From assembly GCA_011316305.1 (NCBI GenBank), contig SAUG01000137.1, positions 1 through 64,000 on the forward strand: DNA of 64,000 nucleotides. The letters run 5' to 3'. The notes under the pieces were generated by a model that searched no databases, had not been told where the DNA came from, and saw only the letters and a program-made list of their open reading frames with translations. Source of the DNA: Rusavskia elegans (taxonomy: Eukaryota > Ascomycota > Lecanoromycetes > Teloschistales > Teloschistaceae). Shown here in pieces: positions 1 to 64,000 of this stretch (the first letter of the stretch is position 1; every line of letters starts with the position of its first letter). Made by a program: the position numbers and the translations under genes.

Positions 1-510
1 TTAAATAGTATTTAAAGTATCGATATAACTATAAAAAAGTTCGAGCCGGAAGTCGTTAAATAGTATCTAAAGTATCGATATAACTATAAAAAAGCTTTTA
101 GCTCGGAATCGTCGAATTATATCCAAGGTATCGATATAACTATAAAGAAGTTCGAGCCGAAAGTCGTTAAATAGTATCCAAGGTATCGAAGTAACTATAA
201 AAAAACTTTTAGCCCGGAATCGTCGAATTATATCCAAGGTATCGATATAACTATAAAAAAGTTCGAACCGAAAATTATTAAATAGTATTTAAAGTATTAA
301 AGTAACTACGAAGAAGTTTTTAGCCCGGAATCGTCGAATTATATCTAAAGTATTAATATAACTATAAAGAAATTCGAACCGGAAGTTATCGAATAGTATC
401 TAAAATATCGAAATAACTATAAAGAAATTTTTAGTCCGGAATCGTCGAATTATATCTAAAATATCGATACGACTATAAAAAAGTTCGAGCCGGAAGTTAT
501 CGAATTAGCT
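1..510 (+). repeat. 111-bp tandem repeat, RIP-mutated, coding for a 37-residue unit
   Basis: The segment around GTTCGAGCCG recurs at about 39, 150, 261, 372 and 483, an exact 111-bp period, giving about 4.6 visible units; the array runs off the left edge of the window. Each unit consists of two diverged ~55-bp halves. In frame 1 every unit reads as the same 37-residue protein repeat, with a core like FSPESSNYIQ followed by DITIKKFEP. The only in-frame stops are TAA/TAG at sites where the sister units or RIP logic suggest CAA/CAG. After the last unit the frame continues briefly (IELARNL). It therefore looks like the 3' part of a repeat-containing gene or transposon ORF, not a non-coding satellite. 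I do not recognise the family. Confidence 0.75.
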
Positions 511-853
511 AGAAATCTTTAAATCGGGCGGAAATATTAATCTTTTAGTCTAGATAAAGATAGATAGACTAGAATTGGAAAGCGTATAGAAAACTACTAT
601 ATAATTTAATAATTATAAATAAATTCTAAAGTAATAATATAGACGTATAAACTTTTAAAATACTAATTAATAAATAGTTAATATAATTAGTAAATATAAT
701 TAAAAATCTATATATATTTTTTTTATTATATTTAAAATTAGATTAAAAGGAACGAGGTTCCGTAAAATACGCTAGTAAAAAATCTTTACTTAACTAAATA
801 CTTCGTATTTCGATTCTTTTTTTCCTTTTCTATATAATAAATATAATATACAT

Positions 854-1430
854 CAGCGAATTCTAAAATGGATTTTCAGATTAGACCGGCTGACAGCTAT
901 TTCAATCTAAATAATCCAAAAATCCAAATAATCTAAAAATCTAAAAAGTGGATTTTCGATAGATTAAAACTCTAATAGTATCTATAGTACGAATATCTGC
1001 TTAGTAAATAGCCTAAAATAGAATCTATATATAAGTTAAAAATAAATCTATATAATCTAACTTAAAAATAAAATTTAATAGCTATTACTAAAAGCGAAAA
1101 TAACGGAAATCGAATATCTATTTAATAAACTACGCTAGACCTATTCTAGTTAGATTCTAGTAAAGAAATCTAATTCTTTCGATCTAGACGAAGCTAGCCT
1201 AGCGGTATATATAGACGTATATAGACCTACTAACTAATAAAGATTTAAACGAATTTAAAATCGAATCTCTAAATCTTTTTAGCCGGTCTTAGCCGTTTTA
1301 GCCGCTTAGCCGTTTTAGCCGTCTTAGCCGCGCAGCTACGTAGCTTCGAATATACCTGAAACCGGCTGAAAACCGGCTGAGACGGCTGAGACGGCTAAAA
1401 CCGGCTTCAAGCCGGTTTTGAAAAATGCTA
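854..1430 (+). mobile_element. hAT-like non-autonomous element (MITE), copy 1
   Basis: The unit starts CAGCGAATTC and ends with AAAAATGCTA, whose reverse complement begins TAGCATTTTT, so CAG/(C)TAG-type ends as in hAT elements. The 8 bp outside the two ends are ATATACAT and ATATATAA, similar enough to be a RIP-mutated 8-bp target duplication. The interior holds a field of repeated AGCCG(T/G) words between about 1270 and 1420. A second, inverted copy lies at 31191-31815 inside Gypsy-A1. No coding capacity. Assignment to hAT is inferred from end sequence and duplication length only. Confidence 0.6.
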
Positions 1431-3473
1431 ATATATAAAATTCCGATTAATCGTTAAATATTATATCTTCTATACTAGATAAATTAAATACGAACTCGGA
1501 TAATTTTTCTCTATTTTTTATATAGATTTAGTTAAATATAAAATCTTTATATTTTCCTTTTTTATCTTTTTTATTCTATCTACTATTTTCTATTAATTCT
1601 TTTTACCGAGTCTTTCTTTTCTATATAAAATTTCTCTTCGGCGTTAGCTTTTATATTTAAACTAAAATAATAAAGATACTAGAAGATATTAAAGATACTA
1701 TAAAACAATTAGTACGAAAAAAGAAATTTATTAAAAATAATTCTAGTAATATCGAAATTTATTAAAATTATTTTACTTTTATTAAATATTTCGAGTAGTT
1801 AAAAGCCGATAAAAAGGCTATAGAAAAGATAGCTAAAGTATTAAAATCTAAAGCCGTTTCTAGATAAAACTTGGTATCTTCGACGCCTGGTTCTACGAAA
1901 AAAAAGTAAACTACTATTAAACTATAGAGTAGCTAAAATCTATTACGGTAATTAGTCTAGTAAATTCTGAAAATACTAAAAATCTTTAAAAAGTAAAAAG
2001 ACGAGACTTTTTAATATTATAAATCTGCCGAAAATCTTTTAATAATAGCTATAGATATCGATATAGCTTCTAAATAGCTTATAGCCGAAGAAATTAAATT
2101 TAAATATTTTTTATTTAAATTTAATAAAGTATAAAATTATATTAAAGTAGTTTATATTAAAATTTAGTAGCTATAGAAAGTAAAAACCGCTTCGGATATC
2201 GATAATAATAATAATATCGACTAGACTAAAGTTATTAAAATAATAGACGCCGTTATAATCGTTCGGTAAGTTAGTTTTATAATAAAATCCGATACCGGTT
2301 AGTTAGATAACGCTAATATAAATTTTTAACTAAAAGTAGTAGAAAAAGAAAATCTGCCGACTAACGTTTCCGATATCGACAATAAAAAATTTAATAGTAA
2401 TTTTTTTAATAATAGTATATTAAATTAGAAAAATACTTTATTTCTATTCGAAAAGAATTTAATAGTAGCTAATAATAGCGATAAATATCTACTAAATAAA
2501 GATTTAGTTACTAGCAGTTTTAAAATTAAACTAGAAGAAATATATTTTATAAAGTTCGAAAATAACGTAGTCTATACTTTAATCGCTGCCTTTACTGCTA
2601 GTATTATTTAAAAGAGTATTAATATTAGTATTATACTCTAAAATATATAAATATAGACCCGAATTAATAATATCTATAGTATTTTATATATTATCTATCC
2701 GAATAAAATAGTAATTTCTATAATATTTAATATAAACGGTATTAAATATATTACTTTAGACTATAGAAGTAAAAATTATTAGGATAATTTTTTTTTACTA
2801 GTACTAATTCTTTAAAAGTAATCTAAAAATAAAAAATAAAAGTTTAAAAAAAATCCGAAACCCGGTAAAAATAGATTAGTAAAATCGGCTATTAAATTTT
2901 TATAGTTACTATAAAGAAAACTACTAATATTAGTTTTAAATTCTATAATAATTTAAATTATTATTTTAGTAAAGACTATAATATTTTAAAAGGCGTCGTA
3001 AAAAAAATTATCCGGAATATCGTTCGATATTCCGGCTAGATAGGCTCTACTATTTTCTAGTAGGATAAAAAATCTTTTATCGAAAGTTTATAATAGAAAT
3101 AGATAAATATCTATAGTATTTACGTCGTCTTTAATATATAGGCGGATATTCTAAAATTAGATATCGATTCTAAAATAGAAGATAATAATAATAAAAATTT
3201 CTATTAGAATATAAAGTAACTAATAGATAAAATAATAACTAGCGATACTTTTATTAGAAATATCGAAACCTGGTTTATAACTTATAAATAGATTATTTTA
3301 CGGAGCTAATAACCGGATATTAATAGTAATCTAGTAAAAATTCTATAGATAAATATATTTCGGATAGATAATTAATTATTTAGAAATTATATCGATCGGG
3401 AAATCGTTAAAGTAACTATTAAAACCTCCGCCGTCGAAGTTTCCGTCGCTAATCTCTCTAATCCTACCGTTAT

Positions 3474-3509
<36 letters not shown>

Positions 3510-3538
3510 CGCTGCTGCCGCTGCCGCTAATAATATTA
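3474..3538 (+). repeat. (TAC)n / GCC-GCT trinucleotide run
   Basis: About fifteen tandem ACT/TAC triplets are followed directly by GCTGCTGCCGCTGCCGCT. Read in one frame this is a Thr run followed by an Ala run, so it is probably a low-complexity stretch of a former coding sequence. It is embedded in the RIP tract but is itself little mutated because it lacks CpA-rich context on one strand. Confidence 0.7.
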
Positions 3539-4200
3539 CTATTATTTCTTCTATAGCTACTTCTATAACTTCGGAATCGTCGTTCGGCTAACCCGAATCT
3601 CGACGAACTAGATAGATATAAAAGCTTATAGTAAAACTTTCTAGCTTTAAAGATTCTATTTAAATTAAAAATAAAATACTTTTCGTTATCTATATAGCTA
3701 AAAGGAAAACTACTATCTCTAATATTAAACCTTCGGAAGATAGTAGAGTCGACGACGACGAGGACTAGAACGAAGATAACGAAGACGATAATAATAATAA
3801 TAACGGTACCGATAATAATAAAAACGCGGACGACTAAATCGAATTTTATATAAAATCTATTATAACGTAACTATTAGATAATAATAGATAGACGATCTAT
3901 TAATATTTCTAAACCTTCGGTCTATTTAATTTTAAAAACCTATAGAAAATAGCGACTAAATATTATATTTCTACTATATCGATAGATATATCTCGTAAGT
4001 ATACTTTCTATAAATAATTTACTAAAAACGATATCTTTTTATCTTTAAAATTCGATAATCTAGAAATATTTAAAAAAATAAAATACGAAGATTAAAATTT
4101 TATATCGTTTACTATTTATAAACTATTTAATAAAAACGGATAATTTCGAATTAAATTAACTTTTTATAATAAAAGTAGTAAATAATAATTAGTTAATAAA

Positions 4201-5095
4201 TTTATTATTTATATCTAGGAGACTACCGTTATAAATATCCGTCTATTAATTTTAAAGAATATTATAAAATAAACCGCGACCTAGAAAAAAAAGCTATACT
4301 AGTTTTAATAAAACGTCCGCCTTTTATTTATTATAGTAATAGGTAGATATACTAAAAAGAAAAGGAAATTTAATATAGAAAAATTTAAACCCGCTATCTA
4401 AAAGATTTAATAGCGGGAATAAAATTATATAATATTCGAAATTAATATTCGTCTACTATAAATCTAGATAATAGAAACTAATAAACTAATAATTTTTATT
4501 TCCCGCTTTAATAAAAATATCGGGTAAACGCGTAGCTAGAAAAATAAAAATAAAATAGTAGAAATTAAATAAACTCTACGCTAGAAATAACTTCTAGCGA
4601 ATCTAGATAATACGATATACCGTTATTTAATCTAGATTAAATATCTAAATAACCTACCGATACTTCTAGAAATAGACGGTTCGGAAAATAACTTTAATAG
4701 AATTATTTAGAAATTTAAATATAGAAAAAATAATATAGAAATCGTTCTAATAATATATAGAATTAAAAGATTATCTATTATTTTTAAATCCTACTAGCCT
4801 TTTATAGATTTATTTAAAAACGTTAAATTTACGCTCTTTATTAGAGAAAGTATTTTATAATAGACGAAGGCTAGTATTTTATAGGCTCTGTTAGATTAGA
4901 ATATAGAGGAGCTAGAGAAATAGTAGGCGAAAGTAGACCTAAAACTTATAGCTTATCGTTCTAACTACTACTATCTATATAGAGGTATTATAGAGTAGTA
5001 GAGAATATACGCGGATACTCGTACTAGATATAGTAGAGCGATTTAGTCAGACCCGCGGTCTAAGATTAGGAGGACTCTCGCTATAAAACGGCAGA
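4201..5095 (+). pseudogene. RIP-degraded coding remnant, family unrecognised
   Basis: Reading frame 1 from about 4201 is protein-like if TAA/TAG are read as RIP-converted CAA/CAG. The last part, from about 4861, gives a Gln/Glu/Lys-rich helical stretch, then a Tyr-rich segment and a strongly basic C-terminus ending near the TAA run at 5080-5090. Absence of TGA is not evidence here because TG is depleted throughout. I considered transposase, reverse transcriptase and DUF3435 tyrosine-recombinase families and could not match any. It could be the 3' end of the same gene that carries the 37-residue repeats, but the 3.7 kb between them cannot be bridged by eye. Confidence 0.35.
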
Positions 5096-5311
5096 AAAAA
5101 TTATAATAATAAAAAGCTATACAATTCTTGACTGTACTCTGTAATCTAGAGCTTCGTTCCCCCTCTCTGCATGTTTCCTGATATAGCCATATCCCACATG
5201 CCACCTTTTGATGCCTGGCCACCAATTCTTGTTCTCCCCTCTCGCCTCCTTGCCTTGTTGCTTCAAGTCCGTCCAGACCAATTTGGCCTTCGGGCTGTAT
5301 ATGCCCTCCAA

Positions 5312-6457
5312 GACATAATGTGTACCACGACGCTGCAGCTACGCTGCGCTGTTTGACGATCCGAACAGGAAGCGTAGCGTTATCGCCTTGAACGAACTGC
5401 ATCGCGATGAATCCGATCACTAACAATCCGGAGATAACGAAAAGAGCGATGATTCGGCCTGGGATATAAGTGAGCATTCTCGGCCGAGTCACAGTGAACC
5501 TTGAGAAAACCCACCATTAGACCAGGGATATTTAGTTCCCCCCCACTGGAGAGCGAGCAGAAGACATATAATGGCAGGAAGGAAAAACAGCGATCCAACG
5601 GGATCAAACTGCCTCGATCGTGCTTTGAAACCGATGGTTGCTTGCTTTTGGCGTTTGGGGGATTTGAAGAAGAAGGCAATTCCCGTAACGGTAACGGCTC
5701 CCAGAGGTAGGTTGATGTAGAAACACCATCGCCAAGAAACATGGTCTGTGAAAGCGCCACCCATAAGGGGGCCAGCCACGGACGCAATGCCATACATGGC
5801 ACCAATGATACCAGTGTAGATGGGTCGTTGCCGGAGGGGTACCGTGTAGGCGACAATGACCAGGGCACCAGAGAAGATGCCAGCAGAGCCTACACCAGCG
5901 ACGGCTCGGCCAACGATGAGGGCGACCGATGTTGGTGCAGCGCCGCAGATAAGCGAGCCGAGCTCGAAGATGGCAATGGCAGTCAAATAAACCCATTTGA
6001 TGCTGAAGAAGGTATAAAGCTTGCCAAAGAAGAGCTGGAATGCGCAGGTGGTGAGCAGGTAAGACGAACCATACCAGCCCACATCGTCGAGCGAATTGAA
6101 ATGGTCGGTTATTTTGGGGATCGCAGTGGCAATGATGGTGTTGTCCAGCGCCATGAGCAAGACGGACAAGCATAGGGAAACCGTGATGATGGCAAGCTTG
6201 GCTCCGGAGGGATATTCGGGTTCGTCCGTTAGTTTTTCCAAAGCGGCGGCCTCTCGGATCGGGGTTGTTTCGATGAGCTTCTCATTGTTCGTGGCGGCCG
6301 CATGTTTTGAAGACGAGCTTTCCGACGACAGCTTTTCCTGGACTTGACCGAGATTCGAAATGGATGAGGTTGATGGTGGCACAACGGTTGAAACCGGGGG
6401 ATCGTCCATGGTCGTGGTAGCAGGTGGAGGAGCTGGCTTGGTGAAGGGTAATTTCAT
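5312..6457 (-). pseudogene. MFS multidrug/toxin exporter (DHA2, 14-TM type), 3' end lost
   Basis: Proton-driven efflux permease of the plasma membrane; relatives export drugs or fungal secondary metabolites. The start is the ATG at 6457; the longer frame to 6562 has no upstream ATG. After a polar N-terminal tail of about 80 residues come helices with the DHA2 signatures [12 protein letters not shown], the motif-C stretch VAGPLMGG and [11 protein letters not shown] 56-nt intron (5514-5459, GTGGGT..CAG) joins WSN to GRIIALFVISG. Homology runs to ASWYTLCLGG near 5312 and then stops; the expected continuation (helices of about residues 380-550) is absent and replaced by unrelated sequence and then the RIP tract. 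About 370 of an expected ~550 residues remain, so this is a truncated, presumably non-functional transporter. The retained part shows no obvious RIP damage or frameshift. Confidence 0.85.
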
Positions 6458-7317
6458 TGTGCCGGCTGTCGAAGGGCGTGGAGAAGCGGGACCATAGGAG
6501 GTGGGAAGATGGTTGGTGTACAGTTTTTCGAAGGAGGAAAGAAAGACGTGGGTAAGGAACAACGGTTTTGAAAGAACGACAGGAAGAGAGCAAGGAAGAT
6601 GGGCGAAGTATTTAATAGATTGAGATAACCCTACGGACCATTCATATTATTTGTTACCTACATTTGAAAGGGTCGATGTAGACCCATCGGGTACCGATGT
6701 TCCGTTGTCCGAATCAGTGGACACTAGCCGACGCCTAAGCTCCTAGGGTCGCTCATGGATCCGGAACCGGTCGTAATCGATAGCGGTGCGAGCAGTACGA
6801 ATACGGAGGATCGCGGTGGATGGTGGGTGCTGATTTCACACCCTCGTTGTTGTTGACCCATCGAATGAAGTCATGTCGTCAAGTCCAGCCGTTCTTCCTC
6901 GTGCAACTTTTTGCATCACCTACCTAGGTAAAGGTACGTGGTCCGACTAATGGTCAGATCAAGCTTTGTACTAAGGTAAGCACTCCACGGAGGAAAGTCG
7001 TCCCGTTCGCCGTATACGAAGTCCGACTTCGTGTTGCGCAAATGAAGTAATTCAGTCAAGCCAATTGATCCTGATTCCATCAAATTTGGGGAAGAAGATA
7101 CTATCTGTGAAGCACAGCGAAACGTATTCGTCGAATTCCATTGCAAGCAACCAGAGCATAAGACAAGTTGTCAAACGCGGGGGTATCGAGAATTGCTGAC
7201 CATCCCCCCGCTCTATCGACTCCAACTGTACATTGCACATTATACCTTATAACCTATTGAACGTCAAAGCCCCAACGCCTTGCTTTACCGTCATGAATCC
7301 ATGTAGAGAACAAACCA
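6458..7317. other. Intergenic, no gene seen
   Basis: About 860 bp between the MFS start and the CAP-H stop codon. It should contain the MFS promoter and the CAP-H 3' UTR. Only short, non-conserved ORFs occur; no RNA gene or repeat was recognised. Confidence 0.5.
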
Positions 7318-9976
7318 TCAATCCCCACCCTCGGTGATCTCCGCCGTCACGTCCCGCTGGATGCTCAACTCTGCGAGTCCGGGCTCGTTACCAAGAGTCA
7401 GACCTTTCTCGTTTGCCAGATGTAGCAGACATATGAAGCAGTATGAAGTTGAGATGTCGGCCATGGCCTGTTTCGGATACACCTGTAGTAAGTCGTTCAC
7501 TACGGACGTGAATTTCAACGTAGGGTATTCTACCCTCGACGGAGATCCAGGCGATATACTTGTCTGCACCGTACCCTCCTGGATACATCGGTAAGTCACC
7601 GTCTCACAAAGAATATATCCGAGGGGTTGCACCTTGTCAAAGCCGATTCCTCGCCACATCTCTTCTTTCAGCCTTCTGACATCGACCTTCTTCGCAACCC
7701 GCGCATACTGCACATATTCCGGTCGTAGCCGTCTACTTTGCGTCACGAGTTGCGTGCCAAACCCTCCTTCTTGGCTGCCGTTGGTATTGGACAGCATATC
7801 ATCCATCCCCTGACTCCCTACGTCAGGGTCACCCTCAGCATCTGGGGAGAACGCCTCTCTTGCATCTGCAAAATCGTCGTCGTCGCCGGGACCTCCACCT
7901 TGCGCAGCTAACCCGTCGTCCTGGAAGAAGTTGGCATCATAGTTGCCATGCCGAGAGTCTTCTTCGTTGGCAATTGCCTGATCTATACTCTCCTTTCTTG
8001 CCCAGTAAGCCTCGTCGGGTTCATCTTCCAATATGGCATCCGTCTGGGGGAGGCCGTATGTTTGTTTGCCACCACGACAGTTCCGTCTTGAACCCATACG
8101 GGCCTTTGGTTTCAGAAACAACCGCAGCAGCTGCCGTGAGTTGAAATGTTTGTCGTCTGGCAGCAAATTGCGAGTCTTCGATTTCCATTGGGATTTTGGT
8201 AACGAAATCGCAGAGTTCGATATTGCGGGAGTGTAGACCAACTCGGCTAAGCTTGGTTCCAGTGGTGACAGGAAATCGATCTCGAACGGCGCCTTCTCCT
8301 TTCTCTTAGCTGGTGCAGATCCCGCAGGCTTATTGGTATCCTTTATCCTGCGGATTCTCCAGTGTTCCGGACCGGCCCAATTCTTCTTCAAGGCATTGTC
8401 GAAGTAACTCATAATATCCTCGTGGTTCACATCGTTGTCATCGTGATGAAGGGTTACAGTCTTAGTATTGCCTTTAGGATCGAAGCTACCGGTGCCCATA
8501 CCATGCTCGTTAGTTTCGACACCTTCACACATACCTTCATACTCCCCATGGTGTATTCTCAAGTTGGGATCGATGGCAGCGCTTTTCGCCCAAGCCTCAC
8601 CACCCGCCCCGAATTCAGCATCTGCAGCAAGATCAAATCCGCCAAGAAGCCCGTCGTCGTCGTCGCCAAACCCGGCAGCGTTATCCTCGTCCAGAACGAT
8701 TCCGGTCTGGTCTGCGAGTGCTGGTCCATCATCCTGAACATCAGGGTTCTCCTGGCGCCAATCTTCGGAAGATTTCAGAAAGGGCATGTCAAGGCTGCTG
8801 GAGGGATCGCCAAGGTCGAAAGTTTTCATCGAAGGGCAGATGTCGTGATCTTCGAGTTGAGATAAGTCGGGAAAGAATATAGAAGCGAGAGAGTTGAGGT
8901 CAATATCCGGTATTATAGGTGTAATCGAATGGGCGTCTTTCGAAGGAACTTCTTCCCTCGGTTCCCCACATTCGGTTTCCTCGATATCGGCAGGAGCAAC
9001 GTTAGCGTCATCGCTGCTGTCAAAGACTATACGTCCTTCGGAGTCAATCGAGAGGTGGTTGAGCAGCAAGCCTTTTGCTCCACCTTCATCAAAATCCGCT
9101 GAGGCTTTCTTGAATAAAGGGTCTACCGAAAATTCGAGCTCAAACTTCTTGAGCTGCAACGACGCAAACGAAGGTGCTAAAGTGGCTTCCGAGGCACGTT
9201 GGGCCTGCCGCTGGATAAGTCTCATAGTATAAGAGAGACGGTTAACTAACCTTTTTTCTTGGCCGCTTTTGAGTATCGTCCTCATTTCCTTCGCCGTCTT
9301 CATCGCCTTCATCACCCGCTCCTCCTGCCGCATCATCTTTGTTCGACCTCTTGTTCCCACTGTCAGCAAGTCCGCTGAGAAGCTTGCCGGTCTCCGTTGC
9401 AACACTGTCGACTCGACTCGTGTAAATTTTGACGCATCCGTCAAGTGTGCAGCTGGCCTTTTGGAAATTGACGCCATCGCCTTCTTTCAGCAAGGACATG
9501 TCGTGGAAATAGTCGATCAATGCAAAATTCCAGGAATTTGTGGCATTGATTTTGTTATCTGTAGCCATCTTCATCCACTCTTCAAAATTCGCCAACAATG
9601 GGACACGCTTCATTGGAGTCATTGCGCTGCTTGTGACGATCGCAAGTCCTCCATCCTCCACATTCTCTTTGTCCCTTGCAATCTGCGCGCCCGGCGTTTT
9701 CGGACTGTCGCTGACCGCTCGCTGGTACTTGTTCAACTTGCGCATTGGAGAAGCTGCGGCTTTCAGAGAATTCATCTGTAAGTCGTGTAGCGCTTGCCGA
9801 GATTGAAGGCGGACAGCCTTTTCTTTTTTGTCATCGTTGAGAGGAATCCTATTTCGAAGACTTTTAGATGGTAATACCTCGTGGGACCATTGGTTGCCTT
9901 ACTTGAGTGGTGATTGTTTATGTGGTGTTGCAGCAGACATCTGCTGCGGCCTTGGAGGATTTGCGACTCGAGGCAT
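7318..9976 (-). CDS. brn1: Condensin complex subunit CAP-H / Barren (kleisin)
   Basis: Kleisin subunit that bridges the Smc2-Smc4 heads and recruits the HEAT subunits of condensin for mitotic chromosome compaction. Three exons: 9976-9861+ (start MPRVANPPRP; intron 9902-9861, GTAAGG..AAG), 9860-9251 (LRNRIPLNDDKKEKA... FEEWMKMATDNKINATNSW), and 9210-7318. The second intron is 9250-9211, or 9250-9205 with the next CAG. Family hallmarks: RIPLNDD near the N-terminus, the NSWNFALIDYFHDMSLL block, LQLKKFELEFSVDPLFKK with SADFDEGGAKGLLLNHL after it, and the C-terminal STSYCFICLLHLANEKGL winged-helix segment that contacts Smc4. An in-frame 54-nt segment near 7640-7587 (GTGCAA..CAG, preceded by a CTTAC branch-like site) could be a third intron, since its translation has no counterpart in the family. 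Length of about 850 residues matches orthologues. The start at 9976 is the only in-frame ATG. Confidence 0.93.
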
Positions 9977-10397
9977 TTGGGGTAAGATCTTCCTACTCTG
10001 ACGGGAATAGGAGCTTCTCACCAACTCAAGCCCAGCCGTAGGATCAAAGACCTCGCGAACGCGCAATGTAAACACACCAACCCAATCTGGAGCGACCACC
10101 CGAGCGGTAGAGACGCGCGATCGGCGGGTAGATAACGTCTAGTACTACGGGGAGCCATGTGATCTTTGAAGCGCAGCCTTTCACAACTTGTTAATTAATC
10201 TTAGCTACCTTACTCCTCTCTCACGATATTTGACGGCCCTAAGATTTTTCCACTAGAAGGACGAAGCGCCAGCAGACTGCCCCAGTACCGACTGTCATCA
10301 GCGTATGTCGCTGGGCGGTGGCATACTTCGAAGCACAAACTCTCTTCTAGCAGCGTTGGCGGATTCAAGCAGTTGATTTGTCGTGGTGTTCTCGACA
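9977..10397. promoter_or_regulatory. Divergent promoter, CAP-H / F-BAR RhoGAP
   Basis: The 421 bp separate two divergent start codons. ACGCG words typical of MBF-type G1/S control occur at 10059-10063 and 10113-10117, a palindromic TCGCGA at 10053-10058 and a forkhead-like GTAAACA at 10068-10074, all close to the CAP-H side. These match cell-cycle elements known from yeasts; function here is inferred. Confidence 0.45.
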
Positions 10398-13210
10398 ATG
10401 CCAGGGTTTGCAGATTGTTTTTGGTCCGGCGACTATGCTGGAGGCCTTGGGGTACTTTTTGGGAAGCTACAGCAAGGTGTTGTTGAAAATCAACAGGTGC
10501 TTACAATCGCTCGGATGCGAGCAGAGGCCGAGGAGCAATATGGCAAACGACTGGGCGACATCGTGCCGACCACCGACAGGATGACGGGTGGGTTTGCCAG
10601 GGATGATGGAGCAAGTCTTCGTAAGGTTTGTCAAGCTTCGCTCTCTGCGTCATAGTCAATCCCGCTCATATGATATATCGTACAGGCCTACGAAGGCGTC
10701 CGAGGTGAAATGCAGGAAGCGTCAAAAAACCACAAGAAAATCGCGTCAAATATCAGTGAGCTTGTGGTAGTGCCCTTCAGCCGGTGGTGCGATGCCCATG
10801 AAGCTCGTGTCCAGAATTCTCAAGACGATCTTCAATCCCGTATCAAGGCCTATGATAAGCAATCGGATACTGTACAAAAGCTGCGGAGTCAGTATTTCAA
10901 TAAGTGCCGACAAGTTGAGGATCTTGAAGAGGAGAATAAGTTGGCCTTCCAAAGCCCTGAGAAAATTGAGTCCTCAAGCCCAAAAAATCTGCCAACACCA
11001 ACCATCAAGTTGCCTGAAAAAGAAGACCCTGAAGAAGTGGAACCTCTTGAAATTGGAGATAAGACCTATACTCCTGATCAAGTGAAGAAGATTCTGACCC
11101 ACATGCTCAATAATATCAACCTTCGCGAAACTAAAGTCCCCATACTCGGCGTCTACCAGAACGTGTCCGTTGGTTCAGACATCGTAGAATACATTCAGAA
11201 ACATATGGGAGCGACGAGCGTAAGTTATGCAGAGCGAATTGGTCAGGATCTTGTTGAGCACGGATTCCTAAGGCTGATTGGGAGCGTCGGGCGAACTTTT
11301 GCGAATAGCTCGAAGATGAACTATCAATGGCGTCCCAAAGTCTTCCAAATGACTGGAATCCCGGACAAGAAGAAAGCTTTGGATCGAGTCTCTTCGATAA
11401 GCTCTACCACGGAAAGCATCGAGTCCCCTATCGGAGCTATGGGTGAGATGCTGTCCGGTTGGAATCCACTGAGTAACGCACACCCAAACGAAACACCAGC
11501 AGAGAAGCTCCGTAGGGAGTCTACGGAGGCGGACGAGAGGTACAAAGCCGGTGTTCGCAAGCTGGATCTACTTCGCTGTAGCCTTGAAGAAGCGATGATT
11601 GATCATATGAAGTTTATGGAACGGTGCGAATTAGACCGCCTGAAAGCCATCAAGGCCGTTATCCTCGATTTCTCAGGGGCTATGAGCAACGTAATCCCGA
11701 GCCTCCAAAGCACGGTTGACAATATGATGCTGTATCAAGAAACGGTTCAGCCAGCTGGAGACTTAAGGTACCTGCTCGAGAATTATCGGACGGGGGCTTT
11801 TGTGCCCCGGGTCCAAGTTTACGATAATTATTACAACACCGTCGACGACCAAACCTTTGGCGTAGACCTCGAGGCTAGGGCTCGAGCAGACCGCAAGCGT
11901 GTACCTATAATCATCACGACGATCCTGACCTTTCTTGACAACCATTATCCCGACCTGGAGGGCGACGAAGCTCGCCGAGGAATCTGGCTCGTCGACGTAC
12001 CCCTGGCAGCCACTCATCACTTGCGAAACACCATCAACACGGGCAAAGCCATCCCGAGGGAAGTGCTGGAGCGATATGAGATCCCAATCGTTGCGAGCGC
12101 TCTGAAACTCTACCTCCTTGAGCTACCAGGTAAGTGAAAGCGGGATGGTCACAAGATCTGGTTGTTGACCATGCTTCAGACTCTTTGGTGTCATCTCAGG
12201 TTTACGAAATTATCAAAACCATCTACTCGACCGCTGACTCCTCCACCTCGCCCGAAGCGCGCATCTCCATCCTACAAAACACTCTTGGCCAACTTCGCCT
12301 GGCCAACATCGCCACCCTCGACGCCATCACCACACACTTCACCCGCCTCATCGAACTCACATCAGCAGAGGAGCCTTTTGTTTCATCTCTTGCCCAAATT
12401 CTCGCCCCGTGTATCCTCCGGCCCCGCACCGACAATTCCCTAACAATGCACGAACGTCACAACTACCGTCTCATCCGCGACCTTTTCGCCCACAAAGAAG
12501 CCATCTTTGGCGAACTTAAGCGCGCGAGCTCTCACGCGCATAACTCCGCCGCCGGCAATAACACAGCAGCTGCTGCTGCTGCAGCAGGAGGATCGTCGGC
12601 GTCTCGTGTGCGCGCCATCAGCACCGATGAGAGCAATCGTCGTGTGAACATGGAAGCACGTAATCGAGCAATCGCTTCGAAATCACGAGCTACTAGCCCC
12701 GCACCGCCGAGCAACGGGCGAGCGCATCGAAGGGACCGATCCGCGGGCCCAGCAGAAACGAGATTTCCCATCCATACGAGTAGTTCTCCCCCAACATCGG
12801 CAGCAACGGCAGAAGCGCAGCGGAGAGGAGCCGGAAGAGCGAGTCTCGGAGTCCCAGATGGTGCGGCATCGCCACCGGTGGTGGAAAAGCAAAACAACCA
12901 TGCTGTGGAACACAACAACTATATCCCCGAATCGGCAGTCCCAGCAGCCGGACATGATGCACAAGAACCGCGCAGCAGTCAGATGCCGAACGGACACAGC
13001 GTAGGCGAGCAATCACATGGAGCGGAGGGGAATATGCCGGAGAAGCGGGACTCAAGATCAAGGTTCCCAGCCCGGAGGACGGGCACGGCAGGGAGCTTGA
13101 CGAATCGGGCTTCGGCGGGTTCAGGGGTACTAGATACCGGGGCGAAGACGAGTCTGGAGGGTGAGAGGCCGATAGGGGTGCAGTTGAGTGATAAACCGTA
13201 TGATGATTGA
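10398..13210 (+). CDS. F-BAR / DEP / RhoGAP protein (Rgd2-type)
   Basis: Membrane-bending adaptor that should act on Cdc42/Rho GTPases at the cell cortex. Three exons: 10398-10625, 10686-12129, 12180-13210 (introns of 60 and 50 nt, GTTTGT..CAG and GTAAGT..CAG), giving 900 residues in phase. N-terminal FCH/F-BAR: MPGFADCFWSGDYAGGLGVL, QQVLTIARMRAEAEEQYGKR, then coiled coil. A DEP domain sits at about residues 227-300 (VPILGVYQNVSVGSDIVEYI), inserted in the F-BAR as in yeast Rgd2. RhoGAP spans about residues 475-680, including VASALKLYLLELP and the NLxT-like LANIATLDAITTHFTRL. The usual arginine-finger motif (G-x-F-R-x-S-G) reads GIWLVDVPL at residues 508-516, so the finger arginine is missing. 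The C-terminal ~250 residues are low-complexity, Ser/Arg/Pro-rich with an Ala run at about 12568-12588. Convergent with cdc6, 198 bp apart. Confidence 0.9.
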
Positions 13211-13408
13211 GGGATTTGATTTCGCACCATTGTACCATAGAAGTGAAAGCTGTTGAGCCCGGGTCTTTGAGTCGTATTATCGTTTGGCCGGTCAACGCTC
13301 GAAGATCGTTACAATGGAGATATCGTTAGGACTTGTGCTGCTATGTTCTACGGAGGTATCCACGCGCCGACGTGTATTCCACAGCATTTGGTAAAGTGAT
13401 TGTCACCC

Positions 13409-15403
13409 CTACCCATCATTTTCCAAGAGTCCCTTCAAGATCGTTCCACCCACTCCCTCCAGACAACAATCAAATTCCTTCTCCGAGACCCAACTGGACA
13501 CCCTCCGGTCTTCACGTTTTGCAGACTTCTTTGATGGTGTATTTTTTCCGAAAGTTCTTGCGTTGCCTTCGCCCGTCAACCCAAGTGTCTCCAGCCCCCC
13601 AAAGACGTCGTAAAATTCGACAGCCGTAAGTGGATGAAGAGTGTTGTCGCGCTTGCAGAGTAAGCAGTATGTCTCGTATATATCACGGACTGTTGGGCAT
13701 CTATCAGAAGTCCTCGATGGCGTGTTGGGTGTCAGACGCCACTGTGATGATTTCTGTTTCTTCTCCAAGAAGAAGAGAGCGCCCAGAGCTGCCTTTTGCT
13801 GTAGGTTGAGAGTCTGAAGGCGCTGCGACGTACCGTTGCCAAGTGCAGAGGCTGACACACGGGCAACATGAGCGATCGTCACCCGAGGAGCCGTGAATGC
13901 GTTGAGTGCGGCAAGCGATGTGACCAATGTGCGAGGTTTCGACGGAGACGATAGGTTTGCATTCTCGGTCAAGGGGCTCTTGGAAGGTGAGATGGATGCT
14001 GCCAATTTTCTCTGGTACGTTTGCTTCGTCTCAATTTCGACGAGCGTGAGTGAATTGTGGATGATATCAAACGCTTTCCTGAGGTCCCCGGTCTGTGAGG
14101 CAACCTTCTTTGAGCAGAATTGGATCGCGGTAGGATGTACAAATGGTACGTGTTCAGATTGACCAACTTCGGTCTCGGGAATCAAGGAACGAAGTTTCGT
14201 CGTGATGACCGCAGCCACCTGAGCCGCGGTATATGGCAGGAATGGTAGTAATTGCGGTTTGAGATTCCTCGCTTTGAGACGTGGGAGAAAGCGATCGGTC
14301 AAATCAAGCGCATTAGCAATGCCGATCAATATGAGTCGTGAGGTCCGTCGAAGAGCCAACTCGAACAACGTATACAGTATATCCAGGTCTAAGTTCAGAA
14401 GGCGATCAATCTCGTCCAGGACAACCAGATAAACTGGACCAGGGGACCTCTCAGGAGGGGCCAATCTGGCCTGCAGGTCTGCGTTTTGGTTGAACAATGA
14501 CTCCTCCATTCCATCAAAGAGGTCACTCGAGAGGATATTGTAGACATCGCCGGAGGCTTTGACGCTCATGCAATTGATGTAGGCCTTTCGCAAATTGGCG
14601 CCGTTTGCAAAGGTTTGGCAAACCTCGGCGACAAGAGCACTCTTGCCAGTGCCTGGAGGACCGCTGACATACAAACAACGACCCGAGCGATTGGTACTGC
14701 CGTCTTGTATCAAGGCTTGTAGCTCTTTCCTCTCACCTTCTCTCCCAACCAGTCGGCCCGGCTGGGCACTCCTTACGAATGATTGTCGAGCAGTGTGATA
14801 CACAGTGAGCAAGCTGCTTGAAGTGACTGGTGTCCGAGGGGTGCGAGGAGTGGAAGGCTTCCCGCCAAGGGTAGTGAGTCGTCGAGGGGTGATTGGTATT
14901 TTCTTGGACAACGCATCGCGGTGTCGGGGGGTTTGGGGGGTGGGTACTTGAATGGTTTCCTGCCCGTCTGCGGCATGTTCGTCTGGGTGGTCACAAGCAT
15001 TGATACTCTGTCGCTGAGCTGTACGATCATGAAGAGCATGAGTGGTAGGCTTGGGATCGCGCAATGAGTGTGGACTTTGGCGCCCAGCTCCTGCTGCTTT
15101 GGTGGGACATGTGCGAGTGCGCTTCGAATTCGCTACGGAGAATACGAAAGGGTCATCCTCGTGCTTCTGAGTAACGTAGCCATCGTCCAGGGAGTTGTTT
15201 GTGAAATTGCGAGTGGAATTTGGGTTGATATTCTCATCGTTGACACGATCGAGACGAAGCCGTTTGGTGCGAGAAGGTGTCAACAGGGGAGCTTAAGCCA
15301 GCAGTCAGCAAAGTGAAGACGGTGGCAGTAAAGGCGTTGAGGAGCACTTGCCTTGTTGCGATGCAGCAGCTCTTGCTCTTTTACCTAGCACGGTGGACGC
15401 CAT
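13409..15403 (-). CDS. cdc6: DNA replication licensing factor Cdc6/Cdc18 (AAA+ ATPase)
   Basis: Binds ORC at origins and loads the Mcm2-7 helicase in G1. Two exons: 15403-15352 (MASTVLGKRARAAASQQ) and 15291-13409, joined by a 60-nt intron with a GC-AG boundary (AAG|GCAAGT..TTAAG, branch site CTGAC); 644 residues. Walker A GPPGTGKS at residues 228-235, Walker B VVLDEID at 307-313, sensor-1 region LIGIANALDLTDRFLPRL, and a C-terminal winged helix (TVRDIYETYCLLCKR, ALTAVEFYDVFGGLETLGL-like). The N-terminal 180 residues are basic and carry several S/T-P-x-R/K and TPRTPRTP sites plus an RRL motif, as expected for CDK-controlled Cdc6. Earlier in-frame start possible only through exon 1; the ATG at 15403 gives the conserved LTPSRTKRLRL after splicing. 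Confidence 0.95.
15292..15351 (-). other. GC-AG intron of cdc6
   Basis: Sixty-nucleotide intron with donor GCAAGT after exonic AAG and acceptor TTAAG. No GT donor nearby restores the frame. Splicing creates codon GCT and joins SQQ to APLLTPSRTK. GC donors tolerate the change when the flanks match U1 well, as here. Confidence 0.75.
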
Positions 15404-15791
15404 GTCTGATATGCTCTTGCTGCTTTGAAGATTGAGAAAGCGAGAAGTCGCGAAGGGGGACGGACGCGTAGACTTGCAGGGTAATTAACAGCATTAGGGT
15501 ATTATTAGCTGACATTCGACATGGCGGCTAATATAAGTCGCAATCTGCAGCCTCAGCCCTAAATCTCCAAGACAGGCTCGACAGGATGATCGTCATGAGC
15601 CGTTGGCCTCCCCTGTTAATATCCAATACAAATAATGAAGCTCAGTGCTCTCTCAGCCCGCTTATTTCATGTCCAATATCGTCGCTAAGAACCCCCCTCT
15701 CTTCTCAGCTGCTTTGCGCATCTGTCACAATGCGTGATCTGTTCAGTCTTGAGATTCCCGTGTCTGTCTGGGCTGGCTCTGTCCCTGAGCC
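15404..15791. promoter_or_regulatory. Divergent promoter, cdc6 / large unknown gene, with MCB box
   Basis: A perfect MluI cell-cycle box ACGCGT lies at 15464-15469, about 60 bp upstream of the cdc6 start codon, next to a palindromic TCGCGA at 15448-15453. Cdc6/cdc18 is a classical MBF target in yeasts, so a G1/S element is expected here. The half nearest 15792 is pyrimidine-rich and is probably the leader of the plus-strand gene. Confidence 0.55.
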
Positions 15792-18700
15792 ATGCAGAAT
15801 AGACCTTTCTCTCCCATCAACCAGCCGAGAACTGGTGGAATCCTACCACCCTTAAGCAAGTATTACTATGGTCCAGCCGTGTCGCCAGATCGAACACCAG
15901 TGAACGGTGAGTTTGTAAGGTCTTTGCGTGTGCGAAACATGCTAAATGCCCTGACATAGCACCGGATACTGGCTGGAATGCGCAGAGCCCACATCGAGAT
16001 CCACCGGCCCTGCCACCTCGCCAACTTCGTAGCACAGCGTCGGCGTCCCCCATCTCACAGCAGCCCGTTCACCATGACGCATCCCTACAGCAGATTAAGC
16101 TGCCAGGTCCACCGCCCACCGCTCCGCCGGCACGTCCGGTGGCAAGGTCCTCTTACAATCCAAATAACTATGCGCCCATGCCAGGTGCTCGCCATTCACC
16201 CATCAATGCGACTTGGAACCTAAGCTCGACCTCTGTAGTTCAAGGTGACACGTCGACTTGGGGGGTGAATTATCATCACAATGTTTCTCAGCATGGGTTA
16301 AAACCCCCACTACCCGTAAGCTTAAAATACTTGTACATCTGCCAGATTCGCTGACGACGTATTGCCCATCTAAGCCCAGAGTCCCATCCAGCCAAAGTCA
16401 AAACAGTTCCCCTACACACGAAAGTCAACCGCCTCACTCACAGCAGAACGGCTCCATCGAATACTTACGTCCTATTGCATACAGTCCGGTACCATCGCCA
16501 TCGATTCCGCAAGGGTTTTCGCCTGCGGTCCAACACGAGTCACAGCAGGCGTCGTGGCAGTCAGAGCCTCAACGGCTACCCCCACCACCGCCTCCCAAGA
16601 TACATGGTCATGGTGAAAATCTTCAAGATCAACCTTCTAGAATTCGACCAGGCGGGCCTCAAGAGTCTGACGATCCACCCCAGACCGATGGTCAACCGTC
16701 GAACTTTGGAGTGGGTCCACTTGACAGTGGCGTTGATCGGCCCAGGCCGTACTCAGACGGTTCGAGTAAAGCAACGCCCCAAGACCATGCTGGTGACGCC
16801 GTTGTTTCTCCTCAAAGTACAGGGGATCACCTGGATGACAACTACTATGCATCAAGGTCTCCGCGTCGGAAGAATACCACGGAGTCTGATTGGAGTGTGC
16901 AATCCGGCACTGGTCCTCCTCCATCAGGGCCAACAGCAAGTGATTCTAGGACGGCCGACATTCCTCCCTTGAAGAGCCAAAATCCATCTTTAAGTCCCAT
17001 GTACAATGTCCATGACCGCTCTACGTTACCTACACATCAGCAAGGTTCTCGACTGGCCAATGGCACTTTTGCAGAGAAGGGAGGCGAAGATCTCCATCAT
17101 GAAGAGGAAGGCCATTACAAGGGTGATATGCTAACAAATAAACGTCGTCGAGACTCACAGATAAGATCAGAAGCTTCACCTTCGCTCGGGCAGGAAGCCG
17201 TAGCACCAAGTGCTCACGGTGAGGGCAATCTTTTTGGTAGCAATTATGATCAATCTCAGCGCGACGATTCGTTCTATTGGCACTCTCCTCAGACATCTGC
17301 TAGCACTTCACATGATCGAGATCAAAATCGAGACATCCCGGGTACATCGTCTTTGCTCGACGCAACCCCTGAGCCTCAGGAACAGCATGTTCTGGCGCCG
17401 CCACAGGAAGCAAATCCCATCAGCACTTCCGAGCGTGTAACAAGTCCGGTTAAGTCGCCATTCGGCTCCTACAGTGCATCAGCCCTTGGGTTTGGAGGGC
17501 CTTCTGACTGGGAGCATTTTGGGGATTACGACGGTGAAGAGGTCGATGACACTGCATTGTATCTTCGGCCCAGATCCCCAGTCAAGCAGGCTTTGCCAGT
17601 TGACACTCCGGAGCTACCAGCTGACCCAGCAGCGCCCGTCAATTTGCAGAGACAGGAACCTCCAAAAGTTCTTGAAGAGTCCAGCAGATTGGCTCCTGCT
17701 ATTCAGCCAGAGGGCCCTCAATCTATGCCCTGTGATGAGCCCCAAACCGAGAAAGCCACACATGAAGACTCTTTGGAGGACGACATTACAAATCCAGACG
17801 ATGTAGGGATCTTCGAGCAATTAGGTCCTGTAAAGCCACATCGTAGCCACCATTCGCCACCTGCGGTACAGCCACCAGATCCAGTACGCGATTCGGCGCC
17901 CAAGCTGCCAAAACTGGACTTTGAGCACGTCCAGCGAAAGTCGGAGCCAAGGCCAGATCCAGTTAAAGACCTAGATCTGGCCAACCTTGAGCAAAACGTA
18001 AACCCTTCTTTCGAGCCACAAGCATCTACCTCGTTAGCGGCGCGTGAGAAACAATCTCATGTAAGCGTCCAAAGTGGTTTACCTGAGGAGCCAGCGACAA
18101 TTGACAATGACGCGCCGGTGGGCATGGAACCGCCGCCATCCGATGATCAGACTCATACGCACATCGGTCTTCCATTGGTTAAGGATATAGCAACCACCCA
18201 GGCTGATTATCAGGACCAGTCTCGACAAGATTATACGGAGCCACTCTCCGACGCCCAAGACTCTTCCAGAGAAGACTCCATTAAACGAGCGAGTCCTGTG
18301 TCAGACGGAAGTGTACTGTCTAAAGCAAAAGAATTGAGTGGTCCGTACGCTGATCTAGATCCATGGGCAAAAGCATCGCTCAATCGTTATATTACCATGC
18401 TCCGTGAGGAGGCCCGAGCCTCGACAGACTTGGAGAAACTGAACATGTTCAAGGCTTTCAGTAGAAAGGAATGGAAGTTGAGAGCAGTCCTGTACGGAGC
18501 AGATGACGAGCCCGGAGATGATCTTCTTGCAGCGCGAAATGATCGTCCAATCCAGCGAGCCAACACCTTGGACTTTCGGCGACCAGCATCAAAAGCTCTT
18601 CCTGCCTTGCCGCCGGAGGCTGATCGGCCAAGATCCCAAGTGGATCAGGAACATCCTCTCGCCTCTCCAAAATTGCTAGCGCCGACCATGGCGAGGCTGA

Positions 18701-20626
18701 TTACAACAGTCGAGGAGGAGACGCCCATGGGTCCGTCTGGAGAGGAATCTGTCACTGTGGTAGAACCCGTGGGTGGTCGCAGGCAGCAGTATGCAGAGGT
18801 AGAAACCACAGAGTCCTACAGCCCTGGAGGACGGCCTATACGAGCGCAAGCGAGCGATCTTCGTAAGTCTATTACACAGTCTCTTCCAGACACAAGCAAC
18901 AGGCACGACACGTGCCATTCAACAGCTTCCAACGATAGTAAACCGGCGTATACACCCTTCCGCTATAGCCAGGGGTACGTTGATGACACTGCCCAGCCCG
19001 TGGATCGTCGAGCTTCTTTCCGACCTTATGCAGCTCTCAAACTCGGGCCAGTTGAAGATCACGCAGGGACTGCCCCTGAGCCCACTCCGGAAATCCCTCA
19101 TCCTACCAGCCTGACACCGAATGCGAATCCGAATGCGAGTGACGGCCTATCGAGGGAGACAATCTCCTCGAATGAGCAAGTAACAAGCCCGACGCAGTGT
19201 TCGTCAGAAACGAGAAGCCCGTGGTCACTTCCAACGGACCAGGAACAGCCACTTGATCTTCGCCGATTTGAAAAGGCTGACTTCGACCCCCTGACTGCAG
19301 TACTCCCTCTGTCGGGTTATATTCCTCAGGGTGCTATGGAACTCGTGGGTTTTCAGCGTGGTATGAATACGGTTCCAGATGACTTTGGCTTCATTCATCA
19401 ACACGTCGTGGATTGGGATACGAAAGCGAAGAAAATCCGTGGGGAACATGAAAAGGACAGGCAGTCCAGACAAACAGAGTCGGAGCAGCGGATCGACGCC
19501 CTGTTCAATGACGACGAGATTGGTTATGGAGACATCTCAGAGCTCGAAGAGGAATTTAAAAGGGCAGAGGCGGCGCGAAAAACAAGTGAAGATCGAGCAG
19601 AGTATTCCACATTCGTCGAGGAAGTTTTCAACGTCGTCTGGACTCGACTTCATTTCGAGATTGACCAGCTCACTCCAATGTATGATGAATACACCAGCCT
19701 CGCTCACGAGACACTGGCGGGCAAAGAGATGTTCGAAGCGACGGAAGGACGATATGCCCTTGCTCCAACCATGAGTACTCTACTCACCATCCACCAGAAA
19801 CTTGAGATTCGGCACCAGAAAGCTTTTGAGGCAGTCCTCGAAAGAGACCGAAGGCTCAAAGAGACCGAAGTGGCTCCTTGGTACTCACTCGGGAAGGTGA
19901 CCAAGGTTAAGCAGCTGGAGGAGCAATTCGACCGTGCTGAGAAGAAAGCTATTGTGGAGTACTGCAAGCAAAGGGACGCCAGAGCCAACCGCCTCATGGA
20001 CGTCCTCGATCAGAATACGCTCCGAGGGTAAGTTGTGCACCAGCGGATGGCCGTTGGGGTTTCATGCTAACGGCAGCAGTGTTGGAGCGAACCAAGACTA
20101 CATGGAAGCGGTGATGAAGGCGGTCCGCCGGATCGCATCGGGACGAGCGTTTGCGTCTGCGCCGGCGAACGAGCCTGGTCTGGGGATGGAGGAAGTGATC
20201 AAGGCCAAGACGGTGACAGCGGTGCTGGCCAGCAGCTCGGAACAGATTGTGCAGACATTCCACGTGGCTGATATGCTTCTGAACGCGGCCGACTACGAGC
20301 TCTCGGTGGCGACAGCCAGACTCGCCAACGCCGATTCCACGACGTTGGAGCGGCTCAAGGACGAGCGGGCGGCGGAGGATGCAAAGCTGATGCGAGATCT
20401 GCAGCACCGGCTTGCACTCATCCGCGAGGATTCCAGACGGACCAATGATGAGATTGTCAAGCTGCTCTGCTTCCTGGGCGTTCAAGGCGGACATGCGCAG
20501 GCGGGCAAGATGCCGACCATGCCGCTCCACGCGGATGCAGAGCACGAACAACGATTACAGAAGGCCCTGGATGATGCGAAACGGCGCAATGCTCAGAAAG
20601 CAGCAGCAACTGATGGAACATCATGA
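15792..20626 (+). CDS. Large disordered protein with C-terminal coiled coils, function unknown
   Basis: Four exons, 15792-15906, 15960-16315, 16375-20027 and 20080-20626, separated by introns of 53, 59 and 52 nt with GTGAGT, GTAAGC and GTAAGT donors; the phases join to 1,556 residues. The start gives MQNRPFSPINQPRTGGILPP. Residues ~1-1000 are Pro/Ser/Gln/Asp-rich and presumably disordered. A short ordered block occurs near 18350-18500 (YADLDPWAKASLNRYITMLR, then EKLNMFKAFSRKEWKLRAVL). The last ~430 residues are helical and charged: LRRFEKADFDPLTAVLPLSG, a coiled coil around REHEKDRQSR, and the conserved-looking EEVFNVVWTRLHFEIDQLTP / VAPWYSLGKVTKVKQLEEQF. No enzyme motif, signal peptide or membrane helix is visible. 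The layout resembles large cortex or septum scaffolds but I cannot name the family. Confidence 0.85.
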
Positions 20627-20943
20627 CACTTTGCGGACCGACGCAGTTCCCAATCGCTCTCGTCCGAGCGTGTGTGCGAGGTCATGGTCTACATTGCAAG
20701 GTCATACACACCCGAGGAATTTTACGAATTTCTTATACGTCTTCGGCGCTTGCCTGGTCCATGAGTCTGGGCGGGGGTGGATCCAAGCACGGCCAGCGTC
20801 AGGATATGTGGCGCGAATGATGGTGGAGCTCGCTGGATCCAGCAGCAGTGTACAGAAAACAGCATAGAGTCGTCGGTAGGCACATCGTAATGTCAATACT
20901 TAATTGGATGAGAGGAAAGGCAGCAGAAGTCGCGCTGCTACTA
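20627..20943. other. Intergenic between gene island and nested transposons
   Basis: Presumed 3' UTR of the preceding gene and a normal-composition spacer up to the TA dinucleotide (20942-20943) that flanks the outer MITE. No gene seen. Confidence 0.5.
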
Positions 20944-22070
20944 CAGTCGACCCTTCCTGTAATGAACAATCGTTTACAGGCCAGTAGGCCACCTGTTCAT
21001 TACAGAGCGAGATTCGTTGTCATAGTAATATTATACTATGTCAAAAATTAGTCTATACGCAATTGCTTGGCTCCAGCGAGCGGCGAGCGTTTATCAACCT
21101 TTTATACTTGCTCAACGCTGCTGGTTGAGCTATAATTAATAAACATGCTTCTTTGATTAAAAATAAGGATTTTAGGAAGGGCAAAAGGAACGTAGGACGG
21201 GAAAAGGCCCTGATATTTTGGTAGGAGGCGTTATGTCTTGGGGGCGCAAGAAGTGACCGCAAGAAAAAGTGAGCGCAAGAATCGCGGGAGCGCTAGCAAG
21301 GGGTCCGTCCAATCAGAATATCAGCCGGGGTTCTATCGGACCACTAAACTGACTTCTAGAGTAACAGTTCTTTCTGTATATATTATCAAAAGTGTCGACC
21401 CCGTTCAGAGTTAATTGAATAGGTCTGAACTGGTGAACGGATCTGATCCTATATCCTACCTAGCGCGTTATAAAAGCGTTTATAAGCAAGCCTTTTATTT
21501 ATAAGCAAGATTTTAGTTTATAAACGTTTATAAACGCCTTGAGCGCCTTGAACGCTTATAAACGAGTTTTAAAATTTTAAAAAAAATCTTTTAAAAATTC
21601 TAAGTCCTTCTATCTAGTAGAACTACTAGTATTCTATAAAATATCTATACTATTAAACTTTTAGCGTAGATTTTGAAAATTTTATTTATAGAACGCTAGC
21701 GTTGCTAGTTTCTAAACTAGAAACTTTTTATTATTAAACGGAAACTAACGGATACTAAATTTTAAAAAGTTTAATTTTGAAATTTTAAATATAAATAAAA
21801 TAGACGTTTTTAGAATATATCTAAATTTTTCTATTTATTAAATAAAATAATTTTATTTAAATCGGTTTAAACCGGTTTAAACGATTTTAAATATTTTTTT
21901 CATTTTAAAATACTATAAACGGATTGTATATTTGCTGACATAAAATAACTTTTACGTAACGTAAAATAATTAGCTATCTTTTAACTGGATTTAAAGAATT
22001 TATTTAACGTTTTCGATATATTTAATTTATATATTTATTTACTTTATAGGCGTTAAATAATCAAGCGTCT

Positions 22071-22522
22071 TGTTATAAATACAGACGGTGAATTTTCGGA
22101 AACGCGGTAGTATTTAGTACAACGTAGGATTTTCTATTACGTTTCGATAGATAAAAATATATAGGACGGTTTTAATATTAATACTAAAAAGTATTTTAAT
22201 AGTTTTAGTAAATAAATACTATAAATATCTCTAGTTTTAGTAGTTTTAGCGAGTAAATATTCTAAAATAAAATTATTTTAGTTATTTTAATTAATAAATA
22301 ATCTAAATAGTAGAGGATTTTATTATTTATATAAATTCCGAACTCGACGTTTTTATAGCTTATATTTAATTTATTAATTATCGCTATATACTATTCTAGT
22401 AATTAGATTAATTTATTTTTATATTAATTTAAAATAATTATCCGTTATATTTCCGTTTAAAGATATACTAATAAATCTAACCAATTTTTAGAAATATCAA
22501 ATTTCCAGATAACTTTATAATA
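22071..22522 (+). repeat. 5' LTR of Gypsy-A1
   Basis: 452 bp; shares its sequence with 50547-51036 and with the A2 LTRs. Contains three copies of a ~38-41-bp internal repeat, one fewer than its partner. Confidence 0.85.
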
Positions 22523-23160
22523 TTTTAAATACCTTTAAAATATCTATCGCAGGTTAATATTAAACCTCTATTTTAAATAGTTCCAGTTCTATAATAAAAA
22601 AGTCCGAATCTAAAAATAAAAAGATTTAAATAAAAGATAATAGTAGTAATAAAAAGGTTAGTACTTCTACTACTAGTTACTATAACTATAGTATTAAAGT
22701 TAATAAATCCGATAAATATTATAGAAATCGAAATAAACTAAAAGATTGGTTCGTATAATTAAATATATACTTTATATTTTATTTTATATCCGAAAAAAAG
22801 GAAATTTTTTTTACCGTATTTTATCTTCGAAAATAAATTTAGTATTGGATAAAACCTTTTCTACGCTAATATATAGACGATAAAGAAAATAATAAATATA
22901 TTTTTATATAGTTTATATAATTTAAAAAAGCTATTCGTAATATTTTCGGAATTTCGAACGAGATTTTAATTACTAAACGTATCGTTTAATATCTTTAATA
23001 GAAAACTATAGTATCGAAATATACCGTACGGTTTAAAAAGTAGTCGCTATTAATAGAATAGAACGACGACGTCTTATATATAATATATAGATAAAGGTTA
23101 AAAAAATAATTAAAAGATAAATTTATACGCGATAATCGAATATATAAAATTTTAGATAAT

Positions 23161-23401
23161 TATTATAAATCGATTTAAGATAATAATAATAGCTTGATAT
23201 TTCTATATAAATGGAAAGCTCTTCTATAAATAAGCGAATAAAGCTGAACGTTAGGCTTAATTAGATAACGAATTCTATAGAGTTAATAAACCGCGGTTAA
23301 CGGGATTTAATTAGTATATTAGTTAGCCGGTACTATTAGCTAGTATTTCTATATCTACTAAATTTTATATAAGTTCTAGATAGTTTAAATAGCTTATAAT
23401 A
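23161..23401 (-). repeat. LTR of Gypsy-B1 (3' in coding sense)
   Basis: 241 bp, ends TATTATAAATCG and ..CTTATAATA (RIP forms of TG..CA). Contains the GC-richer island around CCGCGGTTAACGGG and GCCGGTACTA shared by all four B LTRs. Confidence 0.8.
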
Positions 23402-26400
23402 AATACTATAAAATAAAAAAATAGTATCGCCTTTAATATACTCGTATTAAATATTTAAAAACTTTAAAAATATTAAAAATAAAGACGTTAAAAAGTTAAA
23501 AAGAAAATAGTACTACTAGAAATTAAACCCGAGCTATACTAAAATCTCTAAATAATAAAAAGCGGTTAATAAAATAGCCGAGCTAATTTTTTTATTATTT
23601 AAATAGAAATAGTATATACTACTACTATACTATACCGTCTAGTAATAGAATTTTTAAATTGAAATCTAATAGATAATAATAGTATTTTACTAAATATAAA
23701 AAGAAATATAATTATATTAAATCGAATATATAAAGCGCCGGCGAGATATAATAATTTATAAATATTTTAATTTTAGTCCGAAATAGTATAAAAGGTCTAC
23801 TAGCGGTATAGATATTTAAAGTTCTAATTATTATAATATTATTAGAATATAATTAGATTATTACTAATAATAAAGTCTAGATAAAAGAAAAAAATATTTA
23901 TTATATTTATTAATAAAATCTATATAATATATTAAATTTTATAAATTATACTAGCTATTATATTATAGTTTATAGCCTTTCTATTTAATTAGATACTAGA
24001 AACGCTAGTATACTTTTCGCCGATCTATAATTTATTCTATTTCGAATTAATTAAAATTTTTTTCCGGAAATTTTATTTCGATAGTAGAAAACTTATTATT
24101 AACCGAAATCCGGTTAAAAGAATTATTATTAATAGATATTAGTTTTAATTAGTTTATAGAAATAATAGATTAGATTTTTATAGTAGTAAAAAATTCTAAT
24201 TTATATATAAAATATCCGATTATATAATTTATTTTAAACGGACTAGTTTATTAATATAAAAGTTTTTAATTAATAATATTTAATAGTATATATCTATAAT
24301 AAAGCTTTAAAAAAAATCTTATTATTTAGTTTAAAAAACCTAGCTTTATATAGATTATTATAATAGATTTTAGAAAAAACGATATTAAAAGCTATTATAT
24401 TTTTTACTTCTACGCGTTTAATAGATTTTAGGTATTTTATATCTTCCGGTAGTAGATCTATTAAAATACTAACTGTATTTTTAAATCGAAAGCCTAGTAC
24501 TAATTTATTAGGGGCTGTATTAATAGTAAAACTAGTTATATTATTAAATATAAACTATAGAACTAAAATAGCTTTAATTTAATTTTTATCTAGATATTTT
24601 ATAAATTAAAAGCGGAAACTAATTTTTATTATTTAATTAATTTATTCCGATTATCTATCGATTTAGAGGTAATATATTATAGATACTAAAATTTTCGTTT
24701 CTAGCTTTTAGAAAATCTAACGCTAGAGAAATAATATAAATTTATAATCTCTATTACTAATAATAACTAATAGAACTTTCTAGTTATATTCGAATAAAGT
24801 AGTAATAATAAAGTTTATTTAATTAATTATAAAGTAAATAATCTATTTAGAAATTAGTAGAATTTATTTAATATATTTAAATATAATTATTAATATATAA
24901 TCTTTAATAAAAAACTTTATAGATAATATAAATATAAAATCTATTATAATTATATAAAATAGTATTTTCGGAAAAATTAAATTAAAGAAACTATAAAATC
25001 TATACCGCTTTATTTAATTTAACTAGTATTACTAGCAGTATTTTATAAATTCTTTAATCTTTTTATATATATTATAAATAAAAATCGATAAATAGAATTT
25101 TTTATATATATAATAATATTTTTAATAATATCGGTTATAAATTTTACTAATAATTTTATCTATAAATTTATCCGAAATATAGAATTGATTTCGGCTATTT
25201 TTAGAAATATAGTAAAAGAATTTATTATATATTCGGAAATTAATATCTAGTATATAATATTTATTATTTTTAATATTAAAATCTAGTTTCTAGATTTATA
25301 GTATTATAATAATTTTAATCTATTATTTATTATTAATATAATCTTTTTTAATATATTATTTAAATTTATTTATTATTTCGATAAATATTATATAGTATAT
25401 AGATATAATAGTATCCGAAATATATTATAAAATATCTTTTTTATTATTAAATTTAGTATTTTCGTATAATATATTTAAAATACCTTTTTTATTTTTAACC
25501 GGTATATAGAAGACCTTCGTTTTAAATTATAATAAAATATTAGAAACGATATTAATTTTATCTATTTTATAATATAATTTAATATTAAAAGCCGAAAAGT
25601 ACTATAATATACGAATAAATTTTAAATTTAATTTATTAATACTTATTATTTTAAACGAAATCTATTTTAAAATCGAAACCGCTACTAAATAATTAATATA
25701 TATAATTACTAGTAGCTTTAATAATAATATAATAAAACAATAAACTTTTTTTATTATTTAGATAATTTTAATAACTTCTAATTTAGTAGGTTAATAATTT
25801 TATTCGGCGCTATTAAAATATTTATTTAAAAATATTATTAGTTATATTTTAATAGATAGAAAATTTTGATTAAAGTATTTTTTAATATAGTAGATAATTA
25901 CTATAAAGCCGAATTACTTTAATATATCTAGATCGATATAGAATTTTTTTATAGAATCGAAATAATAAAAAAAGATTAGTAATTTAAATACTATTTATAA
26001 TATCCGAAAAGATTTTTTTTTTCTAAAATAGAATTATATTTTAATTTTATTAATTAGAATTTATATTTAAATTTTTTAAAACTTTATTTAAATTCTTTTA
26101 TAAATAGAATTTTCTTTTTTTATAAAAATTCGGCGAGCTATATATATTCTATAATTATATAATATAGCTAGCTAGTTATTTCGAAATAGATTTTTAGATT
26201 TTATAAATATTTAGAAAAAACTTTTTCCGAAATAATTTTAATTTTATTTTCTAAAATAGTTATTTCTAGTATATTAATATATTATCTAAATAAATAAATT
26301 AAAAAATATTCTATAAATAATTTAAAAAATATAAAATTTATTTATTTTTTTTAAAATAAAATAAAAATTTAATTTAGATATTTTAGATATTCTTTTAAAT

Positions 26401-29400
26401 AATATAAAAAGATTATAATATTATTTATATAAATTTTAATAAAATTTTTAAATAAATAAAATAGTTTATTAATCTAATATTATATATATAGTAGTAAACT
26501 TTTATATTCTATAAATATTACTAAAATTTATTTCTATCTATAATAAAAAACTATAATAAATTTATAATAATTATAGTATTAGATTTTAAACTAATAAAAC
26601 TATTTTATAATATTAATAAAAGAAATATAGAAATATTCTAATATTAAAATAATAATATCTATTTATAATAAAAAAAAATAACTATTTATTTTTATATTAG
26701 CGTTAAAGTTTTAGATATTAACTACTATTTATCTCTTTTTTATACTATTTAAAAAAGTTTTTTATATTATAAAAATAGAATATATAAAAAATATTAGCTA
26801 TTTAAAATATTTTATTATATTTTATTTATAGAATTTATTAAAAGTTTTATTAAATTTAATACGGTCTATATAATTTAGATTATAAATTTTTAAAAATATA
26901 GATTTTTTTTTTTTTTTTAGAAATATTAATATCTATTTTTTTTTTAAAAATATCTATTATAATTCTCTAATTAGTAAATATATTTTTTTATTTTTTAGTA
27001 ATAACGGCTAGTTATTACGCTACTAGTAGTTTACTATAAACTATAATATTATTAAATAAACGCTATTTTAATTTAAAATTAATAGATATAGTAAAAAAGA
27101 TTAATTTAATAAATTTAATATTTTTAGTTAGATTCGCGTTAAATTTTACTAAAATTTTATTAAAATTTATTTTATTAACCGGATAGAAGGCGTTCTAATT
27201 TATTAGAATATTTCGCGTATTAATTATATTAAATAATTTTAGATAATATACGGTTTTATTTTATATAACTATAATAGTAACGAGTATTATTATAATTTTA
27301 ATAGTTACTTTTTTTATTAATTTTTTAATAGTATATTTTATAATATTTTATATTAATTTTATTATAAATAGAATTAGATTAGAAATAGTAGTATAGTATT
27401 TTTTATATCGATTTTTAATAATTTTTCTAAACTAAATTTATTTAAATAAAACTACCGGCGAGTAGTTTATATTATAGATATTTATAAAATTAAATAAAAC
27501 GTTAACTATATAAATAAAATCGCTATTATTAAAATTAAAATTTATTTTCGAAATTAATTTTAATTTAGATTTAAAAAAAAATTACGGTTTTCGGAAATAT
27601 TATTTTAATATTATACTAGAATCTATATAATTCTATTAGATTTTAAAATAATATTATTTTAAACTTTAATAATATATTTAAAATTAGACTTTTTATATAT
27701 ATAGAAGTTAAAATTAACTTTAAAGTTTTTATAACTACCGATAATAATTTACTATTTTTAATAATCTAGAATTATTTTTTCCGGAATTAAAATATTTATA
27801 TCTAATAATAGTTTGATTTATAGATTTTTAATAATATAGATCTTTTTTATAAATTCTATAATAGTTAAATCGCCTTTTAAATAGAAAATAAAAATAGTAA
27901 ATTTATCGGTTCGATAGATTTATTCGCCTATATTATAAATAGGAATCTTTTTTAATAGTTTTTTAATTTTAATACTTTCTAGAATAAATTTATTATCGGC
28001 TATTAATATTATATATTTTAAATTAATATATATATCTCTAATATTAGATATATTCGGATAGAAAACTAATAAAATAATAATATAATAGAAATATTTAAAA
28101 GCTAAACTAGTTTCTATAATCTATTTACTATTTAAAATAATTACGCGAAATATAGAAATATCTTTTTTACTAAAAAACTATTTATTAGTAATAAATATTT
28201 ATATTTCGGCTTTATTACCTTCCGTATTCTAGTAAACGGTTTTAAAATACTTAAATAATTTATTATATAACTCGAATAAAATATTATATTTTTAATACGA
28301 ATATAAAACTTTCGATCTATTATTAATAAAATTCTAGCTAACTTTTTAATATTCTAATTATTTATTAATTCTATTATAGTATTCGATTTTTTTATTATAA
28401 AATTCGGTAAACCTATTATTATAATATCTATAAATAGAATCCTATTTAATATATTAGATATAAATCTCTTTTATAATAGTATAATCTTCGTTATATATAT
28501 TTTTATAAATTTCTATTTAATAGATTTATTAAAGCGGAACTAGCGGTATTAAATATTAGAAATTTAAATTAAAAAAAAATCTTTTTTAAAACTAGTTATT
28601 ATAAAATTTTTAAAGTCTATTACTATACGCTAGCGTAGAATTCTATTATATTAGAAAGAAATTTCTTTATAGATTTTCTAATCTATTTATAAATATAGAA
28701 TAAAAAAAATTTATATTATTTTAAATAGAAAATATTTCTAGTAGATTTCTTTTAATAAAAGGAAGCTAATATTTCTAAAAAGATTAAAAAATTTACTAAA
28801 TTATAGAATATTAATATTTATATCCGGAAAAACCGAAACTAAATATTAATTAATATATTAGATTTTTTAATATTAGTTAAAACCGAAATAGAAATAGATT
28901 TTTTATTTATTAATAGCTAGAATTATTAGAAGATATTTTCCGGAATTACCGGAAATAATCTTTTTCTATAATTTAGATTTCGAATTTATAATTATCTATT
29001 AATCGAAAGAATATATTAATAGTAATCTTTTTTATTAATTTAAAAATTAAAGTAGTATAAAAAAAATAGCGAGATCTATTTATATCTATATAATAATTTA
29101 CTAAATATTAGTTATTTCGGCGATTTCTATAGTTTAAAACCTAGCCTAGCTATATTCGCGAGGTTTATAATAGCGATTTATATTTTTAATAGTAAATTTT
29201 TTTTTATTTAAAATATATATTTCTTTTTCTATTAGTAATTTAAAGTAAATAATTAAGGTATTAATCTATATATCGAAGTTTTTTATTAGATATTTCTTTT
29301 TTATATCTAAAAGTTCGTTAGAATATTATTATAAAGTTTTACTATAAAAATATTTTTATAGATTCTTTTTAACTTTACTATTTAATCTAGTAAAATTTTT

Positions 29401-30422
29401 AGTTTATTTAGTAAAAATATAGATATTATAAAAGTAGATATCTTTATCTATATATTTAATATAAAACTTAGTTTCGGTAAATTTATTATTATAGAAAAAA
29501 TAGAAATAGTTAATATTATTTATAATAAATTTCTTATATTTATCGGCTTTAATAGAAAATATAGAAAGTTTAGATAGTAATAAAAATATCTTTTTCTTTT
29601 ATTAATTTTATTAGCGAAATTCTATAAACTTTATCTAGATTATAATATTCTATTCTTTTACCTTTTTAAAAAATTATATTATTATAGATTTAAAGTTATA
29701 GTTTTATACTATATTTAGTTTCCGAAATATATTTAATTTAGATAAAATAAAAAGTTCCGCTAGAATTTTATTAATTATATCTTTTTTTTTTTTACTTTTA
29801 ATAGAAATTTAATAATTTACGATAGTTTATATATTTATAAAATCGTTTCGGAACTTTATAATATTCTTTTTAAAATATTTAATAATAGTTTATATTATAT
29901 CCCCGCTATCTAACTATTTATCGGACTATCTAGATAATCGGAATAGCCGGAAGGATAATTTTATTTTAGTATCTATAGTATTATCTACTTCGATTCTAAA
30001 AGATCTAGAATCGCTATAATTATTATATATAAAGTTTAATAAATCTAGTATATTCTAATATTAATTAGTAGTATATTTAGAGCCGGTTCTATCTATAAAT
30101 TCGATAAATTAGTACCCGAAAAAGATAGTACTATTATCGAAAAATAGAAATAGTTTATCTATCGCTATTATAATTAATTAAAGTCTAATTAATAAACCGG
30201 TTTATTTCTATTATATCTAAATATATAAGATATAATTAGTAAAAAACGGAAATTATTTAATAAATACTACTAATAAAATATATTTAATTAAAATAATCAG
30301 TATTTCTGAAAATATAGATAACGTTACTAGTATTATTAATATTTATAAACGGAAATTAGTATTTATATATACTATATATATATTATATAGTATATATAAA
30401 TAAATTTTTTATTACTACTAAT

Positions 30423-30663
30423 TATTATAAATCGATTTAAAATAAATATAATAGTTTAATATTTCTATATAGATAGAAAGTTCTTCTATAAATGAACGAA
30501 TAAAGCTAAACGCTAGATTTAATTAAATAACGAATTCTATAAAATTAATAAACCGCGGTTAACGGGATTTAATTAATATATTAGTCAGCCGGTACTATCG
30601 GCTAGTACTTTTATATCTACTGAATTCCATATAAGTTCCAAACAATTCAAATGGTTTATAATA
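30423..30663 (-). repeat. LTR of Gypsy-B1 (5' in coding sense)
   Basis: 241 bp, same orientation as 23161-23401, less mutated at several sites (for example TGAATTCCAT). Confidence 0.8.
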
Positions 30664-31190
30664 ATAATCTAATTAAAATATTTATTCACTTCGATAATAA
30701 ACTATATAAAAGAGATATAGAAAAACGCTATAATAAAAGACTACGAATTAATACGAGATATTATTCTAGAAAACTATATAGAAGATAGCTATTAAATAAA
30801 AGGACCGGAGAGAGCTACTATAAATCTATATCTATAGAACTAGACTCTATATAATAGTAGCGTAAAAGAAAGAATTTTAGAAATAATAAAAGAAATAAAA
30901 ATTCTAAAACGTACTATAATTATAGTAAACTAGGCTATTTCGCGAAAAAGTATTAATCGAATAAAGTATAATAACGACAGTTTAACGCTACGTTAAAAAA
31001 ACCTAAAAACTAGTAAAAAATTATTTTAAAAGACGATAACAGTAGTTTTAAACTCTAGAAAGTTAATTCGAATAAAAAATTTATATTTATAAAAAACGAT
31101 AAAGTACTATAAAAAGCTATAATAAATAATATTTCGCTATAAATTTTAATAAAATCTACTAGAAGGAAAGCCGCCTTTAGATAGGAATAT

Positions 31191-31815
31191 CAGTATTTCC
31201 CAAAACCGACTTGAAGCCGGTTTTAACCGTTTTAGCCGTCTCGGCCGGTTCTTAGCCGGTACGGCTAAAAGCGGCTTATAAACGGTATATTAGCCTGTCT
31301 TAGGTATACCCGAAGCTATATAGCTGCGCGGCTAAGACGGCTAAGACGGCTAAATAGCTAAAACGGCTAAAAAGATTTAAAGATTCGATTTTAAACTCGT
31401 TTAAATCTTTATTAGTAGTTAGTAGGCCTATATACGCCTATATATAACGCTAGGCTTGCTTCGTCTAGATCGAAAATATTAGATTTCTTTACTAGAATCT
31501 AATTAAATTAGATCTAGTATAGTTTATTAAATAGATATTCGACTTCCGTTATTCCTACTTTTAGCGGCGGCCGCTAAACTTTATTTTCGAATAAAGTTAT
31601 ATAGATTTATTTTTAGCTTATATATAGATTCTATTTTAGACAATTTACTAAATAGATATTCGTACTATAGATACTATTAGAATTCTAATCTATCGAAAAT
31701 CTATTTTTTAGATTTTTAGATTATTTAGATTTTTAGATTATTTAGATTTTTAGATTATTTGGATTGAAATAGCTATCAGCCGGTCTAATTTGAAAATCCA
31801 TTTTAAAATTCGCTG
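31191..31815 (-). mobile_element. hAT-like MITE, copy 2, inserted in Gypsy-A1
   Basis: 625 bp, inverted relative to the copy at 854-1430. Begins CAGTATTTCC and ends AATTCGCTG (reverse complement CAGCGAATT). The GCCGG/AGCCG field lies at about 31200-31370. Outside bases AGGAATAT and ATGAAATT only weakly resemble an 8-bp duplication. Flanks on both sides are colinear with Gypsy-A2, so it interrupts A1. Confidence 0.65.
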
Positions 31816-34800
31816 ATGAAATTATAATAATAGAAAACGTCAGATTAATATACTTTTAAATTTTTTATAATAAAAAATTAGTAAAAAAAAAGTTTATAAT
31901 AATCTATAAAAAATTTTAAAATGTTTATAAAATATATATTAATAATAAATATCTATAAAACGATTAGTAGAATTAGAAAGTAAATAATATTATTAATATA
32001 TTAGAAAAGAAACTAGAAAATAATACTTTTAAAAATTAAGATATTTCTAAACCGATATTATAATAGAAAAATATAATAGTAGAAAACCAATATATACTAC
32101 GTAGTTAGATCGTCTACTATAATAACGACTATAAAATCTATAAATTAGAAAAAGAAAAAGCCGGATAGTATCTATTGAAACCACGCCGATATATTCTCGT
32201 AATATCTATTAAAATCGGAAGTTATAATATTTATAACTATTTTAGAAACGCTATCTATAGTAGATATAACTATTAAAAGAAATAGTAAAAATAAAATAGA
32301 ATCTTTAATTAGAACCTCTATAGATATATTTTACAGGTAAACTATAAAGATAGAAAATACGAAAATATTAAAAATAACTCGGGAAAAATTAAAATCTTAT
32401 AGTAATAGGTATACTATAAATATATAACTTTATAGCCTGGAAAAAGTAACTAAATTTAGCTAGCTATATATATATATTCGAAGTTAAAATAATTATTAAA
32501 ACTAATAACAGATTATAGAAGATTAAAATATTTATTAATTTAAATACGATCGAAAATTTCGTATTAGAAAATTTAGCTAAAAGGAAAGAATTCCCTTAAA
32601 TTTAAAAAAGAGATCTATATAATTTAATAGTAATTAATAGAAATAAAATACCGAATAGAAATAAAAAGATTATAGAAGAAATAATACCGCTTTAAATAAT
32701 AATTAACTAGTTTTAAAAGAAATTTTAATTCGACGTCGTTTAGATAATCAGCTACGATATTATATTTAAAATATTTTAGTTAAAAGATTATAATCTAGTA
32801 ATAGACTAGAAAAAAAAATACTTAGCTTTAAATAATATTCCTATATAGGAAATATCTAGCCTACGCCGAAGTAGCGATTTCGGGTAGATAAAAAGTAAAA
32901 TATAAAATACGAATTTATAACTTCGAAAAAAAATAACTAAAAACTATTTAGGTCCGATTTATTAGATACTAGTAGAAATTAGCTAGATTAATAAAATAGA
33001 AATAGAAAGAAAAATTATAAATCTTTCGAAAACTCTATATTATCTAATAAAAAGTTAATAGAAAACCTATTAGAAAAAGTTCTAGATAAATATAAAAATT
33101 AGATAAATTTATTTTAGAAAAAAGTAACTATAAAAATACTATCTAAATATTAATTATAGAATTATAAAATCAGATTTAAACCAAGTAAATAACCTACGTT
33201 TAAATCTATCTATCTATTATCTATAATAGAGCTCGAAATATTCTATAAATATCTAGACGAAAATATAAAAAAGAGATTTATTAGAAAGTTTTAATTACTA
33301 GTAGGATATCCGATCCTCTTTATATCTAAAAAGGATAAAATATTCTATTTATATATCGATTACCGGAAGCTAAATAATATTATAATTAAAAATCGATATC
33401 TACTATTAAATATTAGCGAACTTTAAAATAGATTTTCTAAAGTAAAATATTTTATAAAATTCGACTTTAAAAGAATATATAATTTTATACGGATAAAAAC
33501 CGAAAAAAAATAGAAAATAACTTTCCGAATACGATATAGTTATTATAAATATATAATAATACTATTTAGATTTATAAATATCTCGGTAATCTATTAGAAT
33601 ATAATTAATAATATATTTAGAAAATATTTTAATATATTTATTATCGCCTACTTTAATAATATTCTAGTTTTTTCTAAAATATTCGAAGAATATAAATAAT
33701 ATATTAGTAATATTTTTAAATATCTAAAAGGAAAAAATTTACGCTTTAAACTAGAAAAATATATATTTTATAAAGAAGAAATCGATTTTCTAAAATTTAT
33801 TATAGAGCGAAATAGACTATATATCGATTCTAGTAAATTAAAAGCTATTATAAAATAGGAAATACTAATAAATATTAAAGAAATCTAAAGTTTTTTCGGA
33901 TTTATAAACTATTCTAAAAGAAAAACTTTTATTCTAATAACTTTAATAAAAGATACTATCGAATAGTATTAGAAAAAAAGAGAATAATAAATATTCGAAG
34001 ATTTTAAAAGAGAATATATAAAAGATATAGTATTTAAAATATTTAATTTAAAGAAACTATTATAAATAAAAATAGATTTATTAAATCTAGCTATAGATAT
34101 ATACCTTCTATAATAATATAATAGTAAATAGTATCTAGTAATATATATATTAAAAAATATATCGCTAGCGGAATAGAATTATAATATTTATAATAAAAAA
34201 CTACTAGCTATAGTAGCTATACTAAAATAATAGAAAGTATACGCCGAAAGATTACTAGAATTAATAATTTTTATAGACTATAAAAACCTTTTATATTTTA
34301 TAATAATAAAATAATTTAATAGAAAATAAATATAATAGTCTAAACTCTTCGGTTAATATATATTTAAAATATACTATATTCTAAATAAAGAAAATAGAAA
34401 AATAAACGTTTTAAATCGAAAAAGTTTTTATATAAAAATAAGAGAGGTTTTTAATAATAATATTCTAAAAATTAATAAAAATAAATTACTATTAGCGAAT
34501 TAATATAAGATAAATATAACGTTATATATATTCCGAAATAACTAGAAATAATTTTCTATTAAAAAAAGAAAACTATAAGTATTAGATAATAAAATCGATA
34601 AATATATTAAAGAATACTATAATAGAATACTATAAAAGAATCGAAGCGTAATAAAGATAATATAACTTTTATAATAATATTACTAGTTTTTATTTTAGTT
34701 ATTAGTAAAATAAATATAGTATATATACTCGTTATAGAAAGATCTAGTATTAGAAACTATCGGATTTATTATAAAAAAAAGTTATATTAAATTTTATTAT

Positions 34801-35517
34801 TAAATTCCCGAAATTAAAAGACCCGATAATAAATATAGAATATAATTCGATATTTAATATAATAGATAGATTTACGAAATATATTTATATAATTCTATCT
34901 AGAAAAGATTTTATAATAAAATAATTCGAATTTATTATTTTAGATCGATTATTTCGGTACTATAGACTGCTAGAAATATTAATAAATAATAGAAATATAC
35001 TTTTTACTTTAAATTATTAAAAAATCTTTATTTTTCTATTTAGTATTAAATTAAAAATATTAATAGCTTTCTATCCGATAACGGATAAATAGATAGAATA
35101 TACTAACTAGACGTTTAAATAATATCTAAAGTATTATATTAATAACGTTTAAAATAGTTAGATTTTATTTATATTAATAGTATAAATAGTATTTAATATA
35201 AAGAAATCTTATATAATAAAAGAAATACTATTTTATATTAATAATAGAAGAAATCCGAACCTATTCGAACGACCGCTACTATATAGGTTAGCGGAATTAG
35301 TATTTAAAAGAGTCGAAATTTAGAAAAAAATCTATAGAAATATCCTAAAAATATAGAAATATTCGAGTAAATACTAAAATAAAAAGCGAAAAATAGTATT
35401 TTAGTTAAAAAAAGGAAATAAAGTATACCTTTTTATAAAAAATCTAAAAATAAAGACTCTAAATAAAAAACTAGACTATATTAAAGTCGGACTATTTTTA
35501 ATTAGAAAAATTAAAAA

Positions 35518-35759
35518 TATTATAAATCATTTAAATTATTTGGAATTTATATAGAATTTAATATATATAAAAGTACTGGCCGATAGTACCGGCTGACTAA
35601 TATACTGACTAAATTCTATTAACCGCGATTTATTAGCTCTATAGGATTCGTTATCTAATTAAATCTAGTATTTAATTTTATTCGTTTATTTATAGATAAA
35701 CTTTCTATCTATATAGAAATATTAAGCTATTATTATTATTTTAAATCGATTTATAATAA
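35518..35759 (+). repeat. 5' LTR of Gypsy-B2
   Basis: About 242 bp; inverted relative to the B1 LTRs; carries the conserved GGCCGATAGTACCGGCTGAC core. Confidence 0.8.
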
Positions 35760-38700
35760 TTAATAGTAATAAAAGATTTATTTATATATATTATATAATA
35801 TATATATAACGTTTATAAATATTAATTTCTATTTATAAATATTAATAATACTAGTAATATTATCTATATTTTCGGAAATACTGATTATTTTAATTAAATA
35901 TATTTTATTAGTAGTATTTTCTAAATAACTATCGTTTTTTACTAATTATATTTTATATATTTAGATATAATAGAAATAAATCGGCTTATTAATTAAATTC
36001 TAATTAATTACGATAGCGATAGATATACTACTTTTATTTTTTAATAATAGTACTATTTTTTTCGAGTATTAGCTTATCGAATTTATAAATAAAACCGGTT
36101 CTAGATATACTATTAACTAGTACTAGAATATATTAGATTTATTAAATTTCGTATATAATAATTATAGCGATTTTAAACTTTCTAAAATTAAAGTAGATAA
36201 TATTATAAACGTTAAAATAAAATTATTTTTCCGGTTATTCCGATTATCTAGATAGCCCGATAAATAGTTAGATAGCGAGACTATAGCGCGAGCTATTATT
36301 AAATATTTTAGAAAAAGTATAGCGAAGTTCCGAAACGACTCTATATATATATAAGTCTTTATAAATTATCGAATTTCTTCTAAAAGTAAAAAAAAAAAAG
36401 ATACGGTTAATAAAATTCTAACGAATTTCTCTATTTTATCTAAATCGGATATAATCCGAAAACTAAATATAACGTAAGACTATAGTTCGGACCTAGTAGT
36501 AATATAATTTTTTAAAAAGTTAGAAAAATAGAATATTATAATCTAGATAGAGTTTATAGAATTTCGCTAATAAAGTTAATAGAAAAAAAAGATATTTTCG
36601 CTATCGTCTAAACTTTCTATATTTTTTACTAGAGCCGATAAATATAAGAAATTCGTTATAGGCGATATTAACTACTTTTATTCTTTCTATAATAATAAAT
36701 TTACCGAAATCGGGCTTTATATTAAATATATAGATAAGAATATCTATTTCTATAATATTTATATTTTTACTAAATAAGTTAAAAATATCGCTAGATTAAA
36801 TAATAAAGTTAAAAAGAATCTATAGATATATTTTCGCGGTAAAATTCTATAATAGTATTTTAATAAACTTTCGGATATAAAAAAGTAATATCTAATAAAA
36901 AACTTTAATATATAGATTAATATTTTAATTATTTACTTTAAACTACCGATAGAAAAAGAAATATATATTCTAAATAAAGAAAAGTATACTATTAAAAATA
37001 TAAGCTACTATTATAAATTTTACGAATATAACTAGATCAAGTTTCGAGCTATAAAGATTATCGAAATAACTAATATTTAGTAAATTATTATATAGATATA
37101 AATAGATTTTATTATTTCTTTTTATACTATTTTTATTTTTAAACTAATAGAAAAAACTATTATTAATATATTCTTTCGATTAATAGATAATTATAAATTC
37201 AAAATCTAGACTATAGAAAAAAACTACTTTTAGTAATTCTAAAAAATATCTTTTAATAATTCTAACTATTAATAAATAGAGAATCTATTTCTATTTTAGT
37301 TTTAACCGGTACTAGAAAATCTAATATATTAATTAATATTTAGTTCCGGTTTTTCCGGATATAAATATTAGTATTCTATAATTTAAAAAACTTTTTAGCC
37401 TTTATAAAAATATTAGTTTCCTTTTATTAAAAGAAATCTACTAGAAGCGCTTTCTATTTAAAATAGCGCGAATTTTTTTTTTTTATATTTATAAATAGAT
37501 TAGAAAATCTATAAAAGAATTCCTTTCTAATATAGTAGAATTCTATACTAGTATATAGTAATAGATTTTAGAAATTTTATAATAACTAGTTTTAAAAAAG
37601 ATTTTATTTCGGCCGAAACTTTTAACGTTTAACGCCGCTAGTTCTGTTTTAATAAATCTATTAAATAGAAATTTATAAAAATATATATAGTAAAGATTAT
37701 TTTACTATAGAAAAAACTTACGCCTAATATATTAAATAAAATCTTATCTATAGATATTATAGTAATAGATCCGCCGAGCTTTATAATAAAGAAGTCGAAT
37801 ATTATAATAGAATTTATAAAAAATTAGAATATAAAGAAATTAGCTAGAACTTTATTAATACTAGACCGAAGATTTTATATTTATATTAGAAATATATTAC
37901 TTTATTCGAATTATATAATAAATTATATAAATATTTTAAAACCGTTTATTAAAATACGGAAAATAACGAAGCCGAAATATAAATATTTATTATTAATAAA
38001 TAATCTTCTAGTAAAAAAGATATTTTTATATTTTATATAATCGTTTTAAATAGTAAATAGATTATAGGAACTAGTTTAGCTTTTAAACGTTTTTATTACG
38101 TTATTTTTTTATTAGTTTTCCGTCCGGATATATCTAATACTAAAAATAAAAATACTAATTTAAAATATATAATATTAATAGCCGATAGAAAATTTATTTT
38201 AAAAGATATCGAAATTAAAAAACTATTAAAAAAGATATCTATTTATAATATAAGTAAATAAATCTATCGAACCGATTAATTCGCTATTTTTATTTTTTAT
38301 TTAAAAGGCGATTTAGCTATTATAGAATTTATAAAAAAGATCTATATTATTAAAAATCTATAAATTAATTTACTATTAAATATAGATATTTTAATTCCGG
38401 AAAAAATAATTTTAGATTATTAAAAATAGTAAATTATTATCGGTAGTTATAAAAATCATAAAGTTAACTTTAATTCCTATATATATAAAAAGCCTAATTT
38501 TAGATATATTATTAGAATTTAAAGTAATATTATTTTATAATCCAATAGAATTATACGAGTTCTAATATAATATCGAAACGATATTTCCGGAAACTATAAT
38601 TTTTTTTTTAAATCTAAATTAAAGTTAATTCCGAAAATAAATTTTAGCTTTAATAGTAGCGCTTTTATCTATATATTCGACGTTTTATTTAGCTTCGTAA

Positions 38701-41700
38701 ATATCTATAACGTAAGCTACTCGCCGGTAGTTTTATTTAAATAAATTCGGTTTAGAAAAATTATTAAAAATCGGTATAAAGGATATTATATTACTATTTC
38801 TAATCTAATTCCGTTTATAGTAGAATTAATATAAAATACTATTAAATATACTATTAAGAAATTAATAAATAAAATAGCTATTAAAGCTATAGTAATATTC
38901 GCTACCGTTATAATTATATAAAATAAAACCGTATATCGTCTAGAATTATCTAATATAGTTAATATACGGAATATTCTAATAAAATAAAACGCTTTCTACC
39001 CGGCTAATAAAATATATTTTAATAAAAGTTTAATAAAATTTAGCGCGAATCTAGTTAAAAATATTAAATTCGCTAAATTAACTTTTTTTACTATATCTAT
39101 TAATTTTAAATTAAAGTACCGTCTATCTAATAATATTATAGATTATAGTAAACTATTAGTAGCGTAATAGCTAGCCGCTATTACTAAAAAATACTAAAAT
39201 ATATTTTCTAATTAAAGAACTATAGTAGATATTTCTAAAAAAAAAATAGATATTAATATTTTTAAAGAAAGAAATAAAATCTATATTTTTAAAAATTTAT
39301 AATCTAAACTATATAAACTATATTAAATTTAAAAAAACTTTTAATAAATTCTATAAATAAAATAAAATAAAATATTTCGAATAGCTAACGTTTTTTATAT
39401 ATTCTATTTTTATAGTATAAAGAATTTTTCTAAATAGTATAAAAAAGGAATAAATAATAATTAATATCCGAAATTTTAATATTATTATAGAAACAGATAG
39501 TTATTTCTTTCTATTATAAACGGATATTATTATTTTAATATTAAAATACTTCTATATTTTTATCGTTAATATTATAAAATAATTTTATTAATTTAAAATC
39601 TAACGCTATAATTATTATAAACTTACTATAGTTTTTTATTATAGATAGAAATAAACTTCGATAACGTTTATAAAATATAAAGGTTTACCGTTATATATAT
39701 AGTACTAGACCGATAAATTATTTTATTTATTTAAAGATTTTACTAAAATTTATATAAATAATATTATAATCCTTTTTTATAGTTTAGAAAAGTATTTAAA
39801 GTATTTAGATTAAATTTTCGTTCTATTTTAAAAAAAATAAATAAATTTTATATTTTTTAAATTATTTATAGAATATCTTTAAGTTTATTTACTTAGATAA
39901 CGTATTAATATACTAGAAATAATTATTTTAAAAAATAAAATTAAAACTATTTTAGAAAAGACTTTTTTTAAATATCTATAGAATCTAGAAATCTATTTCG
40001 AAATAACTAGCTAGTAATATTATATAATTATAGAATATATATAATTTACCGAATCTTTATAAAAAAGAAAGATTCTATTTATAAAAGGATTCGGACGAGG
40101 CTTTAAAAAATTTAAATATAAATTCTAATTAATAAAGTTAAAATATAATCCTATTTTAAAAAAAAAGGAATTATTTCAGATATTATAAATAGTATTTAAA
40201 CTACTAATTTTCTTCTATTATTTTAATTCTATAAAAAAGTTCTATATCGACCTAGATATATTAAAATAATAGGATTTTATAGTAATTATCTATTATATTA
40301 AAAGAAATTTCGATAAAAACTTTCTATCTATTAAAATATAGCTAATAGTATTTTTTAGTAAATATTTTAATAGTATCGAATAGAATTATTAGTCTACTAA
40401 ATTAGAAATCGCTAAAATTATTTAAATAATAAAAAAAATTTATAATTTTATTAATTTATTATTAAAGCTACTAGTAATTATATATACTAATTACTCGGTA
40501 GTAGTTTCGATTTTAAAATAAATTTTATTTAAAATAATAAATACTAATAAATTAAATCTAAAATTTATTCGTATATTATAATATTTTTTAGCTTTTAATA
40601 TTAAATTATACTATAAAATAAATAAAATTAATATTATTTCTAATACTTTATTATAATTCGAAACGAAGGTTTTCTATATACCGGTTAAAAATAAAAAAAG
40701 TATCCTAGATATATTATATAGATATACCGAATTAAATAATATAAAAGATATTTTATAATATTTTTCGGATACTATTATACTAATATATTATATAATATTT
40801 ATTAAAATAGTAAATAAATTTAAATAGTATATTAAAAAAGGCTATATTAATAATAAACGCTAGATTAAAATTATTATAATACTATAAATCCAGAAACTAA
40901 ATTCTAATATTAAAAATAATAAATATTACGTACTAGATACTAATTTCCGAATATATAATAAATTTTTCTACTATATTTCTAGAAATAGACGAAATTAATT
41001 CTATATTCCGGATAAATTTATAAATAAAATTATTAATAAAGTTTATAATCGGTATTATTAAAATGATTATTATATATATAAGAAACTTTATCTATCGATT
41101 TTTATTTATAATATATATAAAAAGATTAAAGAATATATAAAATACTGCTAGTAATATTAATTAAATTAAACGAAACAGTATAGATTCTATAGTTTCTTTA
41201 ATTTAATTCCTTTAAAAATACCGTTTTATATAATTATAATAGACTTCGTATTCGCGTTATCTACGAAGTTTTCTACTAAAAATTATATATTAATAATTAT
41301 TTATAAATATACTAAAAAGGTTCTATTAATTTCTAGATAGATTATTTATTTTATAATTAATTAGGCGAACTTTATTATTATAGTTTTACTCGAATATAAT
41401 TAGAAAATTCTATTAGCTTTTATTAGTAATAGAAATTATAAATTTAGCTTATTTTTCTAGTATTAAATCTTCTAGAAACTAGAAATAAAAATTCTAATAT
41501 CTATAATATATTACTTCTAAACCGATAGATAATCGGAATAAATTAATTAAATAGTAGAAATTAATTTCCGTTTCTAGTTTATAGAATATCCGGATAAAAA
41601 TTAAATTAAAACTATTCTATTTCTATAATTCGCGTTTAATAATATAACTAGCTTTACTATTAGTATAGTTTCTAATAAACTAGTACTAGACTTTTAATTT

Positions 41701-42780
41701 AAAAATACGGTTAGTATTTTATCGGATCTACCGCTAAAAAATATAGAATATCTAAAATCTATTAAACGCGTAGAAATAGAAAATATAATAGCCTTTAGTA
41801 CTATTTTTTCTAAAATCCGATATAATAATCTATATAAGGCTAGATTTTTTAAACTAGATAATAAAGTTTTTTTAAAGTTTTATTACGGATATACGCTACT
41901 AGATATTATTAATTAAAAACTTTTATATTAATAAACTAGTCCGTTTATAATAATTTATAAAATCGGATATTTTATATATAAATTAAAACTTCCTACTACT
42001 ATAAAAATTAATTTTATTATTTCTATAATCTAATTAAAACTAGCGTCTATTAATAATAATCTTTTTAACCGGCTTCCGGTTAATAATAAACTTTCTACCG
42101 TTAAAATAAAATTTCCGGAAAAAGATTTTAACTAATTCGAAATAGAATAAATTATAGATTAGTAAAAGATACGCTAGCGTTTCTAGTATCTAGTTTAATA
42201 GAAAGGCTATAGACTATATTATAATAGCTAGTATAAATTATAAAATTTAATATATTATATAGATTTTATTAATAAATATAATAAATATTTTCTCTTTTTA
42301 TCTAAATTTTATTATTAATAATAATCTAATTATATTCTAGCGGTATTATAATAACCGGAACTTGAAATATCTATACTACTAGTAGATTCTCTATACTATT
42401 CCGGACTAAAATTAAAATATTTATAAATTATTATATTTCGCCGGCGCTTTATATATTCGATCTAGTATAATTATATTTCTTTTTATATTTAGTAAAATAC
42501 TACTATTATCTATTAGATTCTAATTTAAAAATTCTATTACTGGATACTATAGTATAGTAGTAGTATATACCGCCTTTATTTAAACGATAAAGAAATTAGT
42601 TCAACCGTTCTATTAGTTACTTTTTATTATTTAAAGGTTTTAGTATAGCTTGGGTTCGATTTCTAATAGTACTATTTTCTTTTTAACTTTTTAGCGCCTT
42701 TATTTTTAACGTTTTTAAAGTTTTTAAACGTTTAATACGAATATATCGAAGACGATACTATTTTTCCGTTTTATAGTATT

Positions 42781-43021
42781 TATTATAAACTATTTAAACT
42801 ATTTAGAATTTATATAAAGTTTAATAGATATAGAAATACTAGCCGATAGTACCGGCTGACTAATATATTAACTAAATTCCGATAACCGCGGCTTATTAAT
42901 TTTATAGAATTCGTTATCTAATTAGGTCTAGCGTTTAATCTTATTCGTTTATTTATAGATAAACTTTCTATATATAAAGAAATATCAAGCTATTATTATT
43001 ATCTTAAATCGATCTATAATA
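42781..43021 (+). repeat. 3' LTR of Gypsy-B2
   Basis: 241 bp; matches 35518-35759 and, inverted, the two B1 LTRs; followed by the AAAAG duplication. Confidence 0.8.
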
Positions 43022-43575
43022 AAAAGATTTTAGAACTTTAAATTTAATTTATTTAAAAATATAAAAATTTATCCGGTATTTTATATATCTTTTTTAGAAC
43101 TAATCGATTTCGGAACGCCGTTATAATAGATATTTAACTTCGAAATATAAAAGAAAAATATTTTTATAATTAAAAAAATCCTATAATAGGAAGATTAAAA
43201 CTATTTAATTAAATAGAAAAATTATTCTATTTTAGAAAATATCTAGAAATCTAGAGAATATTTAATAAACTACTAGAAAACTTTATAATAGTTCTATTAA
43301 AAGGAACTAAAAAAGTTATTAACTAACCGAAATCGCTAAATAGAAAAATCTACTCGGAAGTTATATCGATAAAAAAATTTAGATTTATAGAAAAAAATAG
43401 ATCCGCGGTAATAATTTTATATTCTAGTTTTTCAAAATTTTATAGTTTACTAATAACTATAATACGCTATTTTTTTTTAATATATTCTAATTAATAAAAT
43501 AGATATTATTACTTTATATACGCTTTATATAACTTTTTCTTTAACTTTTTACGTTTATTTTTAAAACGATACTAA

Positions 43576-44046
43576 TGTTATAAGCACGCGCGGCGTGACT
43601 TCAAGAACGTAGTAATACTTAGTACAGCACTGGAACTTCTTATTATATCTAGATAGATAGGAAGGATTTGGTATTATTATCTTAGTTATTTTAGCGGGTA
43701 AAGTACCTAAAAAAGGTTATTTTAGTTATTTTAGTAAATAAGGTATTTAAAGAAGATGATCTTAGTTATTTTAGCGAGTAAAGTACCTAAAGAAGATTAT
43801 TTTAGTTATTTCGACAAGTAAAATATCTAAGAAAAAGAGGATTTTATTATCTATATAGATCCTAAACTCGACGCCTTTATAGTTTATATTTAATTTATTA
43901 GTTATTACTATATACTATTCTAGTAATTAGACTAATTTATTTTTATATTAATTTAAAGTAATTATCTATTATACCTCCGTTTATAGATATACTAATAAAT
44001 CTAACTAACTTTTAGAGATACCAGGACTCTAGATAGTCCTATAATA
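43576..44046 (+). repeat. 5' LTR of Gypsy-A2
   Basis: 471 bp; begins TGTTATAAGCACGCGCGG. Contains about four ~41-bp internal repeats with the word TTAGTTATTTTAG between 43678 and 43845. Confidence 0.85.
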
Positions 44047-47000
44047 TTTTAAATACCTTTAGAATATCTATTATAGGTTAATATAATACCTCTACTCTAA
44101 GTAACTCCAGCTCTATAATAAAGAAACCCGAACCTAAAAGAAAAGAAATCTAGATAAAAGATAATAGTAGTAATAAAAAAGATAGTACTCCCGCTATTTA
44201 ACTATACTCGTATAATATTAAAGTTAATAAACCCGATAAATACTATAGAGATTATAATAAGTTAGAAGACTGGTTCGCGTAATTAGATATATACTTCGTA
44301 TTCTATTTTCTGTCCGAAAAGAAAAAGACTCTTTTTACCGTATCCTATTTTCGGGGACGAGCCTAATACTAGATAAAATCTATCCTTCGCCAGTATATAG
44401 ACGATAACGAAGATAGTAATAATATTTTTATATAATTTATAAAGTTTAAGAAAGCTATTCGAAAGATTTTCGGAATTTCTAATAAAATCCTAATTACTAA
44501 ATGCTTTATTTAGAATCTTTAGTAGAAAAATATAGCGTCAGAGTATACTATAAGGTTTAAAAAATAGTTACTACTAACGGAATAGAATAACGATACCTTA
44601 TACGTAATATACCGACGTAGACTTAAGAAAAGAATAAAAGACGAATTTATACGCGATAGTCGAGTATACGAAATATTAGATAATCTAATCGAGATATCTA
44701 TCGACTTCGATAATAAATTATATAAAAAAGATATAGAAAAACGCTATAATAGAAGACTACGAAGTAATACTAGATATTATTCGGGTAAATTATATAGAAG
44801 ATAGTACTATAGTAAAAGGACCGGAGAAAGCTACTATAGACCTATATCTATAGAACTAGACTCGATATAATAGCGACGTAAAGGAAAAAACTCTAGAAAT
44901 AGTAAAAGGAATAAGAATCCTAAAATATACTATAATTATAGTAAACTAAACTACTTCGCGAGAGAGTATTAATTAAATAAAATATATTAATAATAGCTTA
45001 ATATTATACTAAAGAAAGAATCTAAAGACTAGTAAAAAATAATCTTAGAAGACGAAAACCGAAGCTCTAAATTCTAGGAAACTAACTCGGATAAAGAATT
45101 TATATTTATAGAAAATAATAAAGTACTATAGGAAGCTATAAATAATAACGCTTTATTATAAATATTAACCGAACCTAGCCTAGTATAGAAAAAATTCTTT
45201 AGAAATCTCGAAAAAGAATATACTTTTAAGTAGGTATCTATCCTAGAGAAAATATAGTTTACTATTATAAAAAGACTAAAAACCTTTTACCCTAGAATAA
45301 TAAACGATAAAGAACTAGTAAAGGAAAGATTTAAGAATATCTATAAAGGATTTAAAGCCGCTTATAAAATAAATATTAATAACGAGTACCTATAGTAAGA
45401 CTAGTAGAATTAAAAAGCGAATAATATTATCGATATATTAGAAAAAAAACTAGGAAGTAATATCTCTAAAAATAAAGTTATTTCTAAACCGATATTATAA
45501 AAAATAAATATAATAATAGGAAGTTAATATACTCTATTTAGCTAGACTATATACTATAACGATAACTATATAGTCCATAAGTTAGAAAAATAAAGAGCCG
45601 GGTAGTATCTATTAAAACCATACCGACGGGTTCCGGTAACGCCTATTAAAATCGGAAGTTATAATATTTATAAATATTCTATATATATTATATATAATAG
45701 ATATAAATACTAAAAGGAATAGTAAAAGAAAAGAAATAGAATCTTTAACTAAAATCTCTATAGATATATTTCGTAAGTAAACTATAAAGATAAGAAGTAT
45801 AAAAATATTAAAAATAACTCGGGAAAAGATAGAATCTCGTAGTAATAGATATACTACGAGCGTATAATTTTATAGTCCGGAAAGAGTAACTAAATTTAGC
45901 TAGCTATATATATATATTCGAGATTAAAATAATTATTAATATAGATAATAGACTATAAAAGGTTAAAGTATTTATTAATTTAGACGTAACCGGAAATTTT
46001 ATATTAGAGGATTTAGCTAAAAGGAAAGGGTTCCTTTAAACTAAGAAAAAGGATCTATATAACTTAATAGTTATTAATAGAAGTAAAATACTAGAAAGAG
46101 ACGGAAAGGTTATAGAAAAAACAATACTACTTTAAATAATAATTAATTAGTATTAAAAGGAACTTCAGTTTAATATTATTTAGATAGCTAGCTACGATAT
46201 CGTATTTAAAATATTTTAGTTAAAAGATTATAATCTAGTAATTAACTAGAAAAAGAAAGTATTTAGCTTTAAACGATATTTCTATATAGAAAGTATCTAA
46301 CCTACGCCGAGGTAGCGTTTTCAGATAGATAAAAAGTAGAATATAAAGCGCGAACTCGTAACTTTAAAAAAGGACGACTAAAAACTACTTAGGTCCGATT
46401 TATTAGATACTAGTAAAGGTTAGCTAGATTAATAAAATAGAGATAGAAGAGAAAATTATAAACCTTTTAAGAACCCTGTACTATCTAATAAAAAGTTAAA
46501 AGAAAACCTATTAGAAAAGATTCTAGGTAAATATAAAAACTAGATAAACTTATTTCAGAAAGAAATAACTACTAAAATACTATCTAAATATTAAATATAG
46601 GATTATAAAATAAAATTTAAACCAGATAAATAACCTACGTTTAGACCTATCTATCTATTATCTATAACAGAGTTTAAAATACTCCGTAATTACCTAGATA
46701 AAAATATAAAAAAAGAATTTATTAGAAAGTTCTAATTATTAGTAGAATACCCGATCCTCTTTATATTAAAAAAGAATAGAATATTTCGTTTATATATCGA
46801 TTACCGGAAGCTAAATAATATTATAATTAAAAATCGATATCTACTATTAAATATTAATAAATTCTAAAATAGATTCTCTAGAGTAAAATATTTTACTAAA
46901 TTCGACCTTTAAGGAGTATATAATCTTATATAAATAAAGGCCGGAAAAAAATAGAAAATAGCTTTCTAAATACGGTATAGTTATTATAAATATATAGTAA

Positions 47001-49816
47001 TACTATTTAGGCTTATAAACGCCCCGGTAATATATTAGAATATAATTAATAACGTATTTAGAAAATATCTAGATATATTTATTATCGCCTACTTTAATAA
47101 TATTCTGATTTTTTCTAAGATATTCGAAGAATATATATAATATATTAATAAAGTTCTTAATTATCTAGAAGGGAGAGATTTATATTTTAAACCAGAAAAG
47201 TATAAATTCTATAAAAAAGAAATCGACTTCTTTAAATTTATTATAAGGCGAAACGGACTATATATCGATTCTAATAAGCTAAAAGCTATTATAGAATAGG
47301 AAACTCTAATAAATATTAAAGAAATCTAAAGTTTTTTCGGATTTATAAACTATAATCGAAAGTTTATAAAAAATTATTCTAAAAGAGCCCTTACTTTTAT
47401 AGCTTTAATAAAAGATACCGCTAAATATTACTAGGGCGAGAAAGAATAATAAGTATTCGAAGACTTTAAAAAGGAATATATAAAAGACCTAGTTTTTAAA
47501 ATATTCGATTTAATAAAACTATTATAAATAGAAATAGATTCGTTAGATCTAGCTATAGGCGTATACCTTCTATAATAATACGATAGTAAATAGTACCCGG
47601 TAGTATATATATCTAGAAAACTATCGCTAGTAGAATAGAATTACGATATCTATAATAAGGAACTACTAGCTATAGTAGTAGTACTAGAATAATAAAAAGT
47701 ATACGCCGAAGGATTACTAGAGTTAACTATCTTTATAGACTATAAGAACCTTTTATACTTTACTATAATAAAGTAACTAAATAGAAAATAAATATAATAG
47801 TCTAAACTATTCGGTTAATATAAATTTAAAATATACTATATTCTAGGTAAAAAAAATAGAAAAATAGACGCTCTAAATCGAAGAAGTAATTATATAAAAA
47901 TAAAGGAAGTTTTTAATAATAATATTTTTAAAATTAATAAAGATAGATTACTATTAGTAAATTAGTATAAACTAAATATAACGCTATATATATTTAGAGA
48001 CAACTAAAAGTAATTTCCTATTAAAAATAGAAAACTCTATATACTAGACGATAAAATCGATAAATATATTAAAAAGTACTACGATAGAATACTATAAAGG
48101 TATCTAGGCGTAATAAAGATAATATAACTTTTATAATAGTATTACCAGTTTCCTAATATAAAGTAACGCGTCAAGATATATATTAAGAAATATTTTAGTT
48201 ATTAGTAAAATAAATATAGTATATATACTCGTTATAGAGAGATTTAGTATTAGAAACTACCGGATTTACTATAGAAGGAAGTTATAATAGATTTTATTAT
48301 TAAATTTCTAAAATTAAAAGACCCGATAATATATATAGAATACGACTCGATATTTAATATAGTAGATAGACTTATAAAGTACGTTTATATAATTCTAACC
48401 AAAAATAACTTTATAATAGAATAATTTAAATTTATTATCCTAGGTCGATTATTTCGATACTATAGACTGCTAGAAGTATTAATAAGTAATAGAAATAAAC
48501 TCTTTACTTCGAACTATTAGAAAACTCTAATTTCTTTATTTAATATTAAATTAAAAATATTAATAGTTTTCTATCCGACGATAGATAGATAGATAGAATA
48601 TACTAACTAAACGCTCGAATAATATCTAAGGTACTACGTTAATAATATTTAGGATAATTAGATTTCGCTTTTACTAATAGTATAATTAGTATTTAATATA
48701 AGAGAATTAAATATAATAAAAAAGATACTATTTTTTACTAAAAGTAAAAGAAATTCGAATTTATTTAGATATCCGCTACTATATAGGTTAGCAGAGTTAG
48801 TAATTTAAAGAGTCGAGATTTAGAAAAAAATCTATATAAATATTCTAAAGATATAGAAAAATTCGGATATTTACTAGAATAAAAAGCGAAAAATAGTATC
48901 TTAGCTAAAGAAAGAAGATAAGGTATACCTTTTTATAAAAAATCTAAAAATAAAAACTCTAAATAAAAAACTTAACTATATTAAAGTCGGACTATTTTTA
49001 ATTAAATAGATTAAAAGACCTTAGAATTTTAAATTTAATTTATCTAGAAACGTTAAAGTATATTTAGTATTCTATATATCTCTTTTAGAACTAGCCGACC
49101 CCGGAACGCTATTATAATAGATATTTAACTTCGAGATATAAGAGGAAAATACCTTTATAGTTAAAAAGATTCTATAGTAAAAAGGTCAGAACTATCTAAT
49201 TAAATAGAAAGGTTATCCTACCTTAGAAAATACTTAGAAATCTAAAGAATACTTAGTAAACTACTAGAAGGCTCTATAATAGTTCTACTAAAAAGAGCTA
49301 AAGAAGTTATTAACTAGCCAGAATCGCTAGAAAGTACGATCTACTCGGAAGCTATATTAATAAAAGAATTAAAATCTATAGAAAAGAATAGATCCGTATT
49401 ACCTTTATATTCTAATATTTTAAGATTTTATAGCTCGCCGTTAACTATAATACGCTACTCTTTTTTAATATAATTTAACTAACGAAGTAAACGCTATTAC
49501 TTTATATACGTTTTATATAACTCTTTTTTTAGTTTTTTATATTTATTTTCTAAACGACGCTAACGTATAGTATCTAACGGAATAAGATTATAAAGATAAG
49601 TTTATATAATATATTTAATATATTTTTCGGAACTATCGTTAACGCGATATAGTTTTTCTAACTAGAAATAATTCCGATAAGAATATATAGCTAATATACT
49701 AATATCTAATAATATAATTTTATTATAACGCTTTTTAGTTAATAGTTTCTTTCGTTTACCTATAAAAGGAAGGAACGAGGGATTTTCGGAATAAAAATTC
49801 TAAAGAAAAGACCTAG

Positions 49817-50287
49817 TATTATAAATACGCGCGGTATAATTTCAGGAATATAGTAGTACTTAGTATAATACTAGAACTTTTTATTATACCTAGATAGATA
49901 GGAAGGATTTAGTATTATTATTTTAATTATTTTAGTAGATAAGATATCTAAAGAAGGTTATCTTAGTTATTTTAGTAAATAAAGTACTTAAAAAAGGTTA
50001 TCTTAATTATCTTAGTAAATAAGATATTTAAGGAAGGTTATCTTAGTTATTTCGGCGAGTAAAATATCTAAAAAAAGGAAGATTTTATTATCTATATAGA
50101 TCCCGAACTCGACGTCTTTATAGCTCGTATTTAATTTATTAGTTATCGCTATATACTATTCTAGTAATTAGACTAACTTATTTTTATATTAATTTAAAGT
50201 AATTACCCGTTATATTTCCGTTTATAGATATACTAATAAGTCCAACCAATCTTTAGAGATACCAGGACTCCAGATAGCCCCATAACA
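49817..50287 (+). repeat. 3' LTR of Gypsy-A2
   Basis: 471 bp; ends AGATAGCCCCATAACA, the least mutated LTR end in the block. A purine-rich tract (AAAAGGAAGGAACGAGGGA) lies about 45 bp upstream and may be the former polypurine tract. Confidence 0.85.
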
Positions 50288-50546
50288 ACTAACACGTAGT
50301 ATCTAATAAAATAAAATTATAAAAATAAGTTTATTTTATATAAATAATATATTTTTCGAAACTATTATTAATATAATAGAATTTTTCCGACTAGAAATAA
50401 TTTTAATAAAAATATATAACTAATATACCGATATCTAATAATAGAATTTTTTTATAATAATTTTCGGTTAATAGTTTTTTCTTTTTACCTATAAAAAAAA
50501 AGAGATAATAGTTTTTCGGAACGAAAAATCTAAAGAAAAAATCTAG

Positions 50547-51036
50547 TATTATAAATATAGGCGGTATATCTTCGGAAATATAGTAGTATTTAATATAATA
50601 TAGAATTTTCTACTACGTTTCGATAGATAAAAATATATAGAACGGCTTTAATATTAATACTAAGAAATATTTTAGTAGCTTTAGTAAATAAATACTATAA
50701 ATACTCTAATTTTAGTAGTTTTAGTAAATAAATACTATAAATATTTCTAGTTTTAATAGTTTTAATAAATAAATATTCTAAAATAAAGTTATTTTAATTA
50801 TTTTAATTAATAAATAATCTAAATAATAGAAGATTTTATTATTTATATAAATTCCGAACTCGATATTTTTATAGCTCGTATTTAATTTATTAGTTATTAC
50901 TATATACTATTCTAGTAATTAGATTAATTTATTTTTTTTTAATATAAAGTAATTACTCGTTATATCTCCGTTTATAGATATATTAATAATCTAATCAATT
51001 TTTAGAAATATCAAATTTTTAGATAGTTTTATAATA
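50547..51036 (+). repeat. 3' LTR of Gypsy-A1
   Basis: 490 bp; followed at once by the CGTCT duplication. Contains four copies of the ~38-41-bp internal repeat. Confidence 0.85.
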
Positions 51037-51588
51037 CGTCTAAAATATTTTTATTCAGATTGCGATCGTATAGACAATTCTACTAGAAATACTAAATTTA
51101 AAACCTCTTTCTATTATATATACGTAATACGTACTTGACGTTATTATCTATAAATTATATAGATTAAAAAATTCGTTTAAATCTATTAAATAATATAAAA
51201 ATAATTGGATTTTAATTAATAACTGTTTAGAAATTATATATTTAATTCTACGAAATATAGAAAACTTGTTTGATAAATCTAATTAGACGGAACCCTCTGC
51301 TAGCGTTCCCGCGACTTTTACGTTCACTTTTTCTTACGGTCACTTCTTGCGCTCCTAAGATATAACGGGTAGGAAGAATTTTACCCGACCAATTAAAAGT
51401 TTAGAATTGCTTCTATTCTATACTTTTAACTATAGTAAATTCTATTCGAGATTTCTAAATATTCTTTTGATTTCCTTATAAAGAAACTTTCATTTTATCG
51501 TCTAACAAAATAATCGTTTACAATCATCTGATTCCTTATAAGGCGAGATTCACTATATACAGGTTCATTATAGCAAAGGTCGACTGTA

Positions 51589-53126
51589 CTCACGGAACGT
51601 TCCAGGCCTGCGCCATATAGGCAGCCTCATCGTCACCGTGGCTGCCTCGCGCATTTCTATACCTAATTACTTTATACGTTCGGGCCATGAGGTAGTTTGC
51701 GTGGCTGAGCGGATAGATACACGGGGCTAGCAATGACTGACGTATGAGGGATGCCCTTCGTCGCAACTGGTATCTGGAGATGCGAAAACCATTCCACCTT
51801 GGAGTATGTAAGTGGAAAGTACAGGCATAGGGTACTGCACAAGCATACCTATCGATATATTGGTTCAGTCAAGGACCGAATTATCAGCAGTAAGGTCAAG
51901 GAGTAACAGACCCATGTACTGGATAAGGCTGAAGCCCTAGCCCTTCCCTTCCATATAACAAAAAGTGTGGTAATAATGAATGTCATTATTCTCGCAATCC
52001 TCGACAACAAGAACCCCGTTGTTGGTTTCTCTGATGGGCTACTCGATTCCGTTTGGGGGACACTTGAGATCGCCCGAAATAATCGGACACTCTCAAGTGA
52101 CTGTCCCGTGGACTGGCGGAATGGGTATTCGATCCCTCGATTGCCAGCCAGATGGAAAACTTCATGGGTGCATACGATAGATAACAGGCTTGGTATCCGA
52201 GTTTTCTGCTCACCACGAACCCTCTTGTTTCGAGTCAGGTACACTTTCTTACACCGCCGAGCAGGCCGAAATGCGGTCAGAGGGCGTTATTTCATGGGTC
52301 TCATCTTTGTCCAGTCGATCAGCAAGATAGACAATACTCGTAAACAGAGACAGAGAAGCTGGGCTAGGCTGCGAAGCTCGTGAAATACGTCTACTCTAAT
52401 CAAGAAGTTCAATGCAAATCCAAATCGATTCATCCAAGGCTCGCTCGCTGTACTAGGCAGGCATCCTGTCTTACGTCAATCGAGCTGGATTGAAAATCCC
52501 TTTTGTTTGGGATCCTTTTTTCAAGAACTCCCTGGGATTAGGTTCAGAGGCACTTGGATAATCCTAGTGACAACAAAGGTGTAAGCATGCTCTCATCACC
52601 ACATCGCAAACGATGTTTTAGGGAATCCCTGCTGTACTTATCAAGGGTAATCTCCAAGTCTCAATGTAATCGAGCGTTCATCAGCTACTCCCGTCTGTCT
52701 CTCTGCCTGGTATTGATTGCAGCTATGGTCTTCGAGGTTTTACGCAGCTTTCTATTAAACACCTGATTTGCCCTCCAACGGTGGCCCGATGAAGGATGCT
52801 TGTCACCAGATACTGTTCCCATTAATGCCTGTGTTCAGAGGCGCCTATCTCCACGGTAAGAGCAGTCTCATGTTTCATTCTTTCATGGGTCAGGGGTCGT
52901 AGTAAGTGAGAACTTCTATTTGAACTTCCTACCAGGCCGCATTTCCGGATCCTCATAACCATCACCAGTGTCTTGATCCTCGCTGCCGGCCTCGCGACCG
53001 GCTTCCTTACTGGCCTTGCCCTGATTGATCCTTTGGCCGGATCCTATCAGCAAACTTCACAGACCCCAACTCCACTGACAGCGTCCGCAAAAATTCAAGG
53101 GCAGCGCCGACGCAGTATTCGCAATT
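51589..53126. other. Intergenic with a diverged MITE relative, no gene seen
   Basis: Normal base composition resumes after the TA at 51587-51588. Several overlapping ORFs occur at 51849-52383 on both strands but have no coherent domain and overlap a repeat. The stretch 52061-52225 resembles the core of the MITE at 62649-62871 and contains a 9-bp inverted repeat (CACTTGAGA at 52061, TCTCAAGTG at 52091). The rest is likely the 3' flank of the FGAM synthase gene. Confidence 0.5.
52061..52225 (+). repeat. Diverged copy of the 62649-62871 foldback MITE
   Basis: Shares ATCGGACACTCT, TGGCGGAATGGGTAT, the CCTCGA-TGCCAGCCA block and TCTGCTCAC-like words in the same order with 62700-62840. Terminal repeats are not preserved. 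Confidence 0.55.
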
Positions 53127-56100
53127 TTATCCAATCCATCTCCTGGCATTCACGAAAATCCGTTCCCACGGTCCAAAAGCTCCCCACGTCTCCACCTCCG
53201 CGCTCGGTGCCCAGGATCCGACATCAGCCATGATCGTTCTTTCTGGGTGCGGCATGAGCGCCAAGACCCTCCCATCTCGACTTGTGACTCCCGCAATCCC
53301 CTCTGGACTACCGTTTGGATTGGCCGGGTACGCTTCTGTGACGGCGCCGTAGTTGTCGATGTACCGCATTGGAACAAGACTCTGCTCATTCAACGACCGT
53401 AGTTGATCCGGCGAAGAAAATTCCGCACGCCCCTCGCCGTGCGAAACCACGATCGGCAAACTTGATCCTCCCATCCCATCAAAGAAGACGGATCCCTTCC
53501 CCGGGTCTGCAATCTGTATCATTGAAAACCGAGCTTCAAATTGCTGGCTCGTGTTCTCCACGAATGTGGGCCAGCTCTCTGCACCGGGTATCAGCTCTTT
53601 TATCCTCGTCAGCATCTGGCAGCCGTTGCAGACGCCGAGGGTGAACGTGTCTGGGCGGTTGAAGAATGCTGAGAAGGTCGCACGGGCGCCGGCATGGAGG
53701 AGCACTGATTTCGCCCAGCCTTGGCCGGCGCCTAGGACGTCCGAAAAGGAAAAGCCGCCACTACAGCAGAGGCCGCGGAAGGATTCGAGAGAGGAACCAG
53801 ATATCACGTCGGACATGTGAACGTCGACTGAATCAAAGCCCGCTGCTTTGAACGCGAACGCTATTTCGCGGTGAGAGTTACAGCCTTGTTCGCGGAGGAC
53901 TGCCACGCGTGGTCTTGTGGCGGTGGGGAGAAGGGGTCTTGTGTTCGTTAGAAGGGGAAGCGCTCTGTCGGCAGGGTTGAAACTGAGGTTGTAGGAGAGG
54001 CCGGGATCTTTGTGGTCGAGGATGGTTGAGTATTCGGCTTCTGCGCAGGTCGGGTTGTCTCTGATGGACTGTAGTGTGAAGGAGGTTTTGGTCCACCAGC
54101 TCTGGAGCTGATCTCTTCGAATTTCGACCAACACTTCTTGTCGGTCCCGGATCGTCAGAGACTGTTCTGCTAAAGGTTTAACAAATCCGATTTTCTTGAT
54201 CAGTCCATGCGGGAGCCCGCAAGACGCGAAACACTTCTTAAAGTTCGTCTCATCCGATTCACGAATCTGGAATACCGCCCCTAATTCTTCCGTAAACAGA
54301 GCATTCAGGAGTTCGGAACCCGAACCTGAGCTGACGATGCTATCAATAGAGATATCGACTCCGCACCGCCCCGCGAACATCATTTCACTGATAGTAGTCA
54401 TGATACCCCCATCGGAAATATCGTGGTAGGCAAGAGGGAGATCCTGTTTGTGTAGATTTTGCAATACTTCACAGAAGTCTTTAATCACCTGGACGTCGCG
54501 GACATCCGGCGCCTCATCACCTATCTGAGAGAGGCATTGCGCCAAAGCACCTCCGCCCATAGCTTTATGACCTTGGGCAAGGTCGACGTAGAGGATGATA
54601 GATTCTCCCTTTGAACAATGGAGTCAGCGTATGGCTATTACCGTGTCGCCTACCACCAATGGAATTCATTGCCCCACGAGATTGAACTCCAACGATAGGG
54701 ATAGGGTAAAAGAGCTTCGGAATTGACTCACAACTTCTTCGAGCCGCCTCAGTTGCGGCGTCCACGTTCTTCTCACGTCCTCGACCGGCGCAAAAGCGGA
54801 CACCACTAAACTGATCGGGCTGGTGACATTCTTTGCCTCTCCAGTATCCTTGTCCTTCCAGGACGCTTTCATACTCATCGAGTCCTTGCCTACAGGGATC
54901 GACACGCCCAACTTAGGACAGATTTCCATCCCAAGCGCTTCAACTGCGTCGTAAAGATCGGCAGCGTCACCCGGATGGTTCACAGCGGCCATCCAGTTCG
55001 CAGAGAGCTTCACCCGTTTCAAACAGCCATCACCCATAATGTCAGCAGCAACTAGGTTGAGTAGACTTTCGCATATGGCCATGCGAGAGGCGGCTGCTGG
55101 ACTGATCAAGGCAAGAGTAGGTCTCTCACCCATTGCTATGGCTTCGCCGCCACGATTCTTCCCATCGAAGCTGAATGATGTTAATGTAACACCTACGTCT
55201 GCCACGGGAGTCTGCCATGGACCGACAAATTGGTCTCGGACAGTCAAACCGCCGACGGTCTGTGAACATCACGTTAGCAAGTCGCTTGGATTGTCGAACT
55301 GATTCCTTACGCGATCGCCGATGGTGATAAGGAAACCTTTGGATCCACTAATAGTGAGATTCAGCGGCTGGTAAGTGTCGCCCGAGGCCACGAAAGGTAA
55401 ATGGGACAAAGCAATGCTTACACAGAAGGTAAATGGAAGATTAACTCCGTGGCCTTAGCTATCATCTCACCGATCCCCACGGCGCCGGATTTCTCCTGCA
55501 GACTTGCGGAGGCATCAAAGGCTACCAGCGTTTTCCTGATTCTTTGAACACTCCGTTCAATCCTTCGGCTTGGTGGAAACAATAAATGCATCGGCATGTC
55601 AACAGGCTGTATAGGGGGATCGATAATTGATTCGCTATCCGTCAGTACGAGTCGCGCGCTGCCGCATTTCTCTGGGGCAACAACGGTGCCAATGTCTGAG
55701 AACCCGCAACGCTCTCTTTGGCAGATACTCCCAAATCTCTCAAGTGCATCGACATTGACCAGAAGGACGTATCTTTCTTGAGCCTATTCACGGCGAAGGT
55801 GTTAGAAATTGGACATTCGGAGGAATAGTGTCCTGGCATCGCTGTGAAATGGTCTAAGGAATGCTGGAAGGGGGAAGACTGACCTCATTGCACCATATCT
55901 GAAGCGGGCTCATCCCAGGGTCGGCGCTCTCAATTCTCCTCAGCTCACATTTGCCGCCAAACCCAGCATCTTTCAAAATTTCGGGAATCGCATTTGACAA
56001 GCCCCCAGCGCCTCTGGCGGTATGTCTCATTAGTATTTTCCTCGCAAAGTAAATAGTCATCCCTTCGCCTGCTGTTGCTAAGTCCCTACGGCTTAACGCC

Positions 56101-58172
56101 AAGCAAAGTGAAATCTGCAGCGGGCGAAGGAATGATATGGGTCAACAAACTTACACATCGTGTATGAACGCAATGGGATTTTCCGCCCCCAACGCACAGC
56201 AAGAATCAATGACCATCTGGGCGCGCCTCCCCACCTCAGCGTTGCCTCTTTGCACAGAATTAAAGTCGAGCTCCGTGTTTCCTTCGGAACCAGTCTTCGA
56301 AGATGCGGCGCCACCCCCTAGACCCACCATGAAGGCCGGACCCCCAAGCACAATGACATGAGCGCCCTCATAAACATCGCCAGGGATTTTAAGGGCGTGC
56401 TGTGGCCTGACTGTTCCCTACAGTAAATTTTGGAGTTAGCAAATCTGCTTCAGGATATATCTTAGAGTTCTGAAACATGTATCGGGAGCTCAAAGGGTTT
56501 GGAAACCAAGTTTGAGCCCGAGGATCATGTAAAATATGTTGACTTGGGATAGATTGGGTAATAACAGCTTCCTTACAATTCCTCCGGCCAACATGATAGG
56601 CTTCACGTATCCTCTTCGGCCCGCTTCACCAGTGTTTGCGAGTAGTGTCCTGAACACACCTGTCAAGGTCGGCCGCCCATACTCGCTTCGTTTTCACGTC
56701 AGCGATATGTCATGTGGAGTTTGAAAATTTAGTGGAGTGATATGCCGCTGGAATGAAAAAGATACAATAATATCGTTCTTATCAACACAGGTTGATAAAG
56801 GTGTAGTACATTGCAAGGCTTACTTGTTATATCGAGAAGCTCCTATGGGAGCCTCGAGCATGACATCAAGGGCGCTTGCGTAGTGGAAAGGCTTGCCATA
56901 ATTTTTTTCCCAAGGGCTTTTGTTAAGGGGTATCATGAGGTCAGAGGTCCAAAAGCCTACCAGACCTGCTTTGGGTGAGGATCCACGGCCGACGGATCCT
57001 TCGTCTCTGATTTCCCCTCCTGGTATCTATTAGCAACTTACAAAGCTGGCAATTCAGGATGCGAGCCCTCAAGCAAAGTGACATAGGACGTTGACATACC
57101 TGACCCGGTAGCAGCGCCCGGAAAAGGAGATACTGAATTCGAAAGAAAGAATCAGCATGTTCAGTCAAGCAGACGGCTTCTGCATAAACTTTGAAAAGTA
57201 TTTCTCGGTGTGAGACTGGAAAGCAATTAGTAGACAATTAGCTGACTTACTGGCGGTGGGAGCGCAGTGCGTTTCGGTTTTCAATATCGAGCAAACATGC
57301 TCCTGAGTCATTCCCCAAAGTCGTGTCGTATGGGCGAAACTCCAATGGCTGCCTGGTCTTCCTCCCAGCACGGCCGCGTTGTCGCTATAAGCGGACACAA
57401 CATGATCAGGAGTTTCTTTGTGCGTGTTTTTGATCATCTCGAACATCGTCTTGTCTTTGGTTTCACCGTCAATGATCCAGGTAGTGTTGAAATCGTGATG
57501 CCTGCAGTGGTTCGAGTTCGACTGAGCCCACATAAAAAGCTCAATATCATTCGGCGGACGACCTACATTCTTGAAAGCTGCCGCCAAGAACTCCATGCTT
57601 TCCCGATCGAGACCCAAGCCCATCCGGGTACTGTACGCCTGGAGGGCAGCAAATGGACCAGATTCATTTGCGAAGATATCAACGATCTCTATGGGCATCC
57701 TACTACCCTTGGAAAACATTTTTTCTAGATCTGGGTGTTCCAAATCAAACTTCTCCGTCATACGGTCGTAGATGAAGTCCCGAATCGGTGGTAATTCATG
57801 TAATACATCGTAAGGTCTTTCAAACTCGATCACGACTGATCGACCACGTTCGATGCGGTTGACCTGGCTCTCGAGGCCACAGACATGAGCAATACTCGTG
57901 GCTTGTGAGCTCCATGGCGAGATGTTGCGAGGAGTGATGTAGATGGTGACGCAATGTTCACCGTTCTTTCCCAGGGTAGGTTTCCGTGACGTAGACGGGA
58001 GGACATTCCGAATGTTGTCAAGGTCCCTCGTAGTTAACGTATCCAAGAAGTAAAGCCATTGACCGGAGATTTGCTTGATCGGTGTGTCGGACTTTGCGTT
58101 GACGCGAAGGAGAAGTTTGCGCGATTCTGAAGCCGTGTAACACGGACCACCAAAGAGCGTTGTGTGGGGCAT
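53127..58172 (-). CDS. ADE6: FGAM synthase (FGAR amidotransferase, PurL/Ade6 type), divergent
   Basis: Converts FGAR, ATP and glutamine to FGAM in de novo purine synthesis; cytosolic, large PurL type. Ten exons: 58172-57251, 57132-57100, 57019-56824, 56685-56577, 56417-56155, 56013-55884, 55783-55422, 55347-55311, 55259-54732, 54608-53127. All phases join to 1,353 residues, close to yeast Ade6. Conserved: [56 protein letters not shown], and a C-terminal class I glutaminase with GVCNGCQ (Cys1187) and MPHPER (His1314, Glu1316). Odd points: the family motif ETHNHPTA reads ETHCAPTA at residues 300-307, and SEHCRH reads SNHCRH at 220-225. Exons 2 (33 nt) and 8 (37 nt) are unusually small. The frame is intact, so it looks expressed, but it may be a divergent paralogue and not the housekeeping enzyme; a second copy elsewhere cannot be excluded. 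Identification of the family is firm; activity is uncertain. Confidence 0.92.
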
Positions 58173-59490
58173 GATGATGATACTGACTTAGTCAAATTGG
58201 GATTGTTCTCCCAAGGAGATGCTCACAGTGTGAGTGCAGATCTGAAGGCATTAATTCTGACTCGTGAAGAATCCATGTGCCTAGAGGCGGAAAACGTGAC
58301 CTGCCAAGACCTAGGGCTAGGGCACCAAGACCTCCAACCCCCTTCTTGAACAAGCCACCAGTGGAACTCGTGTGGTAGACATGTACCATGATGTCAACCT
58401 GGAACCGAATTGTCGCAGCGATACCCCAAGAGTGGTCATTGGAACAGCTTCGAGCATATCACCGCATCGCCTTCAATATCGACAACATTGCCCAGCTTCT
58501 CAGCCACTCCAGCTCCACCAGAGTTTACGGTGACACTACTAGTTCTACTACTGCTGACTGGCCACCTGTGACGCGCACTCGCAGTTGACTGCATCACTCA
58601 CTGCAACCCTACTCCAAATAGTAATAGCTAAAAGCAAGTTCCAAACAGTTGCCTTCTTGCTTCTCGACGCCCCTTTGGCTTCCGTATCTCCTCTCCCTGC
58701 CCATTTCTGGCATCGTGCTTATTAACCCCCCGGACTGGTGTCTTTTCGACATGATGATTGCTGTCACACCTTAAGCATCCTCGCTAGGTACGTACTCTAC
58801 CTACTTCGGCTCCCAATCATCCGTCCTCTGCCGCTCCGCTTGTGTTAGCTCCTGCATAACATTTGTGGCGTTTCTGAGGCTGACGTTGGGGCAAGACATT
58901 TGCTGACGGCCAATCTTCTACCCAAACGAAACCTTTCGCTCTGGCCATCCTGCTCCGCACCAACGACTACCCTTCACTTTGGCCGGAATCAGTCGCCTTC
59001 CCATTCGTTCAGTGCTCGAGATCATCCTGCTGTCCGGACCTTGGCGTTCCTGGGTGGGAATGCTTTCAATTCCAGCCCGACATCACCTTGCTGAACCTTG
59101 TCCTTGGTCACTTGCGTGGAGAAGAAGCTGCCGTGCTGCTTAGACCAGCTCTCCCATGTGGTCGCATGCTATAGCGCTGCTGAGAATACTGTCATTGGTA
59201 CCGTGAGTCCATCGCGCCCAAGTCGCACACTGTCCGTCTCCATGTGACTGCAATTTCCATCAGCCCCAATTCTGTATGCCAGATATCGGCCCATTGGATT
59301 ATGCTTGTATCGCTCAGATCCGCGACAGCTTGTCGACGGTGTTACGTGTATTCCATCGCTGTACTGCTCTTCCTCGATGTTCTCTTCGCAAACATCTCGT
59401 CCTGAGAATGCGAATGCTGATTCTTCCAATTTACAGGCAGTCTTGCGCTAAAGCTCTCAGCGTTATCAGTCTCACGAGCTCCTAGTATAG
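58173..59490. promoter_or_regulatory. Long divergent intergenic region, FGAM synthase / C2H2 factor
   Basis: About 1.3 kb between divergent starts. The half next to 59491 is pyrimidine-rich with short upstream ATGs (for example near 59154 and 59277), consistent with a long 5' leader for the transcription-factor gene. No conserved ORF or RNA gene recognised. Confidence 0.45.
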
Positions 59491-61530
59491 ATGGCAGAAG
59501 CCGCTGAACAAAACATACCCTCAGACGCGTCATCAATAACTTCGCCAAAAGCTCAGCATATTCCACCACTCGTGTCTCCCGCCGGGGAACCTCGTTCAAC
59601 TGATTTCCTGAAACCGGATAGTCCTTGTAAGCGTCGACGGTCAGGCGAAAGCCCAGAGCCTGTACCCATCTCGCCCAAATTCAGCGTTTCTCCCCCTACC
59701 TTATCTGCTGCGCAAGCTCTCATCGATCAGCGGAAACAAGGGCAAGCACAGGAAACCATTCTCGGTAGGGAAACGAGTCCAAATCCCGCTGTAGCAGTGA
59801 TTAGTGCCTTGCAAGGGAGACAAATGGTCAGCGAAACGAATCGGGAGCATGTCTTGAGTTCCCCAAGCGGTGGTATGGGGACGAGTGAGCCAACGGCTGC
59901 CGCTGCCACGTCGGTGCAAAAGCCAGAGGCGTCCCGAGCTGAAACTGCTCAAATGCAGCGTGGTCTTACCCCCTCGTCGGGCTTGGCTCCTGGTGAGGAA
60001 GGGCAGGCGTCCACAATGATAGAAGGTAGCGGTATCTCAGTCGCTAGCCCAGCGCGAATGGAGGAAAGCATGGGTAATAATGAGGGCATCCCAGCAGCTC
60101 GAGATGTCCATCAACCGCGCCGCCAAGAGACAGATCCCGGGGAAGGCCGTTCGGACAAAGCTCTCACCTACCCGGGTCCCTTGCCCAACTTCCCACAGTC
60201 CGATCGCAGACGTAACACTCACGCAGGTTTTGGCCGTGAGAGCCCATCAAAGTCACCTGGGTCGAACAAGAAGCATCAGTGTGAGTGCCCAAAGTCCGGT
60301 TGTTGGTGATTGTCGACGTTAATGGCACCAGGTCCTTACTGTTCAACGACATTCACACGCCATCACAATCTCAAGTCACATCTCTTGACACACTCCCATG
60401 AAAAGCCATATTATTGTGACGCGTGCGACAGTAGATTTCGGAGATTACATGATTTGAAGCGACATTCAAAACTTCATACTGGGGAGAGACCACACACCTG
60501 CTCAAAGTGTCATCGTTCTTTTGCCAGAGGAGATGCGTTGGCGAGACATTCGAAAGGCGCAGGAGGTTGCGCTGGGCGGCGATCGAGCTTAGGGGGTGAC
60601 GATCCAGAGCAGGAAGAGTCTATGCATGGTATAGATCCCGGTCTAGCGCTACCTTTATGTTTAGATAATGCTGATGGAGTATCAGGACTGGTCTATACAG
60701 GCGAAGCTTCTAATGAGCCCGAAAAGATGGACGACGAGACCGATGCTGGGACTTCCCGGAAAGGAAGTCTGCCGAGTATACAAAGGCATGAGGCCCCCAA
60801 CTATTCTGGGTCCGACGGCCATACATCGTACGCTGCGCGACAGCCAAGTACGTATCCCCCCATCGTTGGTCGCCAGCCCAACCCTGGAGGATTGTACCCG
60901 CCCATGGCCAGTCCGGGTGCTGGATCCAGCACTTCGAATTCGCCTCGGCAGACAACCTTTAGTCAAAGTTCTGGTGGTTCCACTTTTCCTCCACTACCGA
61001 CTCAAAACGTTTTTGGCCAGGGGGGCGGCATGACAGAATCTCCGAAGCCATTGTCGCCCAGTAGCCATCAGCTTGGACACCCTGAACCAAGCATACACCG
61101 AAACCGATCTCCCAGCTTGACGCAGCAGTATCAGCAGCAACAGTTTGGACGGAAGCCAAGTATGCAGAATACATCATCGGCAATGAGTCTACCGCCCATG
61201 CCACCTGCAGGCCATTCGGGAGCTCCACACCTACCCTCTTTGCCAGGCTTACCACCACCTGATCTGAGGTTTACATTACACAGCCAAGCAGGTGGTCCAC
61301 CGCCAGTCCATCCTTCTGCTCAAGGTAGCGGTCCTACTGCCACGTCCCCAAGCTACCAGTCGCCATCCGGCAACAACAGTCTTTCAAGTCAAAGTGGGGA
61401 CGGGAGCCAAAAGCTCTACGGCTCGGACCAGACTCAGATATTCGCCTACATCAGGAGTTTGGAAGTGAAGATCGATCGTCTCCAGGAGGAGGTCTCAACA
61501 CTGAAAAGCCAGCTATCCGCTTCTCGATGA
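59491..61530 (+). CDS. C2H2 zinc-finger transcription factor
   Basis: Nuclear sequence-specific DNA-binding protein. Two exons, 59491-60280 and 60332-61530, with a 51-nt intron (GTGAGT..CAG) that falls inside the first cysteine codon of finger 1; 662 residues. Fingers at about residues 262-343: HQCPYCSTTFTRHHNLKSH (C2H2), YYCDACDSRFRRLHDLKRH (C2H2) and HTCSKCHRSFARGDALARH, the last closing with Cys (GAGGC) as a C2HC variant. Linkers THSHEKP and HTGERP are canonical. The N-terminal 260 residues and the region after the fingers are disordered, Pro/Ser/Gln-rich (likely activation regions), and the extreme C-terminus has a short coiled coil, YIRSLEVKIDRLQEEVSTL. The finger set resembles the family often annotated as Rpn4-like in filamentous ascomycetes, but I am not certain enough to assign a symbol. 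Confidence 0.9.
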
Positions 61531-62127
61531 GGGTCTTCGCCCGTCAAGTCCGTGCGTCATCAGGCTCCCCGCTGCATTTCCGTCGATATTGGATTCATTT
61601 AGCGAGCGAGCACTATGTCAAGAGAGCCCAGTACACGATAGCGGCATCTGTCCAGCATTGCAGGCGAACAAATATTGCGAGTGTGGTTAGCGGCGTGGTT
61701 TGCGGAATGGCGATTGATCATATGATACCACGCAAAGTAAGTGAACGGACGATATCTTTCAATGAGGTCTACCATCGTAACGGTTATGATAAAAGTGTTT
61801 CTGCTTATCCAAGCATCGATTGTATTTTTATTGATGTAACATCACTCGTTGTAGGGGGTTTCCTTGGTGCATGGGTAAGCTTCATATCCTCGCAACCTGG
61901 ATCCGCTTGTCATGCGGCGTCCTGGGATTGTATATAGTGGCCATGTGAGGTCTACATTTTATCACTTCGTTTACGTCCAATTTGGTTACAGAGTTTCGTT
62001 GGGGAACGTTAGCCGTGAAATGTGGTGGAATGATGAATTCCTGGCTTGAGACCAGCACGGTGGATCAGCCATATGTGAATTTGCGGCCACGTAGAAGGGA
62101 TTCAAGGATATGAGCAGTCTCATGAAA

Positions 62128-62190
62128 GGACTGTGAAGAAGGCTTCTTGGACTGTGAAGAAGGCTTCTTGGACTGTGAAAAAGGCTTCTG
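62128..62190. repeat. 21-bp tandem repeat, three copies
   Basis: Units begin at 62128, 62149 and 62170 with GGACTGTGAAGAAGGCTTCT; the third has one substitution and drifts at its end. Period is a multiple of three but no supported gene covers it. Confidence 0.75.
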
Positions 62191-62648
62191 GACCGACATG
62201 TTCCCGACACCTCGTCCTTCAACACAGCCATCGACGGCGAAGTAGTAACATGCCACGCAGGGCTGAGACCAACAGCGAAGCCCGACCGCTACAAAGCACG
62301 CGAGCCCCAAGCTGCCGTTGCATTCGAACGATTGAAAGACGGCAAGCGACGTGACACCTTGCATGGAATATGTCAGGTCAAGCGCGAGCGATCAAGATGA
62401 ACTCGGAGCTTCTTGCTAGGTCGACGACCTATGTACCTTACGATCCTAAGGATCAAACTACCAAGCCAACGTTCAGTGGCCACAACAAAGCTCTCTGTAG
62501 AGTGATAGTGTGAGATGCGCAGATACTGAAGTATGGGGAGGAGGAGTAAGGCGCAGCGGTCTAGATGGGCCTGGCTCACCGGGCAAATAGTTCAGTCGTG
62601 TGTTGGACTGTTGAAGATTGCATGGCGGAAGGATAAGTATGTATCTAT

Positions 62649-62871
62649 CCCTTCGCCTGCTAAAGATGGACTCCGGCCTAATGACCCTCTTGCGGTAAGT
62701 AGAATCATTCGGACACTCTTAGCCTACCCCTTCGACTTGGCGGAGTGGGTATCCAATACCTCGACTGCCAGCCAAATTGGATACCCTACCAGTGTATAAG
62801 ATGATAGCTTGGTGTCCGGATTCCTCTGCTCACAGCGAGCCCCTGAATCGGCGACCTTAGCAGGCGAAGGG
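62649..62871. mobile_element. Foldback MITE with 15-bp TIRs
   Basis: CCCTTCGCCTGCTAA at 62649-62663 is repeated as the exact inverse at 62857-62871. One base outside each TIR is a TA (62646-62647 on the left; 62873-62874 on the right), compatible with a Tc1/mariner-type target duplication. Inside is a second perfect inverted repeat, GGGTATCCAAT at 62747-62757 with ATTGGATACCC at 62776-62786. A diverged relative lies at 52061-52225. No coding capacity. Confidence 0.75.
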
Positions 62872-63973
62872 CTACGCATCATCTCAGGAATCACGCTGAA
62901 CCTCGTCGCCGCTGCCATAGCCCGTCTTGTTGGAAGTCGACATTGGGACGCCGTCCTCGGGTCGATATTTCTCTGAAGAGCCGTGACAAGCTGGTCCCAA
63001 GCAGCTGAATTGCGAAAGAGGACTGCTAAATATCAACAGCTCCGGTGAATACAGCGCAGAGTGCACAGTGTACTTCTAGCAAAAAAGTATGTAAAACGTG
63101 TCAATTGCAAAGAAGGAAGTCGATGATGTTGCTTTGTCGTTAGATTTAGAGGCGAGAGCCTTCAGCCTCACAGCCGAGCCCCCCGCTTGTTGCGGCTAAG
63201 GAACTCTACATCGACATTGTTTCGACTCCTAACAACCAATCAACTTTTCAACGAGCAGCACCTTCATCCAATCGCTTCACCAGCTTCGATGTGTCAAGCT
63301 ACTCAGCCTCGGGAACAGCACGCGGCACGCTCTATACGGTCTGTTGAAACCTCGTGAGCGGCCAGCAGACCCTTTCCGAGCACAGTGGGTATCCTGTATT
63401 CCTTGCCCCAGATCTCTCCTAAGAAACACCGTGGTACCTACCATCGATGAGGCTTAGACTCAGAGTATGGGTATACAGAGGGAGCCTCGATTAGCTGGCT
63501 AAGGAACCTTCAAAGATCGTGATATCTCTGGTGAGCGTTCCGACCACCGATTGCTAAAGTAATCCTGGCTTTCCCCGGTCACGGTCACGTTATCATTCTT
63601 TCATGTCTGCCTTGCTCAAGCGTCATTTCGTTCTATCCTGCGACCTGTGGATCGACAGAGGTCAATGTTCATCAGCCTTCGTGAAGACTGTGCTCATCCG
63701 TGCCTCCTTTATGCAGCGTCCCGATTGAGATTAGCTCACAATAGCCTATCTCCTTCGTCTCCCTTCATGGCCATTTTTGTTTCCGATTTTCTGCTCGACG
63801 TATCTTGCTGTTTGACTCAGCTCCGCCGAACATGGACAATCATCCGTTCGTGGCTTCAGAAGCTACTCGAGCCTAGTCGCGCACAGGATCAATCAGTCTT
63901 CACTCGCCCGTGACTCCAATCCGATCCATCTGCCACTACTCAACCACGCCTCGGGACCAAAGACTCATTGCCA

Positions 63974-64000
63974 TGTCTATGACTCCTGGGCCTCGTCTCT
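63974..64000 (+). CDS. Possible start of a gene cut by the window edge
   Basis: ATG in a good context (TGCCATGTC) after a pyrimidine-rich leader; visible product begins MSMTPGPRL. Too short to identify; the start could equally be non-coding. Confidence 0.25.

What the first reader, a model, noticed from the sequence alone, without database searches (positions are those of the whole stretch)
20944..51586. A 30.6-kb nested transposon that can be fully unpacked from target duplications
Target duplications and repeat pairs resolve the block: a TA-flanked MITE contains a Mutator-like element (9-bp duplication), which contains Gypsy-A1 (CGTCT), which contains Gypsy-B1 (ATAAT), a hAT-like MITE, Gypsy-B2 (AAAAG) and Gypsy-A2 (ACTAA). 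Removing each insertion restores an element of plausible length (about 0.5, 1.17, 6.6, 7.5, 0.6, 7.5 and 6.7 kb). Two non-autonomous DNA elements as the outer shells indicate that the large AT-rich island grew from one small insertion.
Basis: seen in the sequence. Interest (0 to 1): 0.8.

Follow-up and report, generated by a model that had tools for sequence, protein, structure and literature searches.

The report
Eight nested dead transposons, one island

Summary
The nest is real. A TA-flanked inverted-repeat element (495 bp) holds a Mutator-type element (606 bp). That holds an unreported 560-bp MITE and an LTR retrotransposon, A1 (6.6 kb). A1 holds LTR elements B1 and B2 (7.5 kb each), a 631-bp MITE and A2 (6.7 kb).

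Empty sites support six of the seven inner insertions: A2 serves for B1, B2 and its own site, other genome copies for both MITEs and A1.

Corrections: the "1.17-kb Mutator element" is 606 bp plus the missed MITE. The "hAT-like MITE" makes a 2-bp duplication (19 of 19 paired empty sites); both MITEs fit the published termini of PlavakaB, not hAT. AAAAG reads AAAAA on the left. A is an RVT_1-type LTR family; B's superfamily stays open.

The host is a Teloschistaceae lichen fungus (condensin protein 96% identical to Rusavskia elegans). Strong RIP explains the AT-richness. Nested RIPed transposon islands in a lichen fungus are already published (PMC12542154). No relative's empty outer site could be examined.

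The parts
20942..20943 (.). TA, left flank of the outer element
20944..21228 (+). outer TA-flanked inverted-repeat element (MITE-like, 495 bp in all), left piece, ending with the first copy of the 9-bp duplication
   Evidence: first 24 bp match the right end inverted at 21 of 24; weaker similarity to one stretch on C192
21220..21228 (.). 9-bp duplication GGTAGGAGG, left copy
21229..21380 (+). Mutator-type element (606 bp in all), piece a with the left terminal inverted repeat
   Evidence: colinear with C46:410-1049
21381..21940 (+).
   Evidence: empty site in C46
21943..22070 (+). Mutator-type element, piece b, ending with CGTCT
22071..23160 (+). LTR retrotransposon A1, piece 1 (5' LTR and start of the internal part), ending with ATAAT
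23161..30663 (+). LTR element B1 (7503 bp), duplication ATAAT 23156-23160 / 30664-30668; coding strand unknown
30669..31187 (+). A1, piece 2
31188..31818 (+).
31821..35517 (+). A1, piece 3
35518..43021 (-). LTR element B2 (7504 bp), inverted relative to B1; duplication AAAAA 35513-35517 / AAAAG 43022-43026
43027..43575 (+). A1, piece 4, ending with ACTAA
43576..50287 (+). LTR retrotransposon A2 (6712 bp), duplication ACTAA 43571-43575 / 50288-50292
50293..51036 (+). A1, piece 5 with the 3' LTR
51037..51041 (.). CGTCT, right copy of the A1 duplication
51042..51367 (+). Mutator-type element, piece c with the right terminal inverted repeat
51368..51376 (.). 9-bp duplication, right copy GGTAGGAAG
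51377..51586 (+). outer element, right piece and right end
51587..51588 (.). TA, right flank of the outer element

Best explanation
The block is a stepwise nest of eight transposons in an intergenic gap of a Teloschistaceae lichen fungus. Shown: a 495-bp TA-flanked inverted-repeat element was split by a 606-bp Mutator-type element. That was split by a 560-bp MITE and by the 6.6-kb LTR retrotransposon A1 (order of these two unknown). A1 was split by B1, B2, A2 and a 631-bp MITE (order among these four unknown). [quoted passage not shown] Inferred: each insertion was tolerated because it landed in already neutral DNA; RIP acting on the large repeats in sexual cycles made the island AT-rich and leaked unequally into the shells, reaching the outer element on the right but stopping about 560 bp inside the left end. 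The two MITEs were probably moved in trans by a PlavakaB-type transposase.
For: Every base of 20944-51586 is assigned. A duplication flanks each of the eight elements, with one mismatch in two of them. Empty sites: A2 reads through the B1, B2 and A2 target sites with no gap over 80-82 columns. C46:410-1049, a 640-bp Mutator-type copy with a perfect 9-bp duplication TGCATCTGG, lacks both M560 and A1. M630's left and right flanks were listed at 39 places each outside the window; 19 pair up side by side and all 19 overlap by exactly 2 bp. Lengths match LTR pairs elsewhere. RVT_1 at an expected offset from 17 of 40 A places. RIP: TpA/ApT 1.19-1.43 and (CpA+TpG)/(ApC+GpT) 0.03-0.13 in A and B pieces, against 0.39-0.80 and 1.18-1.49 in host flanks. 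A1 carries 575 RIP-like differences and A2 274, in the same direction in 5 of 5 pieces, as expected if A1 is older. Longest stop-to-stop frame in A2, B1, B2 and the largest A1 piece: 86 aa; none of 150 aa or more anywhere in the block.
Against: LTR identity does not recover the order: A1 88.8%, A2 84.8%, B1 86.3%, B2 87.1%. Transversions are too few (4, 1, 2, 4) to decide. The outer element has only one diverged relative found (C192): its left piece resembles the corresponding left part of it only weakly (52 of 77, E 0.033), its better match there is to an inner repeat on the right side, and C192's flanks read TA and CA, not a clean duplication. The flanks of M630 in A1 do not align with A2, so A1 and A2 are diverged there and in the start of the LTR. 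The A1 empty site in C46 aligns with gaps and more mismatch. Two of five other Mutator-type loci examined (C70, C206) do not show pieces a and b side by side, and the far end of C204 was not found. No unoccupied outer site was seen.
Confidence: 0.93

Rival explanations
1. Assembly artefact: repeats were misjoined and the nest does not exist as one molecule.
For: The block consists of high-copy repeats (555 first-look candidates for the A LTR, 206 for the B LTR, 40 scored in each case), the kind that misassembles; no reads could be inspected.
Against: Matching duplications on both sides of every element, and pieces of A1 and of the Mutator-type element that continue each other across each insert, are not expected from misjoins.
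Confidence: 0.03
2. One reading: seven elements, with a single 1.17-kb Mutator-like element and a hAT MITE.
For: Terminal repeats and the 9-bp duplication of the Mutator-type element are real.
Against: 560 bp of the '1.17 kb' is an independent repeat (40 scored of 142 candidates), absent from the C46 copy. The 'hAT' MITE shows a 2-bp duplication in 21 of 28 usable copies (8.0 expected) and an 8-bp one in 0 of 28; 19 of 19 paired empty sites overlap by 2 bp.
Confidence: 0.01
3. The outermost pair of ends is not a transposon but a chance or host inverted repeat, so the true outer shell is the Mutator-type element.
For: No close copy found in 44 Mb (the tool warns that no match does not show rarity); a TA flank is weak evidence; the C192 relative matches the left piece only weakly.
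Against: 21 of 24 matching inverted ends exactly at the two edges. The right piece matches C192 well (E 5.9e-11 genome-wide), and that stretch has roughly similar ends about 348 bp apart, set by eye.
Confidence: 0.08

Closest known systems
Nested, RIPed transposon islands of the lichen fungus Cladonia rangiformis (PMC12542154; section 6 and passages read)
   Same: Very AT-rich TE islands with sharp edges to gene space, nested TEs, retrotransposons in ripped DNA, small DNA transposons less ripped, later insertions less ripped.
   Different: Another lichen fungus; here one nest is resolved base by base with empty sites.
AT-rich isochores of Leptosphaeria maculans (Rouxel et al. 2011; recalled, paper not held)
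   Same: RIPed mosaics of nested retrotransposons between genes (recalled).
   Different: Plant pathogen, Dothideomycetes; the small DNA-element shells were not compared.
PlavakaB DNA transposons (PMC12730594; section 20 and passages read)
   Same: Termini CATCA..TGATG and 2-bp duplications, as in the least mutated copies of M560 and M630.
   Different: The Plavaka families that paper reports rebuilding come from Agaricomycotina; these are short, non-coding and in an ascomycete; no transposase was sought here.
Mutator-like elements (MULEs; features recalled)
   Same: Long terminal inverted repeats (about 90 bp) and 9-bp duplications.
   Different: Non-autonomous; no transposase seen.
Ty3/gypsy LTR retrotransposons (features recalled)
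   Same: Family A: LTRs, 5-bp duplications, RVT_1-type reverse transcriptase.
   Different: Family B: LTRs and 5-bp duplications, reverse transcriptase type not established.

Membership tests
Ty3/gypsy LTR retrotransposon (family A: A1, A2) | LTR pair with 5-bp target duplication | tested here: met
Ty3/gypsy LTR retrotransposon (family A: A1, A2) | RVT_1-type reverse transcriptase inside the element | tested here: met
   17 of 40 A LTR places outside the window (13 distinct hits) have RVT_1 on the same strand 3112-3194 bp after a 5' LTR start or 3037-3057 bp before a 3' LTR start; 3 further hits lie at other offsets or on the other strand. The window's own copies are not among the 150 scored of 422 candidates
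Ty3/gypsy LTR retrotransposon (family A: A1, A2) | integrase downstream of reverse transcriptase | not tested
Ty3/gypsy LTR retrotransposon (family B: B1, B2) | LTR pair with 5-bp target duplication | tested here: met
   (B2: one mismatch)
Ty3/gypsy LTR retrotransposon (family B: B1, B2) | RVT_1 (gypsy) or RVT_2 (copia) reverse transcriptase | tested here: inconclusive
   no repeated offset among 36 B LTR places; one isolated RVT_1 (C186) and one RVT_2 (C91) within 7.6 kb; 150 of 422 and 150 of 217 candidates were scored, and the RVT_2 list was cut at its end
Mutator-like element | 9-bp (8-11) target duplication | tested here: met
   window 8 of 9, C46 9 of 9, C178 7 of 9 (both differences transitions); C204 0 of 9 with its far end not located
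Mutator-like element | long terminal inverted repeats | tested here: met
   21229-21317 against 51367-51278, 85.6% over 90 columns
Mutator-like element | MULE transposase in an autonomous relative | not tested
   none sought
   0 of 28 usable copies with a 5-9 bp match, 21 of 28 with 2 bp; 19 of 19 paired empty sites overlap by 2 bp
PlavakaB (M560, M630) | termini CATCA..TGATG | tested here: met
   both ends exact in only 2 of 28 M560 copies (L053, L054) and 1 of 28 M630 copies (L012); other copies differ mostly by C/T and G/A changes such as TATTA and TGATA, as RIP would give
PlavakaB (M560, M630) | 2- or 3-bp target duplication | tested here: met
   23 of 28 (9.5 expected) and 21 of 28 (8.0 expected); TA in 14 and 13 of these, the rest TT, AA, GA, CG, AC, AT, CT, GT
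PlavakaB (M560, M630) | Plavaka transposase with matching ends | not tested
TA-flanked MITE, Tc1/mariner type (outer element) | TA duplication and terminal inverted repeats | tested here: met
   superfamily assignment recalled, no transposase seen
TA-flanked MITE, Tc1/mariner type (outer element) | multiple copies | tested here: not met
   one diverged relative on C192 and no close copy found

The most novel reading that the evidence does not exclude
Two abundant MITE families of this lichen-forming ascomycete (M560, M630) are offspring of PlavakaB, a lineage whose published families with these termini come, in the one paper read, from Agaricomycotina. A PlavakaB transposase would then have been active in Teloschistaceae, by old inheritance or by transfer, and able to insert at 2-bp sites that need not be TA.
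Probability: 0.47. Interest if true: 0.4.

Novelty: new member of a known kind. Interest (0 to 1): 0.28.

Why it matters
A nest whose layers are fixed by duplications and empty sites gives a relative clock that does not depend on LTR divergence. Here LTR identity would misorder A1 and A2 in RIPed DNA, while RIP load agrees with the nest. It also shows a large island whose outermost layers are two small elements. The two MITE families would extend PlavakaB to a lichen fungus, if a transposase is found.

Tried and rejected
Close copies of the outer element: none with its ends at up to 3 mismatches and none for its left piece; one diverged relative for the right piece. LTR-pair dating of the order: rejected, because transitions dominate (46 and 70 transitions against 4 and 1 transversions in A1 and A2). 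A2 as empty site for M630: failed, because A1 and A2 differ there; replaced by other A1-type copies. Pfam on ten short frames of A and B: two weak, meaningless hits, eight without any. RVT_2 for B: no repeated offset. tRNA (ARAGORN, bacterial code) and Rfam scans of the window: none. hAT for M630: rejected. PHISTA and ESTA (TA duplications in PMC12730594) for M560 and M630: disfavoured, since 9 of 23 and 8 of 21 exact duplications are not TA. A search of the held library for Plavaka with Ascomycota gave 3 papers, of which only PMC12730594 was opened; Plavaka with lichen counted 2 and listed 1, an algal genome. So absence from print is not claimed. Searches for Teloschistaceae with transposon terms and for nested RIPed islands gave listings only, from which the papers named here were opened.

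Rows dropped: L070 from 29 fetched M560 loci, and L016 and L040 from 30 fetched M630 loci, for implausible length; the fetched loci are the best-scoring ones, and further scored places in each family were not fetched. In one search the window's own LTR places (2 A, 4 B) and five short sub-matches of B were left out, and only reverse-transcriptase rows on contigs with an A or B place were entered; RVT_2 was not held against A places. In one search the parts of A1 and A2 that did not align were not counted.

Full report
Where it is. The window is the first 64 kb of a 163-kb contig (C43) in a 44.16-Mb, 217-contig genome. Flanking frames are ordinary genes: condensin subunit 2, a Cdc6/ORC-like ATPase, DEP and RhoGAP domains, FGAR amidotransferase. 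The condensin frame is 96% identical over 88% of its length to a protein from a Rusavskia elegans assembly and 83% identical to one of Xanthoria calcicola, so the host is a lichen-forming fungus of Teloschistaceae (taxonomy). The exact species is not given by any search.

What is there. The block is bounded by inverted ends with TA outside them, and GC falls from about 53% to 12-25%. Self-comparison shows two LTR families. A occurs as A1 and A2; B occurs as B1 and, inverted, B2. A1 lies in five pieces. Each continues the previous one along A2: 22186-23160 to 43710-44684, 30664-31149 to 44680-45168, 31870-35516 to 45307-49016, 43022-43575 to 49013-49563, 50289-51013 to 49560-50264. At the B1, B2 and A2 sites A2 reads through the target with no gap over 82, 80 and 80 columns, of which 80, 78 and 79 are identical or transitions. 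At B2 the unoccupied site reads AAAAG, so the left copy AAAAA in the window is most likely a changed copy.

The missed element. A search with the claimed Mutator-type left part (21229-22065) matched over its whole length only in the window. Among the other scored places (40 scored of 142 candidates) the strong matches cover only query positions about 150-725. Copy edges give a 560-bp MITE, 21381-21940. The Mutator-type element is intact at C46:410-1049 (640 bp, perfect 9-bp duplication TGCATCTGG). C46 runs from piece a straight into piece b and on to piece c, lacking both the MITE and A1. On the alignment coordinates, pieces a and b overlap by exactly 2 bp in C46 and C178, and in C204 after extrapolating 7 bases; C70 and C206 do not show both pieces side by side. 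The window's Mutator-type element is therefore 606 bp.

The misnamed element. The 631-bp MITE in A1 (31188-31818) is a repeat family (40 scored of 239 candidates). Over 28 usable copies of 30 fetched, a 2-bp duplication is exact in 21 against 8.0 expected when flanks are shuffled between copies, and an 8-bp one in 0. For M560 it is 23 of 28 (29 fetched) against 9.5. Searching M630's two flanks separately listed 39 places each outside the window (40 scored of 153 and of 156 candidates). In 19 cases both flanks lie side by side, and in all 19 they overlap by exactly 2 bp. That is empty-site proof of a 2-bp duplication and excludes hAT. PMC12730594 (section 20 read) gives PlavakaB families 2- or 3-bp duplications and termini CATCA..TGATG. 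Both ends are exact in only 2 of 28 M560 and 1 of 28 M630 copies, the rest differing mostly by transitions as RIP would give. A transposase was not sought.

Accounting. 495 + 606 + 560 + 6599 + 7503 + 631 + 7504 + 6712 bp, plus 33 bp of second duplication copies, equals 30,643 bp, the whole block. Four A pairs (6715, 6710, 6622, 6712 bp) and two B pairs (7509, 7486 bp) among the listed places elsewhere match the restored lengths.

Which families. RVT_1 lies at one of two nearly constant offsets from 17 of 40 A LTR places outside the window, on the same strand (13 distinct hits); three further RVT_1 hits near A places are at other offsets or on the other strand. A is thus an RVT_1-type LTR element, as Ty3/gypsy is. 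For B, none of 36 places shows a repeated offset of RVT_1 or RVT_2; because only 150 candidates were scored for each family this is inconclusive. The outer element has one diverged relative on C192: its right piece matches well, its left piece weakly, and the flanks there read TA and CA.

RIP. A and B pieces have TpA/ApT of 1.19-1.43 and (CpA+TpG)/(ApC+GpT) of 0.03-0.13; host flanks have 0.39-0.80 and 1.18-1.49. The signature ends about 560 bp inside the left end (near 21,500) but reaches into the outer element on the right (to about 51,500). A1 has 575 RIP-like differences against 274 in A2, in the same direction in 5 of 5 pieces, in line with A1 being older. LTR identities (A1 88.8%, A2 84.8%) would give the opposite order. 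A1 and A2 are also diverged subfamilies, so part of the excess may be inherited. The longest stop-to-stop frame in A2, B1, B2 and the largest A1 piece is 86 aa, and none of 150 aa or more lies in the block.

How it works. Most likely, successive insertions accumulated in a gap between genes where each new insert did little harm, and RIP mutated the long repeats in sexual cycles. The order is shown; tolerance, targeting and the role of the small outer element as a 'seed' are inference. Between the nearest frames of 150 aa or more the host gap without the block is about 390 bases (frames end at 20867 and begin at 51907; whether these frames are genes was not shown), so a 495-bp element would itself have been a large share of the neutral target.

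What is known. PMC12542154 (section 6 and passages read) describes the same kind of structure in the lichen fungus Cladonia rangiformis: RIPed islands with sharp edges, nested elements, later inserts less RIPed, small DNA transposons less RIPed. PMC9907504 (passages read) reports that AT-rich regions make up significant proportions of mycobiont genomes in its Teloschistales study. The present case is a well-resolved new example. Its least ordinary part is the PlavakaB-like MITE pair.

Noticed in passing
21381-21940 and 31188-31818: Two MITE families share CATCAGC-like ends and 2-bp duplications that are often not TA, matching the published termini of PlavakaB transposons.
   Followed up: partly
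849-1433: A second M630 copy in the AT-rich left end of the window, duplication TA/TA (L011).
   Followed up: partly
1-500: Tandem array with a 111-bp unit (4.4 copies) at the start of the contig.
   Followed up: no
22187-22307, 43676-43830, 49918-50075, 50669-50852: The LTRs of family A carry a roughly 40-bp tandem repeat whose copy number appears to differ between LTRs, including the two LTRs of A1.
   Followed up: no
22071 and 43576: A1 and A2 differ in roughly the first 115-134 bp of the LTR and around 31150-31869 although colinear elsewhere: two subfamilies of A.
   Followed up: partly
22071, 43576, 23161, 35518: LTRs of A begin TGTTATAA and those of B begin TATTATAA, which would be the same end after one RIP change.
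   Followed up: no
L072 1235-1582 (C192): Diverged relative of the outer element (ends set by eye); both it and the window copy are followed by CTCACG on the right, two bases beyond the end.
   Followed up: no
62128-62193: Tandem repeat of a 21-bp unit (3.2 copies, 95% matches) in the GC-rich part of the window.
   Followed up: no
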